A DNA stretch of 64,000 nucleotides, taken from Sipunculus nudus. Its lineage: Eukaryota > Annelida > Sipuncula > Golfingiida > Sipunculidae. How positions within the stretch are numbered: position 1 is the first letter of the stretch; the number at the start of each line of letters is the position of its first letter. A program made the translations under genes and the position numbers. The notes beneath the pieces were generated by a model. It searched no databases, was not told the origin of the DNA, and saw only the letters and a program-made list of their open reading frames with translations. Location: contig CM049318.1 of the NCBI GenBank assembly GCA_026874595.1, forward strand, positions 51,116,750 to 51,180,749, given 5' to 3'. Below, in pieces: positions 1 to 64,000 of this stretch.

Positions 1-20
1 ATGGTAGAAAGAACGATTAG
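1..20 (+). CDS. 3' tail of an upstream TLCD3-like paralogue (partial)
   Basis: These bases match the last codons and stop of the complete TLC-domain gene further on (23811-23830). Read in the same frame they give the tail GRKND followed by TAG at 18-20, against GRKNG and TAG in the downstream gene. The rest of this gene lies upstream of the window. The similarity continues for about 1.5 kb into the 3' flank, so this is a true duplicated gene end and not a chance match. Whether the upstream copy is intact cannot be judged here. Confidence 0.7.
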
Positions 21-1520
21 ACTCATGAAACATTTTTATTCATGGTTTATAAAAATAACCCAAAACAAACAAAAGAAAAAGGTTTTGATGAAGAGTAAGA
101 AGATTACCATATCCAGATAAAATGTACAGTTTCACTTGCAATGGGGACACCAGTGTAAGCCAAATGGCAAAGAAGTCAAGAAGAAACAAAAAATCACGCT
201 GCATATTTCAGTTCAGGCCGATTTTTTTGTGTGTATGTTAAAATACGTTATGATTCAAATTGACATTGCTATCATGTAAAATTCAGAAAAAAGTTTAAAT
301 TAAGAATAGTGTATTTATTCCCTTCAATTGATGATTTAAACTACCATGCTTAATTCAGTAAAATATATAAATGTATTCCCTGATTTGAGATGCACTCAAG
401 GAAACAAGGGTCCCAAGGAAAGGTTCCAAATGGACACGTAAAGGTTTTTTAGACCCCACGAGCATTCCTTTATGGAACCTGTAAGGTTTTATCCATAACT
501 TATTAAAAGGTTCTGAGAAAACTCTTCAAGGTGGATTGAGTGGGTTCTTGGTGGAACCCATGCTGAAGGGTTTTTTATAGGACCTTCATTGAAGGTTTAT
601 TTCAGAATATAAATCAAGGAAGTCATTTGATAGACAATATGAAAAAGTCTAAAAGTATTCCTAAAAGTGGGGCATTGCAAGGATCATAGCAAAAGAAAAA
701 TCGTATTTCAAGCTTAGTTATATCCTGTATATATGATTCATCCTTGCAAATGCAAAGAAAACACGAATTTATGGGAAGCACATGTTTTCGTTTATTGGTT
801 TTATTTGTAAAGATTAACTTGTGAAACTGAACATCAACCGAAAAGCATTAGCAAGTTATACATGTATGCACCTAACTAATGTATTTTGGCATTGGTATAC
901 TGGCTAACATTTCCAAGTTGTGGTTTTGATGTATTATCTGCAACAATTGCTTTTAAATACTTTATATGAACCAAATCCTATTACATATTTGATTTAAAAC
1001 AAGGATAACTGCTCTTCAATTTTGACGGGATGTTCCAGGTTCACATGACGTCAATCCCTCCTCTTTATTTCATATAAATTGTTGGTCATTCATGTGAAGA
1101 GAAAGTCTCCGCCTGAAGCATCTGTGAGGTGCGTACCTGTCACGGAATTAATATTTGCGTATTAAACTTTCAAAACGGGCTTACGCTGTATAATGTATAG
1201 AGTCTGATATATCTACATTATAAATTATGTAAACATTAACATAATATAGGTTCGGTAGGATAAAAACCGCTTCAAAGAGACAGGGATACAGGGATCCATT
1301 TTCAAGACAGAACAACTGTGAACATGTATTCCATACTTAAGGGAAGAAGGTTAGGGAAGTGGTGTCGTTTTCACACAAATTCAACGTAGGACTGATGTGA
1401 TACCGAGCTATGAACCGTGCAAAGAACTTTTTGTACAGTACTTGATAGGTTCAATATACACTATATATACTAGATATATATTGTATTGCATTATTCGTTG
1501 AGATACTGTACAAACTATTT
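21..1520 (+). repeat. Duplicated 3' flank, copy 1 (partner 23831-25255)
   Basis: Long colinear, gapped similarity to the region after the complete TLCD3-like gene. Shared landmarks, in the same order in both copies: a stretch beginning AAGAGTAAGAAGATT, the tract around GGTTCTGAGAA, the block CATGACGTCAATCCCTCCTC (about 1044 and 24657), the block ATCTGTGAGGTGCGTACCTG and the block TGTGATACCGAGCTATGAAC. Similarity fades near 1520. No coding signal was seen. Confidence 0.8.
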
Positions 1521-1529
1521 AGTCCATGG

Positions 1530-1829
1530 GCTAGGAGGGGTCACCGTGCACCCCCTCTGCGACTATATGACATAGGTATATTTAGATCCCCAAGTATCTC
1601 CAGTTAAAGAATTTAGATGTTAACATTGATTATTTTGGGATACACATCCCTTTTAGGCCATTTAGAGACAACCGCCTCTTTACGCACACCACCCGCGGAC
1701 AGGTAGCCTTGATAAGGGGGTAGGGGTATGTGAATACTTATAGCTCGCTCAATATTTGACATATTCACTTCAAACTGCATTGCATATGCAAATACTTTAG
1801 AAATTCACTGATGAAAACAATTTGATCAG

Positions 1830-1927
<98 letters not shown>

Positions 1928-2945
1928 TGATTAACAATTAATTACGATATTAATAGAATATCGTAAAAGAATATTAAATTGAAAACTTTTTCTTTATTTT
2001 TTCCCCAAACAATATTTTTCTTCGAGATGATGTTGACATTTATCAAATTCTAGTGCATAAATACATTAGTTCCTGTCACCTGTACACATACTTTTGATAA
2101 GATTATGAATATTTTGCCATTTGCACATGCAGTGAATGACCCATTGTCCATTCTAATGTCAGCGAAGAGTTAAAATCTGTAATATTTCTTCAGGATGTTT
2201 TATTAATATCATAATTGAATGGTTCATCACCAAAAACCTGTTAGAAATATATATGATTATATCTATCAGTGACTTTTCCGAATGTTTTGCAAATACAATA
2301 CAGTTTATTTTAAGTAAATATGTAAAATATTAAGCGGGCTTAAAGAATTTTATACCCCTTTCCCCGTAACAAGGCTACCAGTCCGCAGTTGTCGTGCATA
2401 ATAACGGTTTTTTTTTTCTATCTCAGTTCCAAAAAAGGGTTGTGTATCCTAAAATAATTAATTTGACCATCTTAATTCATTAATTGGACAGATTAAGGGA
2501 TTAAAAAATCGTATATAAAAAATTCCGAAAGGGGTGCACAGTGACCCTTCCTATATATTGGATTAAATATGATTATTTTTGTAAAATTATTATATGTAAA
2601 AAAATTCTCAAGAAAGGGTTTCCTTTAATTCTAAAACCAATAAACACGTTCATGTCCAGACAAATAACAATTCATAGTAACAAGGAAGTATCATGGTGAA
2701 AAATAAATGCATCAGGAGAGGAACATGAAACACCACATCCGTCTTATAAACAAGGGATACCATAAAATAGAATTAACAATTGGTCATTCATTGCAGGTGT
2801 ATATTGTCAAATATTCATACATTTTAAAACAGAATTTGTAGGAATGTCAGGAACTAATGTATTAATGCACTAGAAATTCAGAAATGCAACATCATCTCGA
2901 AAATAAACTGGGAAAATGGAAGAAAAAGCTCTTAAATTCAATTTT
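1530..2945. repeat. Interleaved inverted-repeat block (A, B, A', B')
   Basis: Two different sequences each occur once direct and once inverted. Arm A (about 1535-1740) is matched in reverse complement by about 2345-2560; it shares GGATACACA (inverted TGTGTATCC) and GGTAGCCTTG (inverted CAAGGCTACC). Arm B (about 1975-2160) is matched in reverse by about 2765-2945; it shares GATGATGTTGACATTT-like sequence and ACATTAGTTCCTG. A (TA)n array lies between A and B. The order A-B-A'-B' is not that of a simple foldback or a simple nested insertion. Confidence 0.7.
1835..1925. repeat. (TA)n microsatellite
   Basis: About 90 bp of almost pure TA, with one AAATA interruption, inside the interleaved inverted-repeat block. 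Confidence 0.95.
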
Positions 2946-3194
2946 TTTATAACTATGTATATATGTATGTATTATATGTGTATAAGCATGTTATATGTTA
3001 AATGTTCAATTGCATTTATTTATTTATATTTGTACCATGGCCCACAGGGCCTTTTTGTATAATAAATTCTTATTATTATTATATATATTTAGATACCGGG
3101 GCTTTATGTTTCTTTTGAGATATAGACCAAGTATTAAAACTGCCATTAAAGTCTTATTATGTACATCATAGAAAGTACTGGTTGAATTTACCTT

Positions 3195-3370
3195 CAATCC
3201 AAAGAAATCTGCATTCTAATGAATGGAAGTCTCTGCCTTGTTGGGATCCCTGTTTTCCCTGTGCTCCCCGCCCCGTATTTTGCATTCACTTACTTAGCCT
3301 ATTATTCGTGCGTAAATGGCCGTACATTTTTTTTATATTCCTTGATGTTGTTTTTGGAACATGATTCATT
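3195..3370 (+). mobile_element. Copy of the GCCTCCGCC interspersed family (diverged)
   Basis: Begins AGAAATCTGCATTCTAATGA and continues through TTTTGCATTCACTTACTTAG and a block ending TTCCTTGATG, the same order as the other copies at about 18003, 25808, 31150, 33957, 42627 and 47058. The 3' half is missing. The 60-codon open frame that crosses it is a chance frame inside the repeat. Confidence 0.65.
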
Positions 3371-3461
3371 TTTTGTGTAATATAAATACTCACTCGTTTA
3401 GATAATTTATTTATTTACACAAAGATTAGTTGGTTATAATACAAACAATTGACTGAACATA

Positions 3462-3788
3462 CTAAACAATTCTCCATTGTCCAGATCGCGGGGTGATATT
3501 GGTTATATATGCATAGCATAGGTACACATCTTGGTTCATCGGTAAACATCGCCAGAACATCGGATTACCATGCACGATGATATCCCGAAACCTGTCGATC
3601 CCTAAAGATATTCCTCGATTTGACGGCGATATCTCCATATTTATCTAGGAGCTCCCAGTCCTTTTTGTGTCCAACATGTTCCTGACCTCTCCAAGGCACA
3701 ACATATTCCGGTTCTTTATTATTACGCCTTCAGCGTAACAAGTTGAATCATATTCGGGGTCACGTCGGAACAACATATCGGGAATCAT
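3462..3788 (-). pseudogene. Unrecognised, possibly coding remnant
   Basis: On the minus strand, from an ATG at 3788 down to TAG at 3462, one frame is open except for a single internal TAG (about 3650). The translation is balanced in composition, with segments such as RRDPEYDSTCYAEG and GIDRFRDIIVHGNPMFWR, unlike the surrounding AT-rich noise. I do not recognise a family. It could be a decayed transposon or gene exon. No clear splice signals or paralogue were seen in the window, so this is a weak call. Confidence 0.25.
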
Positions 3789-4134
3789 CTGTTCTTCCTA
3801 GGCTTAGTGTGAACAAGCTTTGAACCTTTATTAACTTCCAAAGACTACAACAAAACATACGTGACCGATATTTTTCATTCAAACAAAGACGTTGGCAATT
3901 TGAACCAAGATTCAATTTGTTTTTTAATGCCTGTTGTCATTAATAGATACAACTTATAGTTATATCTTATATTATATAGTGATACTTATATTATACATAA
4001 TACATTCATATGCTTATTGTTATCAGTGACTTTTCCCAACTATTTGCAAACATAATGCAGTTTCCATTGAAGAATGATAATTAACAATATAGGGGGTTTC
4101 CCGGGGAGGTCATTCTGTCTTCGCTGTCCTTGTT

Positions 4135-5090
4135 TAGAGGGAACCGTATGGCCAGTCAATGATCATGCGATTTACTAATAGGCCTTTAGTACAACTAAAA
4201 TATTTAACAACTAAAGAATGGTTGTCTGACTAATATCAAGCCAGACAAATAGTCACGCTCTGTTTTACATATTTGGTGACAAATATAATAACTAACGGCC
4301 TAACGGGTCAAACAGGCAACTTTGATGGATCATTTTAAGTGAGTCAAATCATTTTGCAAGAGTTGCCCAATTCACTCCACCAACTTTCACGCGCACGCAC
4401 ACACATGAAGGATATGTTGTTAAGCTCTCCTATTCTGATACGAAATAAATGTCCAAAACAGGTGGTGCAGTGAGCGGGGGCATCATTTTGTATTCTCCTA
4501 CCAACGTTCTATATATTTAATTATTGAAATTGTATTACTATATTTGCATTAAACATTCATAGACCTGAAAAGGCCTAATAACCAACATACATACACACAC
4601 ATACACAATTTAACATCACTTTATTTTGTACCAAATGCACTTGTTAAAATTACATTTTTCAGTTTGACCTGTTCTGTGTTTTTAAATGCGTTAAGAGTAT
4701 TTTCGCCACCTGTCGGCAGGGATTCATAACCATACCGAATGGTAGATATGAAATATTATGAAATCTTCTTATTGCTGCCACACGTAAATCATTAAAAATT
4801 CTGGCTAATATAACTCTGCTTCAGATAATTTTCTCAAAATATAATCGTAACTTATACGTGAAAATATGTATTCTGATTGTGAAGTGTGTATCACGGATGC
4901 AAAATATTCTCCGCACAGAGGATGTATTTATGTATAATGTCAAGGATAACCCTTACCAGTGGTCATCGAACCATTTTCAGTAGGAATATGTAAATTCCAC
5001 TTTTTAAATAAATAGAGGAAATATAGAGAATTTATTGAGAATATCCACTTCAAAGAAAACCAAAATAAAGGATTTGATATGTTAAAATAT
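4135..5090 (+). repeat. Arm of a 1-kb inverted duplication (partner 27010-28020)
   Basis: The reverse complement of 27010-28020 follows this segment almost throughout. Shared blocks include GTACAACTAAAA, TAACAACTAAAGAATG, CACTCCACCAA, GGTAGGAGAATACAAAATGA (inverted here), CACCTGTCGGCAGG/CCTGCCGACAGGTG and ACCAAAATAAAGGATTTG. The two arms flank the complete TLCD3-like gene, about 22 kb apart. No transposase was seen; the segment could be a long non-autonomous element or an inverted segmental duplication. Confidence 0.75.
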
Positions 5091-5950
5091 CAATATGAGT
5101 GTAATAAAATTTGCCCAGTTTCTGAATCCTAACATAGTGCCGAAGAGAATGTATGGAAAACATGAATAGTTTGCCCCTCCCCTTCCAGCGCCTCCTCGGC
5201 TATTGTTGAACAGCAGTAGACGCGTCATACCCGGGGCGCTTCCAGAATTTACAGAAAGGGAGGGGGTGGGGATGCCGGGGATGGAGGGGGGGGGGGTGCG
5301 AAAATACTTTCTGGCCATATATATATATGTGTGTGAGAGAGAGGATGTGCTTGTGTGTGTGCGCACGCGCGTGTGTGAGTGTTGGTGCGTATTTGCAAGA
5401 ATAATCGCTCATATTAATTTGTAACTCTGGTGTTTTGAGGTGTCCGTCAGCGGTTATATTAGATGTGGGTTTGTTGTGTGTGTGGGGGGGGGGGGGGGAT
5501 GTCAGACGCCAAAACCTTTCTGAAGGGTTTCAGACCATTTCTGAATACCCCTTTTCCGGACAAGGGGCCCTTTATTTAGGATTAATAACTAATCCGCCTG
5601 ATTTTGACCCCGCCTTTTCCTAAATACAGGATCTGCCCCTGTTTATGCGTATATATATGCGCCTATTCGTCAACTCAGAGATTCAGGGTAACATGACGTC
5701 ACACCACGGGTGGGTTATAGGCTTTATCTCAGGACAACCTTGAGCTGAAGACCAGTCTCGAAGACCGAGTCTTGATAAGCCGATCAGGTTTCAGTATGCA
5801 AGACTATGAGAACAGTCGATAAATATTCGATTGTTTTGGTTACCAAAGGCAGGTCCCGGCCTGAATTGACAGAATTTTAGGGGAAGATTATAGTATTATA
5901 CCGGTTATTAAATAATGTATTACAATTATTAAATACTGTATCACCATACT
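5090..5950. other. Low-complexity and composite repeat stretch
   Basis: Poly-G runs (about 5285 and 5487), GT/GC-rich tracts and two short stretches ending or starting in a GGATCC/GGATCTGCCCC-like sequence of a kind also seen at 15537-15675. Open frames of 60-94 codons here, on both strands, follow the simple-sequence tracts and are not credible genes. Confidence 0.6.
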
Positions 5951-6537
5951 TGAATAATCATGAGAGGAAGAGGGGTTGGGTGCCCCCTTCCAGGTGTAAT
6001 TTTTTTTTAAATGCAAGTTTTAATCGTGCAATCTGGGGTAGCTTAAATGCATTATATTATTTTTTGGTAAGGTCGAAAAGGCCCACCCCCAAGCCGCCCC
6101 TGGAGTCGTTCTCTTGTGAGTCCCAATCTGCACAGAGTGGCAAATTCACATAGAACCCAGTGTAGTTACCGAACGTTACGCTAGGGAGTGCTGCTGTATA
6201 CACTTCTAAACCTCCAAATCCCTGCAAATACTTCAGGGTATCACAGTTTTCGGTTTACCCAAAAGAAAATTGAACTTGACTTAAGATAAACCCCGGGGGT
6301 AGTCTGAGCGTAATTTCAGGTTTCCCCCGCACAGTTCAGATTACCTTCTCACTGACTGACCAAATGACGAATTCTTATGTTTAAACAGGTTATTTGAATA
6401 CACCAGGTAAAAGATGCTTGATTTAAAAGCTGAAATCAATCTATATAAATAAAAAATTATCGCAAAATGCTAATTAAATTGTTAATTATATTTCTGTTGA
6501 TTCATACTCTCCATCAAAGTGCATGACACGTAACATG

Positions 6538-6539
<2 letters not shown>

Positions 6540-6585
<46 letters not shown>
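6540..6585. repeat. (TA)n microsatellite
   Basis: About 45 bp of TA. It is followed by a unit beginning TTAACCTAAGTTGGTTCCAG that recurs after the next TA array, so array plus flank form a tandem pair (6540-6660 and 6661-6785). Confidence 0.95.
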
Positions 6586-6587
<2 letters not shown>

Positions 6588-6657
6588 CCTAAGTTGGTTC
6601 CAGTGTTTGCAGTATAGTGCTCGATACAGCTAAGGTAGAGCTAGGGAGTGCTGCTGT

Positions 6658-6660
<3 letters not shown>

Positions 6661-6725
<65 letters not shown>
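6661..6725. repeat. (TA)n microsatellite, second of a tandem pair
   Basis: About 65 bp of TA, preceded by CTAGGGAGTGCTGCTGTATA, which also occurs at about 6181, and followed by the same TTAACCTAAGTTGG unit seen after the first array. Confidence 0.95.
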
Positions 6726-6728
<3 letters not shown>

Positions 6729-6789
6729 CCTAAGTTGGTTCCAGTGCTTGCAGTATAGTGCTCGATATAGCTAAGGTAGAGCAGCTTAA

Positions 6790-7365
6790 CTAAACGTTAA
6801 GCACGCTGGAGCATCGTGTTATTACTCCGAGTTTCACGCCTGTGACGTTCACTGCGAAATGATTTATTTTGGTTGTTGTGCCGAGTTTTGAATGGGCCAC
6901 TTGCCAATCCGATGTACTGAGCGGTGGCAAGTGGCCCATTGAAAACTTGGTGCAACAACCACAACAAATCATTTCGCAGTGAACGTTACGAAAAGGAAAC
7001 GGAACTACCGAAGCACATTTGGACCCTGAAGAGAAAACAAATAAAATATTCTACCACCTGGGAAATAATCCAACCCTCTTACACAATGAAACGAACCTCG
7101 GACCAATGTAATCTCTGTATGGAGGAGAAATACAGCATACTGCACCTCAAAAGCGACTAGTCAATAATCCTATTAAACAGGCGAAGTGAATAAATTTCCA
7201 AATGCCCAGACCTGAAGCCACCGAACCGTGTAAAAAGAAAGTAACAGTTATTGCTTGGTCCCGAACAATCGTCAGTTACCTAATGATCGTCCGGGTGCCG
7301 ATACCGGCAACGGCGTGAAACTCGGAGTAATAACACGATGCTCCAGCGTGCTTAACGTTTAGTAT
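6790..7365 (+). mobile_element. Penelope-like element remnant with inverted ends
   Basis: The segment carries the decayed C-terminal part of a Penelope-like polymerase (6954-7225) and is bracketed by inverted copies of one sequence: 6792-6837 (AAACGTTAAGCACGCTGGAG onward) and 7317-7363 (the reverse complement). A second inverted pair, 6849-6912 and 6925-6987, forms a tight foldback around GCAAGTGGCCCATT. Penelope-like elements often show inverted or tandem terminal copies and 5' truncation, which fits. TA arrays abut both ends. Confidence 0.7.
6954..7225 (+). pseudogene. Penelope-like GIY-YIG endonuclease domain, decayed
   Basis: The frame reads SERYEKETELPKHIWTLK, then a spacer, CNLCMEEKYSIL, and after an in-frame TAG at 7158-7160 LLNRRSE and another stop. 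KHIW..LK, CxLCxEEKxxI and LLNKRSE-like motifs, in this order and spacing, are typical of the C-terminal GIY-YIG-type endonuclease region of Penelope-like retroelement polymerases. The N-terminal reverse transcriptase part is absent. Two in-frame stops and the truncation make this a dead copy. Confidence 0.75.

Positions 7366-7408
<43 letters not shown>
7363..7408. repeat. (TA)n microsatellite
   Basis: TA array directly after the inverted end of the Penelope-like remnant. The minus-strand open frame crossing it (7276-7572) is an artefact of the repeat. Confidence 0.9.
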
Positions 7409-7410
<2 letters not shown>

Positions 7411-7574
7411 TAAATAAACATAAAGAAACAAATATTCTGAGGTGTTTATCTGAAACCGTAGGTTATGATCTAAAATTGATACAACGGATATCACCCCACT
7501 GAGCACACTTGGACCCACAAGAGTGCGACTCTGCTGTTGAGGGTTCTTGGGCGTCACAATCTGACCCCCCAAAT

Positions 7575-7925
7575 GGCACTGCGGCTTTTACATACACCAG
7601 CGGTGTAGGTAAAATTGTTGTGCTTAGGGTAATGTAGTCCATTCAAGTATGTGAGATAAGAATTGTTTCAAGGCAACTTACATAAACATGGAGGTTTTTG
7701 AGGTAAGGAATTCACATAATAAGTAATGTTTTTTTAAACATACGCTTGTTAAATATAAATAAAAGATGTTTCCTTGAAATGTAACAAATTTTGATTTTAA
7801 AGTTAAACAGTTGAGACAAGTAGTCCAGGCCGTCACATAGTGCCTGTGAGGAAGAGGTTTGTTTTGAGTAGACGACCTCTGTCGGAAGGATGCGGTAACC
7901 ATTTCCAACCACGTAAAACGTACAC
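7575..7925 (+). repeat. Interspersed repeat, copy 1 (partner 50025-50380)
   Basis: Direct, gapped similarity to 50025-50380. Shared blocks in order: CAAGTA.GT.AGATAAGAA, AACATGGAGGTTTTT against AACATTGGTGTTTTT, GTTTCCTTGAAAT, GATTTTAA.GTT, CAGTTGAGACAAGTAGTCC and ACGACCTC. No coding content was found. The minus-strand open frames here are not supported by anything else. Confidence 0.65.
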
Positions 7926-8187
7926 ACTGTAAATAACCTTACAGTTCGAAAGATTTTATTTTCTTATCAGAATCTGTTTAACCATCTATACACGAGATAT
8001 GATTTTATATTTTGTATCCTAGCAGACAGGCGATAATTTGTTTTGGGTTTTGGGTTTTATATGCAGAAGTAGCCCTATAAATCTGTCCACAAATGAGGTG
8101 TTTGTCAATGTCTCTTGTATTTCAGTAATGTCTTTACATATATTTTCTCTACGGATTTCTCATCTTTCTTTCGTACCTAATTTTCAG

Positions 8188-8352
8188 GATTGCTTGGACC
8201 CCTGTGGTCTTTTGCGGTACACAGAAAACGTGGGAATAACTCTGGCTGCGGTGCCTTTCACAATACCGTCACACTGTACCGTAGCAGTGGGCTTAGCGTA
8301 TATATTTAATTGTTACTGGATTTGTTTGATTATTTACCTCTCATCAGTCTGA
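8188..8352 (+). pseudogene. Divergent TLC-domain C-terminal exon or exon relic
   Basis: The frame ending in TGA at 8350-8352 contains RYTENVGITLAAVPFTIP and a following hydrophobic stretch ending CYWICLIIYLSSV. This aligns with the last exon of the complete gene (RYSQDTGLSLLQVPMTLP, then VGFFIVPPMNFFWLVSIV), keeping RY, the G, VP.T.P and the hydrophobic final helix. A good acceptor (TTTTCAG at 8181-8187) precedes it. The part of the family exon before RY does not align, and I found no partner exons upstream, so it is either a relic or the last exon of a differently spliced gene. The frame itself has no stop. Confidence 0.5.
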
Positions 8353-8916
8353 CTGAAACAGTTTTTGCTGCCATCTGGTGTATGATATTAAAACTAGCTT
8401 TCGTTTTCTTTCAAAACGGTAGAAATTGCCAGGACATTTAATATAGAAAGAAAAGTTGAAGATTCCTGGACGTCCAGGCACAATGTCGGAGAGTCCCATC
8501 TGAGCATGAATCGCCCTAGTGGGAGAGTATATGTGAAATTAGATTTGTTTTTATTTTAAGTCATTATCGTATCATTATATGGTTAGAAAACGTGATATTA
8601 TATGATCACTTGATTACAGTGAAATGTCAGAGTCAGTTGTCAGCGCAGTGTCTATACAACTGACTGGTTTGTTAAGAGAGGCGACCATGATTTGTGACTG
8701 CTTCAAGGGCAATCTTTGATTATATCGGTCCTGCGGCCAGAAATTTGCGCGTCCAACAGGAAGCTTGGACCCCAAGAGCCTAGCGTCCAAAAGAGATTTA
8801 ATAGACTTCTTTACTTTAAATTGTGATGAAGTTCGCTGTACAAAAGATTACCTGTGATGGTTACATCTAACGTTGGTTATTTCGTTAAAATAAAGGTTTA
8901 TAAAAGCGTATTTACA

Positions 8917-8919
<3 letters not shown>

Positions 8920-8972
<53 letters not shown>
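8920..8972. repeat. (TA)n microsatellite
   Basis: About 50 bp of TA. It accounts for a minus-strand frame made of Ile-Tyr repeats. Confidence 0.95.
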
Positions 8973-8979
<7 letters not shown>

Positions 8980-9549
8980 AATTAAACCAAGGGTATAAAA
9001 AAAATAATGAAATAAGTTAATGATAAGATACATTTTTTTTTTTTATAATGACCAGCAAAGCTAAAACTGGAATTAAAGTTTCTTAAAAAAATTGTGTATC
9101 ATCTCAAGCTATAATTTCAAATTGGTTGAACACAAAGTTTTCCAGCAAAACCACCACAGCACATGGACTTATCATCTTAAATTCTTCCTTGAGAGTAAAC
9201 ATATTTTCAGTATGTCTGTTTACCATAAAAAGCCTGTGAGACCAGAAGTCTTGCGCATGGGCGATAATTCCCGAACAAAGAGAAGAGAATGAAAGGAGAA
9301 ACACCGGTTTAAAGCTAGAACAACTTTCGGACAGGCCCGTGCGACATCAGCCGGCTTCGCCGCAGTGGTGTTGTTCCTGCCGCGATCATCAGGCAACTCT
9401 GGTAAATTGCCTTGTAAGTCAATTGTGAAAATACGTAACTAACACATTTTGTTGCCAGAAAATGTGTAAGCAATGTGTTTTTACAATTAAAATAATAATT
9501 TCCATACCATGATGAGCACTTTGAAACGATTTCTTGAACAAACAAATTC

Positions 9550-9550
<1 letters not shown>

Positions 9551-9593
<43 letters not shown>
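9551..9593. repeat. (TA)n microsatellite
   Basis: About 40 bp of TA. It accounts for two overlapping minus-strand frames of Tyr-Ile repeats. Confidence 0.95.
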
Positions 9594-9595
<2 letters not shown>

Positions 9596-9818
9596 TGTGT
9601 GTATATATAATATTCACATAAGAGCTCGTCCAAAGTGCAACTAATGAAACAAAATGCAACAAATCCTGACAAAAATGGTTGTTTCAGGTATCTCTTATTT
9701 TATGCGCAGGATTTTGCGTGGCATTCTGATTCGTTTTAGGCTCAAGCCATGTTCGTTGCTATGGGAACTGTACTTGTTGAACCCTGGCTTGTAGAGACGT
9801 GCTGCCCATTGAAGACTA

Positions 9819-9926
9819 GAAATTTCGGGTCTGTTCATGCGCCATGGGCGCGCGCATATTGTTGGGTTTGGAATGTTCTTGAATATGGAAGTTTCTGGGC
9901 TTCGGATGGAAAAAAAGCTATAAAAA
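9819..9926 (+). promoter_or_regulatory. Heat-shock-type promoter: HSE cluster plus TATA box
   Basis: Visible: GAAATTTC (9819-9826); a perfect three-unit heat-shock element GAATGTTCTTGAA (9871-9883); a further GAAGTTTC (9888-9895) with a TTC at 9901; then TATAAAAA (9919-9926), about 20-40 bp downstream. Heat-shock factor trimers bind alternating GAA/TTC units spaced by two bases, and close HSEs followed by a TATA box are typical of HSP70-class promoters. The inferred transcript would start just downstream, but a solo LTR begins four bases after the TATA box. No chaperone coding exon was found in the following kilobases. Confidence 0.5.
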
Positions 9927-9929
9927 GGG
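9926..9929 (+). repeat. Target-site duplication AGGG of solo LTR 1 (left)
   Basis: AGGG precedes the LTR and is repeated at 10784-10787 after it. It overlaps the end of the TATA-box region. Confidence 0.7.
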
Positions 9930-10783
9930 TGTTACGGAACCTAATATCAACAGATCACGTATGCGTGATGAACATAAATTTTGTCAAGGAGATACAAAAA
10001 TCAGATTCTGTAACATTAGGCAGCGTGAAATGTATGGGGAATGAATGAAGAAGTCAGTGTTTTTTTGTTAACAAATAACTATAATTTATTCTTAAAACAA
10101 CCCTAACATTACAATACACTAAATCCATACAATTACACAGTATAACAGCAGTATAACAACAAATCAATACAATCACACAGTAAAATAAACTAAGTGCACA
10201 GTACCTGGATACCACCACCGTCACAGCAATATGTCCTTTAAAATGTATAAGCCGGACGAACAGCTCACCCGAATTCTCTCGGAGAATAACAGTCCAATGT
10301 AAAGCTCTTGAAACAATCCCGAAAGTAAACTGAAGACCAAATAAGATTCGTCACAAATCCAGAAGAAAATCTGAAGAAAATCTATAATTGCCGCACTTAT
10401 CGGAATAGGTCCCACTAACTGACATACACGTTTCCGTGTCCGCTGGAATATTCTCTCGCCTCTCTCTCGGCTTTAAAACACAGCCTCTTCATATAACTTT
10501 TCACCCCAAGCCGAGAATTTTCCATTTCTCGAACAATCTAACGAACCTAACATAATAAACACGCTCAAAGAACATACTAGAACAAGGAACACCGTGTATC
10601 TACACGCCAGGGTTTAACCGTTAGCCGGCCCGGCCCGGCCCGGCCAGGTGAAAATAACCCAGACTAGCATGACAAAGAGAGTTCAACCAGTACGGATTAA
10701 ACTGAGAGTGCAACACGCGGCCAGGCGAGGCCGCTACAGCACGAGTTACGCCCGTTCACACAATAAAAAGGGCACCTGTAACA
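9930..10783 (-). mobile_element. Solo LTR, copy 1 (854 bp)
   Basis: Begins TGTTACGGAACC and ends CACCTGTAACA, so it has TG...CA ends with a perfect 6-bp inverted TGTTAC/GTAACA, and is flanked by a 4-bp AGGG duplication. It aligns along its length with 15986-17750 and 34180-34963. On the minus strand a TATA-like box near 10490-10500 is followed by AATAAA (complement of 10085-10090), which suggests minus orientation. No internal retroelement coding sequence lies next to it, so it is a solo LTR. A 4-bp duplication is common among Ty3/gypsy-type elements; the family assignment is inference. Confidence 0.75.
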
Positions 10784-10787
10784 AGGG

Positions 10788-13380
10788 GCTGTGTTTTGAG
10801 CCGGCAGAGAGGAAAATACTAGCGGACACGGAAGAGTGTGACTCTCCCGTCAGATTTTTGCGGCCTATTCCTATAACTGCAGAACTTACACATATTCTAA
10901 GGACTTTGTAACAGATTTTATTCGGATTGTCTCCAGTCTGATTCAGTTTAAAACAAATCTGAATAAAAACATCCTTGAAATACATTCTCATAATGATAGT
11001 GAAAAATGCCCCCCCCCCCCCTTAGCATGCAGCATTCATAACGCGCTTAGTAAATTGATCATTTTCTTTATTGTTTATTATTATTTGTGTCTATTCCCCG
11101 CTGATGCTTATAATTTAAAGGTGAGTCAAAATGGAATTAATGGTAGACTGGTCCCTTACCCATTGAAACTCGTTAACTGATACTAAGAGAGCTTGCTGAT
11201 GTATTTTACATATTTCGGTTGTTAATTATTCTGTATGATACATGTAACTTTTCTAGACAATGTGCGAGCATGAACAAATCTATAACATTCCTAGGCACAT
11301 ACAGAGTTCCATGAAGTATGAAGTTATAATATAATAATAAGCGCGCACTCCCTGTTTAAAGTAACTTTCGAAATCCGATAAGAAACCTCGCACCTTGGTT
11401 TGAAACCCGGTTCGGGTGGGTCCTGACGCCAGAGCACTCGCAGTCTCGTTCACAGTCTGACCGCTTGGAGTAACATAAATGACAAAATAGATCTTCCCTA
11501 TTTGTTACACTCGGATTGACAGTGGATACTAACATCAATAATATACACACTTTATAAACTATGTTGACATATTTTAAATAAAATTTGTCTAGATATCCTA
11601 GCTTTTTCAATGATACTAAGATCATGACGTATACTATCGGCTAACGAGATTAAAGAAGCAATGGTCCTGTTTTCACTGACCCGGATGCCTGTGTTTAAAA
11701 ACACCATTTCTCGTTTGCCCGAAAAGATTCCAGCATCATACAAAGGGCAATCGCACCCTATATAACATTGCTTTTTGGAATAAAATAGGCTCTTAAAAGG
11801 ATATTTCGGATAACCGTAATGTTGACCATGCCGTATGGGCAATTCGCCTAGTAAATAGCTAGGGTAGTAAAGAGACAGATAAAGTTAAGCGCCGGCGAGG
11901 CTTAGTAGCCAGCAACTCTGCGTCTCTGTTGCAGAGCACTTACCCAAGGACTAGCAGTATGATTGTCTTCGGCAAATTAATAATAATCATTCTAAATTTC
12001 AACAGATCAAATTCCTGCTTTGCTGTAATTTATTAGTGGGAGAAATCAAACAAATGACATAGAACGCTTAGGAAGCAAGGTCTCAGCTAACCCGAGCTCA
12101 ACATCTTTCTCCCAGGAAGATGAGACGAAACTGACAAATATCTTGTACCTTACAGAGAGCACAGTACAGGTTGTAAAATCGGAATATTTTTTTTAACATC
12201 AGTAAAGAAATACACTTATAACCATTCATTTCACACTATCCTCTTTAAGCTGTCTCTTTATGGTACATCAAAATATTCTTTCCAGAATTATTATTTCACA
12301 GATTATTCTGTTTATCTTTCATGGTCCCATCAGTCAAGGATGTCATTTGATCAGTATAGGAGACACTTTAAGATATGTTATAAATGCATCAAAATTAAAA
12401 AAAAAAAAAAAAGTTTTAAAAATGATGACACCACTTTTGTTAAATAACCGTAGGCCTTAAAATCTCAATAGATTACGCTTTTTTATACTAATATAAAGTC
12501 ATTAACAAATTGGGGAATTTTGCCTGAACTCTTCCTGCGTCATATATTTCGGGCATCGCCGTGAATCTGATCTTGAGTGGCGTGAACAATAGCCATGAAT
12601 GAGTGATGATGGGTGTACTTACAGGAATGGGTTTTGTACTCTGTTATTTACCATATTTTATTACAAATATCATTCTTATTTTTATATAAACGTCTAAAAT
12701 TATTGTTATGCTACTCTAATAGTATTTACAGTGGAAGTTGTAAAATCTATGATCATCTTATCATGACTAACCAATCACATACCGCTTGGCGTGTCATATG
12801 ATTCAAGTCAGCTTTAAACAGCCACAAGGTAACGCTAACCTAAGACTACAATCATACTTTTAATGGCAATTTTTTATGCATTAACTAAATATAGCACATT
12901 GTGAAAGAGTACCTCCAATTGAATTTTCATTTGCGTCTCACTGGATGTCTTCTAGCTTGGCACACATAAAGCTGCATTCACTACCGCCAAGAGCAAGTTT
13001 TATTTAATAGCATTAGCTAAATACGGCACATTGTGAAAGAGTACCTTCAATTAAATATTCAGTTAGGCTTCACTGGTTGTGCTGGAAGATGCTGCACTAA
13101 TTTGCAAAAATAAATTAACTTTCAGTTACGATATACATATCCCATTATGCATAGTAGCTGATGTAATCAAGTCAACTGTGATGATAAAAACATAATTATC
13201 TGATTAACCCTGTCTTAATATTTGCTACCAAAATTATATACATTATGTGAAAAAGGCAAACTAATATGATTTAAAGACCAAAACAAATATTTCTTGATGA
13301 AAGCCCATTACTAAATGCTTTATTATTTATTTACAAGGAGAGTATAAATAGTTATTATAACTAATCATGGCATTCTCAAT
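10788..13380. other. Intergenic stretch without a supported gene
   Basis: Holds a (GGCCC)-rich patch just inside the preceding LTR, a poly-C run (about 11009), and two overlapping minus-strand frames (11356-11625, 11552-11842) whose products match nothing I know. There is also a tandem pair of about 128 bp (12855-12980 and 12985-13080), both containing GCACATTGTGAAAGAGTACC. No splice-consistent coding exon was recognised. Confidence 0.5.
12855..13085 (+). repeat. Two-copy tandem repeat, about 128-bp unit
   Basis: Both units contain GCATTA.CTAAATA, GCACATTGTGAAAGAGTACC and a following TCACTGG. They are diverged outside these blocks. Confidence 0.7.
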
Positions 13381-13431
13381 ATATTTTCTCGCCTGATTTC
13401 TCTTTTAGGCAAATATCACGCATATTTAATG

Positions 13432-13444
13432 AGGTCAGAAGTCA
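13432..13444 (+). promoter_or_regulatory. DR1-like nuclear-receptor half-site pair
   Basis: AGGTCA-G-AAGTCA: a direct repeat of the half-site with 1-bp spacing and one mismatch, about 0.8 kb upstream of the TLCD3-like start codon. A second, better match lies at 13572-13584. Confidence 0.3.
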
Positions 13445-13571
13445 CGATGTGGTTTCGCCGCGATAACTTACAAGAAATATAACGCTTTTAATGAAACTGT
13501 TACATGAAATATCAACCCATATAATATCTCGAATAAGTTCAATTCCTGACAAAACGTTTGCATATTTAATC

Positions 13572-13584
13572 AGGTCAGGGGTCA
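13572..13584 (+). promoter_or_regulatory. DR1-like nuclear-receptor site, near-consensus
   Basis: AGGTCA-G-GGGTCA matches the DR1 consensus recognised by RXR heterodimers, HNF4 and COUP-TF-type receptors. It lies about 650 bp before the start codon. It is part of a small tandem repeat, so function is uncertain. Confidence 0.35.
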
Positions 13585-13994
13585 CCATGATGGCTTACTA
13601 AAATTCTGATGCATTTTCATGAAACTCATCTTAAATATTTACCTATATAGTTTCTCACTTGAATTAAATTTTCGGCAAAAAAATAATTTAATGAGGAAAA
13701 GGAGGTCACAAGAAATACGACGGGCGTATAATGCACCCTTGCGGTGCTTAGTTTTCTGAATGCCCTGTACTTCTTAACTCAATTGTCGTCAGACTACTTG
13801 TATACTATAAAACTATAATGCACGGACACGCGCAACCTAGGGGCCCTGCGCGGGCTGAAAACAATGTAATCCGCACCCGTTACGCATCACAGACTATCAA
13901 TCCTTAATTAAAGAAAACATATTTAGCCAAGCCCTGTGGTTTCTATAATTCTTTTCCCCGAACCCGCCCCGATATTTCAAGACAGCAAATTAGC

Positions 13995-14001
13995 TATATA
14001 A
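13995..14001 (+). promoter_or_regulatory. TATA-like box before the TLCD3-like gene
   Basis: TATATAA about 240 bp upstream of the chosen start codon at 14238, in a locally GC-richer stretch (13830-14060). It would place a start site near 14025. The segment 14018-14055 shares a short block, ATGATCATGTCAG followed by CCCGGTACCCTT, with 19939-19975, so it may partly derive from a repeat. Confidence 0.3.
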
Positions 14002-14237
14002 CAGGGCCGCGTACCCCAAATGATCATGTCAGCGGAACAGCTCCCCGGTACCCTTTTCTTCATACTTATAGATGCATGTCGAAATTCACGAGTCGATGAA
14101 ATGGTCGGCGAATCAACCCTAGCACGCACCGTGTTACAAATAGGTTACTCCAGAGCGTCAGTGCAACGGGAATTCCTGAGGGATGCTCATATAGTTTCAC
14201 CAGTCGCTCATGTCCATGGTGCCAAATATTTTTTACA

Positions 14238-14368
14238 ATGGTGGCCTGCGCTGTTTTATTCGGAATATTCGCTCTTTATCATGTGGCGGTCACGTGGTTT
14301 TTCAGCCGGCTGGTTCTTTGGATGTACCCCAAGACCGAAATGTCGTCAAGTTTGTTCTTCAGCGGCAA
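14238..14368 (+). CDS. TLCD3-like gene, exon 1 (residues 1-43 and part of 44)
   Basis: Starts at ATG 14238, giving a first hydrophobic segment VACAVLFGIFALYHVAVTWF and then a polar turn SRLVLWMYPKTE. It ends before the donor GTATGT (14369-14374) with two bases of a Lys codon. The open frame runs past the donor to 14444, but the GTATGT site is strong and only this end joins exon 2 in phase. Other ATGs just upstream (14210, 14216) are in a different frame. The length to the first conserved segment matches the vertebrate proteins, supporting this start. Confidence 0.8.
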
Positions 14369-14618
14369 GTATGTTGTTATCAAATTTCATGCTCTGATTT
14401 CTTATGAATGGTTATATATCTATTTCTTATATAAAGTTTTCTAACCATTTTAAATAAGTTGGTTACAAAAATTAAAAATACTGACGAAACTGACATAATC
14501 TTTCCGGAATTATCACTTTAATGAATTTTATCTAACAAAAAAGTTTTAAATTTAATCTTTTTTGTTATTGCATTGAGATAACTTAAATTTGCATTAAAAT
14601 TTAAAAAAATCACCTACT

Positions 14619-14682
<64 letters not shown>

Positions 14683-15430
14683 TACTACTACTTCTACAAC
14701 TATTACTACTAGTATTTCTACTGTAACTACTAAGACTACTACTACTACAACTACTACTTGTATTTATAATAATAATTATTATTATAATAATATTAATATT
14801 ACTTGTGGTCTTACCGTCGCAGTAAATTATCCAGTCTAAACGGTTCAGAATTTTTTTTTAACTTTCATTATGCGCTGCAGATACTTTTCCTTCTGTTGCA
14901 TGCATTTCGGGGCCCGTCTCAATCATGGTACATAACAGAATGATAACATAAGATGAAACAATAAATATATGATAAATAATGGGGAAACATGGAAATAAAA
15001 ATAATTGTGGTAGTAATACTACTGCTTACAAGAAGGTTAACAGTCCTTGCTGCTTATATTAACCAGATAAACCCTAGATATGGTCTCATGTTCCCTTTCG
15101 CATCAACTCATTGGTTTTGCTTAACACGCGCAGTTGGAAGGGTATGTTTGATTGCGTTTTGTTTAATATGTTGTTTAACTTCCCATTAAGTGACAGAGTC
15201 TCTTGCTTTAAACACTTTAAAAAGATCTGCACAAGTATGACAAAACTGCTATTGTGGCCATGTCACTAATCAATGATGTGTGACAAAACCAGAGTAATGC
15301 TCTGACGACCCTGTCACCATCCGGCCATGAATTAAAAATCACATCGTGCGGCAGGCAGCTAGTCAATGATTATTGCTAGCACCAATGTATAGTGAATGCG
15401 AAATTGCAAAGTTCAAGTTTGTTGTGTTCT

Positions 15431-15527
<97 letters not shown>

Positions 15528-18163
15528 TATACATCAGGGGCGGATCCAGGATAGGAAAAGGGTGTGGGGGTTGGGGGTGGGGGGTCCAACGCAGAAGGAC
15601 TAATGATAAACCTAAAATAAAGGTCCCCGGGTTCGGAAATGGGGGGGGGGGGGGGAGGGGGTCCCGGATCCGCCTTTGCATATTTAAATACAGTGTTCAT
15701 ATATCTATAAATCTATACATACATGCATGTACATATTTATAAACATGCATCCGTTACACATTATGTAAAATATATTAGGTTAGTATATACAAATATCAAA
15801 TATGTATTATTTATTTAGTTAGAAAATAAAAGTACATTATAATATAATAATAAAAATAAATAATATTAATATTGAAATATACATTGCTGTGGGAAGGAAA
15901 ATTGGTGTATGCGGGGGGGGGGGGGGGGTTCATTACCCCCTCTCTGTGTCTCTGTTTAGTTTGTTCCTATTTTGAATATCAATATTGTTACGGAACCTAA
16001 TATCAACAGATCACGTATGTGTAATGAACATAAATTTTGCAATGGAGAAAAAAAAATCAGATTCTGTGAAATATCTAGGGGAATGAATAAAGAAGTCAGT
16101 GTTTTTTTGTTAACAAATAACTATAATTTATTCTTAAAACAACCCTAACATTACAGCTAGTACACCAAATCAATACAATTGCACAGTACAACAACAGTAT
16201 AACAGCGAATCAATATAATCACACTGCCTAATAAACAAAGTGCACAGTACCTGGATACTACCACTGTCACAGCGACAAGCCCTTTAAAATGTATAAGCCG
16301 GATGAATAGTTCACCCCAATTCTCTCGGAGAATAACAGTCCAATGTAAAGCTCTTGTAACAATCCCGAAAGTAAACTGAAGACCAAATAAGATTCGTCAC
16401 AAATCCAGAAGAAAATCTATAATTGCCGCACTTATCAGAATAGGTCCAACCAAGGAGTTTACAGGGATGGAGTATCAAGTGAGAGTCTGGCCGTGTCGGA
16501 TGTTGCTGACGGGGGTCATATAACTCGCTGCTCAATGGCACACAGAGATGCCGCTGATAAGCCCGGCGCTAATTGATTCAGCGCGAGAGACCACCCTTCG
16601 GCGTGACTTCGGAACAGCTCGTTAGTTCCCGGAGACCACCAATGTGAACTAACGCGAAATTTATCTCCGGTAATACTTAATATAAATATTTAAACAATCA
16701 TAAGTTTGAACACCATATTTCCATATGTGTGGGAAACGTGTGTGAAGGTTTCGTTGCTAATGACGCCTGAGCTATAGCTTGGCTGCGGTACATATGGGCG
16801 ATAATAAAAGAACAACGCCGTCAGTGACAGAGCGGACAATGGCTCGCTGTTATCCATCAAAATGAAAGTCATCCGAGCATAAGCTAAAAATTTTTTTTTA
16901 TCGTCGGAATACTATTATACATGGCCAATTATTAATATAAGTCAGAAGTGTGGGAACTGATGGAATTGTTTATAATTCCGAAGTTATTCAGGGAAAGTAA
17001 GGTTTACACTTACCAGTCGTCCGTCATGAATCACGGCATAAGTTGATGTAGAGTGTCCACATCTATCCAAAAATTGGTCAAGTGATTCCTCAACACGAGA
17101 CCTCTCTAGATATATTTGATGCGCATAATTCTTGGCAAAACAAACCATTTGCGCATTCATAATTCCGGTCAATGTTATTCCAGTGATTTACTGCTCAGTT
17201 ACTGGATATATAGCTCTCCGCTTCAGCGAGCTACAGCGGACCGCAGAAGTAACATCTAGCAGGCTCGCTAGACACCGCGGCACAATAGGCGTACAATAGA
17301 GTTAATGGGCTTATCATGTCTTAATTGCAATTAGCGCACGACTGACACTCGCGACCTGGCAGGGCTTCTGACAGTTGTTACTCCAGTCCTGTAAACTCCT
17401 TGGTCCAACAAACAAACTGTACGCTGGAATATTCTCTCACCTCCCTCTTGGCTTGGCTTTAAAACACAGCCTCTTTATATAAATTTTCACCTCAAGCCGA
17501 ATAACTAAAGAACCTAACATAATAAACACGCTCAAAGAATAAACTAGAACAAAGAATATTCTGTATCTACACGCCAGGGTTCAAAATGCGAATTAAACCG
17601 AGCCTGCAACATCCGGCCAGGCGAGGCCGCTACAACACGAGCTACGCGTGGCACACAAACCAAATGTCAACAACGCATGGAGCACCCCTGCGCACAATAA
17701 AAGAAAAACATGCAATACCTCTGCACACAATAAAAAGGGCACCTGTAACAATATCTAAAATGTCCCAATTGTATTGATAGCTTTCTGGTTACTGTCAAGA
17801 GACTTTGAAAATGCCAAAACCATAGGTATTGGCGGATGTGTGCGCTCTTTAAGTGCCTTTTGTTTGTATATCTATTTACAGGATTCTCGCCTGCCTGCAC
17901 GGCATCGTTTCTTCCACAGCTGGCGCCATGATTATCATGGAATGTAATCACGATACATTAAACGCCAGGTGAGTTCATCTCTATATTTCACTGTTGTAGA
18001 CTAGAAATCTGCATACTAAGGAATGCTAACCTCCGCCATGTGAGGGGTCCCTGTTGGAAGATGCAGCCAAAACCGTGTTTGCAATCAATTATTCGGCCCA
18101 TATTCCGAGGTTCATTGGTTCATAATGGAATAATTTATGAACATTACCAAAATCTAGTCGATT

Positions 18164-18220
<57 letters not shown>

Positions 18221-21200
18221 CATATTTAATAGGATGCAGTAAAAAAAGTAAACTGTTTAGATGTTACAGAAGGTACTTAATTCAGTCCTCCTCTGAATAA
18301 ATTGTATTCCTTAGAAAAATACATTGGGTTCTTAAATTGTATACGTATTGTTTAACTCTTTGAGGCGTTTCAAAGGGGTCCAATTATTTCAGGTATTAAC
18401 GTTTAATTATACCAATAAAAGCCTTTAAAAGTATTTTATTTTATGATCAGAGGTTTGACAGAATTGCAAATTTGGTGTGTCCATTCTTAGAAATAGGAAC
18501 TACTATTATCAGTGTATATTTCAAGGTTCAGTTTACCACAATTATGACAGTTGTAAACGAAAATGTGCAGTTGTAATTTTGGATCTGTGCAGTATCAAAA
18601 TTTAATTTTTAACGCTGTCACAGAGTGAAAAACACGACTCCTTTATCCCTACCAATAAATTGAAATGACCGACAGATAGACAGACAGAACATATTGTCGG
18701 TATATTATGGATTATATGATTTTCAGAACGATAGCTGGGAAGTTGTGGCCTGTAGAATGACATACATCATTCAAATGAACAAGCAAGCAGACAAAGGTGA
18801 CAGCAACAGACAAACATAATGGCACCTTGAAACATCTGAGATAATGGATTAGTAGAAAATCTTAAGAAGAAGTTAGAGATGAACAAAATTAGCTATAGTT
18901 TATGTAGGTAAGGTTTCGAGATATGGCCATAAAATATGTTATGTTGTATTTTTTGAGTGCAGCGCCCCCTAGTGGCCATTTCCCAGGAAAAAAAATAATA
19001 ATAATTTCGAGAAATCAGTGAAGGACATAAAATATTTCAGTTTCAAGACATGTCCTGCAAACTTGTGGAATATAGGGCATCTTTAAATGAAATCTCTCAA
19101 AATCTCGTTTGACGAGATATTATGCAAAATTTTGCGAGACTTATGATAAAATCTTAAATCATTAATAAAATGCAACCAGATACAAAAACTAGTCCTCTCT
19201 AGCTTTAAAACTGACAAAGTTAGAAAAATAAGACCCATTGGTTTCGAATATTATGAATTTTCCCCACAAATGCGTTATCTTGGTTACAGCAGATTTGAAT
19301 TTGCTACGCATCAGAAGAAAGGCCATGGAATGAGAAAAATAGCTTTAGGTTTTCTTGACAATTATAGACAAAAGATATGACGAAAATAAAATTATGATGT
19401 TTATGGATGACCTTGACCTTTGACTTACATTGACCACAAATAAAGGGCTTCTAGGACTTTGATTGTCGATCAGTTGTATAAGTTTGAAAGCGATTGCTGC
19501 AAAATCGTGGCTTGGTGAGTGGAGACAGACAGACAGACAGACATAGAAATAGACAGGCATACGCAACTTACCAGCATGCTTGCCGAAATCGAATATTTCC
19601 GGCAAGCAGTAAGGCTATTCACTATACAATTGGCTCTGGTGTGAATTCGCAAACATTAATATATATCTGTAATGATAAAAAAAATTTTGTCATAGTTTCT
19701 CTCATGATCCATTATAATCATATTATATAAATAACCTATAAATACAAACTTGAAATCAACCAACAATGGTTAAACCTAAAAATTAAAAAAAGTTTTGTCT
19801 CTGATATAATCGGTCCCCAGCCCTTCAACTGCTTAGAGTTTGGCTGACGGTGACTTTGTTTATTAATAGTTCTAAAATGTTCATAAATCATACCCTGCAT
19901 TTTATCATAACTATATGAATGAGCAGAATGCCAGCCACATGATCATGTCAGTGGAACTACTCACCCGGTACCCTTGCACCTCCGTGGGTGCACGGATGCA
20001 TAACAAAATCATACTTACAAACCAACAGAGCTTAGATACCAGGTATTTTAATTTCAAAGGAGACACCAACCCTGCAGTTATCAATATATGCAAATTATAA
20101 AGTGCACCTCAGTGCTCTAATTAGTAGGGCTGGGCAACATTATCGATATATCGGTTTATCGGATACGGTGTTTCGAATATTGCCTATCGCGATACAGTTT
20201 TAAAATATCGATATTTCACGATATCTGCTAAACATGTCTAAAACTGATTTTGAAGTAAAAATAATGTTTCTGTTGAAAAAAAATGAGACATCTGAAGACT
20301 TCTGAATAGGTTTGTATTATTGACATACAGGCTTAAAGTGAAAATCGCCTCCCAAACGTTTAAGTAGGCCTGATAATCCAAAGACAAAATATACGTCCCA
20401 GGAAATTTGTATGTCTGTTTGATGACTTATAATATACGAGAATATTTCTATACAACAAAAAGAAGGTCGCAATAAATAATTTGTCATTTATATTCTCTCC
20501 TCACATCTAATTTTAACTGCCAAAGTCAAGTAAACAGTACTAACCGTTGTTTGAGAACTTCATAATAAGTTTATGTTTAAGAACTTGATATGTGGTACGC
20601 GGCTGTGAATGTAACACTACCTCTACCTCTCCCCGCTACCCCATAGCCTAGAAATCTCCCATTGGCGAGTTATTTGCACACGTAAACCGTTCTTTGAGTA
20701 CTATCAAATACCCTGTATTATATACCAATCAGCGTTTAGAAAAAGACAAGTTTGAGTGATGGCTAAATTTACGAACATTGGCGAAGCAAGCTCAGTTGGT
20801 CTAGGGCGGGGGTCCATGGGCGGACTATAACACTATACTATACACACACGTGATGAGTCCACTTTTATTGAGCTCTTAGATATACTTAATTATGTAGGAA
20901 TTATTATTTACAACGGTCTTTTATCAGTGGGTAAACATGCTAAGGGTAAAATGGTAAAGGTTTTAAAGCGATATTAATGTTTATTTTTAACTATCATCGT
21001 ATAAACCATCTTTGAATAACTCTCCGAAAATTCGCCGTGGACTCCCGTCTCCCCGTGGATTCTCCGAATTTTAAGCCCGCCTTACACGATGCAACTTGTT
21101 CTACGACATGTCGCTCAACATGATCAGTTCATACACACAGCGATATGTGCTGCAACATGCCCTGCAAAACTATGATAAAAACTACATGCATCTAACATAA

Positions 21201-23830
21201 CTTTCAGGATTCTACCATTTTTCTGACTTGTAACTTTATATTAATTAATATTTGTGTGTGTGAGGAAGATGTATTCTGCGTAGGACATATTCTATCTCAT
21301 TTTTCTTTAATAGTATAGAGTTATAAGAAAAAAGGCATGGTTCCTTTTGAATAGCTATACTTCTTCTGAGCTTCTGAGTTGACCCTGCAAAACACATGGC
21401 ACCCTCCTCAGACACGGTGAAACCATGGACAGTCACTTTATCACAGGACAACATGACCAATCATAATAATCGTTGACCGTTTCCCCGAAGCTTGGCCTGA
21501 TGTCGCTCGACAAGTCGCACCGTTTATGGCGGACTTTAGACAGACCCATTAAACTGGAATAACTTGAATGTGCACTGCGACCTTGACTTCGCAATTCGCA
21601 ATCACGTATGGGTCATAGTCATGTCAATCAGTTGGTTATATTATAATACTATGCGTTCTAGTATGCTAACGTTCACAATTATTGTATTTTGTCTTTCAGG
21701 AGTTGGTTGACAATGCCGATCTTATATTTCTCCATCGTGTATTTCCTTCACGACCTCTGGGCCAAAATCCAGGTTACGGTACACATGGAGTGCTCCACCG
21801 GCAAAAGAACGTTACTGGAAGCTGCCATGGTTACCGCCAAGTCCGATTACCTTGTATTCGCTCACCATATAGCATTCGCCTTATTCTTTCTGCCAGTGAC
21901 GGTGGTAGGTATTTTGTTATGCCACGAAACACAATAATAATAATTTTAAAATTTATATTTATGTTAAAATCTATAACAGATTATCTTTGATAAGTTGTTT
22001 ATGGAAAAATGACAATACGACGGTACCTGAATTATAGTTCAAAAGAAAGTGATATACATTAATGATCTCATTTTAACAAACCAGGTATTATTCATGCTTC
22101 ATTGTATATCTGAATGACATTAATACGCATCTGTCATCAGAACAAAAAATAATCAGAGATGCATGATTCAGCGACCCTCTTTGGTGCCTATTTGATGAAT
22201 AACGGATTATTAAATCCCAACCTGCCACTCAAATCCGAGGAATAAGATGCAAACAACACTTTTCACACGCCGTCTGTACAAAACACGGGACAGGCTAAGT
22301 TATCGATGGCAACGCTAAACGTTTGGTAAAAACATCGCACCAGACGTCCGCGTAAAACAAGTGTACGCCGGTCATTTAATTGGTTCAATTGCCTTATTCA
22401 TTATTCATGAAATAAACACCAGAGGGGATCAAGGAAACAAGGTCTGTGAAAGCGTAGCCTCATACTTGGTAGTATGGAGAGATTTAGTTTTGAATTCATG
22501 CTAACAATGCTGCATATTTTTAATTAAATATAAATCCACAGGATCACTAACTGATGCCCAGAAAGTGTCTTGATTATAAGATAAAATCAACATTTTCACA
22601 TTTCTAGGCCATCGATAGACTTCACTATTACGTGGGCTGTATGCTTTTACTGGAAGTAATAATGCCAGGTCTGAGCATTAGAAAAATTCTCATAAAGGTG
22701 AGTTTCTGTGTACACTTGATATTCTTTAATATTCTGTTTGTCCTCTACGTGTTAGTCCATCCACCTGTTTTTACGTTTACCTGTTTGTCCGTCAACCTGT
22801 TTGTTCATATACACCTGTGTGTCTACTACCATATACCTTTTTCTCCCTCTAACCGTTTGTCCGTCTACATGATTGTCCGTCTACCTGTTTCTACGTCTAA
22901 CTGTTTTTCAGTCTAACGGTTTGTCCGTCTATTCCTGTTTCTCTGTCTTCCTGTTTCTTCGTATATTTGTTTATACGTCTAAAAGGTTGGCTGTCTACCT
23001 GTTTCTCCGTCTACCTGTTTGTCCGGCTACCTGTTTTTCTGTCTTCATTTTGTCCGTTTTCCTGTTTGTCAAATTATTTATTAGTTCGTCTACCCGTTTG
23101 GCAATCTACCTTTTTGTCCGTCTTCTCCTTTGTTTACATAAATAAGTCTTCAGTTTTTTCCGTCCATACGTTTGTCAGTCTATAAGTTTGTCCATCTATA
23201 TGTTTGTCCGTCTACCAATAAATCGGCCTTTATACCAGTTTGTAACTACAGTTACCGAAGTTTTAAACCAGCTGTAGGAGCCATTGGAGTTAAAGGGTAT
23301 TTTGACGTATACAGGTCAGGAGGAGTAACATTGTTAAACCTGACCGTCTGGTTCGTATGCACGAGGATAATTTTTTAATTTTAATTACATCTTGTGAAGA
23401 AATGTGGAACTTGTGCATTTTTTAATTTTAACATTATATATATCTAAATATAGAGTGAGTATGGAGTGCAAATGTTTGCAATCTTAAAGTGTGTTCAACT
23501 GTAGAAGAGACACTTCAATAGGGAATCTTTTAAACATCATTTGCTTTGTCGTTGTAGTTGAATATGAAGAGCCACCCACTGTATGTCGTCAATATTGCTA
23601 TTCTGGTCGTTACGTTTCTGGTATTCCGGATAGCCATCTTGCCGGCGATGTATGTACGATACAGTCAAGACACTGGTCTCTCGCTGCTACAGGTCCCGAT
23701 GACGCTACCTCTCCACGTCAACGTTGGCTTTTTTATTGTTCCTCCTATGAACTTCTTTTGGCTCGTTTCCATTGTCAAATGCACTATTTCGGATATGAAA
23801 AACAGAAACAATGGTCGAAAGAACGGTTAG
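14238..23830 (+). CDS. TLC-domain membrane protein, TLCD3A/B (FAM57)-like, five exons
   Basis: Exons 14238-14368, 17882-17968, 21700-21904, 22608-22697 and 23558-23830 join in phase (2, 2, 0, 0) into 261 codons plus stop, close to the roughly 257 residues of vertebrate TLCD3A. All introns are GT-AG with good donors (GTATGT, GTGAGT, GTAGGT, GTGAGT). The protein has about six hydrophobic segments. Family marks visible: the TLC His pair at residues 128-129 (VFAHHIAF), GCMLLLEVIMPGLS, and near the C-terminus GLSLLQVP followed by a polytopic end, as in TLCD3A. The family acts in the ER/Golgi and TLCD3B is linked to ceramide synthesis; the catalytic role is debated. Exon order follows the known protein throughout. 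The loop joining exons 2 and 3 looks a few residues shorter than in vertebrates. A tandem paralogue lies upstream. Confidence 0.88.
14622..14682. repeat. (TAA)n microsatellite in intron 1
   Basis: About 60 bp of trinucleotide repeat, followed by a diffuse (ACT)n-like stretch to about 14760. Confidence 0.9.
15432..15532. repeat. (CT)n-(TA)n compound microsatellite in intron 1
   Basis: CT repeats to about 15470, then TA to about 15532. Open frames on both strands across it are Ser-Leu, Tyr-Ile or Glu-Arg repeats and are not genes. Confidence 0.95.
15537..15675. mobile_element. Short inverted-end element, GGGGCGGATCC...GGATCCGCC
   Basis: Starts GGGGCGGATCCAGGAT and ends GTCCCGGATCCGCC, so the ends are inverted copies of GGCGGATCC, with a G-rich interior containing poly-G. 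Similar G-rich stretches with partly matching ends occur near 5165-5290, 5480-5640, 57365-57470 and 59810-59870. It lies in intron 1 of the TLCD3-like gene. Confidence 0.45.
16451..17402. mobile_element. hAT-like MITE nested in solo LTR 2 (about 952 bp)
   Basis: Perfect 15-bp terminal inverted repeats: CAAGGAGTTTACAGG at 16451 and CCTGTAAACTCCTTG ending at 17402, extended imperfectly by TGGAGT/ACTCCA. The host LTR sequence GTCCAAC is duplicated on both sides (16444-16450 and 17403-17409; 8 bp if one shared G is counted), where LTR copy 1 has a single GTCCCAC. A 7-8 bp duplication suggests a hAT-type origin. No transposase was recognised; the interior may hold a captured exon (see 17011-17172). 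Confidence 0.75.
17011..17172 (-). other. Possible captured exon inside the MITE
   Basis: On the minus strand an ATG at 17172 opens a frame of ordinary composition (for example RSRVEESLDQFLDRCG and YAVIHDGRL) that runs into a strong donor, GTAAGT, just past 17011. The MITE has no need of a splice donor, so this could be a piece of host gene carried by the element. No family was recognised, and a chance frame is possible. Confidence 0.25.
17882..17968 (+). CDS. TLCD3-like gene, exon 2 (residues 44-73)
   Basis: Acceptor TATTTACAG ends at 17881 and donor GTGAGT begins at 17969. The 87-bp exon starts with the third base of the Lys codon and reads ILACLHGIVSSTAGAMIIM then ECNHDTLNA, ending with two bases of an Arg codon. 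This matches the second hydrophobic segment of TLCD3 proteins, which has a similar HA-V-A-G pattern. It has no ATG of its own at a useful place and is too short to stand out as an open frame. It was found by phase and family pattern. Confidence 0.8.
18003..18165 (+). mobile_element. GCCTCCGCC-family copy, truncated
   Basis: Begins AGAAATCTGCATACTAAGGA, then CCTCCGCCATGTG and the TTTGCAATCAATTATTCGGC block, with an internal deletion, and breaks off at AAATCTAGTCGATTC where a TA array starts. It is in intron 2. Confidence 0.65.
18166..18215. repeat. (TA)n microsatellite in intron 2
   Basis: About 50 bp of TA, directly replacing the 3' part of an interspersed repeat copy. Confidence 0.95.
18600..19560. 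repeat. Composite interspersed repeat region in intron 2
   Basis: Contains GACAGA-type simple repeats at both ends (18665-18690 and 19525-19550), two separated copies of a TTTCGAGA/TTTCAAGACATG-type block and a GACCTTGACCTTTGACTTAC stretch of the half-site-rich kind common in invertebrate repeats. No coding sequence was recognised; the frames on both strands end in the GACA repeat. Confidence 0.4.
19660..19920 (+). repeat. Interspersed repeat, copy 1 (partner 28090-28330)
   Basis: Direct similarity to 28090-28330. Shared blocks in order: ATAACCT(A)TA.ATACAAACT, TCTCTGATA, GGTCCC.AGCCCTTC/GGTCCCTTGGCCCTC and ATACCCTGC. Non-coding. Confidence 0.5.
20127..20225 (+). mobile_element. hAT-like terminal sequence fragment in intron 2
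   Basis: AGGGCTGGGCAACATTATCG followed by repeated ATCGATA/TATCG motifs resembles hAT transposon ends with AGGGCTGGGC-type termini. I did not find the opposite end in the window. Confidence 0.4.
21072..21539. mobile_element. MITE with imperfect inverted ends in intron 2
   Basis: Left end TAAGCCCGCCTTACACGATG, continuing CAACTTGTTCTACGACATGT, is matched in inverted form by the right end (complement CTAAAGTCCGCCATAAACGG, then TGCGACTTGTCGAGCGACAT). The ends are imperfect but colinear for about 40 bp. No target duplication is clear. It ends 161 bp before exon 3. Confidence 0.5.
21700..21904 (+). CDS. TLCD3-like gene, exon 3 (residues 73-141), core of the TLC domain
   Basis: Acceptor TTTCAG ends at 21699; donor GTAGGT begins at 21905. 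The frame reads SWLTMPILYFSIVYFLHDLW (third helix), a polar loop VHMECSTGKRTLLEA, then AKSDYLVFAHHIAFALFFLP. The adjacent His pair in a helix start is the signature of TLC domains (CLN8, TRAM, ceramide synthase and TLCD families). Phase 2 in, phase 0 out. Confidence 0.85.
22608..22697 (+). CDS. TLCD3-like gene, exon 4 (residues 142-171)
   Basis: Acceptor TTTCTAG ends at 22607 and donor GTGAGT begins at 22698; exactly 30 codons. The translation contains HYYVGCMLLLEVIMPGLS and RKILIK, matching the GC...E.STP...LG.ILI segment of TLCD3A/B, where vertebrate proteins have F(F/L)GC.(F/L).AE. Confidence 0.85.
22740..23230 (+). repeat. Degenerate minisatellite in intron 4
   Basis: About thirty irregular copies of a short unit like GTCTACCTGTTTGTCC, with spacing near 16 bp. 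The plus-strand open frames covering it (Val/Leu/Phe/Ser-rich) are translations of the array and not exons. It begins about 40 bp after the exon 4 donor. Confidence 0.85.
23558..23830 (+). CDS. TLCD3-like gene, exon 5 (residues 172-261 and stop)
   Basis: Acceptor GTTGTAG ends at 23557. It reads LNMKSHPLYVVNIAILVVTF, a hydrophobic helix ending ILPAMYVRY, then GLSLLQVPMTLP, a last helix VGFFIVPPMNFFWLVSIV and a basic tail NRNNGRKNG before TAG. Vertebrate TLCD3A shows the same order, including an identical GLSLLQVP. The basic tail could be an ER-type cytosolic end (inference). Confidence 0.88.
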   Translation: MNMKSHPLYVVNIAILVVTFLVFRIAILPAMYVRYSQDTGLSLLQVPMTLPLHVNVGFFIVPPMNFFWLVSIVKCTISDMKNRNNGRKNG

Positions 23831-23864
23831 ACTCATTAAAAAACTATATATACCATGCATTATG

Positions 23865-23870
23865 AATAAA
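23865..23870 (+). terminator. Polyadenylation signal AATAAA
   Basis: AATAAA 35 bases after the stop codon of the TLCD3-like gene, a short 3' UTR if used. Confidence 0.45.
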
Positions 23871-25153
23871 AAAGGCAAAAATGATTTGATTAAGAGTAAG
23901 AAGATTTAAATGTCCAAAGAAAATGTACAATTTCACTTGGGACACGAATGTATGCCAAATGGCAAAGGAGTCATGATGAAAGTGAAAAATCACGTTGCGT
24001 TGAACCTTTAAGGTGATTTTGGACCTCTCGAAGGATCCTTTATGGACCTGTTAGGTTTTATCCAGAACTTATTCAAAGGTTCTGAGAAGAAATCTTCAAG
24101 GTTCTTCACGGTAGAATGAGTGTGTTCTTGGTTGAACCCATGCGGAAGAGTTTTTTTTATAAAACCTTCAGTGAAGGTTTATTTAAGAATAATAGTCATA
24201 TCTTACGCTTAATATAAATTCTGTTTCTATTCAGAACAAACTGATTTGACAGACAATATGAAGAAGTCTAAAAGTATTCTTCATAAAATGTGGGTAATTG
24301 CAAGGACCATAGCAAAAAAGCGTATTTCTAGTTTAGTTATTTGTTGTATATATGATAAATCCTTGAACATGCAAAAAAAAAAAACCCAGATGTAAAGGAA
24401 ACACATGTTTTCATTTATTTGTAGCGATCATCTTGTGAAACTGAACATTAACTAAAAACCATTAGGAAGATTTATATGTATGCACCTAACTAATATATTT
24501 TGGCGTTTGTATAGTGACACGCAGTTCCAAGTTGTGGTTTTGATTTATTATCTGCATCAATTGCATTTCAATAATTCTATGAACCAAACGTTATTACACA
24601 TATGATTTAAAACAATGATGACTGTTCTTGAATTTTACGTGATGTTTCAGGTTCACATGACGTCAATCCCTCCTCTATATTTCATTTTAATTGGTGGTCG
24701 TTCATGTGAAAAAAAGTCTACGCCTGTAGCATCTGTGAGGTGCGTACCTGTCACGGACTTTGCGCATTTGCGTACTAAACTTTCCAAACGGGTTTATAAA
24801 CGTATCATATATCACGTCTGATATAGCAACATTATAAATTATGTAAACATTAAAATAATATATGTTTGGTGGGATAACAACCGCTTCGAAGAAACAGGGA
24901 TACAGGGATGCATTTCAAGACAGAATAATTCAGAACATGTAGTCCAGACCTAAGGGAAGAAGGTTGGGGAAGTTGTGTAATTTACACAGAATTTCGACGT
25001 AACATTGATGTGATACCGAGCTATGAACCGTGGAAAGAAGGGGATTGTGGGTAGGTCAGGTTGTGTACAGACTGGTTACGTATGAAATTAATAAGCCGTC
25101 AGTGTCGTGCAAAGCTTTTGTACAGGTTCGATATATATATATTAACTAGATAT

Positions 25154-25157
<4 letters not shown>

Positions 25158-25197
<40 letters not shown>
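25158..25197. repeat. (TA)n microsatellite
   Basis: TA array, with another short one at 25202-25213, inside the duplicated flank. Confidence 0.9.
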
Positions 25198-25200
<3 letters not shown>

Positions 25201-25358
25201 ATATATATATATATTGCATTGCATTATGCGTTGTGGTACTGCACAAACCATTGTGCTTGCAGCAAATGTCATTTTGGTGTCGAAAGCGGCTAATTTGATT
25301 TTATTGCAGATGGTTATGCGCCATGCAATATTTTATTATGTATGCCATGTATACTTTT

Positions 25359-25365
<7 letters not shown>

Positions 25366-25406
<41 letters not shown>
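25366..25406. repeat. (TA)n microsatellite
   Basis: About 40 bp of TA. The surrounding open frame (25214-25501) is not supported apart from it. Confidence 0.9.
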
Positions 25407-25407
<1 letters not shown>

Positions 25408-25807
25408 TACTGTATTAGGTGTGATGTTTATACTTTATGTTATTCATATTTTATTTGAGCAATTTGGCCATTTTTTGGAAAATGCGCAATATAAGTCCTG
25501 ATAATATTTTAGTCCTATAATTCGCTGTCATAGAAAAAGCCTACGTTTAGTAGAGGAAAAGGTAGGTTTTCGGCGTATCGAGAGATGTTAAGGTCTCGTG
25601 TCACTTCTGTTGTTACTATCTAAAATTAGCGCTATGAAAGACCATGAGTGTTTCCAAAATTGCGCATGCGCAAATTCGAAAAATTAAATCAATTGTGTTT
25701 CAACCACGTTTTTTTTATTTTTTTGTATACAAATGTGTATACGAAAAATATTAAATTGAACTGCCTTTCAAGTGAGAGATTCCCATCGTTTTATTGCATA
25801 ATAAACA

Positions 25808-26157
25808 AGAAATCTACATTCTAAGGATTGCAATCCTCCGCCATGGGGGAGGGGGTCCACATTGTATTATGCTTCCAAAATTGTATTTGCATTCACTTAT
25901 TTGGGCTATATTCCAATGTGTATCAGTGCATACGTGACAGTACATTTGTGAATATACCTTAATGACTTTCCTGAATCCGGGTCATGTGCGGGTCCACACC
26001 AAAATCTAATCGAATTTTTCAATGGCCCGAATGTTCCTGAAATTTCATGAGATTCAGTTCATTATTGCGTGAGTGATTTTGAGAACAAACACTAAAACAC
26101 ATAAAAAAGCACACACGAACGAGCTGAACGCATAATCTCCTGGCGACAGCACCAAAA
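25808..26157 (+). mobile_element. GCCTCCGCC-family copy, near full length
   Basis: The clearest plus-orientation copy: AGAAATCTACATTCTAAGGA, CCTCCGCCATG, a G-rich tract, TTGCATTCACTTAT, GTGACAGTACATTTGTGAAT, CCGGGTCATGTGC, TCAATGGCCCGAATG, GAGATTCAGTTCATTATTGC, CACACACGAAC and an end like ATCTCCTGGCGACAGC. Full copies end TGGCGGAGGC, the inverted complement of the early GCCTCCGCCA. Confidence 0.7.
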
Positions 26158-26454
26158 TATGTTTCCACCTTCATGTTAACCCGTATGCGGAGAGATTCGT
26201 TCTAACATCTAGATTATAAATTGTTTATATCATGCACACGTCAGCGAACCATTGTGCTTGGCATTTTTCATAGATTGGCTCAATAAACTGGTGCATAGCG
26301 GTCGGGTCACCGTTATGGTTCATGGTATCACCTTGACCTCGGTGTTCACACATGGAAACGTGCAGTGTGGTACCGCTTGGCATGGTTTAACTGAGCGACT
26401 ACAAATATACCAGGAGATACACGACTGATACTAGGAGATTCGTATGGTGTATGC

Positions 26455-26525
26455 AGGGGCGTAATGGGGGTACTGCAGGTAGGCACGCCCCTCCTCCCCC
26501 CTCCCCCATCCGACTTTGCATATAA
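26455..26525. repeat. G/C-rich repeat fragment
   Basis: GCAGGGGCGTAATGGGGG followed by C-rich CTCCTCCCCCCTCCCCC, of the same composite type as at 15537 and 38505. The overlapping minus-strand frames are artefacts. Confidence 0.35.
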
Positions 26526-27009
26526 TATTGATGACAAAATTACCAGACACTAGAAAAACCATAGCATGAAAATAATTAAAAAAATGAAAATAGCAAGTTT
26601 TATTTCTTTGCACTTTCATCTGCAACAATGTAGGCATAAAGGTCTATAATTAGGACATTATTTCTGAAACTGTCATGAGATAGTGAAGAAATCAGCGATA
26701 AGGAATCATGGATCCCAAACTAATAATTAATGTGTTGATTTTTATAGTTGACTCTTTTTCCCTCATTCCCAATTTTCATTAATACTCTGGAAATTTTTTC
26801 TCTTTTTGTGTAATAACGTTATCAGAATATCGATATTATAAGTTGACTCTTGGCAGAATCTAAGTTTTTCTTTGTTTCAATCTCGACTTCTCATACAAAC
26901 ATACATTTTTTACACACCCGCCCACCCGCACACACAGACACACCCGCACTCACTCGCACCAATACTCACACGCGCGAGCGCACACGCACACACTTACACA
27001 TAAACCTAT

Positions 27010-28020
27010 ATGCGCAGAAGGTATTTTTGCAGCATTGTAACATCCCAAATCCTTTATTTTGGTTTCATATGAATTGGATTGCGCTTGAAGTGGATATTGT
27101 CTATAATTACTCTATATTTGCTCTGTTTACTTAAATATTATACTTTACATATCCCTACGCAAAATAGTTCGATGCCCGCTCGCAACCGTTATCCTTGACA
27201 TTATACCAAAATACATACTCTGTGCGGAGAATGTTTGCATCCATGATACACACTTCACATAAAAGAATACATATTTTCACGTATAAATAACGATTTTATA
27301 TTGAGAAAATTATCTGAAGACAAAGAAATATGAGCCTGAATTTCTAATGGTTGTCATGTGGGGGCAATATGAAGATTTCATAATGTTTCATAACCGCGAT
27401 TCGGTACGGTTATGAATCCTGCCGACAGGTGGCGACAATACCCGTCACGTACTTAAAATCACCAGATAAAACCGAAAAAAAATGTAATTTTAATAGTGCA
27501 TTTAGTATAATATGGAAGTGATGTTAAATTGTTGTGTACGTGTGTGTAGGTTGGTTATTAGGCCATATATGAATGTTTAATGCAAATATAAAAAAAAAAT
27601 TTAAATAATTCAATATATAGAGCGTTGGTAGGAGAATACAAAATGATTCCCCGCTCACTGCACCAGCTGGTTTGGACATTTATTTCGTATCCGATAGGAG
27701 GGCTTAACAACATTCCCTCATGTGTGTTCGTGACCGTTCATGTGTACACATATCACCGACCTATGATATTTGGTGGAGTGAATCGGGTAACTCATAGAAA
27801 ATGATTTGCCTCACTTAAAAAGATCTCTAAAAGTTGTCTCTTCGGCCCGTGAGGCCGCTAGTTATTATATTTGCAACTTAAAAATGTGAAACAGAGCGTG
27901 GTCATACGTCTGAATGGATGTTGGTGAGACAGACATTCTTTAGTTGTTAAAACTTTTAGTTGTACTTAAGGCCCATTAGTAAATCGCATGGTCACTGACT
28001 GGCCTGACGTTTCCGTCTAA
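27010..28020 (-). repeat. Arm of a 1-kb inverted duplication (partner 4135-5090)
   Basis: See the partner. The reverse complement runs colinearly, including GCACTCACTATTTTG-like ends, the GGTAGGAGAATACAAAATGA block, and GGTTATGAATCCTGCCGACAGGTGG against CCACCTGTCGGCAGGGATTCATAACC in the partner. Confidence 0.75.
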
Positions 28021-28089
28021 TGAGCAAACTAATACGTTATGCTTTAGATCAAGGATCTCGCAGCAAAATATATAACTCATTTATTGCCA

Positions 28090-28330
28090 CAGACTTGTAT
28101 AACTGTAATAATTTAATTCATAATTTATTCATATTTTATAACCTGTACATACAAACTCAGGATCAGCTGGATTGGTTCAACTTTATAATTGAAAGGCCTC
28201 TTATCTCTGATAACCCTGGTCCCTTGGCCCTCAGATGCTTTATGGGTTGATCATTTATGGTGATGTGGAATGCTCTAGAAGTTCCTTAAAATATACCCTG
28301 CTATAAAATAACCCTGATCCTGTACATGCA
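28090..28330 (+). repeat. Interspersed repeat, copy 2 (partner 19660-19920)
   Basis: See the partner. The open frame at 28020-28250 falls in it and has no independent support. Confidence 0.5.
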
Positions 28331-29515
28331 AGCCTAAAATCTCGGTGAGGCCTGGTAAGTTAATAACAACGTTTCTCTTTTATCATATATGGTTACTTTT
28401 CATTCGCGTTCAATAGAAACTGACATGTTTTATAAAACTAAACCTAAGCTTGATCGGTATTCCGTTTCGCAGTTTAAAAAAAATACGAAAATTGCGAAGA
28501 ATGTACATCATTTTTGCCGAAACTTTATTTCACATACAGAGCACCAGATGGCGCTACTCATCAACTGAGGTACGCTTTTCCGTGACTGTGTGGCATTTTA
28601 TATTTTAATTCGTGCGCCTGGATTAGTAATTAGTGCGCACGGATTAGTAAAGCAGGCGCATGAATTATTAAATTTATTTACCATGTCGTCTCCCGGGGTC
28701 CGTAGGAGTTGACATGTCAATTATTTTTATATTGATTCGATTCTTCCAACCGAAGTAAATTCGAAGCAATTTAATTAAAGGTTGAGATGATTTAATATAG
28801 GACTAGACGATTGAAAAAACTCAAAATTTGACACATTAAAACACAGCCATTTAATTGTTAATTCTGTAAAATGGTCGATATTTTAGGTATAAATTTATTC
28901 TTTCACCTGATATGACCACAAAATATTAAACAAATTTTGTATTCACCAAGGCCATTTTGTTTCCTGTGACTCCAAAACACATTTTCGATGCTTCAGCGGT
29001 TATAAATGTTACGCCAGTTTGATGAATCAGCTCAAACTGAGAATAACAAAGTACAGCAAAACAATGATGGATAATTGATTCTAAAATGTCACAACAGAAA
29101 ATCTGCTGGAACTACATTAAGTGACTACTTTCACCGTTCCTGTTTATTCAACATTGGATACCTTGTAACTGGTAAAGGATAAAACAAATTCAATATTTCC
29201 CCTACATTCGGTTGGAATCAGCATAAGTAAGTGACATTTTTTTAAAATTTTGTTAAATTTTCAATCGGACAAAATCATTTTCATTCAACCAATTATATAA
29301 AACCAGTTCATAAAATACAGAAATGATCATTACTTGGATATATATCATGTACTGGGTATACTGGATATATCAGTACAAAAAAAAATCGTTTGGTCACCTG
29401 ATATACCAGCAAAGATAATTAGGTGGTCAATAGTACGTCGGTGCCAATAACAAGCTGGTCACGTGATATACCAATAAAGATAACTATATTAAGTGTGAAA
29501 TTCTGGAGTAATGAT
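28330..29515. other. Stretch without a recognised feature
   Basis: AT-rich sequence with no long open frame, no splice-consistent exon and no strong repeat partner seen in this window. Confidence 0.5.
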
Positions 29516-29740
29516 TCTAAGAGTAGGAGGTTGTGTCTTCACCCCTGTTTGTTTTTGTTTATTGGTTTGTTTGATGTTTCTTAGAAGGAGAACGTAAAAT
29601 CATTGAAGCGATTTCCACGAAATTTTATGTTTAAGAAGAGGACATGGGCCATGGAAAGAGTTTTAGATTTAAGTGTGGATCAGAAGACACACGAGGACCC
29701 AGTCGGACTTTTAAATATCTGAATTGCACGCACCTACTGC
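29515..29740 (-). mobile_element. GCCTCCGCC-family copy, minus orientation, diverged
   Basis: Contains CACCCCTGTTTGTTTTTGTT, a CATTGAAGCGATTTCCACGA block and GGACATGGGCCATGGAAAGA followed by GTGTGGATC, the minus-orientation order seen at 32607-32850 and 40548-40775. Ends are not definable. Confidence 0.45.
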
Positions 29741-31145
29741 CCTCTGTCAGATGATTGAGATACTAAACGTAGAGCGACGGGATATGGACAAGGGAAGGCC
29801 TTATTAAATATTTGCGCGGATTCACTAGTATTGTTTTCCCGTAGGGAGTAATAAGTTTCAATCTACTTGTTGAGATGACCTGAGATGATGAGACCTGAGA
29901 TGGAAGGAGAATTAAGATATAAATGTGATGAAAACCTTAAATGGGCCCAATCACCTATAATAGGCTATAAAGCATGTTGAATAAAGACGAAAAATGGTTT
30001 CTTCCCTTTAAAATAAACCCGTACTTGCCAAAATATTGTCTTGAATGCGTTTGCTTACCTCTGTGAACGAGTGTTAAAAACAAAGGACCGGGCGCGATCA
30101 CAGGTGTCAACATAAACACAGCGCGTGGGGCCTAGTGCCTCGCGGAGCCACAGCATATGTCAACCAGGAGATGCCCTGACTGACTTGGCCCAAAATAATA
30201 TAACAGATGTTCCGGCTGGGTGAAACACCGCGTGTTGATGCACATAATCGGACCTCCGGTTACGCGACCTTGTTATTGTAAACAGACACCCGTCGACTGT
30301 GTTTACAAACACGCAGAGTCACAACAAGATGTTAATACATCCGTATGCAAGATATTGACACTGTGTGCTGGAATGGTTTTGCTGGGAAACTTTTGCATAA
30401 AGCAAAATTGCACTGATAATGTAAAATAGGCATAATATTGCTCCTGATTATGTCCCTTTAATGACTTGAAAAAAAAACAGTTGTTGCAACTTTCAGGCCC
30501 CCGTAGTCAGCAAATCCCTATTGGACATATTTAATAATGTTCTCGAATATTCATAACACTAGAAAGCGAATCAACAGGGACCAGTATTCATATCTAGTAT
30601 TCATTTACCTTAACGGATTGGGAATCAATTAATTCTTCTTCTTCTCCTTATTATTATTATTATTATTATAATTTTTTTTATTACTATTACTATTTCTGTC
30701 ACACTTTGCCAGTTATTTTTTTTTTTCCACTTTCATTTCAGGTAATAACGCTTACCCCTCATTCTTTCATTACTACTCACGCTTAACGCGTATACAAATA
30801 TATTTTATGCCTGAATGCGCGTGTGCGTATGACTAATATTTCAGTGATTTATGGAGATTCTTAATAACCCGTTATTAAGCCTACACACGTTCAATCAAAA
30901 TCAATTACTTTTTTGGCGATTTATTGATTGTCCTGCTTTATTTTCAATTAATTTCCGAGATCGTTCGGCTTGTCACCTCTGGACAAGCTCCATCAATATT
31001 GTGACGCTTGGGTTACCAACTCTTAACGACTATGACCCTGGCCATGCGCGTGCTGTTTGACCCATAAGCAGGCTGTTACGTTACGTGTCCGGCCCCCCTC
31101 AAGGTGTCCCGACTGCCGGTATCGGTACTTATCGGTTCTTATTAC
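29740..31145. other. Stretch without a supported gene
   Basis: A GC-richer patch (30080-30330) holds a 69-codon Cys-rich frame (30220-30429) that I cannot place. (TTA)n/poly-T patches lie near 30650-30730. No splice-consistent exon was recognised. Confidence 0.45.
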
Positions 31146-31149
31146 ATAC

Positions 31150-31370
31150 TAGAAACTAGAATTCTCCATTCTAAGGAATGCAACCCTCCTTCATGTGCAC
31201 GTGTGTGTGTGTGGGGGGGTGGGGGTCCCCTATTATGGGATGCTCCCAAAACCGTGTTTGCATTCACTTAATCAGCCTATATTCCCTGGTTAATTCGTGC
31301 ATAAATGTCTTAACATTTGTGAATATTCCTTGAATCCGGATCATGTACCGGATCTACAACAAAATACTCG
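31150..31370 (+). mobile_element. GCCTCCGCC-family copy
   Basis: AGAATTCTCCATTCTAAGGA, CCTCCTTCATG, a GT/G-rich tract, AAAACCGTGTTTGCATTCAC, a shortened middle with CTTGAATCCGGATCATGT and CAACAAAATACTCGAG; the 3' third is missing. Confidence 0.65.
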
Positions 31371-31667
31371 AGTGAATGTACCTATGAAGCGTACCAACAA
31401 AGACAAAAATGCTGAAAACTATTAATATTTTACTACTGTGCATCAGTGTGAAAAGACTGAATACCTTTTTAAAATTGGTGGATTGCGTGTTCCGGCCAAA
31501 CTTGTAAAGTTTCAGCATGGGTGATAAATTCAGTATTGATTTGCTTGTGGCATGCTAGAAGCATCACGTGTTTTGTATTACCGAACTTTAGGTTAATAAT
31601 TTATAGATAGGGATGTATTGTTATCATTCAAGGTCGTACACACAGGTTGATAAACGATGAATCTGCT

Positions 31668-31670
<3 letters not shown>

Positions 31671-31708
<38 letters not shown>

Positions 31709-31731
31709 GGAGAGAGGGAGAGAGAGAGGAT
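31671..31731. repeat. (AG)n microsatellite
   Basis: Pure and interrupted AG/GGAG repeat. The minus-strand Ser-Leu frame over it is an artefact. Confidence 0.9.
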
Positions 31732-32102
31732 ATTGTACTGATAGATACCATTTTATTAAATAATTTGTGCTGATTGGAGAAAATGTATAAATTTGCATTG
31801 AATGAATGTATTGCATTGAATCTAATTTAGGTAAAAAAATAATAAAAAGGTTGCGTACCGTCAACACATTTTTTTTTAATCGGCGAATAAACAAATCACG
31901 TGTAAACGGATATGTACATATATGAGATTTAATGCTAATAGCTAGGTGACTGCACCTCTCGATGTATCATTATCTGTCTGTCCGATTTCCCCCCGGTCTC
32001 TCTCTCACTTTTTATTCTCTCTCTCGCTTTTTCTTTCTCTGTCTCTATTTAACACACACACACACACATATGGTATAGCCGTGTTAGTCTGTAGTCGACG
32101 TG

Positions 32103-32195
32103 TAGGTAAAGAGAAAGGGTGACACCTTTTCGATAGACTAACTTGTTAATAATAAACAAGTTTGTCTATCGAAAATGCGTCACTCTTTCTCTTTA

Positions 32196-32199
<4 letters not shown>
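32103..32199. mobile_element. 45-bp-arm hairpin abutting a TA array
   Basis: Left arm 32103-32147 and right arm 32155-32199 are inverted copies differing at only a few positions (TAGGTAAAGAGAAAG... / ...CTTTCTCTTTACCTA) with a 7-bp loop. AGCCGTGTTAGTCTG, a sequence often seen next to retroelement ends in animal genomes, precedes it at about 32077. A 90-bp TA array follows at once. Likely the end of a retroelement, possibly Penelope-like; this is inference. Confidence 0.5.

Positions 32200-32288
<89 letters not shown>
32199..32288. repeat. (TA)n microsatellite
   Basis: About 90 bp of pure TA directly after the hairpin. Confidence 0.95.
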
Positions 32289-32291
<3 letters not shown>

Positions 32292-32606
32292 TCCAGTTGA
32301 CGGATACGTGATCTCCTTCTCGCTTTTCCGGTCAATGCGTTTTCAGAGCCAACTCTTAACCATTAACGTGGGTTCCAAAAATCTACAGCATCAATAAAAC
32401 GACTATATTTTGCCCTTGCTGCAGTAACTACGGTGATAGCATTACCACAGGAAGCTCTATAAAATATTCAGATAACATCTTTTTTTACTTTAACACAACG
32501 TTAACGCGAACATCTAGTCACAGAATATTTCTGAAAGGCTCAGATGCAGAATTGCTGTTGCTGTTGCTAAGGTACAGTCCATATGTAACTATGCTCAGAT
32601 CTTTAT

Positions 32607-32850
32607 CTCCGCAAGGAGGTTAAGCATTCATCCTCTTTCGTCTGTGTGTGCGTGTGTGTTTTCACAATACAACTCACTCAGTCATGAAAGGAATCTCATG
32701 AAATTTTCAGGGAGTTTCGGGAATGGGCCATTGAAAAATTGATTAGATATTGAATCAGCACATGATCCGGATACAGGAACGTCATCAAGGAATATTCACA
32801 AACTATATACATATGCACGAGTAAACCTTTGGCATATGGATCGAATACTG
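32607..32850 (-). mobile_element. GCCTCCGCC-family copy, minus orientation
   Basis: Order is reversed: CTCCGCAAGGAGG-like start, GCATTCATCCTC, a GTGTGTGTG tract, AACTCACTCAGTCATGAAAG, GGGAATGGGCCATTGAAAAA, TTGATTAGAT, CATGATCCGGATACAGGAAC and ATTCACAAACTATATACATA. Confidence 0.65.
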
Positions 32851-33956
32851 AATTGCCAAAGGTTACATTCATTAGAACTTAATTTTCTTGTTTTCTATGT
32901 ATACGTTGCCTGTAAAAATTACGAAAATGAACTTAGTCTCTTGAACATAGTTCTTAATATTAAAACAAAGTCTATATCATGTGCAAGGGGCTAATTTAAT
33001 AAGGTGAAGGCGAAAATGCCCTACTATATATATATATTAGTGCACACAGTAGTTTAGAATACCAATTACTTGTTCTCTGTTAATGTCAAGCCTTATATAA
33101 CTGTAATTATTACAATTTCTCCGGTAGACATTTTCCCAAACATTAGGTACAGTCTTTGTAAATATTCATCCGGTTATCGGCAATGACATTCTGACAACGA
33201 TGACGCAGCAATTTGCTAAAAAAATAAACGGGTTGTATAAATCAAGACTGCATCGATTTATACACATACGCACATTACGGCAACGTCGTGGACCGAGGAA
33301 CAAACCATCTGCCGTTCCCGCAAAAATCGTTTGATGCCATGCACTTTTATAAAATGACGTAACTGCCATCTAGAATGGACATCCTTTCCAAAGTACTATC
33401 AATAAGACCGCACATAGATGACCCAAAATAGAAAGTATATGCTTAAAAATAAAAAAAAATAATAACTCATTTCTTCACAGGATTCATTAGCTTCTTTTCT
33501 TCTTCATCATGTCAGCACGGTAATTTAAGTCAAGACTATATAATAAGAAAGATTTCGTCGTTCTCAAAGTCCATCCTTATTAAAAAAAAGGAGACCGATT
33601 TGGCCGTTGTTCATAATTGTCGGTGTCGGATAGATGGCTGACTGTGTAAGTTCACATTTTGTAAAAACACTGAACCCGGACACTGAGTACATCAGTCGGT
33701 GCTGAAAGGTGTTGCTCTCCTTCAAGAGAAAGGATTTATATTCTCAAACTCCCCCCTCTGACCTTCAAAAGGTACACTCATTAAAATATAATTCATATCG
33801 TTACCTTCATCCCCTTGCAATATGCAGCGCCACCTTCTGACCAAGGGCCTGTCCTTAAAAAAAGGATGCGCACAAGTACGCATACGATACGTATCAGGTG
33901 TTGTCAAAGACAATTATGTCTCTTAAAAGGATAGTCATGTTGAAAAGTAAATATCC

Positions 33957-33996
33957 AACTAGAAACCAGTATTTCTGGTGCATGCAAGCCTCCGCC

Positions 33997-34027
<31 letters not shown>

Positions 34028-35103
34028 GTGTCACTATATTGGGATGCTATCAAATACGATTTTTCATTCACTTATACGGCACATATGGTCAGATTCATTC
34101 GTGTATAAGTGACTGTACATTTCTAAATATTCCTTGATGATGTTCCTGTATCCGGATCCGGGCCCACACGAAAATATATTGTTACGGAACCTAATATAAA
34201 CAGATCACGTATGCGTAATGAACACAAATTTTGTAATGGAGATAAAAACAAATCAGATTCTGTAACACTAGGCAGCGGGAAATGTCTAGGGGGATGAATA
34301 AAGAAGTCAGTGTTTTTTCGTTAAAAAATAACTATAATGTATTCTTAAAACAACCTTAACATTACAATGTACTAAATCAATACAATTAAACAGTAAAACA
34401 GCGGTATAGCAACAAGTCAATACAATCACAGAGAAAATAATGTCCGCAGTACCACCACAACGGTAAATCCTTTAAATGCAAACTCTCGGAGAATGACAGT
34501 CCTCTGGAAAGTTTTTGCAACGACCCGGAAAGTAAACTGAAGTCCAAAATGCATAAAATCCAGGAGAAAGTCTTTGAAAATGTATAATTGCCGCATTCGT
34601 CGGATAAGGTCCTAGAATCTGACACACGCTTCTGCGTCTGCTGAAATCTTCTTTGCTCTCTGACCCCTGGTTCTAAAAAACAGCCCCTTTATATACATTC
34701 ACAGCCCAAGCCGGGAATTTTCCATTTCTCGAACAGTCTATAAGGACCCTACCCAACAGTAAACACGCGTTTCAGGAATTCTCTAGAAAAACAGCGCTGT
34801 GTGTCTCCACACACCATGGTGTACACGTGACTCACGACCAAGCAAGCAGGACAACAAGAGTTCAACCGGTACGGATTAAACATAGAATGTAACAAGCGGC
34901 CAGGCAAGAGCGCTACAACATGAGTTACGCCCGTGTCACACAATAAAAAGAGCACCTGTAACAATATTCGATACTTCATTGGCCCATTCCCGAAATGCCA
35001 CAACATTTTAAAGAGATTTCGTTCATCATTGCGTGAGTAATGTTATTAACCAACACAGAAACACACACGAACGTGGATGAACGCATTCCATCTTGGCGGA
35101 GGC
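33957..35103 (+). mobile_element. GCCTCCGCC-family copy split by a solo LTR
   Basis: The left part (33957-34179) runs from AGAAACCAGTATTTCTGGTG to GGGCCCACACGAAAATATAT. The right part (34964-35103) resumes with ATATTCGATACTTCATTGGC and ends CATCTTGGCGGAGGC. Other copies read continuously across this point (AAAATCTAATCGATTC...ATTGGCC), proving that the LTR was inserted into an existing element. Confidence 0.75.
34180..34963 (-). mobile_element. Solo LTR, copy 3 (784 bp)
   Basis: TGTTACGGAACC to CACCTGTAACA, flanked by ATAT at 34176-34179 and 34964-34967. It aligns with copies 1 and 2, with small deletions around 34440-34470. A TATATAAAGGGG box on the minus strand (about 34688-34699) supports minus orientation; the AATAAA of the other copies is mutated here (TGTATTC in place of TTTATTC). 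No internal region. Confidence 0.75.
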
Positions 35104-35104
35104 A

Positions 35105-37480
35105 ATTACAGAAGGAGAAAAAACACTATTCACAGTGTGGAGTATACCATAGAGCGTTCCTTGATTCATTGAGTAGGATCCAAATGTAATTGTCCTGTGA
35201 ATGAACAAGAAGGAGAGTAAGTAACTAGAAGCAGGACACCTTAATTCTAGAATAATAATTGTAACAATCCTTCAAAACATGAACAAGAATTCATTAATAC
35301 CCATGAATTGATCGAGTCGGAATAAACTAGGGGACGGGTATCGATTTGCTAGGCAAACACAGGAGGTTGCACCTTATGAAGTCCGGGCCCTATTTATTAT
35401 TTTTCAAGCATATCCGGAAGTAGAATTACCTCACTTCCGCTTTGGATTGATTCGCAGCAATATACAAACGCCAGGCTGCAGCGGCCAAGGCAAAGATAAC
35501 CAAATCGAAGCACTCACAATGCAATGTCTGTAATACCCACGCATCACTGATCACAAGTGAATCTACTATGGTCACACAATCGAACTTCCTTCCCTCGCTT
35601 TGTAAAAGAGCTTTCTTTTAAGGTGAGAATGAGGTCAGGTAAAGCCACGCCATATAAATAAATCGTTCCACGGAATTTTAGTTTTCCCAGTGAAAATTCA
35701 CTGGTCGAGACTAAATAAGTGACTGTTTTTACGATTTACAAGAGGAAAACAAAAACAGTGGGACAGATATTGAAATGGTGCAAATAAACAACACACAGTA
35801 AAATTCAATTTTCAATTATATCCTTTATGAATATTAATTTTGCATTAATATTCACGTAATTATTGTTTAAAGGAATTAAGACAAGCGTAGTAGTTAGCAA
35901 CATAATACGGAAGACTCGGTGCTTACTAAATTGATAATTGTGAAAAATAAAACCAAGCTTCCATTGAACAATAATTTTGTTTGTGTGGCCTATAAGAATT
36001 CTCAGCGGCCCGCCTTCAAATGTCCAATTAGGAGGATCGTGTTGATTCAGAGTGTGTTAAAAAATAGCAATGAAACATACCGTGTTTACTCAACCACTAA
36101 GTGCGAAACGCCTGGAGAAGGTTCGATAATAATGCGGGAACCAATCAATTTTGTGTTTCTGCTTCAAGAGGTATGCATACAAAAAATGCCGTTTTCGCAC
36201 ACCTGTCACAAAGCCGGTCGCTTAAGAAAAATACGTAAGGTTCATCTAAAAACGTTGATATATTATTTTAGTATTTTTTTTACCAGACAGGTCTTTTGTT
36301 ACTGAAGTCCAATATATAAGCCAGAATATTTCATTTGATATTCAAAAACCGTGCCACTTTTAAAACATATTTATTTATCTCATCACAAAGGATAGGATAC
36401 GAAATAATTTCTTATTATCTTATAAAATAATAACCTTTACTATTATTTTAAAATATAATTACATTTTAAACAGAGAAATGTCTTTTATTCAGACTTAGAT
36501 TATATATTGAACTCGAGTTGGCGTTGTTTCTAGATCAGCTATCAGGAGGAACATTTTATTCCCATAAAACAATTTGTGAACGCGTTTCAACATAAAAAAC
36601 ATAAAATATTGTCTATACCATTTAAATGAACAGACTTAAATATGATTTGAACTTAAGAAGATACGAACAAAACACTTAAGTGGGGACAAAATCAGTTTCT
36701 AATTTGTAACATGAATATATGCAACATATTGCATGTATTTTATGTTAGATTCAGTGTATGAGGGGTCAGGACGGTGTGCAAGAATGTTTTTTTTTCAACA
36801 CCCTAATTTTCTTGTTTTGTGATGCAAAACAGATGATCACAACCAGCTTGGTTTTCCAAGATTTATGCTTAACGTATGACGTGTCACCTCTTTTTCATAC
36901 CGAGTTAATCAACATAACCACCCCCCCCCCCCCCCCCCGCCCCCCTCCCCCCACCCTAAGAGAATCATGTGTCCCTTACTTTAACAATGGCCGATGTATA
37001 CGACCCGCCCAGGCCGTTGAGATTCATTTCCACCACGTATTTTGCCATGATTGATATTATAACGGGACCCTCTCACCTTACACCGTAGCAATTTGGCCGC
37101 CATATGATTTCAAATTCACTGTTTAAATATGTATGGTCATAATAAAACCGTTAAACTCAGGAAAGCAAAATTTACAGCCCATCTCCGATACGTGCCATCA
37201 AACATAACATAAAGTGGCTTTATAATTCTGTAAAACGCTCTGATTATCCATATGTGGTGTTTAATTGCCGGAGAAAATAAAACAACTGACAAGCACAGTT
37301 GGATAATCGATATATATCCCGTGTCAATGAAAATCTGACAATGAACTCGGTACATTCAAGCACAAGCAGGATATACAATGTAGTAATAGCAAATCGGCAT
37401 CCATGTGGTGATTAATAGCAGCAACGCGAATGCAGGTACGTTTAGCACGAAGTTTTAACGGTCCTGCTTGCATTTATCAA
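35105..37480. other. Stretch without a supported gene
   Basis: Contains a 128-codon plus frame (35919-36305), basic and of unrevealing composition; a poly-C/C-rich tract near 36918; and a minus donor-like GTGAGAG at about 37073. I recognise no protein family, and no frame is supported by splice pairing. Confidence 0.4.
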
Positions 37481-37519
37481 AATATATCTGCTCTTTTTTC
37501 TTTTACAAGGGTTATATTT

Positions 37520-37522
37520 CAT

Positions 37523-37568
<46 letters not shown>

Positions 37569-37818
37569 TTACGCGCTTTCTCTCTCTCTCTTATTCTTAC
37601 ACGCTTTCTCTCTCTCTCTCATTCTTACACTGTTTTGCTCTATATCTGTCAGCATGTCCCTCTCTGCTTATATTTGTCTCGTATCCACTCACACACAGCC
37701 TCCGTTCTCCCAAAATGCGCTTGTTCTCTCTCTCTCTCTGCTTCTTCATCTGCTTTTTTTCCACCCCTTTCTCTCCTTTTCTGTTGTTCATTCTGTTTTC
37801 TCTCACTTTAATTCATAC

Positions 37819-37876
<58 letters not shown>
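37520..37876. repeat. CT-rich microsatellite field
   Basis: Several (CT)n blocks (37528-37563, 37580-37620, 37805-37875) separated by ATTCTTACAC-type spacers that themselves repeat. The long plus frame (37468-37923) and minus frame (37597-37806) are translations of it. Confidence 0.9.
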
Positions 37877-38504
37877 AGACCTATTCTGTTAGAAATATCG
37901 TGATATCAAAATTCAGGTATTGAATGTTAACATATTATCATGCGGTTACCAGACAACATAACATATCAATATATCAACGTATCCCATGTAAGCGGCGAAA
38001 ATATAGTAAATGAAATGGGCGTGGGGCGTTTTTTTTACACTGTGTTAAAAATAACGCTTTTAGTTGTTAATGCTCTCATGTATTCCCATAGCTACGGCTA
38101 AATGACATTAGGTGCAAATTAATTCAAAGCAGCCATGCTTAGGGACATTAACCCTGACTAAAAAGCTTCTACAAATAACCTATGGGCATAAGTACATATT
38201 AGTAACCATTGAGCGTTGCCCTGGTCGCCTCTTCAAGTTTGCATATATGATTGAGCTACATCATAAAGAGAATAAATATTTTTTCGCCGCTCTTTTCGCA
38301 GATAATTTTTTTATGTGTAAAGCACTTAGTCCTAAAGGGACCTTCATTAACGACCTTAAATGTGGGAAATAGTACAATAGGCTCTTAATACAGAGCTTAA
38401 TTCATATTATGAAGCGTGATGATTTAAATTACCTCAGATAGCGCCATTACAAGCAGTCTAAATTTCCGAAACGTTTCTACACCATGTGAAGGGATAACCC
38501 CCTT

Positions 38505-38556
38505 CCTTAACGTCCCCCTCTGCGCCCCTATACTCACACCCTGGAGCCGCCCCTGC
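38505..38556. repeat. Short G/C-rich repeat fragment
   Basis: CCCCCTTCCTTAACG and GGAGCCGCCCCTGCAATCG resemble the end of the inverted-end G-rich element at 15537-15675. Confidence 0.3.
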
Positions 38557-38877
38557 AATCGTTAATGTTGTTAATAATGGCTCTTGTCTTATCTTTTCAA
38601 AGTATTCTAAATGGTAATATGGACAATTTTCTAAAACTTTTGTTGTTTTGACGCACATTTCATGAACTGACGTATATTTCTGCTTTCTTATTGCAGTTTA
38701 GTCTCGAAATTGAAGAAAAAATTAACTCTCGCCAGCATGATGGGAATTTTTAATATCATTTTGAAGTTCGTAGAACAATTTATTATTCCCCTGTGGCCAA
38801 ACCGTATATTGTGTCTAAATCTCTGCATGCATTCACGACTGTTACAGAGATAGGGAGGGAGATATAGGAAGACAGAG

Positions 38878-38881
38878 AGAC

Positions 38882-38946
<65 letters not shown>

Positions 38947-38972
38947 TAGAGATAGACAGAGAGAGAAGACTT
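38878..38972. repeat. (GA)n-(GACA)n microsatellite
   Basis: GAGA and GACA repeats with short interruptions. Confidence 0.9.
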
Positions 38973-39277
38973 TGGAAGACATAAATATCTCAGAAGTCCA
39001 GGATTCCTTCATTTGTTATTACAACTATGAGCTTTGAATATGTACCTTAACGATTTAAATATGTGCTTTGTGTTTTAAGTATTCTTGTGATTATATACAG
39101 ATATATATTGATAATACATAAAAAATCATCATATAATATTCAACCCAGGAAAATGATCAAAAGAAACATACATAAAGAAGAATTTTAAATTCTGGCAGCT
39201 GGTTCAATAAACTACATTGCATAAAATCATTCTTCGCTCGACTATCAGCCCATAGTATATATTATACAATATATAAT

Positions 39278-39280
<3 letters not shown>

Positions 39281-39322
<42 letters not shown>
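39281..39322. repeat. (TA)n microsatellite
   Basis: About 42 bp of TA. Confidence 0.95.
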
Positions 39323-39327
<5 letters not shown>

Positions 39328-39769
39328 GAGCGTTGAACTTACAGTTCTTGGGTTTAGTAGCACTTGACTTCGGCATAACGTGACAGCCACCGCCAAATTG
39401 GGTTACAGGTGTGTAGCACCACATGAACATTTACCTGAATGTGTATAGTGGTCACCACACAAAATGGTTATTAAGTCTTTATGTCCATCCTTCATCAATT
39501 ATTTGAAAGTCAAATGGAAATTCTACTGCTGATATTAATAAATGGCATGTCACCTGAAGGCTTGATTCACCATCAGCCGTTCCAGATGAAAGTTTTGCGT
39601 GTTTAACGAAATGTCTAACATTTACATTCTAACAAGATTCTAAGGGGGTCTAAAATTTAACTTCAATTTTAGTCCGACAATTTTTTATTTTTTTTGTCGA
39701 CTGTGAAGAAGGTTATTAAAACGGATTTACTTTTCATACCTGTTGTAACATGTTTCAAATTTAATTTAG

Positions 39770-39845
39770 GTACTGGCATGAACACAGGCGACATCCTTGA
39801 ACTCAATGTTGGACATCATCTATGCGATAATGCATTTTTGTATTG
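39770..39845 (+). CDS. Candidate internal exon A of an unrecognised gene
   Basis: Acceptor TTTAATTTAG ends at 39769 and donor GTGAGT begins at 39846. Only one frame is open (start phase 2, end phase 2): it reads TGMNTGDILELNVGHHLC then DNAFLY. The next candidate exon (40127-40185) is open in exactly the frame this one hands on. I do not recognise the protein. The short length leaves room for chance. Confidence 0.35.
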
Positions 39846-40126
39846 GTGAGTGCATCCATGTGGAATAGGTTTTCAGGTACATTTGCATTATCACCTATAA
39901 GGACCTGTCTAATGGAAGCTGGCATATATCAAACCGGGTATCAGTATTTTATATTTCATTGTAATTGACCAATTCCACACAGCCCATATGCTCCGCCCTT
40001 TTAACCTAATTATTATAATGAGCCCCCAAAACGCTCCTACACAGGTCTTCCATGCCCATGGTTGCTAGTGCTGTTTACAAGACAATCAACTTGATTCGTT
40101 GTTCTCCATTGATGAATATATTGCAG

Positions 40127-40185
40127 TCATTGTGAACTGTCTTGCCATATTTTGGATTATTTGTCTCATACGAATTACGTGCCAG
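40127..40185 (+). CDS. Candidate internal exon B of the same unrecognised gene
   Basis: Acceptor ATATTGCAG ends at 40126 and donor GTAAGA begins at 40186. Joined to exon A, the shared codon is TGT (Cys) and the frame continues HCELSCHILDYLSHTNYVP, ending in phase 1. The combined peptide is rich in His and Cys. Another frame alone would give a membrane-like stretch (IVNCLAIFWIICLI), but it does not match exon A's phase. Confidence 0.35.
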
Positions 40186-40547
40186 GTAAGACATTATTAT
40201 TCACTAGGTATTCGATGGAATGGCTCCTGCAACCTATGGCCTAGAACTTTTTATACTGTCTCCTTTGTATAAAAAAATCCCGGAAAACATGCCGATATGG
40301 GTACTGGTACAGACTACACGTGTCCTGTTTGACAGAACTCTGTCAAATTATGCAAAATTTGTGCTTGTCAGATGATTGACGGTTTACATTGCCAACAGTC
40401 ACTTGATTGGTTGCTCGTTAGTCTGATGCATAGGATTATTCATTGAATGAATTTGCGATTAAGGTCACAGTTCATGGGTAGATAAATTATCGTGAGGAAT
40501 ATCGGAATACCGGTATTGTGCATATTTGTGTGTGTTTCATCTCATGA

Positions 40548-41568
40548 ATTTGCCTCCGCCAGGAAGATATGCATTCATCCCCGTTAGTGTGTGTGTTTGT
40601 GTGTGTTTGTTTGTTTACAACATAACTCACACAGTCAAGAACAGAATCTCATGAATTTTTCAGGGCATTTTAGGAACGGGCCAATCAAGAATCGATTAGA
40701 TTTTGGTGTGGATCCGGCATTGGTGTGGATTCGTTATCAAAGAATATTCACAAATGTACAGCATCTTATGCATATCTTAAGAAATCAGGGATGTCAAGAG
40801 TCACACGTAGCAGACATATATTCCCGGGAATTTTCACGCAAAAGTCCAGAAATTCCGAGTCTATGGGTTATAACAAAAACGAGTTTATTTCTCAGAACGT
40901 CACAAATGGCTTTCGCCCACCATTGACTGGTTCCAGTCTCACAAACAGTACTCCAGAATACACAGTTCTCTGGTTTTCGCCCGCCGTTAACTGGCTCCAA
41001 ATACAATTCTTGAACACACAAAGTATTCCTTGGCCCTGCTCCGCTAAACATAAAACTCCAGGACCAATATTCGTCCTCTCGCGGAATTTATCAACACACT
41101 CCGCTTGGTGCCAATATACACCTGACAACACATCGATTCTACACACGGAATAACTTCCACGGCCTTGGAACCGGCCTTTATGTATACCTCCTGCAAAGAA
41201 ACTTTGGGAAAGTTCTGTTCAACGAATGTTCCGAAGCTATCTACATGGAAATTAACAGTTAAACCTCCAGAATGTTCAGTCAGCCAATTTTAACAAATCG
41301 TAGTACCGTAAGTTTAATCAATAAATTCATATAGAAACCAATCAGCTGATCAACACAACTAATGATAAAGATATTATTAACTATATTTTTCTGACTATAT
41401 ATTATTTTCCTTTGGGGCTTCCATAAAACATGACTTGACCTGGTGATACATTTGTGACGAAAGAATATGGGCCTAATAAGTGAATGCAAGCACGGTTTTG
41501 GGGCATCCATTCATAGGGACCCCATCATGGTGGAGGCTTGCATTCCTAAGAATGCAGATTTCTAGTTA
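40548..41568 (-). mobile_element. GCCTCCGCC-family copy split by an unidentified insertion
   Basis: The left part (40548-about 40775, minus orientation) runs TGCCTCCGCCAGGAAGATAT to ATATTCACAAATGTACAG. The right part (about 41450-41568) runs GAATATGGGCCTAATAAGTG to GGAGGCTTGCATTCCTAAGA and AATGCAGATTTCT. About 0.68 kb in between is foreign to the family. It holds two tandem units with TTTCGCCC.CC.TT.ACTGG.TCC (40909 and 40972). I could not fix its ends or a target duplication. Confidence 0.65.
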
Positions 41569-42242
41569 TTTTGTACATTTTACGCGGCAGCCCATAACAG
41601 AAGGAGATGTTCTCTGTGCTTGTTGCAAAATATAATTAATATCTCGAACTACATGGCAATACAAATAAATGAAATACAGTTTGCAGAATATAATAAACGA
41701 CATTCAAAGATATATAAGCTTTTAGCATTCTCCAGTTGCATAAAAACAGCTGTTCTGATCACGTGCGTGTTTTTTCATCTTATTAAGTTCATATCCTCTA
41801 GTAAACCTTGTGTCTGAAATATTAGTCAGACAGTTTAAATTGAATGCTATTTTCATAACCTGGTGTGGGAAGGAAATAAGTGGCTTCGGTGTAATACGTC
41901 GTCATTTTCAAAAGCTATTTCGTCGTGTTCAAGTGCGTTGTTTTGAGCCATGATGTAGCTGATGCCGAGTTGCTGCTGTGTGTGTAAACAACAGATTACC
42001 CGCGTCCGACGCACAGATATACCACAAACGTTCATTTTTTGGCCAGTTGAGCACCTGGGGCCCAAAGTGGTTGGGCGAAGGGGTTACTTCTTAGAACTCA
42101 AGAGTCTCGAGGCAGCTTCGTATTTCAGTAAATCTTTACCAAACTAAATGAAGGCAACAAATAAGTATATCATAAGAAAACAGTAATCCTCTGGATATGC
42201 AGATTAATTTATACTATAGTAGGTATATGCAAAAAGAAGAGA

Positions 42243-42288
<46 letters not shown>
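42243..42288. repeat. (TTA)n microsatellite
   Basis: About 45 bp of ATT trinucleotide repeat. Confidence 0.95.
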
Positions 42289-42289
<1 letters not shown>

Positions 42290-42626
42290 CATGTTTATAT
42301 AGAACCCTTTTCACTGAAAGAGTGTCCAAAATTGCATTATAATGTACATTATAAACATACCCATACATAGTTGATTTTCAAACTACAGGTTACACGATAA
42401 CTAAGTCTTATGTGGTATAAACAGTTGAAACATTAAAAATACGAGGAGATTTGAAAATTTTCTACTAGACAAGAGTTACTTCAAAATAAAAGTATTGAGA
42501 CAGAATTCTTTCTCCCTGATAAAAGTAAGAATTAAGAATACTGGGATAGAGGTAAAAGTTAAAACGTTTGAAAAATTTATAAAATCACTTGTGTACAACT
42601 ATATAAAGCGGAAAGCATATCAAGCA

Positions 42627-42840
42627 AGAAATATGCATTCTAAGGAATGCAAGCCTCCGGCATGTTGGGCAAAAAATTCTTAATGACGTTTCTGAATCAG
42701 GATCAAGTGCCGGATCCACACCAAAATCTGATCGATTCTTCATTGGCCCAAATTGTCTTCAATGGCCTGAACATTTCTTGAGATTTCTTTCATGATTGCG
42801 TGAGTATTGTTGTGAAAAAAAAACCATACACACACTTTGC
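42627..42840 (+). mobile_element. GCCTCCGCC-family copy with internal deletion
   Basis: AGAAATATGCATTCTAAGGA, GCCTCCGGCATG, then a jump to TTAATGACGTTTCTGAATCA, CCGGATCCACACCAAAATCT, CATTGGCCC, GAGATTTCTTTCATGATTGC and a short CA-rich end. Confidence 0.65.
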
Positions 42841-42884
42841 AGTCATCATTGAATCAATATCCTCGTTTCTGGTCTGTGTTACAG

Positions 42885-42945
42885 TTTCTGCCTGGAAGCA
42901 GATGAAGATCAGGTTATGGCCTCATCTGAAAATTTTATAGCTAAG
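42885..42945 (+). CDS. Candidate exon C, unrecognised
   Basis: Acceptor TGTGTTACAG ends at 42884 and donor GTAAAA begins at 42946. One frame is open throughout (FCLEADEDQVMASSENFIAK). If joined to exon B at 40185 (phase 1), the frame would instead read SAWKQMKIRLWPHLKIL and stop, making this a last exon. It is not clear which, if either, is real. Confidence 0.22.
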
Positions 42946-42949
42946 GTAA

Positions 42950-44300
42950 AATTATATTTCTAGCTATTCACTTTTTGTCTCCTCTAATTTCCACTGCCTT
43001 ACTTTTCATAATTTCCTGTTACATGTATGTAACTTATTTAATTCTCTGTCTCTAAAACTGTTATTCATTGATATAGTGTATTCCTTACTTTCTACATTAG
43101 AAGAACATTGTTGTTTCGTTTCTCAAGTTAACGTTTTATGCTGTTACCGATAATACACTGTGCAGTTTGATAAAAAAATACTGAGAGAGAGAGATAGAGA
43201 GAGAGAGAGGAGCGCTCGTATCGGTAGTCTGTGCGTGCGTGTGTGTGTGGGGGGGGAGCTGTATAAGTATGACTCTGTGTGTAGATGTGTGTTTTGCCCA
43301 ACTAAAAAACAGTATGGAACCAAAAATCTCAATGGTAAGCAATGGTATAGTGGATAGTTTGGGGCTACCTTTATCGTCAGGTATTAGGAAGCACTGAAAC
43401 CATCAATGACCATGGACACTAAACTCCTCATGCAGCGGTTATGCACTGCAGTCGTTCCATAGCCCCTTCGTTTTAACGATTATATAACTTTAAAGTTGTT
43501 CATTGTCATACACGGATAGGCTTGTCTGCATTCATATTTGTTTGTATATTCCTTTTTGCAGCTAGGAAATAGCTAGCAAACCCCGCAACGGTTGATAATA
43601 TGACTAAGTATAGGCCTATTAATTCCGATGTGACAAAAAATATTGATGCATAGTTAACCACCTGAAACTGATCGCGCCGGATAATGGCTCCTGTTGAATC
43701 ATGCCTGAGGTGTGAAAATTAGGGTGCACTTCTGGAACATATTATATCTGCCATGGGAATAAATATGCGCTGTGAGGTGAAGGTTGTATTTTATGGTTGT
43801 ATTGTTATTTATTTGTATGGTAATTCTTTCCTGTTAAGGGGTGATAAGTCTCAGAGCTTGTTTGTCAAGCTTTTCTCGCGTGGAGCGCTGTAAGCCAAAT
43901 AGTTAAGGCTGAAGGTACCCATTAAACTATAGGTCCAATTACGCTTTAACTTTTGACATTAAAGATGTATACATACGCAGTAATACAAAAGCAATTTTTG
44001 GCCATTGCCGGACATATCGGACGGCTAAATTCTTATATTATGACGTCATTACTACTATGCACGGGCGTCCTTGCCCAGCAGTGTAGTGTAAAGGACACTG
44101 AGATGCCCCGAAAAGGCTGAATACCGGCTAAAGGGGTTAATCAAAGTAATACAGAGAACTGCTGTATAGATACACGATAATTTAATGTAAATCACTTTTT
44201 ATTTCCAAAAAGTTAATGGAAAAAATAAAAAAAAAAATCCTTTCTGTCTAAGTCTTTGATGAATAAATTGGACCCACTATATATCATTTTACCTATTCAT
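42950..44300. other. Stretch without a supported gene
   Basis: Holds a (GA)n/poly-G patch (43185-43256) that explains the frames on both strands near it. Otherwise AT-rich with no recognised exon or repeat. Confidence 0.45.
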
Positions 44301-44411
44301 CTTGTCGGCACAGCAAAGGCAATATTTAGAAGGATATCATCCCCTTGATGTCCATTGTAATGAACAAAACACGTGCGATTTTACCTCCGATTTTTATTTT
44401 GTCGGATTCAA

Positions 44412-44546
44412 ATGTATACACCCCAAACGCATGTCGCTGTCGTCGCCCTTGCTGTTGGGTTTATCACTGCGGGATACACGTATGAATGTGTACATATTTC
44501 ACACCCAGGACCCGTAGAAACTGTACACCGAGAAATGGTTATGCAG
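44412..44546 (+). CDS. Possible first exon with a signal-anchor-like segment
   Basis: From ATG 44412 the frame reads MYTPQTHVAVVALAVGFITA and GYTYECVH, a short N-terminus plus about 16 hydrophobic residues, as in type II membrane proteins or signal peptides. It ends with REMVMQ before GCGAGT, a possible GC-type donor, otherwise at a TAG (44556-44558). An alternative frame (44302-44517) overlaps it. No family was recognised. Confidence 0.25.
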
Positions 44547-44899
44547 GCGAGTCTATAGTACAAAGCCTGGCGTTGCCTTATTAGCTCAGATTCTACGGAT
44601 TAACATTGTACTTAATTAATCCGGCAATAAAATAATTCCGGCGATTACCTCAGCCCACGAAAAAATATAAGTAGCCGTGCATTGGACAGGCAAACGTACT
44701 TCTCAGCAATATGAAAATATTTTTCTGTTTCTTCAATTTTTCATATGGCAAATAATAATTTTTTCTTTTGACAAGTGAACCCTAGCAACATTAACCCGGC
44801 CTTAATTAAATAATATACACGTTTCCTATATCTTCGCATGTTCCTGATGAAAATATGGATGATGCACTGGGTCACTGATAGAAATGGCTACAGCACTTG

Positions 44900-45500
44900 A
44901 CCGCTGGAGTGAGTGTGGCGGCGGCGGCGGAGAACAATTCTACACGTTATCGAGGATAAAAGTATGGCGAGCACGTCCGCAGTGTCTGTTCCGGTCAATC
45001 GTATATGCTGACCGGCCTGCCACCAGAACTCAATTTAAACCTGTAGCACTTTGATATAATCTAAACATGGCCCCCGCATTGCTTTACAGTCATCTCGAGA
45101 TGTCACGTACAGCCTCTCCAGTCAACACACGATAGCTATCAGAACATCGTTTGTTGCCGGCTTCGCTAGGCCCAGCAATGTTTGGATCTGTTTTCATTGG
45201 CGCACTTCCACAAACGACACAAAGCGAAAGCGGACGGACTTCCTAACCAAGCTCTCCTGTTCTATCGATTACTCCACCGTCGCTTCTGAAATCAGGAGAA
45301 ATTAATACTTCGGAACCGGTTACTGTTAATTGCACAAGTGGGCTCTGCAATGTCGTGAGCGTCAGACTTGTCAGTCGTGTCTCAAAGTATTACGCTAAGG
45401 TTTGGCTTTACTTGGCAGAAGAAATATCGGCTTTTCTGTGAGGACATTACTTTAAAGCACTGGTGATGGTGCATCTACCTGGTTTGTCAAGTTGGATGGT
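44900..45500 (+). promoter_or_regulatory. GC-richer, CpG-containing stretch, possible promoter and first exon
   Basis: Relative to its AT-rich surroundings this segment is GC-rich, with a (GGC)n patch at 44918-44930 and many CpGs, and it ends at a strong donor GTAAGT (45499). This is the layout of an invertebrate promoter with a 5' exon. No TATA box or recognised protein was found. Confidence 0.3.
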
Positions 45501-45977
45501 AAGTTAGAAAGTATTTTTTGTCAAAAGCAACTTGGAATTACTAAATATTCTTTTAAATTTTTATAACAATTAATCATTTGACTAAGTATATAAAAAGAAA
45601 TAGTCATAACTATTTAAAACTTTCTCAAAACAATGTGGATTAGAAAAAGTTAAATGAAATATTAAAAAATTTATATACATTGTATGTTCAAATATTGTCA
45701 TATAGTAATAGTGTCGATATCCGGGTATTGAATTTTCATTAAAGTTCCAACAATTTTACAATACTATAAAACAAATTGGCAGTTCTGTGCGTTCCATTTT
45801 TATGTCCTAAAATGTGTCCTAAGCATTAAAAATAACACAAGAGTATTGAACATGTTAACTTCTTAATTGTATCAGGGACAGTATAAGCAGTCAATCCGGG
45901 GTCAGAGGAGAACGAAGCGATCCATCTTGTGGCTGTCGAAACGCTTAGAACAAGGACCCAGTTCTGCCAAAACGTGA
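45466..45977 (+). CDS. Possible two-exon short reading frame (44 residues)
   Basis: Exon 1, 45466-45498, reads MVHLPGLSSWM and ends at donor GTAAGT. Exon 2, 45876-45977, starts after acceptor TTGTATCAG and continues in phase 0 as GQYKQSIRGQRRTKRSILW and SKRLEQGPSSAKT to TGA. An upstream in-frame TGA (about 45437) supports this ATG. The product would be small and very basic in the middle. It could equally be a spliced 5' UTR or non-coding RNA. Confidence 0.25.
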
Positions 45978-45999
45978 CATGCGTTGCTTTACGTTTAAC

Positions 46000-46062
46000 T
46001 AGCCCGATTTAATCGAACTCAGTATTATTAGGCCCTGCTATGAGTCCGATTAAATCGGGCTA
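46000..46062. repeat. 22-bp-arm hairpin
   Basis: TAGCCCGATTTAATCGAACT (46000) and AGTCCGATTAAATCGGGCTA (ending 46062) are inverted copies with one mismatch and a 19-base loop. It could be a minimal inverted-repeat element. It lies 22 bases after the putative stop at 45977. Confidence 0.7.
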
Positions 46063-46079
46063 CGTTTTAACGATCTTAA

Positions 46080-47050
46080 TGGTTGAAATTTAGGAGTCAT
46101 TTGCGAAAATTACCGTTACTTTGACAGGGCGGCAGTATTTCTGATGATAGTTGAGCTGTTTGAATGATTGTCCAATTCAATCAAGCATAAAGAATGTACG
46201 AGGACTAAAAAGGGACGCGGCGTAAACCGTGGGGTTTAAGGTTTAAGGACCTTAAGACACGGCCAGCAGAGAGCAGGTGTCTTTATTATCCATCACCGAT
46301 ATACACATTTTTATTTTTCCTGTCGAAGTATCCGCATTAGCCTTTCTACATCCAGAGAATTATATTAATTATAATTATATTACTACGCAGAAGTTTAATA
46401 TTTCCTCGGATTACCCATTTGCTTATATACACGTTGGACATTTCCATGTAAGCATGGACTTACCGCTCTATCACATCAGTTTTGCTACCATTCTTAATAA
46501 GAAGTGTCTGTTAACCAGCGTTTGAAGTAATATAACAGGAACAGTTTAAACACAGATTTATATAAATATTTTTAAAGAGTGCTAGATGAAAAAAACGAAT
46601 GACTTCAATAAAATTAGACTGTTAGTTCCTTGACTGAGATCTAATTTAAATTTGCTGAACTTTCCTTGGATAAGTTATATGAAAAAATAAGCATGACGTT
46701 CCTATATTCTTTTCATTCTTTTCCGTCAACACCTGTGTGGTTTCCCTTTTTCCTTTTAACCGTTCGTCTGTTTGATATTTCAAATGTATTGTATCTAGAA
46801 TGTTCATATAGAGAATGAAGGATTCCTTAATGATCATTATTTTCTTTTTTTTTTTGGGGGGGGGGGGGGGTATTCAAGGCAATGAATAATAGTCTTGGGT
46901 ATTTTAAAAGCTAGACGACACGATATAATGACAGATTTATTTAGCCGGTGTCCCTTTAAAGGTAATAAAAAGCCGGCGCTGTCGGAGGCACGCGCTCTCT
47001 ATGAACTATCTATTTCGTTCAGGTCTTACCTGAAATTATAAAAAGAACAA
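46080..47050. other. Stretch without a supported gene
   Basis: An 82-codon frame (46277-46525) and a 63-codon minus frame (46646-46837) have no splice or family support. A poly-T/poly-G junction lies at 46845-46871. Confidence 0.45.
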
Positions 47051-47057
47051 AATTTTA

Positions 47058-47356
47058 ACCAGAATTCTGCATTCTAAGAAATACAAGCCTCCGCCATGTG
47101 GGAACTCAAATATTCAGCCCATATTCAAAGGTTCGTGCATAAGTACCTGTACATTTGTGAGTTTCCTTGATGACATTCCAGAATCTGGACCATGTGCGGA
47201 TCCACACCAAAATCTAATCGATTCTTTCTTGGCCTATACACAAAATGTCCTGAAAATTTTGTGAGATTCCGTCCATGATTGCGGGTGTTAAAATGTGAAC
47301 AAGCACAAGCACACACACAAACGGTGATGAACGCATCCCCTCCTGGCGGCGGTAAT
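47058..47356 (+). mobile_element. GCCTCCGCC-family copy, near full length
   Basis: AGAATTCTGCATTCTAAGAA, GCCTCCGCCATGTGG, TATTCAGCCCATATTC, CTGTACATTTGTGAG, GTGCGGATCCACACC, AAAATCTAATCGATTCTTTC, GATTCCGTCCATGATTGC and an end like CATCCCCTCCTGGCGGCGG. Confidence 0.7.
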
Positions 47357-47994
47357 GGTGCTTCTCGTTTCTTTTAGTCTGGCGGAAATGATCGGTTAAT
47401 GTATTCGTTAGAATAGTCCATACATGCTTGTTCTATGTTGTATTTATTCCTTGCTTGTATGTCACATACGTCGATGTCAATCGGTAAAAATTCCCGACGC
47501 TTGGTCACATCTAGAGGAACTGGGAACAAGAAACCTATTCTTTCCCTGAATAAGGAATCCAGTCAGGTAGGAATCTTACTTCGGGGCCATTTCAGTGGAA
47601 TTAATTGACCATTGAATTCTATTAGACTACCTTGTATGTTTGTCCTCTGATATTCTCTCGGGAGCCTTACACATTCTATCAATACAACAAGTGGTAACAG
47701 CTGTTAAATAAAGGAATGCAGTATACGGGTCGCCGGAAAAAAAAAACGAAACCAGGGGAAAATACTTTATTCATTGTAGCAACAAAAGGTGATCTCTGTC
47801 TATAACGGAACACTTGATTTCCCGGATATTTATAATGAAAGGTACGTCCTAGATATGTATGTCTTTTTAATACGGCGGAAGGAAAACTGACCAATATGGG
47901 ATATCATTAACCCCCCCCCCCCGGCCGAATTATGGGGATATAAATATAAAAGTATTTATTTTACATGGAATGTACAAATAGTTATTAAACTAAT

Positions 47995-48173
47995 CAAGCC
48001 ACTCTCCATGGCTCAGCTGATGGCGTTCAGTAGAATGTAGGGGTAGAGGAAACCGGAGAACCCGGAGAAAACCACTACGGGTAAATACAAATCACTCTCA
48101 TGGCCACACCGGGGATCGAACCCGGATCGTCAGCGGAGAGAGCCGAGCGTTTTACCTCTCAGCTATCCAGGCC
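47995..48173 (-). mobile_element. tRNA-derived SINE
   Basis: The minus strand starts with a tRNA-like head (48173-48102) carrying a pol III A box-like TAGCTGAGAGG and a B box GGTTCGATCC. It continues with a body containing GGTTTTCTCCGGGTTCTCCG and GTTTCCTCTACC, a conserved central motif I associate with SINEs in diverse animals. The acceptor stem is only partly paired, so it is a SINE head and not a working tRNA gene. No poly-A or clear target duplication was delimited. Confidence 0.65.
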
Positions 48174-48999
48174 TCTCCTTCTTCTGATAATTATCCGTTT
48201 GTGTAAACCTCCAACACGGCTGATTTTGAAAAGCTAATATTTTGGCAATATAAATCCTAGGTCACAGATTTGGACCGGATATTTCTTTTTGATCATATCC
48301 AAGGTCGTTCACTCCAATACCGGTTTCTCATTATCGCTCAGGCTTCCAGTATTCGCTTGATGGCGTTTGGAATCTGATTTCTTGCATCCTTGCAAAAAAA
48401 AAAAATCTCATAAGCTATAGACTGGATGCCGTAAAAGCGTCAGAGGTTGAGATAATATTTCTGATAAGACACACCCAGGAATCGTAGTGAGGGGTTTACA
48501 CCCTTTACATCTATGTCAAATGCCTTAATCAAAAGCTAATGAATTTTGAGGTTTTTCCGTTTGGTTATCAGTGTTGAATATTTTGACAGCTTGTTAGGGC
48601 CGAGTGCCCTGCCAGCACCGGGGCAGCCATATTAGGTTACGTGAAGTGACCGCTACTTTAGTGTGATGAATCTGAATCAGCTTCGCTCACCCATGGTCAG
48701 TCTGCTTGTTCAGCGGTAATGTCTTTTAAACATTTAGTAAAAGTGGTGTGGCCTGTACCTTGAAGTGATGCAACAATATAACAAGCAAAGAAAAATCTTT
48801 TCAAATGATTATACAGTGCTTTGAAATACAAAATATATCCTAAAAACCAGGTTATACTTGCACCTATTCACTGGAGACAAGACGTTCAGATTGATATCCT
48901 GGCCAAAGACGCGTGGCCTCTTACCTGTCGCCGTTGGATTTTCAACATGTTAAAAATTCAAAGCGACAGCTTGTTTGACGCCAATTAGCACAGCCTATC

Positions 49000-49445
49000 T
49001 TCTACTCGCGAAGGTGCTGTCGTAGGCTGTCGCCAGGCGACGTGGGTTGTCGTAGGTCCTGTCGTAGGCTGTCGCCAGATGACGATTGTTTTCGTAGGTC
49101 CTGTCGTGGGCTGGTGTACTTGTTACAGGGCCCATCCTTGTCTCCATCTCCTCACATAGCACAGGATAGAGACTCGTCGAAGCTTGTCGCGGGTGGACGT
49201 ACCATGAATTCTGGTGTCGTAGGTTGTCGCCAGTGTAGTCGTTAGTTGTCGTAGATGTGGCCGTAGGATGTCGTAGGTGATTGTTCTTTGTCACGGCGAT
49301 TATGTCGCCGGTTATCGGCAGCTTGTTGTCAGACAGTCGTCAGCCTGTTGTAGCTTGTCGTAGCCTATTGTAGTAGCGGAGGTCCTGTCGCCTATTTTTC
49401 GGCGACCATGAGGCGACAGCCTGGTCTCCTGAAGTCGCCTGTAGA
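49000..49445. repeat. GTCGTAG/GTCGCC quasi-repeat region
   Basis: Dozens of irregular GTCGTAGG, TGTCGCCAG and related words, with a nearly exact duplicate GTCGTAGGCTGTCGCCAG at 49019 and 49063. The skewed word use resembles the arms of the inverted-repeat element at 53499-55000. The frames on both strands, including a 99-codon minus one, are artefacts. Confidence 0.6.
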
Positions 49446-50024
49446 GTCGCTTTAGAGGACAGCCCCAATACATCGCAGTGGCTTTCCATCATGTTGTATT
49501 CATATGGTTAACAACCAACATAATCATAACATTAGGTTATGAATGATGAATTAACACAAGAGAATAACTCACAACCAGACTAAAACTCCGTGTCTATTTT
49601 AACGAGTCATTTCCTGTACCGCGTACAAGTTGGCTGCGTCCAGTAACCAGTGCTAGCCATGCTTGTATTCATGCGGTCAGAAATTTCACAAACACCGGGA
49701 GGGATTTACTAATATGCTGAGTTAAATCGGAATTTTTCCCGCTCATGTTAGGTGTTGTTAGAAAGTACATTGACATTAATAAAGCTAATGTTTGGTCTGG
49801 TTTATGCCAGTAAGCCATTAGGCGTTGTCAGAAATGACGAAAATATTTGTATCCTTGTTGAGCCTTAAAATGCGTTCCTCGCTGAAGGTTGTAACGGCAC
49901 TCTGAGAGCAAGTACGCTGGTCGTACACCATCTAATGTCAGAGGGCCGAAATGGCGCTACTACATACAGGCAGACGGGAGAATCGGTCTCACAAAAAGAA
50001 CGACTCCTCTGTTTGGAGTTTGTG

Positions 50025-50380
50025 AGCTCTGCGGCCCAGATGCACCGGGCTTTCTACATATACAGATGGCGTAGGTATTAATATAGGGATAGGGTACTGT
50101 AGTTTGTTCAAGTACGTTAGATAAGAAATGTTTCCAGGCAAATAACAAAAACATTGGTGTTTTTATTGGGAGACTTAGAATAACGAGGAATAAACAATAT
50201 TGTTTAATCATGCACAAAAGAATAATGTGTTTCCTTGAAATATGAACAATTCTGATTTTAATGTTTGACTGTTGAGACAAGTAGTCCCGGCTGTAGATTG
50301 GTGTATGACTGGAAGAAGTTCGTTTTTCATTCGAAAACGACCTCATGCGCGCGGAAGGGTGTTAATTATCTCCGGTGTCC
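50025..50380 (+). repeat. Interspersed repeat, copy 2 (partner 7575-7925)
   Basis: See the partner. The minus frame at 49960-50346 lies in it and is not supported. Confidence 0.65.
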
Positions 50381-50689
50381 TCCTTTCTCGTCGTGAACTA
50401 AATATCTATGGATTGTTATAGTCTTTTCTTTATGGTACATAAAGACTCGGTGATGATTTAAGTTGATAAATATCTAGATACAGTTGTTTTTTTTAAGATT
50501 TTATTTTAAAACCCAAGTTGAGTCGTTTCTATCAGCTCTTTTTTATGCATAACTTGTTTTGCTTTATAGTCATCAATCGAGTAACGTTAGAATTTATAGT
50601 TTCTTTGAATTTCGCATTTTTTGTCTACCGGATGTACATTACAAAAAATAATATGATCCTCTGAATCTGATATAAATATATAACCTGTT

Positions 50690-50830
50690 TACTATTGCAT
50701 GATAGTAAACAATTAAGATAATATTCAATCAATTAATTGCTGTATAAATATATATAAGTATATAGCTGTTAACTATTGCATGATAGTGAACAGGTTAGAT
50801 GATATTTAATCAATTAATTGATTAAATTGA
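50690..50830 (+). repeat. Two-copy tandem repeat, about 78-bp unit
   Basis: Both units contain TTTACTATTGCATGATAGT / TTAACTATTGCATGATAGT followed by GAACAG or AAACAATT and then AATCAATTAATTG. Confidence 0.75.
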
Positions 50831-50840
50831 ATTAATTAAA

Positions 50841-50881
50841 TTGAAAGTAGCCAAATACGAATGACGTGTTCATTTCGCTTT

Positions 50882-50940
<59 letters not shown>

Positions 50941-50987
50941 GTTGAAAGCGATATGAGCAGGACATTTGTGTTTGGCTACTTTCGTCA
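50841..50987. mobile_element. Inverted-repeat element centred on a TA array
   Basis: TTGAAAGTAGCCAAATACGA...CGCTTTCAATAT (50841-50885) and its inverted, diverged copy ATATGTTGAAAGCGATATGA...GGCTACTTTCGTCA (50937-50987) surround about 52 bp of TA. This has the same plan as the hairpin plus TA at 32103-32288. Confidence 0.65.
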
Positions 50988-51590
50988 ATAGAAACACACC
51001 GGGGACAAGCTTTAATCAACGTAGCAGGCCCTTTATCTCACACTTTCGTATGAACCTGCAAATAACCATCCAACCTATCATGTTCCTTGTCTCTTTGTTG
51101 ATTCAAATTGTCCTCCTTAAAAGCTAATTCACCAGAGAACATTGTAAGATTAATATTTAATGTGGATGCGGCCTGAGACACGAATGTCCTTTTGTAACAT
51201 CACTTCATGTTGGATAATTAACCACGCAACAGTAGGCCTCTGTTTACTGAATAAAAATGAATGTTTCTTTCGCACGCGAACAAAAAAAAAAGAAATACGG
51301 AAAACTGTCAGATCGTGTCGTCAGCCATGACAAATTGATAAAGAAGCGCGGCAGATCGGGAGGTTTATATTACAACTGACAATACTGTGTGAATAACATG
51401 ACTCATGTCCGGCGTTAAACAGAAATAATATATAGTCAACATGTAATCGTTTGAATAATTTAAAATGTTTTTGAAAACAGTAACTTTCTGATTACGGATA
51501 CGTTTTACAGTGTTGTCATAGTGAATAATGATTTAATAAATTTCTACCATTAAAACCGCCCTGTTAGATGGGTTGTCGGATACAGGCTTA

Positions 51591-51593
<3 letters not shown>

Positions 51594-51649
<56 letters not shown>
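51594..51649. repeat. (TA)n microsatellite
   Basis: About 56 bp of TA. Confidence 0.95.
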
Positions 51650-51654
<5 letters not shown>

Positions 51655-51714
51655 CTGGAGAAAAACTACACTCAAAATTCATAACAGTCTATTTCACGGA
51701 TGCGTTGCGTTGGC

Positions 51715-52137
51715 GCAACCACCCTGATGACACAACAACCCTAATGACACAAACATCCCGATAGCACAACCACTCTGATAACACAATCACCCTGATAACA
51801 TAACCACCCCGATAGCAAGATCACCCAGATAACACAAACACCCTGATAACACAACCACCCCGATCACACAACCACCCTGATAACACAACCACCCCGATAA
51901 CACAACATCCCGATAGCACAACCACTCTGATAACACAATCACCCTGATAACATAACCACCCCGATAGCAAGATCACCCAGATAACACAACAACCCTGATA
52001 ACACAACCACCCCGATCACACAACCACCCTGATAACACAACCACCCCGATAACACAACACCTCGATAGCAAAACCATCCTGATAACACGAAAACCCCGAT
52101 AACATAACCACCCCGATAGCACGATCACCCTAACAAT
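51715..52137 (+). repeat. Minisatellite with higher-order structure
   Basis: A unit of 16-18 bp like ACAACCACCCTGATAAC, about 25 copies, alternating CCCTGATAAC and CCCCGATAGC or CCCCGATCAC types. A block of about 152 bp is repeated almost exactly (CATCCCGATAGCACAACCAC at 51754 and 51906), so units are organised in a higher-order repeat. The minus Cys/Val/Ile-rich frame is its translation. Confidence 0.9.
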
Positions 52138-52645
52138 CCTCCATGAAGAACATAATTTTTAATCCCCGTATGTCACTAATCGCCAAAACAACTGGATACC
52201 CGAAAGCGGTCTTGTTAGCGGGTTTAACAGCATTGTCTGGCTGCATTTTTAATACTGAAATGGGCCCCTCTGACGAACAAAAAATATATTTATTTTGCAT
52301 TTCTATATTTATCTTAAACAAACACTCTCCATAAAATGATACATACCTACAGGTACTTTAACTAGTGTATCTATTAAGTATTGACCTTTATCAAATACAT
52401 TAACAATTAACCTTATGATGTTATATATTCAATGACTGACATAAGCATTGTCAAGTGGCCAGGATATCGTGCAAGTGGTTAGAAAGTGTCTTACCACACG
52501 TTCCCATCCACCTAATCCCTATCTGAATGAAGAATATAGCTACAGCTCTTATTTCGCTAGGTTAGGTGGATCCTCGCGAGCATGCTCAGACTAATGATGT
52601 AACCTGACTTGTTGGAAAGTGTTCTTTGTTTTATATTGATTGTAG

Positions 52646-52837
52646 CTGTACCATCACGGCATGGCCTTATGCGTGGGGCATGCCAAGGAATGCTGCCGCG
52701 TCGTTGAAAAGTTATTTAAGAACATCCAGCAAAAAGGGGATCTGTCTTTTTTACATAACATATACATGGTGCAGAGTGATTCAGCACGGATTAGGAGCAA
52801 ACTAGACAATAGTCAGAGACCGCAAACCTTCGCATAG
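52646..52837 (+). CDS. Terminal coding exon of an unrecognised gene
   Basis: Acceptor ATATTGATTGTAG ends at 52645. The frame then runs 63 codons to TAG (52835-52837), beginning LYHHGMALCVGHAKECCRVV, with an amphipathic stretch EKLFKNIQQKGDLSFLHNIY, and ending KLDNSQRPQTFA. Composition and codon use look like a real protein and differ sharply from local noise. I do not recognise the family. Its 5' exons would lie upstream on the plus strand; none was convincingly linked (44412 and 45466 are possible starts). Confidence 0.5.
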   Translation: MYHHGMALCVGHAKECCRVVEKLFKNIQQKGDLSFLHNIYMVQSDSARIRSKLDNSQRPQTFA

Positions 52838-52839
52838 GT

Positions 52840-53495
52840 TCTTAATCAAACGGTTCACGAAAGCCATGGTTTGATCACAGTTCCGCTCCAAAACAAAGGA
52901 GGCTCCCAACACAAGTGATTGGCCCTGAAACTCCTTGAGGATAGCGCAATTTCACAATTGCACACTAGTAGAGAATTCTTTAAATTAAACCATATTATGG
53001 TAATCTTGTTTCTAACAGACAAGCCGATCGATTGACCAACAATAAGAAGGCAATAGCTCGCCACCTGGCGGAGATATAAATAAATTTATCCAATGAGCAT
53101 ATATGTTTTTTTTTTCAAATAAATCTAAACCTTTGGGAAAGATTTCCCGATATTGTCAAAGTTCCCCTTTGTCAGACATGTTTCTATTTTGTTATATTTC
53201 ATTCGTTTTATTTTCAAAACAATACGAATGGTCATCAAAGCTATGTCTTAAGGTATCGAGGGTCCACGTGTTATCTATGTAATGCGTGCACTTGAGATAC
53301 TACCGTGTACAACACTGTACTATATATAGCTTTTTATTGTGTTCTCCGTGATTAAAGCCCCGCAAACAGCCTTTCTAAAACTCATATCTGTCGGTCATTT
53401 GGTAATTTGTGTACAAGCGATACACTGGTTGATGCCAACGGACACCGGACGCTTCGGTTTCGTGAATGGGTAACCCTGAGTTGATGTTTCAGATT
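52840..53495. other. Stretch without a recognised feature
   Basis: A 69-codon minus frame (52855-53064) without splice support. No repeat partner was found in the window. Confidence 0.45.
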
Positions 53496-53498
53496 AAT

Positions 53499-55000
53499 GC
53501 CCCGTTCCCACTATCACGAATTTGACGCCGAATCGCCACGATGTTGAATTCGTGGCGATTCGTGGCAAATCGGCCTGACGAGTGATAAAAATTCCTTTAC
53601 GACCACGATATTGTACGAAAGGAGTACGATGCCAGTACGATTGGCTACGACAGTGACACGAAGCCAGCGCGATATGACAGGACACTTTTAAGGATGTTCA
53701 CGGCTCCGTGACGACGTCTAAGATACTGGTACGATATTTCCACGATTGATCTGCGACTTGTGGACGATACTCCTACGATCATTCAATTTTGCTACGGATT
53801 GTTAGAAAGCTATATATGTGATATATAGCTATTGTAATGTCACAAAGAATACGATATGAATAAAAGGACACCATAACAACACTTTACTCAACTTCTCCAG
53901 ATATTTTAATTTGACAAAAGTTATCCCTTTTAAAACACTGATAATATATGTCTCAATTGATTTGGGTAATTAGACAATTACGACTTATTTATGTGGTGGC
54001 AAATACGACGTTAACTTCTTTAAGTCCAAGTAGACGACCGTCTTAATCGGATGTAAAATATCTGTATTCACAAAATATTGGTTAAAATATCTTATTGATT
54101 CAGCTCTCAATGTAATATAAGATTATGTTAATATCAATTTGTGTTAGGCTCAGTTTATTCTTTCATGGTAAAATAGGAAATTCATAATTTATTATATTGA
54201 CCATATGTTTAAGTATGACGAAACTGTATAATATATTCAGCTTCTTTAAACTGTTTTGGTTCAAATTTATTTTGTCAAACAATATCCACGATAAAAAAAA
54301 TTTCTTTAAAACAAATTAACGAAACTACATGGTTTATTCACTGCAAAAACTTCCTTGTTTGTTTACAAAGAAGTTACAAATTACAAAGGAAACGTAATTT
54401 GATTCAACTTCTTCAAATTATTTTAGTTCAAATTTAGTTGGAACCAATAACCACAATACAAATCTTCTTTAAAACCAATTTACAAATCTACACAGAGTTC
54501 TTACTTCTAAACCTTATTCCTCATTGGTTTGTGAGAAGTTAAAAATCACTAAGAAAATAAAATATCCGTCACATTATGATGTCAGTTCTTGACGATTTGT
54601 CACCAAATTCGTGGAAGTAGGAAGGGGCTTTATGAACGTGACTCTCTCTTGAGAGGTTCTTGTGGTAGTCGTATTGTAGTCGTGTTGAAGTAGTGTGGAT
54701 GTCATTGTCCTTCGCGAGCATTCGTGACATTGTTTTATATCACGAATTTACAAGAATTATGAAGACTCTCATACGACTTATCAAGAAACTGTTACGACTT
54801 AGCTACGACTTGTGACGACAAAGCTTAATTTTTGAACATTTCAAAAATAGCGCCACGAATTCTGAGTGCTCAAGACCTCGCTACGAACATTACCGAATGT
54901 TCAAGACATCATCTACGACACTCCCACGACGTCTCTACGAATTTTAATGATGTAAGTTCGTGGCGATTCGGCGTCAAATTCGTGAAAGTGGGAACGGGGC
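53499..55000. mobile_element. 1.5-kb inverted-repeat (foldback/MITE-type) element
   Basis: Ends are inverted and almost identical for about 43 bp: GCCCCGTTCCCACTATCACG, continuing AATTTGACGCCGAATCGCCA (53499-53541), and the complement at 54958-55000. Inside, both arms are rich in TACGA/CACGA words (complement on the right), while the middle (53820-54560) is AT-rich with subrepeats such as TTCAAATTTA. No transposase was found. Flanks TTAAT and TTTAG do not give a clear target duplication. Confidence 0.75.
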
Positions 55001-57360
55001 TTTAGTCAAAACCTGATGGTTTTCTGAAAATCATACTCAAAAGTTGAGTTTAATAAGCGTTTATTGGAGTGACAGACAGATATACGAATAGCACCCTAAT
55101 GCAGGGTCTAAAACATTTAGTGTCTTGTCAAAACACTTCATTATTAACAACTGAACCCACAGCCAGACCATGTGTGTAAATTCCACGCGGGTGTTGATAT
55201 TTTACATTTACAATATGTCAACATTCCTGTATAGCCCCGTATGACGCTATAACACATTATTTGTCTTAATTAATTTGGTAAATATTCCCGGAACATCAAA
55301 AATATTAAATCATCAGCCGTGCTTAAGAGCCAAGTTTGCCAAAACAGTTTTGCTTCTGGAAAATTTTGAAAACCCCATTTGTCCACTGGTATCTATTGCC
55401 ATTATCACAGTCAGCCCAATCCCTCCCTGTTATTCGGATCAATACTCGTTTTATGGATATATGGACTAACTTTACCTCTTTTATGGATGACAATCAAATA
55501 TAGAATACACTACCGAACTAAATGCGAGACGAACAAATCAATGTGTGAGTGCTTTTAAATCATTCATTGTTTTCTGCTTCAGTGTAATCGGAAAAGGGTT
55601 TCATTAAAACGTGAAAATATAATTTTACCACCAACAATTACACGTAATGTCAGCATCAGATCAAGGGTATGAATAAACGTTTAATCGTTGACTGGAACTT
55701 TCGTAAAAATATTTAAATTGTTCCTAAGATTACGTAAGTATATTTTAATACGTGGACCGTATGTTCACAATTAAGAGTTTCTATCAATTCGACAGTTTGA
55801 TGCTTATAGGCTGTAATATCTAATTGTTCAACAAGGTAGATTTTTTATGCTAACACAGCTAAGCAGATATATCTAACAGGTCATTTGTATTGAATGAAAT
55901 TTGTTTTTTTTTCCAATCTTTAAATCTTTAGTTTTACCATTATTTTATTTTTTATTTTATATTTTCCATCTTAAGCTGAATTAAGGTATAATAATGCAGA
56001 GTATTTTAACTTAAAATATGACTTCCTCATGCTTGAAATAGTTCATTTCCCCGTTTAATATTTAAACAATAATAGCCAATTATCTACACTACTCATGCAG
56101 GCCAGTTCTGTTACATATAACATCACTCATAGATCGCAGACATTTTATACTGATGTAGCGGTATATTCCGACATCTGACTAACAACATTCACGTTTTCCA
56201 TTGAGTGAGTTCCCCTGCTTGAACAATACACGTATTATACAGATAGACGGTGCTTGTATAGCCCTTGTGTAATAATTTTTAAATTGCACAAGATTTTATT
56301 TAGAAAACTATGTCCTTATGAAAAACGCTGAAACCTGTGTTATGAGACCACCTGTGGGAATTGCCAAAAGTGGTCTTAATTCACAGGTGGTCTTGTTAGA
56401 TAGGTCAGTTGTAATCAGTCTGAATGCTTTCGCTTCACCATAGAGCGGTCTTAAGAGACATGTAGTGCTACTAGATAGGTGCCACTGTACTTAGCCTCGA
56501 TTCAGACTGTTCAATAGCAAAAAAAAAAAAAACAACAGCATTTCTGAGGCTTGGCCACAGAGGAATTCAGTGACAAAGGTCAAGCGCCACCACCGTCAGT
56601 CATGATATAGATTTTAATATATTGAACAAGCAAAGTTGCTCAACTTTTTCCTAACAGCCATATCGTCAAGGTTCTAAGTAAACCTGGCCTCACAGGGGAA
56701 AAATCTGAACAATAGTACTTTTTCCTGAATATGTCGGTGATATGAACCTATTGGTGTCATGTACATTTTTCCGCTGTCCGCAGTTCATTGAGAGAGTTAT
56801 TGTTTTCCATGAGGTGCGTAGTCACAGACTTTCGATTACGCGTCAGCTTTCACTAACAGGTCTTAATGGCAGGGCCTCGGGGAAGTATAGCATGGAGTAC
56901 TAGTTGTTTGTTCAATGACAGGTGATATAGCAGACAAAAAAATCCGATTTCATTAAAAAAATCCTTTTCCATTATCAGGTGCAATGGTCTGGGAGGATAT
57001 TCTGTGTTTTCTGTCTATAATACCACCAGCGTTTGATCGTCTGAAATCGACTGTTCTCGCTATGAATATCGTCTGCTAAAAAGTGTTTTATTTCAGTTAT
57101 CTAAGTACAAATATCGAGAGAAGAAACTAATTTCAGCTGGAGCATTGATCAAACTGAGTTTGTACAATATCCGTGATCTGTGTGTGAAAAATTTATTGTA
57201 ACTAAGGGCAAATAGAAATGAAATCTATTGACTTATTCAATGAACGAGCAGGAAGAAATGATTTATTTTCACGCAAGGACGGCTTTAATGGTTAAACAGG
57301 TCTGTTTTATCTGAAATATTGGACAATCCAGTAGCATTTGTTTGATTTTTATGAATGAAA
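55001..57360. other. Stretch without a supported gene
   Basis: AT-rich. Contains a decayed repeat with paired CACCTGTGGGAATTGCC and TTCACAGGTGGTCTTG motifs (56345-56400) and one 64-codon frame (55275-55469) without support. Confidence 0.45.
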
Positions 57361-57502
57361 CTATCAGGAGCGTTGCCAGGATTTACGGAGAGGGGGAAGG
57401 GGGGTGGGTGAGTGGGTGGGGGGGGGGGGGTGCCGGAGTTGGGGGAGGGGGGCGAATAGTGCAGAATGCAGATACACCTGCTGTGCACATGTTACCCTTG
57501 CA

Positions 57503-57506
<4 letters not shown>

Positions 57507-57570
<64 letters not shown>
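57507..57570. repeat. (TA)n microsatellite
   Basis: About 64 bp of TA. It explains three plus frames of Tyr-Ile repeats. Confidence 0.95.
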
Positions 57571-57572
<2 letters not shown>

Positions 57573-57750
57573 CAGGGTTGGGTCCTATTACAGGAGTTCT
57601 GTTACTATAACTTTACTTCCTAATGCTTCTAATACTATTACTATTATTATTACAACATTTTTTATCTATTACTATTACTATTACTATTAGTATTACTATA
57701 CTTGGCTTCTATTGCTATTACTGTTACTATTACTTTACTTTCAAAAAGTG
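57571..57750 (+). repeat. hAT-like end followed by (TTACTA)n-type repeat
   Basis: CCCAGGGTTGGGTCCTATTA looks like a CAGGGTTGG-type hAT terminus. It runs into an irregular TTACTA/ATTACT array to about 57750. A second ATTACT field (59360-59470) followed by a TA array ends the next 1.7 kb, so the interval has roughly mirrored borders. Confidence 0.4.
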
Positions 57751-59357
57751 ATCTTAGCATATTCTGACCTTGCCCTCTACATTACCCCCACCTCATTCCC
57801 TGTGGCTGGAACCTTAACGTGTTCATATATCTAAATTGTAATTCTTGTTATTGTTGTCCTTCATTAAAAATGAAAATTAAATAGATTTAAATCCTTTAGT
57901 ATAAATGAGGTTTTGTCGCTATTAATAAGCACAATTTGGGTAAGTTCAGCATTTTTTAAAGAACGTTCACTAACAGTACAACATATATCCAGTTCATATT
58001 GACCATAGTGAAAGACCGTGTCACACGTTTCACACAATGTTAAATAGAAATTTAAATAAAAAAAAACTTCATGTTAAGTACGGTTGAAAAAGAAAAAGGG
58101 TAAGGTTTAAATAATTCTGAAACACAAAAAAAAAATTAAACAAAGGTTTAATATACATTGTAATCAAGTATGATCAGTTCCAGCTAAACACAACATAAAT
58201 CAAGTAATAAAAACCTATATCTGTATGCTTAGTATAGTTTAATTATAGATTATACAATGTGCATATAGTCCTTGCTTGTATCATTCATATTCAACCTGTT
58301 CATTTTCAACAAGACCCGAAGTTGTGTGTCCATACCACAAATATATTAAATCATTTTTTATTAGTCCATTTTAATTTAGGCTGTTGCTATATTTAATTTT
58401 AATTGTAGACTTTCTTCAACTTTCAGAATACGCAGTAGACCCTGAGATCTGCAAATTTACCAATGAATTTTCATCAAATGTGACAGAAGAACTTCTTGAT
58501 TTTAAATTGACCATGACCTAAAGAAGTTTATAGCATGTGTAGGCCTATTCACAGATTAATGTTTAAACTAAAAACCTATATAAATATATATTCATTGTTG
58601 ATAAGTTTGAAATAAAGTCCATATATAATTTTTCATGACAATATAATAAGGCTCCCTCCCCATGTTAAGAAATTATTGAAAAGTTATTAATATAATGGGC
58701 TTTATTAATAAATTTCTATTTGCATGTACCATGTATCTTTAATGTGTATCCTAAAACTGCCTAGAGTATTACTCATAATGCTGATGTTTGTATGTACTTC
58801 TTGCCTGACTTAGTCCGGACCTTTAGTTCTGGGGCGATGTGGTTGTGTCCGGAGATCTAGAGACTTCGTTTAATTTATCTTGAACAGGTGTTTATTACAC
58901 ATGATAAACATTAGATTTTCAAAAAACACTGGATTTGTCCAAGCTGTAGTACCTAGACATGGTAAGTACAAACAGGGCCAGATTCGAATTCTCTCTCTGT
59001 GGCACCACTAACTTTAACTCATCAGAGGTTATGACAATTAGACTGTCTACTCAATCATCAGCAGTTCTGTCTAGCCTCAGCTGACAGTATCATGTCCCAC
59101 ATAATGTTTAAGCTGGCCAAGGACTACTGCAATGTTTACTGACCATGCCTGATTAATGAATCTGCAAACAAACCCAGGGTTGATCTAATTGGTTATCATC
59201 TCAAGCCTGAACCTGATGCCCTGTGCCAACCTGGACCATGACAGCATCTTGCATGAACTAATCACAAAACAACTCCTCTCTTAGTATAGTCACACAAATG
59301 CTCCACCCCTAAACCTGTCCTATTCAAGGGTTGTAATAGCTATAATACTTGGGGTTC

Positions 59358-59481
59358 TTTTACTATTACTATTACTATTACAGGTTAAAATTTCTTGTAT
59401 ATTACTATTACTATTACTTTGAAAACATGTAATTTTCTCTTACTATTACTATTACTATTACATATTACTATTATCCAATTC

Positions 59482-59513
<32 letters not shown>
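59358..59513. repeat. (TTACTA)n field and (TA)n array
   Basis: Three blocks of TTACTA repeats (59358-59382, 59400-59417, 59439-59472) and then TA at 59485-59513. Confidence 0.85.
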
Positions 59514-59516
<3 letters not shown>

Positions 59517-59519
59517 TTT

Positions 59520-61190
59520 GAATCTAAGGTAACTATATATTCTGTTGAGAATCAGCCTAGAACTTCTGTAACATATTTAATACTCGAAACACTTGTCATA
59601 ACAATGAAAGAAATTCAGTATTGATGTAAAATAATTTAAGTTACAACATTCAACATATTTATCATTTGTTTAGGATACGTGACTTTTTCTCTGAAATAAC
59701 GTAAACATGACTGATCTGTTTCATTTTCTTAAAATCACTTTCACACTATAATTTTCAAAGCAGACAGTTAGTGTCCAGAAAGTTTATCCGCAATATTACA
59801 TGCAAAATCAGATGGGGCGGGGGGGGGGGGGGGGCGCCCTGCGGCTACCCCGGAATACGCCACTGAGGCGTTCTTGCATGTACCATGTCTTTCCATGGGC
59901 ATTTTATTTTTGTGTCACATTTGAGTTCATTTTTTTCAGTATTATTACTGTTCGGGTCTTATACAAATTTTATCTTCGTCACAATCTTTTATATTTATCT
60001 GATTGAAGCCAAGATTTCGCTTAGTGCAGGTTTTACCAAAATGTTACCAATCAATATATTTTTCAATATAGAAATATATTTTGACAATTAGCATTTAAAA
60101 TGATAAATATTAGCAATAGATACCTTCAAAATGGGAGAACAGAGGTTCTGTATTTAAATGTCTGCATTCTACTTTAACCTCCCCAGCTATTTCTTTTAAA
60201 GGCGTCTATTCCCATACCTGACGTCTATAAACTAAAGATAATCCCTTGAACATTTAAAAAATGAAACGCCGAGGAGCAAACACCACATATAGTTTGTTCG
60301 TTTTGTTTTTATATCCTCAACAATTGTACAACAATTCTGGGCTGACCAAAATAATCCAAATACATTCAACAAGGACATCTGTCGGTAAGACAGGCGAACC
60401 AGAGTTTTCCAATGGCCATTTTGCATTAGTGACCTTTCAACTTACGCATATATGCAACCAACCACCTAACTATACATGTTTTTTTTGGTTTTGTCAACAT
60501 TGCTTAAACATCCATCACAGACGCGTTGTATTAACTTTTTAGGAACTAACTTGAGTTGTTTATTAATGAGTATGCAGAGTAATCATGAAAGCACATAAAA
60601 TATGTAGATCAGGTAGATGAATAGCTACCTTTAAATTATCCTTATGCATCTCATCTAAGTTTTACGTGTCCATTACGGAATTTGCCTGTGCTTCAGTAAA
60701 ATAATCAAGCTCTTACCACCATCTGCAGTGTCAATATAATTTTTCTAACTTTCAGTTTAAATCAACAGTTCGGGCCACTCTTACTTAAGCCACCATTGAT
60801 TTCACCCAACATTGTGAAAAACGGAAATCACAATGAAATGTGATACATACGCCACTAGGGGGCGTGACGTGTACTCATTTCCTTGGCATTACCAAGCTAC
60901 GCAAACAGACATATTGTTCCCTAAAACATCCACAAGCAGAGCTAGGGCCCGCCTGGATACCAAATATTTTTGCTTGAAAATTTCTTCACTATCAATTATT
61001 TTTGTTTAATTCAATATAGATGGTGTGCGTGTTTTCTTTATATTGATCGAACTCTCGGCGCGTCAAACTAAATATTTGTACATCTTCCAGCGTGCAAACA
61101 AATCACTAGCGATAGGGAAAAAGTTGGATTTTTTATGTAAACATCAACAAAGGGTGTGCGAAACGAACAAGGTATCGTGAGACAATACGT
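59520..61190. other. Stretch without a supported gene
   Basis: Holds a poly-G tract (59818-59834) with a GGCGCCC junction and frames on both strands at 60232-60542, none with splice or family support. Confidence 0.4.
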
Positions 61191-61211
61191 GGCGTGGACT
61201 TACCAACTTAC

Positions 61212-61342
61212 CATTAGAAGCCCCTGCATACGTCTGATTAACACATTTACCAGTTCCTGATGCGGGTCCTGTAACTATGGCCTTACGTCTGACTAATTCA
61301 TTATCTAGGCTAATCGTTCTTGTGACATTTAAAATTTTAAAA
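61212..61342 (-). CDS. Candidate minus-strand exon, unrecognised
   Basis: The minus strand reads NVTRTISLDNELVRRKAIVT, then GPASGTGKCVNQTYAGASN, and meets GTAAGT (complement of 61206-61211), with a second GTAAGT 8 bases on. The frame is open for about 70 codons through both sites. The proposed acceptor (complement of 61343-61344) has a poor pyrimidine tract. No protein family was recognised. With the minus frame at 62409-62750 it could belong to one minus-strand gene. Confidence 0.3.
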
Positions 61343-62408
61343 CTAAATCGTGTTTTTTTTTTTTCTTAGGATTTTAACTATACAGTCTAAATACTGACTA
61401 TGTAAAGATCTGGGCTGAATTCCTTGTGAGAGATATGAGACTTGTCTTAAACGGAATTGTTGGGAGGATGTTGGGAGAGCACCTTACATTAAGACTTCGA
61501 CTATAAACTCATGTTCGCATTGATCTTTACATTCTGGCGAAACAGTACTTTTCAGTTCCGTGCCAAAGGTAAAGTAGTACAGAGAACTTCGTTACATTTA
61601 CTTTTATTTTCTCGGGTCAACTCCTCATTAATCACAAATACATTATTGGTAAGAACTATATTTTCTTTGGTCATATTTGGCATAAATCGACAAAAAGTAA
61701 TTAATCTATATTTGTACGCTCCCAAGGCAGCGGAAATCTTGCGCTTCTAAAGAAGCAACTGACGATATTAGGTAAAGCGCTGTGTAAAGAGCGTACTAGA
61801 TTTGCTACACTATTATTACAGCCAGCTTTTCACCTGCCTTATGTGTAGAGTTTATGTGATTTCTGGGTAAGTCTGCATACACACTATTGAACTGTTAGGT
61901 ATTTCCTACAAAGAAAGGTTCTTATAATGTCCCTGTGACGGATGTATATGAGGTTGTTTTATCTACAACTGTTATCAAAAACGTTACATGTGCCCATGTT
62001 GACAAACAAAAAAAAACATGAAACTCATGGTGGTTGGTTGCATATGTGCGGAGGCCGAAATGTCGCTTGTTAATAATCGTGCTTTGCAAAACTGACTTGC
62101 CTTCAGATGGCCTTGTTTAATGTGTTCGGATTATTTTGGCATGTCCATCTCTCTTTATAAACACGTGGGTAAAAAAAAAATGAACCGCCTGTGTACGGTA
62201 GGATCAGTCTTTTCTGACTTATTTTTATTAAATGTTCACGATAAAATGTGTAGTTAATAAACGTCCGATATTGGAATAGGCACCTTTAATCATAATTGTC
62301 ATTAAGATTCGAAATTTCAACCTGGATTGACATTCTTAGTCACAAACAGCTCCACCTGCATGTTTTACGACCTGATATTTGCATATTTCTATGGCACAAA
62401 GGTTCTTG

Positions 62409-62750
62409 CTAGCTGGCGATCCTTCTCATTTGCATATTGGTATAACAAGTTTTAGAGATAACCGATGTCTTTGCTACGATGAGGGCAATAGCGATCCACA
62501 GAGTACGTAATGAATAAATGACCCACTCTAGTTTAGCGAGCGAAATTCTGGGAATAACCTCAAATGTATACGTCACCTGCAAACTCTCAGTTCCGCCAAA
62601 CGGAAGCAAGAAGCATTGCCCACGCGTACGATTTACTTGCATTATGTCATCACCACCGATTTTCAAGATTACTTCCAATGATGATATATTCGTAATCGGG
62701 AAGTTTCGTATGATTAAATGATTGTACATGTACCTGTCGTATTTACACAT
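62409..62750 (-). CDS. Minus-strand reading frame, 113 codons, unrecognised
   Basis: ATG at 62750, stop at 62409. Ordinary amino-acid balance with segments SSLEVILKIGGDDIMQVN, RGQCFLLPFGGTESLQVTY and a hydrophobic stretch WVIYSLRTLWIAIALIVA that could span a membrane near the C-terminus. It contains a possible donor (CAG then GTGACG) after ESLQ. One of the longest frames in the window not built of simple repeats. Function unknown. A chance frame cannot be excluded. Confidence 0.35.
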   Translation of the reverse strand: MCKYDRYMYNHLIIRNFPITNISSLEVILKIGGDDIMQVNRTRGQCFLLPFGGTESLQVTYTFEVIPRISLAKLEWVIYSLRTLWIAIALIVAKTSVISKTCYTNMQMRRIAS

Positions 62751-63320
62751 GCAAATTATTATTTTTAACTCGTCTTGATGATATTACTGACAGTGTAGGA
62801 CAGAGGCTATGGGTAAAAGGGAAATTTCAAGAGAATAAGTAGTCTCCATCAAACTACAGCCGCATTTGAGTAGTCGTGTATTTTCAAAGCTAGAAAACCC
62901 GAAAACAGACTTATGTAAATGGTTATAAAGAAAACATTTTATCACCTATTGGGATAGAAAATCCGGTTGCTTTTCTTAATGGGACAGTGGTGTCCACTGA
63001 ACCAATCCTCCCATGCTCTTTTGAAAAAAAACTGGGTGAAATAAAAATCAAGTAATTTCGTTGATTAAGAATAGCAAACAATGATTTGAACCAGTGTCAC
63101 CTATTGGCGACCACTGACAATGCGAGTTCAGGTTTTGTGCGTCGATTAGAAAGAACGGATTAAGTCTTAATTACACTTGGTGAGTAAAAACCAAATATTT
63201 CAATAAAAATAATATTTAACTGTGTTCCCTGACACACCCCTCAAGACTGACTCTTTGAGTCGGACGTAGAGGCCGCATGCTCTTTGAAAAGATATTTCAA
63301 TATTTACTCTTTTTTTGCAG

Positions 63321-63366
63321 ATGTTTGTGGTTCTTGGTTCACTGTCCAGAATAACGCTACAGTCAG
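63321..63366 (+). CDS. Candidate short exon, unrecognised
   Basis: A clean acceptor CTTTTTTTGCAG ends at 63320 and donor GTAAGC begins at 63367. The 46-bp interval reads MFVVLGSLSRITLQS in the frame that starts with its first base and ends in phase 1. It could be a first coding exon after a 5' UTR intron, or an internal exon. No neighbour could be linked in the window. Confidence 0.3.
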
Positions 63367-63430
63367 GTAAGCCCAAGCCTTTATTTGTTAATAAAATTTT
63401 TCGAACCTCACAAAGTTAATTAAATTAGAT

Positions 63431-63437
63431 TATATAT

Positions 63438-63478
<41 letters not shown>
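63431..63478. repeat. (TA)n microsatellite
   Basis: TA array with one AAATA interruption, about 65 bp after the candidate short exon. Confidence 0.95.
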
Positions 63479-63479
63479 A

Positions 63480-64000
63480 TGTATCGTATATAGTTAGTTT
63501 TCTACTTCATGCACGCCTGAACTGTTTCTTGAGTACAGCTTTTTTTGCATGTTTCGATAAAAAGTCATATGATCAGGGAAAAGCATGAAAATAACAGGGT
63601 TTTTTTGCTAAAAAGGTAAAAGCACTACATAAAAAAGGAACCCGTATCAGTTTTGTATTATTTTATCTTCTTGAAAGATGAAAATCAAAATAAAGATGTT
63701 TGATGAGGGGGTTAAAATTGACGCGGGCGGTGCCGGAGAACCATCCCTTTTAATTTTTGGTGGGGCCTAATAGTTTGGCTAGCTTCTGTTAAATGGCTAG
63801 CTCAAAGCTTGTTTAAAATGATTGTAGGGGTTTCACTGGATTCAGGCCAGAATTGTGTGAAAAGAATATAAAAGATGTGCAAGAATATCCGAATTTAATT
63901 TTTATATTTATAAGTCCACTTCGGACACAATTGAAATCATTCTCAACAGTTAAAGTGCAAAAACGGCATTTTCTAGCCGTGGCCAAGGAGGTTATGCATG
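63480..64000. other. Window end, nothing recognised
   Basis: AT-rich sequence with no open frame of note. A GTGCCGGAGAACC patch near 63730 is not assigned. Confidence 0.4.

Follow-up and report, generated by a model that had tools for sequence, protein, structure and literature searches.

The window analysed is a stretch of 64,000 nucleotides of Sipunculus nudus (C13:51116750-51180749) in a host assembly of 1.43 Gb and 153 contigs, inspected together with flanking DNA, 80 kb on the upstream and 20 kb on the downstream side. Coordinates upstream of the window continue its numbering below 1, zero included. The locus contains two apparently intact neighbouring genes, copies A and C, that very probably stem from one old duplication of 20-30 kb, with a broken third relative (relic B) between them. 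Two further genes, D and E, lie upstream. The features are as follows.

-11370..-11240, -8789..-8703, -2805..-2601, -1898..-1809 and -252..20, + strand: exons of copy A (homology to C, open frame)
1..20, + strand: final codons of copy A, stop included (end of exon -252..20)
21..1526, + strand: 3' flank of copy A, the colinear counterpart of 23831-25255, overlapping dispersed repeats at 420-902
About 1513..2968, no strand assigned: dispersed self-complementary (foldback-like) repeat (genome search)
4134..5385, + strand: junction block, of which 4134-5088 matches 27034-28020 inverted
5387..8130, + strand: start of the second unit, with patchy homology to E intron 3 (-27005..-19781)
8134..8352, + strand: relic B, an E-type last exon whose opening codons are missing and whose frame is broken by one base near 8213
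8353..14237, + strand: intergenic stretch between relic B and copy C (second unit), in patchy colinearity with the E-A intergenic region
14238..14368, + strand: copy C exon 1 (gene model)
17882..17968, + strand: copy C exon 2 (gene model)
21700..21904, + strand: copy C exon 3, with the HH motif (gene model, protein alignment)
22608..22697, + strand: copy C exon 4 (gene model)
23558..23830, + strand: copy C exon 5 and stop (gene model)
23831..25255, + strand: 3' flank of copy C, colinear with the copy A flank
26933..28020, - strand: inverted counterpart of the junction block (BLAST, alignment)

Copy C (14238-23830) consists of five exons with GT/AG borders throughout and encodes 261 residues. 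Six splice combinations are open (257-261 aa), and the 261-residue model was chosen since an open model of that length exists for copy A and gene D as well. An earlier note on this DNA had read the first 20 bases of the window as the last codons of a paralogue of copy C and had supposed the upstream gene to be complete, and both statements were borne out. Bases 1-20 encode GRKND-stop, compared with GRKNG-stop in copy C, and in the host assembly copy A has all five exons, exons 1-4 lying upstream of base 1, with 261 open codons and a start 11.4 kb before base 1. The two proteins are identical at 229 of 261 residues. The dN/dS comparison proposed in that note gave 0.24 (95% 0.155-0.389), with dS = 0.274 (0.189-0.374) and dN = 0.067 (0.044-0.091) by the Nei-Gojobori method with 2000 codon bootstraps; YN00 gave dS 0.251 and dN 0.068. 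With gene D and a TLC gene on contig C7 as outgroups, the 32 residue differences divide into 6 on the A side, 5 on the C side and 21 assigned to neither. A PDB sequence search and an Rfam search each returned 0 matches, and the prokaryote and viral contig collections gave 3 and 1 pattern matches, respectively, 0 of which were confirmed.

The TLC domain (PF03798, TRAM_LAG1_CLN8) was found in A, C and D at residues 44/45-245 with scores of 62.9, 67.5 and 58.9 bits against a cut-off of 24.6 (E = 2e-18 for C). A mid-domain HH pair is present at 128-129 in A and C and at 129-130 in D. The motif residues, counted by hand in the alignment and equated by motif, are H50, D91, H128-H129 and E157 in A and C and H51, D92, H129-H130 and E158 in D. 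The canonical Lag1p motif of ceramide synthases, with Asp at +28 and +31 from the first His, is absent as judged by spacing only: the Asp places of C are occupied by L156 and I159, with E157 between them, and no Asp occurs in 146-163. The C-terminal motif of the window gene presumably resembles that of TLCD3, and the name TLCD3-like rests on such presumed motif likeness. On the same footing, we take the TLC gene on contig C7 to be possibly a nearer TLCD3 relative.

Gene D (-54935..-49107) is intact, encodes 261 residues on the five-exon plan of A and C (Pfam E = 8.7e-16) and shares 31.5% of residues with C and 32.7% with A. Gene E (approximately -28579..-19100) resembles D, with 69-71% identity over the portions of exons 1, 3 and 5 that match, and is broken by frame breaks relative to D in exons 3, 4 and 5. 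Relic B, which is absent from the earlier reading of the window, was found as a match of the copy C protein to 8083-8334 (E = 7e-6, tblastn with composition correction off) and is closest to the last exon of E. Its open-frame piece scored 11 standard deviations higher than shuffled sequences (0 of 2000 reached its score) and the preceding piece, in another frame, 4.5 standard deviations (4 of 2000), both pieces having been picked after the match was seen. Compared with E, relic B has no counterpart of exon 4, of intron 4 or of the opening codons of exon 5, positions -19781 and -19359 being joined at 8130/8134, and it has lost one base near 8213. The acceptor-like site just before it is the exon 4 site of E, moved there by the deletion.

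Searching the whole genome with the copy C protein at an E limit of 1 gave 16 matches, namely 15 in the cluster, relic B included, and one exon on contig C7. At the latter locus exons 2-5 of another TLC gene are split between the same exons (Pfam E = 4.7e-22); exon 1 was not found at that locus and several choices of exon border remain possible. A family model search of the genome gave 12 exon matches, 6 of which exceed the cut-off; among the matches are further loci on contigs C13, C17 and C4. Exon queries against 25-84 kb matched 42632-42510 (E 0.003) and 73994-73821 (E 0.009), each interrupted by stops, and no further match with E < 0.1 was among those listed for 25-84 kb and -80 to -55 kb. 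Pfam scans, with X at stops, of the three plus frames of 1-9900 and 25300-64000, the three minus frames of 25300-40301 and one minus frame of 40300-55299 yielded 0 families, the scan being weak enough to miss relic B.

The extent of the duplicated unit was determined by comparing -40000..5100 with 1400-45000. BLAST returned 39 rows, and 21 of the 31 over 80 bits are colinear, following in order from -27005/5387 to 1426/25039. The first of these sits in intron 3 of gene E, and the blocks include introns and intergenic DNA, as in a tandem segmental duplication. The colinear homology of -27005..~1526 with 5387..25255 underlies our reading that one such duplication copied the stretch from within E intron 3 through gene A and its 3' flank. 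The tandem cluster with a period of about 24 kb proposed in the earlier note thus stands as a tandem duplication, with the correction that the unit also includes part of a second type of TLC gene and relic B. Because the homology runs from E intron 3 through A, the second unit carries a broken last exon. Since the homology starts in intron 3, the second unit would never have possessed E exons 1-3, and it probably lost exon 4 later. Earlier exons of relic B hidden in 1500-8126 were also considered and rejected; no convincing match was among those listed and the homology begins in E intron 3.

An inverted pair of 1 kb (4134-5088 / 27034-28020) is also present in the locus, beyond what the earlier reading contained. 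The unit junction lies at approximately 5385-5396, where the E homology begins (5387-5396), and a weak extension of the inverted match (5295-5395 / 27033-26933, 67%) reaches it. A search of the 1.43-Gb genome with 4134-5395, which skips simple repeats and very common words, gave 18 matches, these being the query itself, the inverted copy and 16 short matches of at most 180 bases; no third long match of the block 4134-5088 was found. The K2P distance of the inverted block is 0.180, compared with 0.177 for the flank, and 150 of its 940 sites differ (p = 0.44 against the rest). Identical sites in it show some clustering (variance p = 0.0175), which makes the block an imperfect neutral yardstick. 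The results suggest an inverted templated insertion, in which a replication-type template switch would have placed an inverted copy of the downstream DNA at 27034-28020 between the units. Such an insertion explains both ends of the block; an inversion in either unit requires a breakpoint coinciding with the junction. That the block was inverted later, or is a transposed copy unrelated to the duplication event, is the less probable explanation but one of some weight, given that the orientation of the block differs and that the comparison was made within one genome. Against it stand the divergence equal to that of the flank, the lack of a third long match in the genome and the weak far end touching the junction.

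For comparison of divergence within the unit, 20 blocks were aligned, comprising 19 of the 21 colinear rows and the inverted block; the short rows -20713/7751 and -10964/15191 were omitted. The overall noncoding K2P distance is 0.169 over 9066 sites (15% difference), with single blocks ranging from 0.109 to 0.43, absolute values that are low estimates since BLAST preferentially recovers conserved DNA. This distance speaks against the suggestion in the earlier note that the duplication is simply recent. The dS of 0.27 exceeds the noncoding K2P of 0.17, an excess that may be explained by the same bias. Two parts changed more slowly, with p-values uncorrected for several tests: the block around exon 1 of A and C (172/1392 sites compared with 1198/7674, p = 0.0017) and the last exon of E and B with its 3' side (93/786 compared with 1277/8280, p = 0.007). 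Some E-intron blocks are also low, with 0.10-0.13 of sites differing.

The 1.5 kb behind copy A had been described as colinear with 23831-25255, in agreement with BLAST matches of 1-202 to 23811-23998 (73%, E = 2e-27) and 447-1426 to 24017-25039 (79%, E = 0), followed by patchy homology through AT repeats up to approximately 1526 / 25255. The same DNA had been raised as a candidate 3' UTR or enhancer. Conservation of the flank (431-1426) was indistinguishable from that of the remaining noncoding alignments in the unit, 154 of 978 sites differing compared with 1216 of 8088 (p = 0.57), and inclusion of the UTR part (21-1426) moved the comparison towards faster change (193/1145, 16.9%, compared with 14.8%, p = 0.07). 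Clustering of identity in the flank was absent, the longest identical run being 30 bases (permutation p = 0.61; variance p = 0.77). At least 45 matches to 1-1500 were found in the whole assembly. One is the query itself and two rows are the flank of copy C; the remaining 42 among those listed are short and all fall inside 420-902, a part that overlaps dispersed repeats. The homology ends at approximately 1513-1526, where a dispersed foldback-like repeat starts; a query of 1500-4133 gave at least 220 genome matches, and those listed fall in that repeat (~1513-2968). Selection on the flank as a 3' UTR or shared enhancer is therefore very improbable and was rejected on the divergence test and the unclustered identity, although the flank is colinear across 1.5 kb and has stretches of perfect identity reaching 30 bases, one with a TGACGTCA palindrome. 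The 3' DNA behind genes A and C looks like ordinary ageing DNA rather than a special control region.

Misassembly of two haplotypes in tandem can create near-copies of this kind and both units are known from the assembly alone, but this explanation is very unlikely and was rejected in view of the 15% noncoding difference over 9066 sites, a dS of 0.27, numerous unequal insertions, the junction within an intron of another gene and the inverted block; the divergence argues for both units lying on one haplotype.

The last exons of E and B were compared over 197 aligned columns with D as outgroup, and 7 changes were assigned to B, 5 to E and 1 to neither, counts that are alike (p = 0.77). By codon position the changes are 5, 0 and 2 on B and 0, 0 and 5 on E. 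Third-position changes in 5 of 5 cases on the E side are expected if E was functional after the duplication, the numbers being small. It is possible, though doubtful, that E was selected after the duplication and died later, such that the cluster exchanged its type-2 enzyme for a second type-1 enzyme, the template switch having doubled A and stranded a dead 3' piece of E between the copies.

Overall, the locus is a case of ordinary gene-family turnover, and the cluster alone leaves the general view unchanged. It offers a clean example of how a duplication, its truncated by-product and a subsequent loss shaped a small set of probable lipid acyltransferases. A plausible regulatory claim on the flank gave way to ordinary decay, and the landing site of a repeat can determine where a 'conserved' 1.5-kb tail ends. 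No paper on TLCD3 duplication in invertebrates was among the literature matches listed.

Acyl transfer through an acyl-histidine has been reported for TLCD1 and CerS6 (PMC11838012, PMC11919693). Residues H54, D98, H117 and E145 are described as important in TLCD1 (PMC11838012), His211, Asp239 and Asp242 are given as the Lag1p motif residues of CerS6 (PMC11919693) and TLCD3B is termed a non-canonical ceramide synthase (PMC10387349). The acyl-histidine motifs of A, C and D, taken with this chemistry, make acyl transfer the predicted activity, and the acceptor of A and C is likely a lysolipid or sphingoid base. By analogy with the family, A and C would be multi-pass membrane acyltransferases in which a histidine nucleophile serves to acylate such an acceptor, and C would be an extra, still selected copy.

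The arrangement resembles tandem duplications of the MMBIR/FoSTeS type with inverted templated insertions, which are likewise described with an inverted copy of nearby DNA between two units; unlike those cases, the event here is old and deduced from one genome. Duplications of TLC-domain genes are reported in maize (PMC6862079) and Toxoplasma (PMC10946778), plant and apicomplexan cases that, as far as these accounts go, apparently concern another gene branch than A and C. Compared with the enzymes as described, Asp239 and Asp242 of CerS6 have no counterpart at the same spacing in A and C (PMC11919693), and the loop from D91 to the HH pair is longer than that between D98 and H117 of TLCD1 (PMC11838012). 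In common with the H, D, H and E reported as conserved in TLCD1, CLN8 and CerS6, copies A and C and gene D carry H, D, HH and E in the corresponding motifs (PMC11838012, PMC11919693), and all three share the TLC domain with TLCD3A and TLCD3B (FAM57) of vertebrates.

The approximately 230 bases ahead of the start codon differ by 9.4% over 224 sites between the tandem TLC-domain (PF03798) paralogues copy A and copy C, in a stretch picked after the fact:

-11600 to -11371 (window numbering on C13, CM049318.1; values below 1 lie upstream): slowly changing stretch before exon 1 of copy A; its counterpart precedes 14238 in copy C.

Because change there is slow, the sequence suggests that this stretch is a stronger candidate for a promoter than the 3' flank is for an enhancer. 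On the same contig, the family-model search revealed four TLC-domain matches within 9 kb (C13:18456081-18465094); two of them pass the cut-off, the other two are weak, and together they may mark a further cluster of TLC genes.

The window also contains the following features:

1513-2968: dispersed, self-complementary (foldback-like) repeat, beside the copy A flank
9920-10784, 15976-17751, 34172-34964: second repeat
22734-23214: degenerate tandem repeats, 16-base unit, in intron 4 of copy C
25784-26145, 32603-32847, 34965-35106, 40550-40772, 42679-42835, 47135-47355: dispersed family, both orientations
48101-48173, minus strand: tRNA-Arg (TCT), single ARAGORN call
51716-52131: tandem array, 17-base unit

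A query spanning the foldback-like repeat (1500-4133) returned at least 220 matches in the host assembly. Copies of the second repeat are 71-86% identical and one lies in intron 1 of copy C. The 16-base repeats occupy a large share of intron 4. The 17-base array has a higher period of 152 bases with 93% matches. Members of the dispersed family are ∼150-350 bases long; the Rfam search of the window gave no matches, and the family's likeness to SINEs is one of size only.
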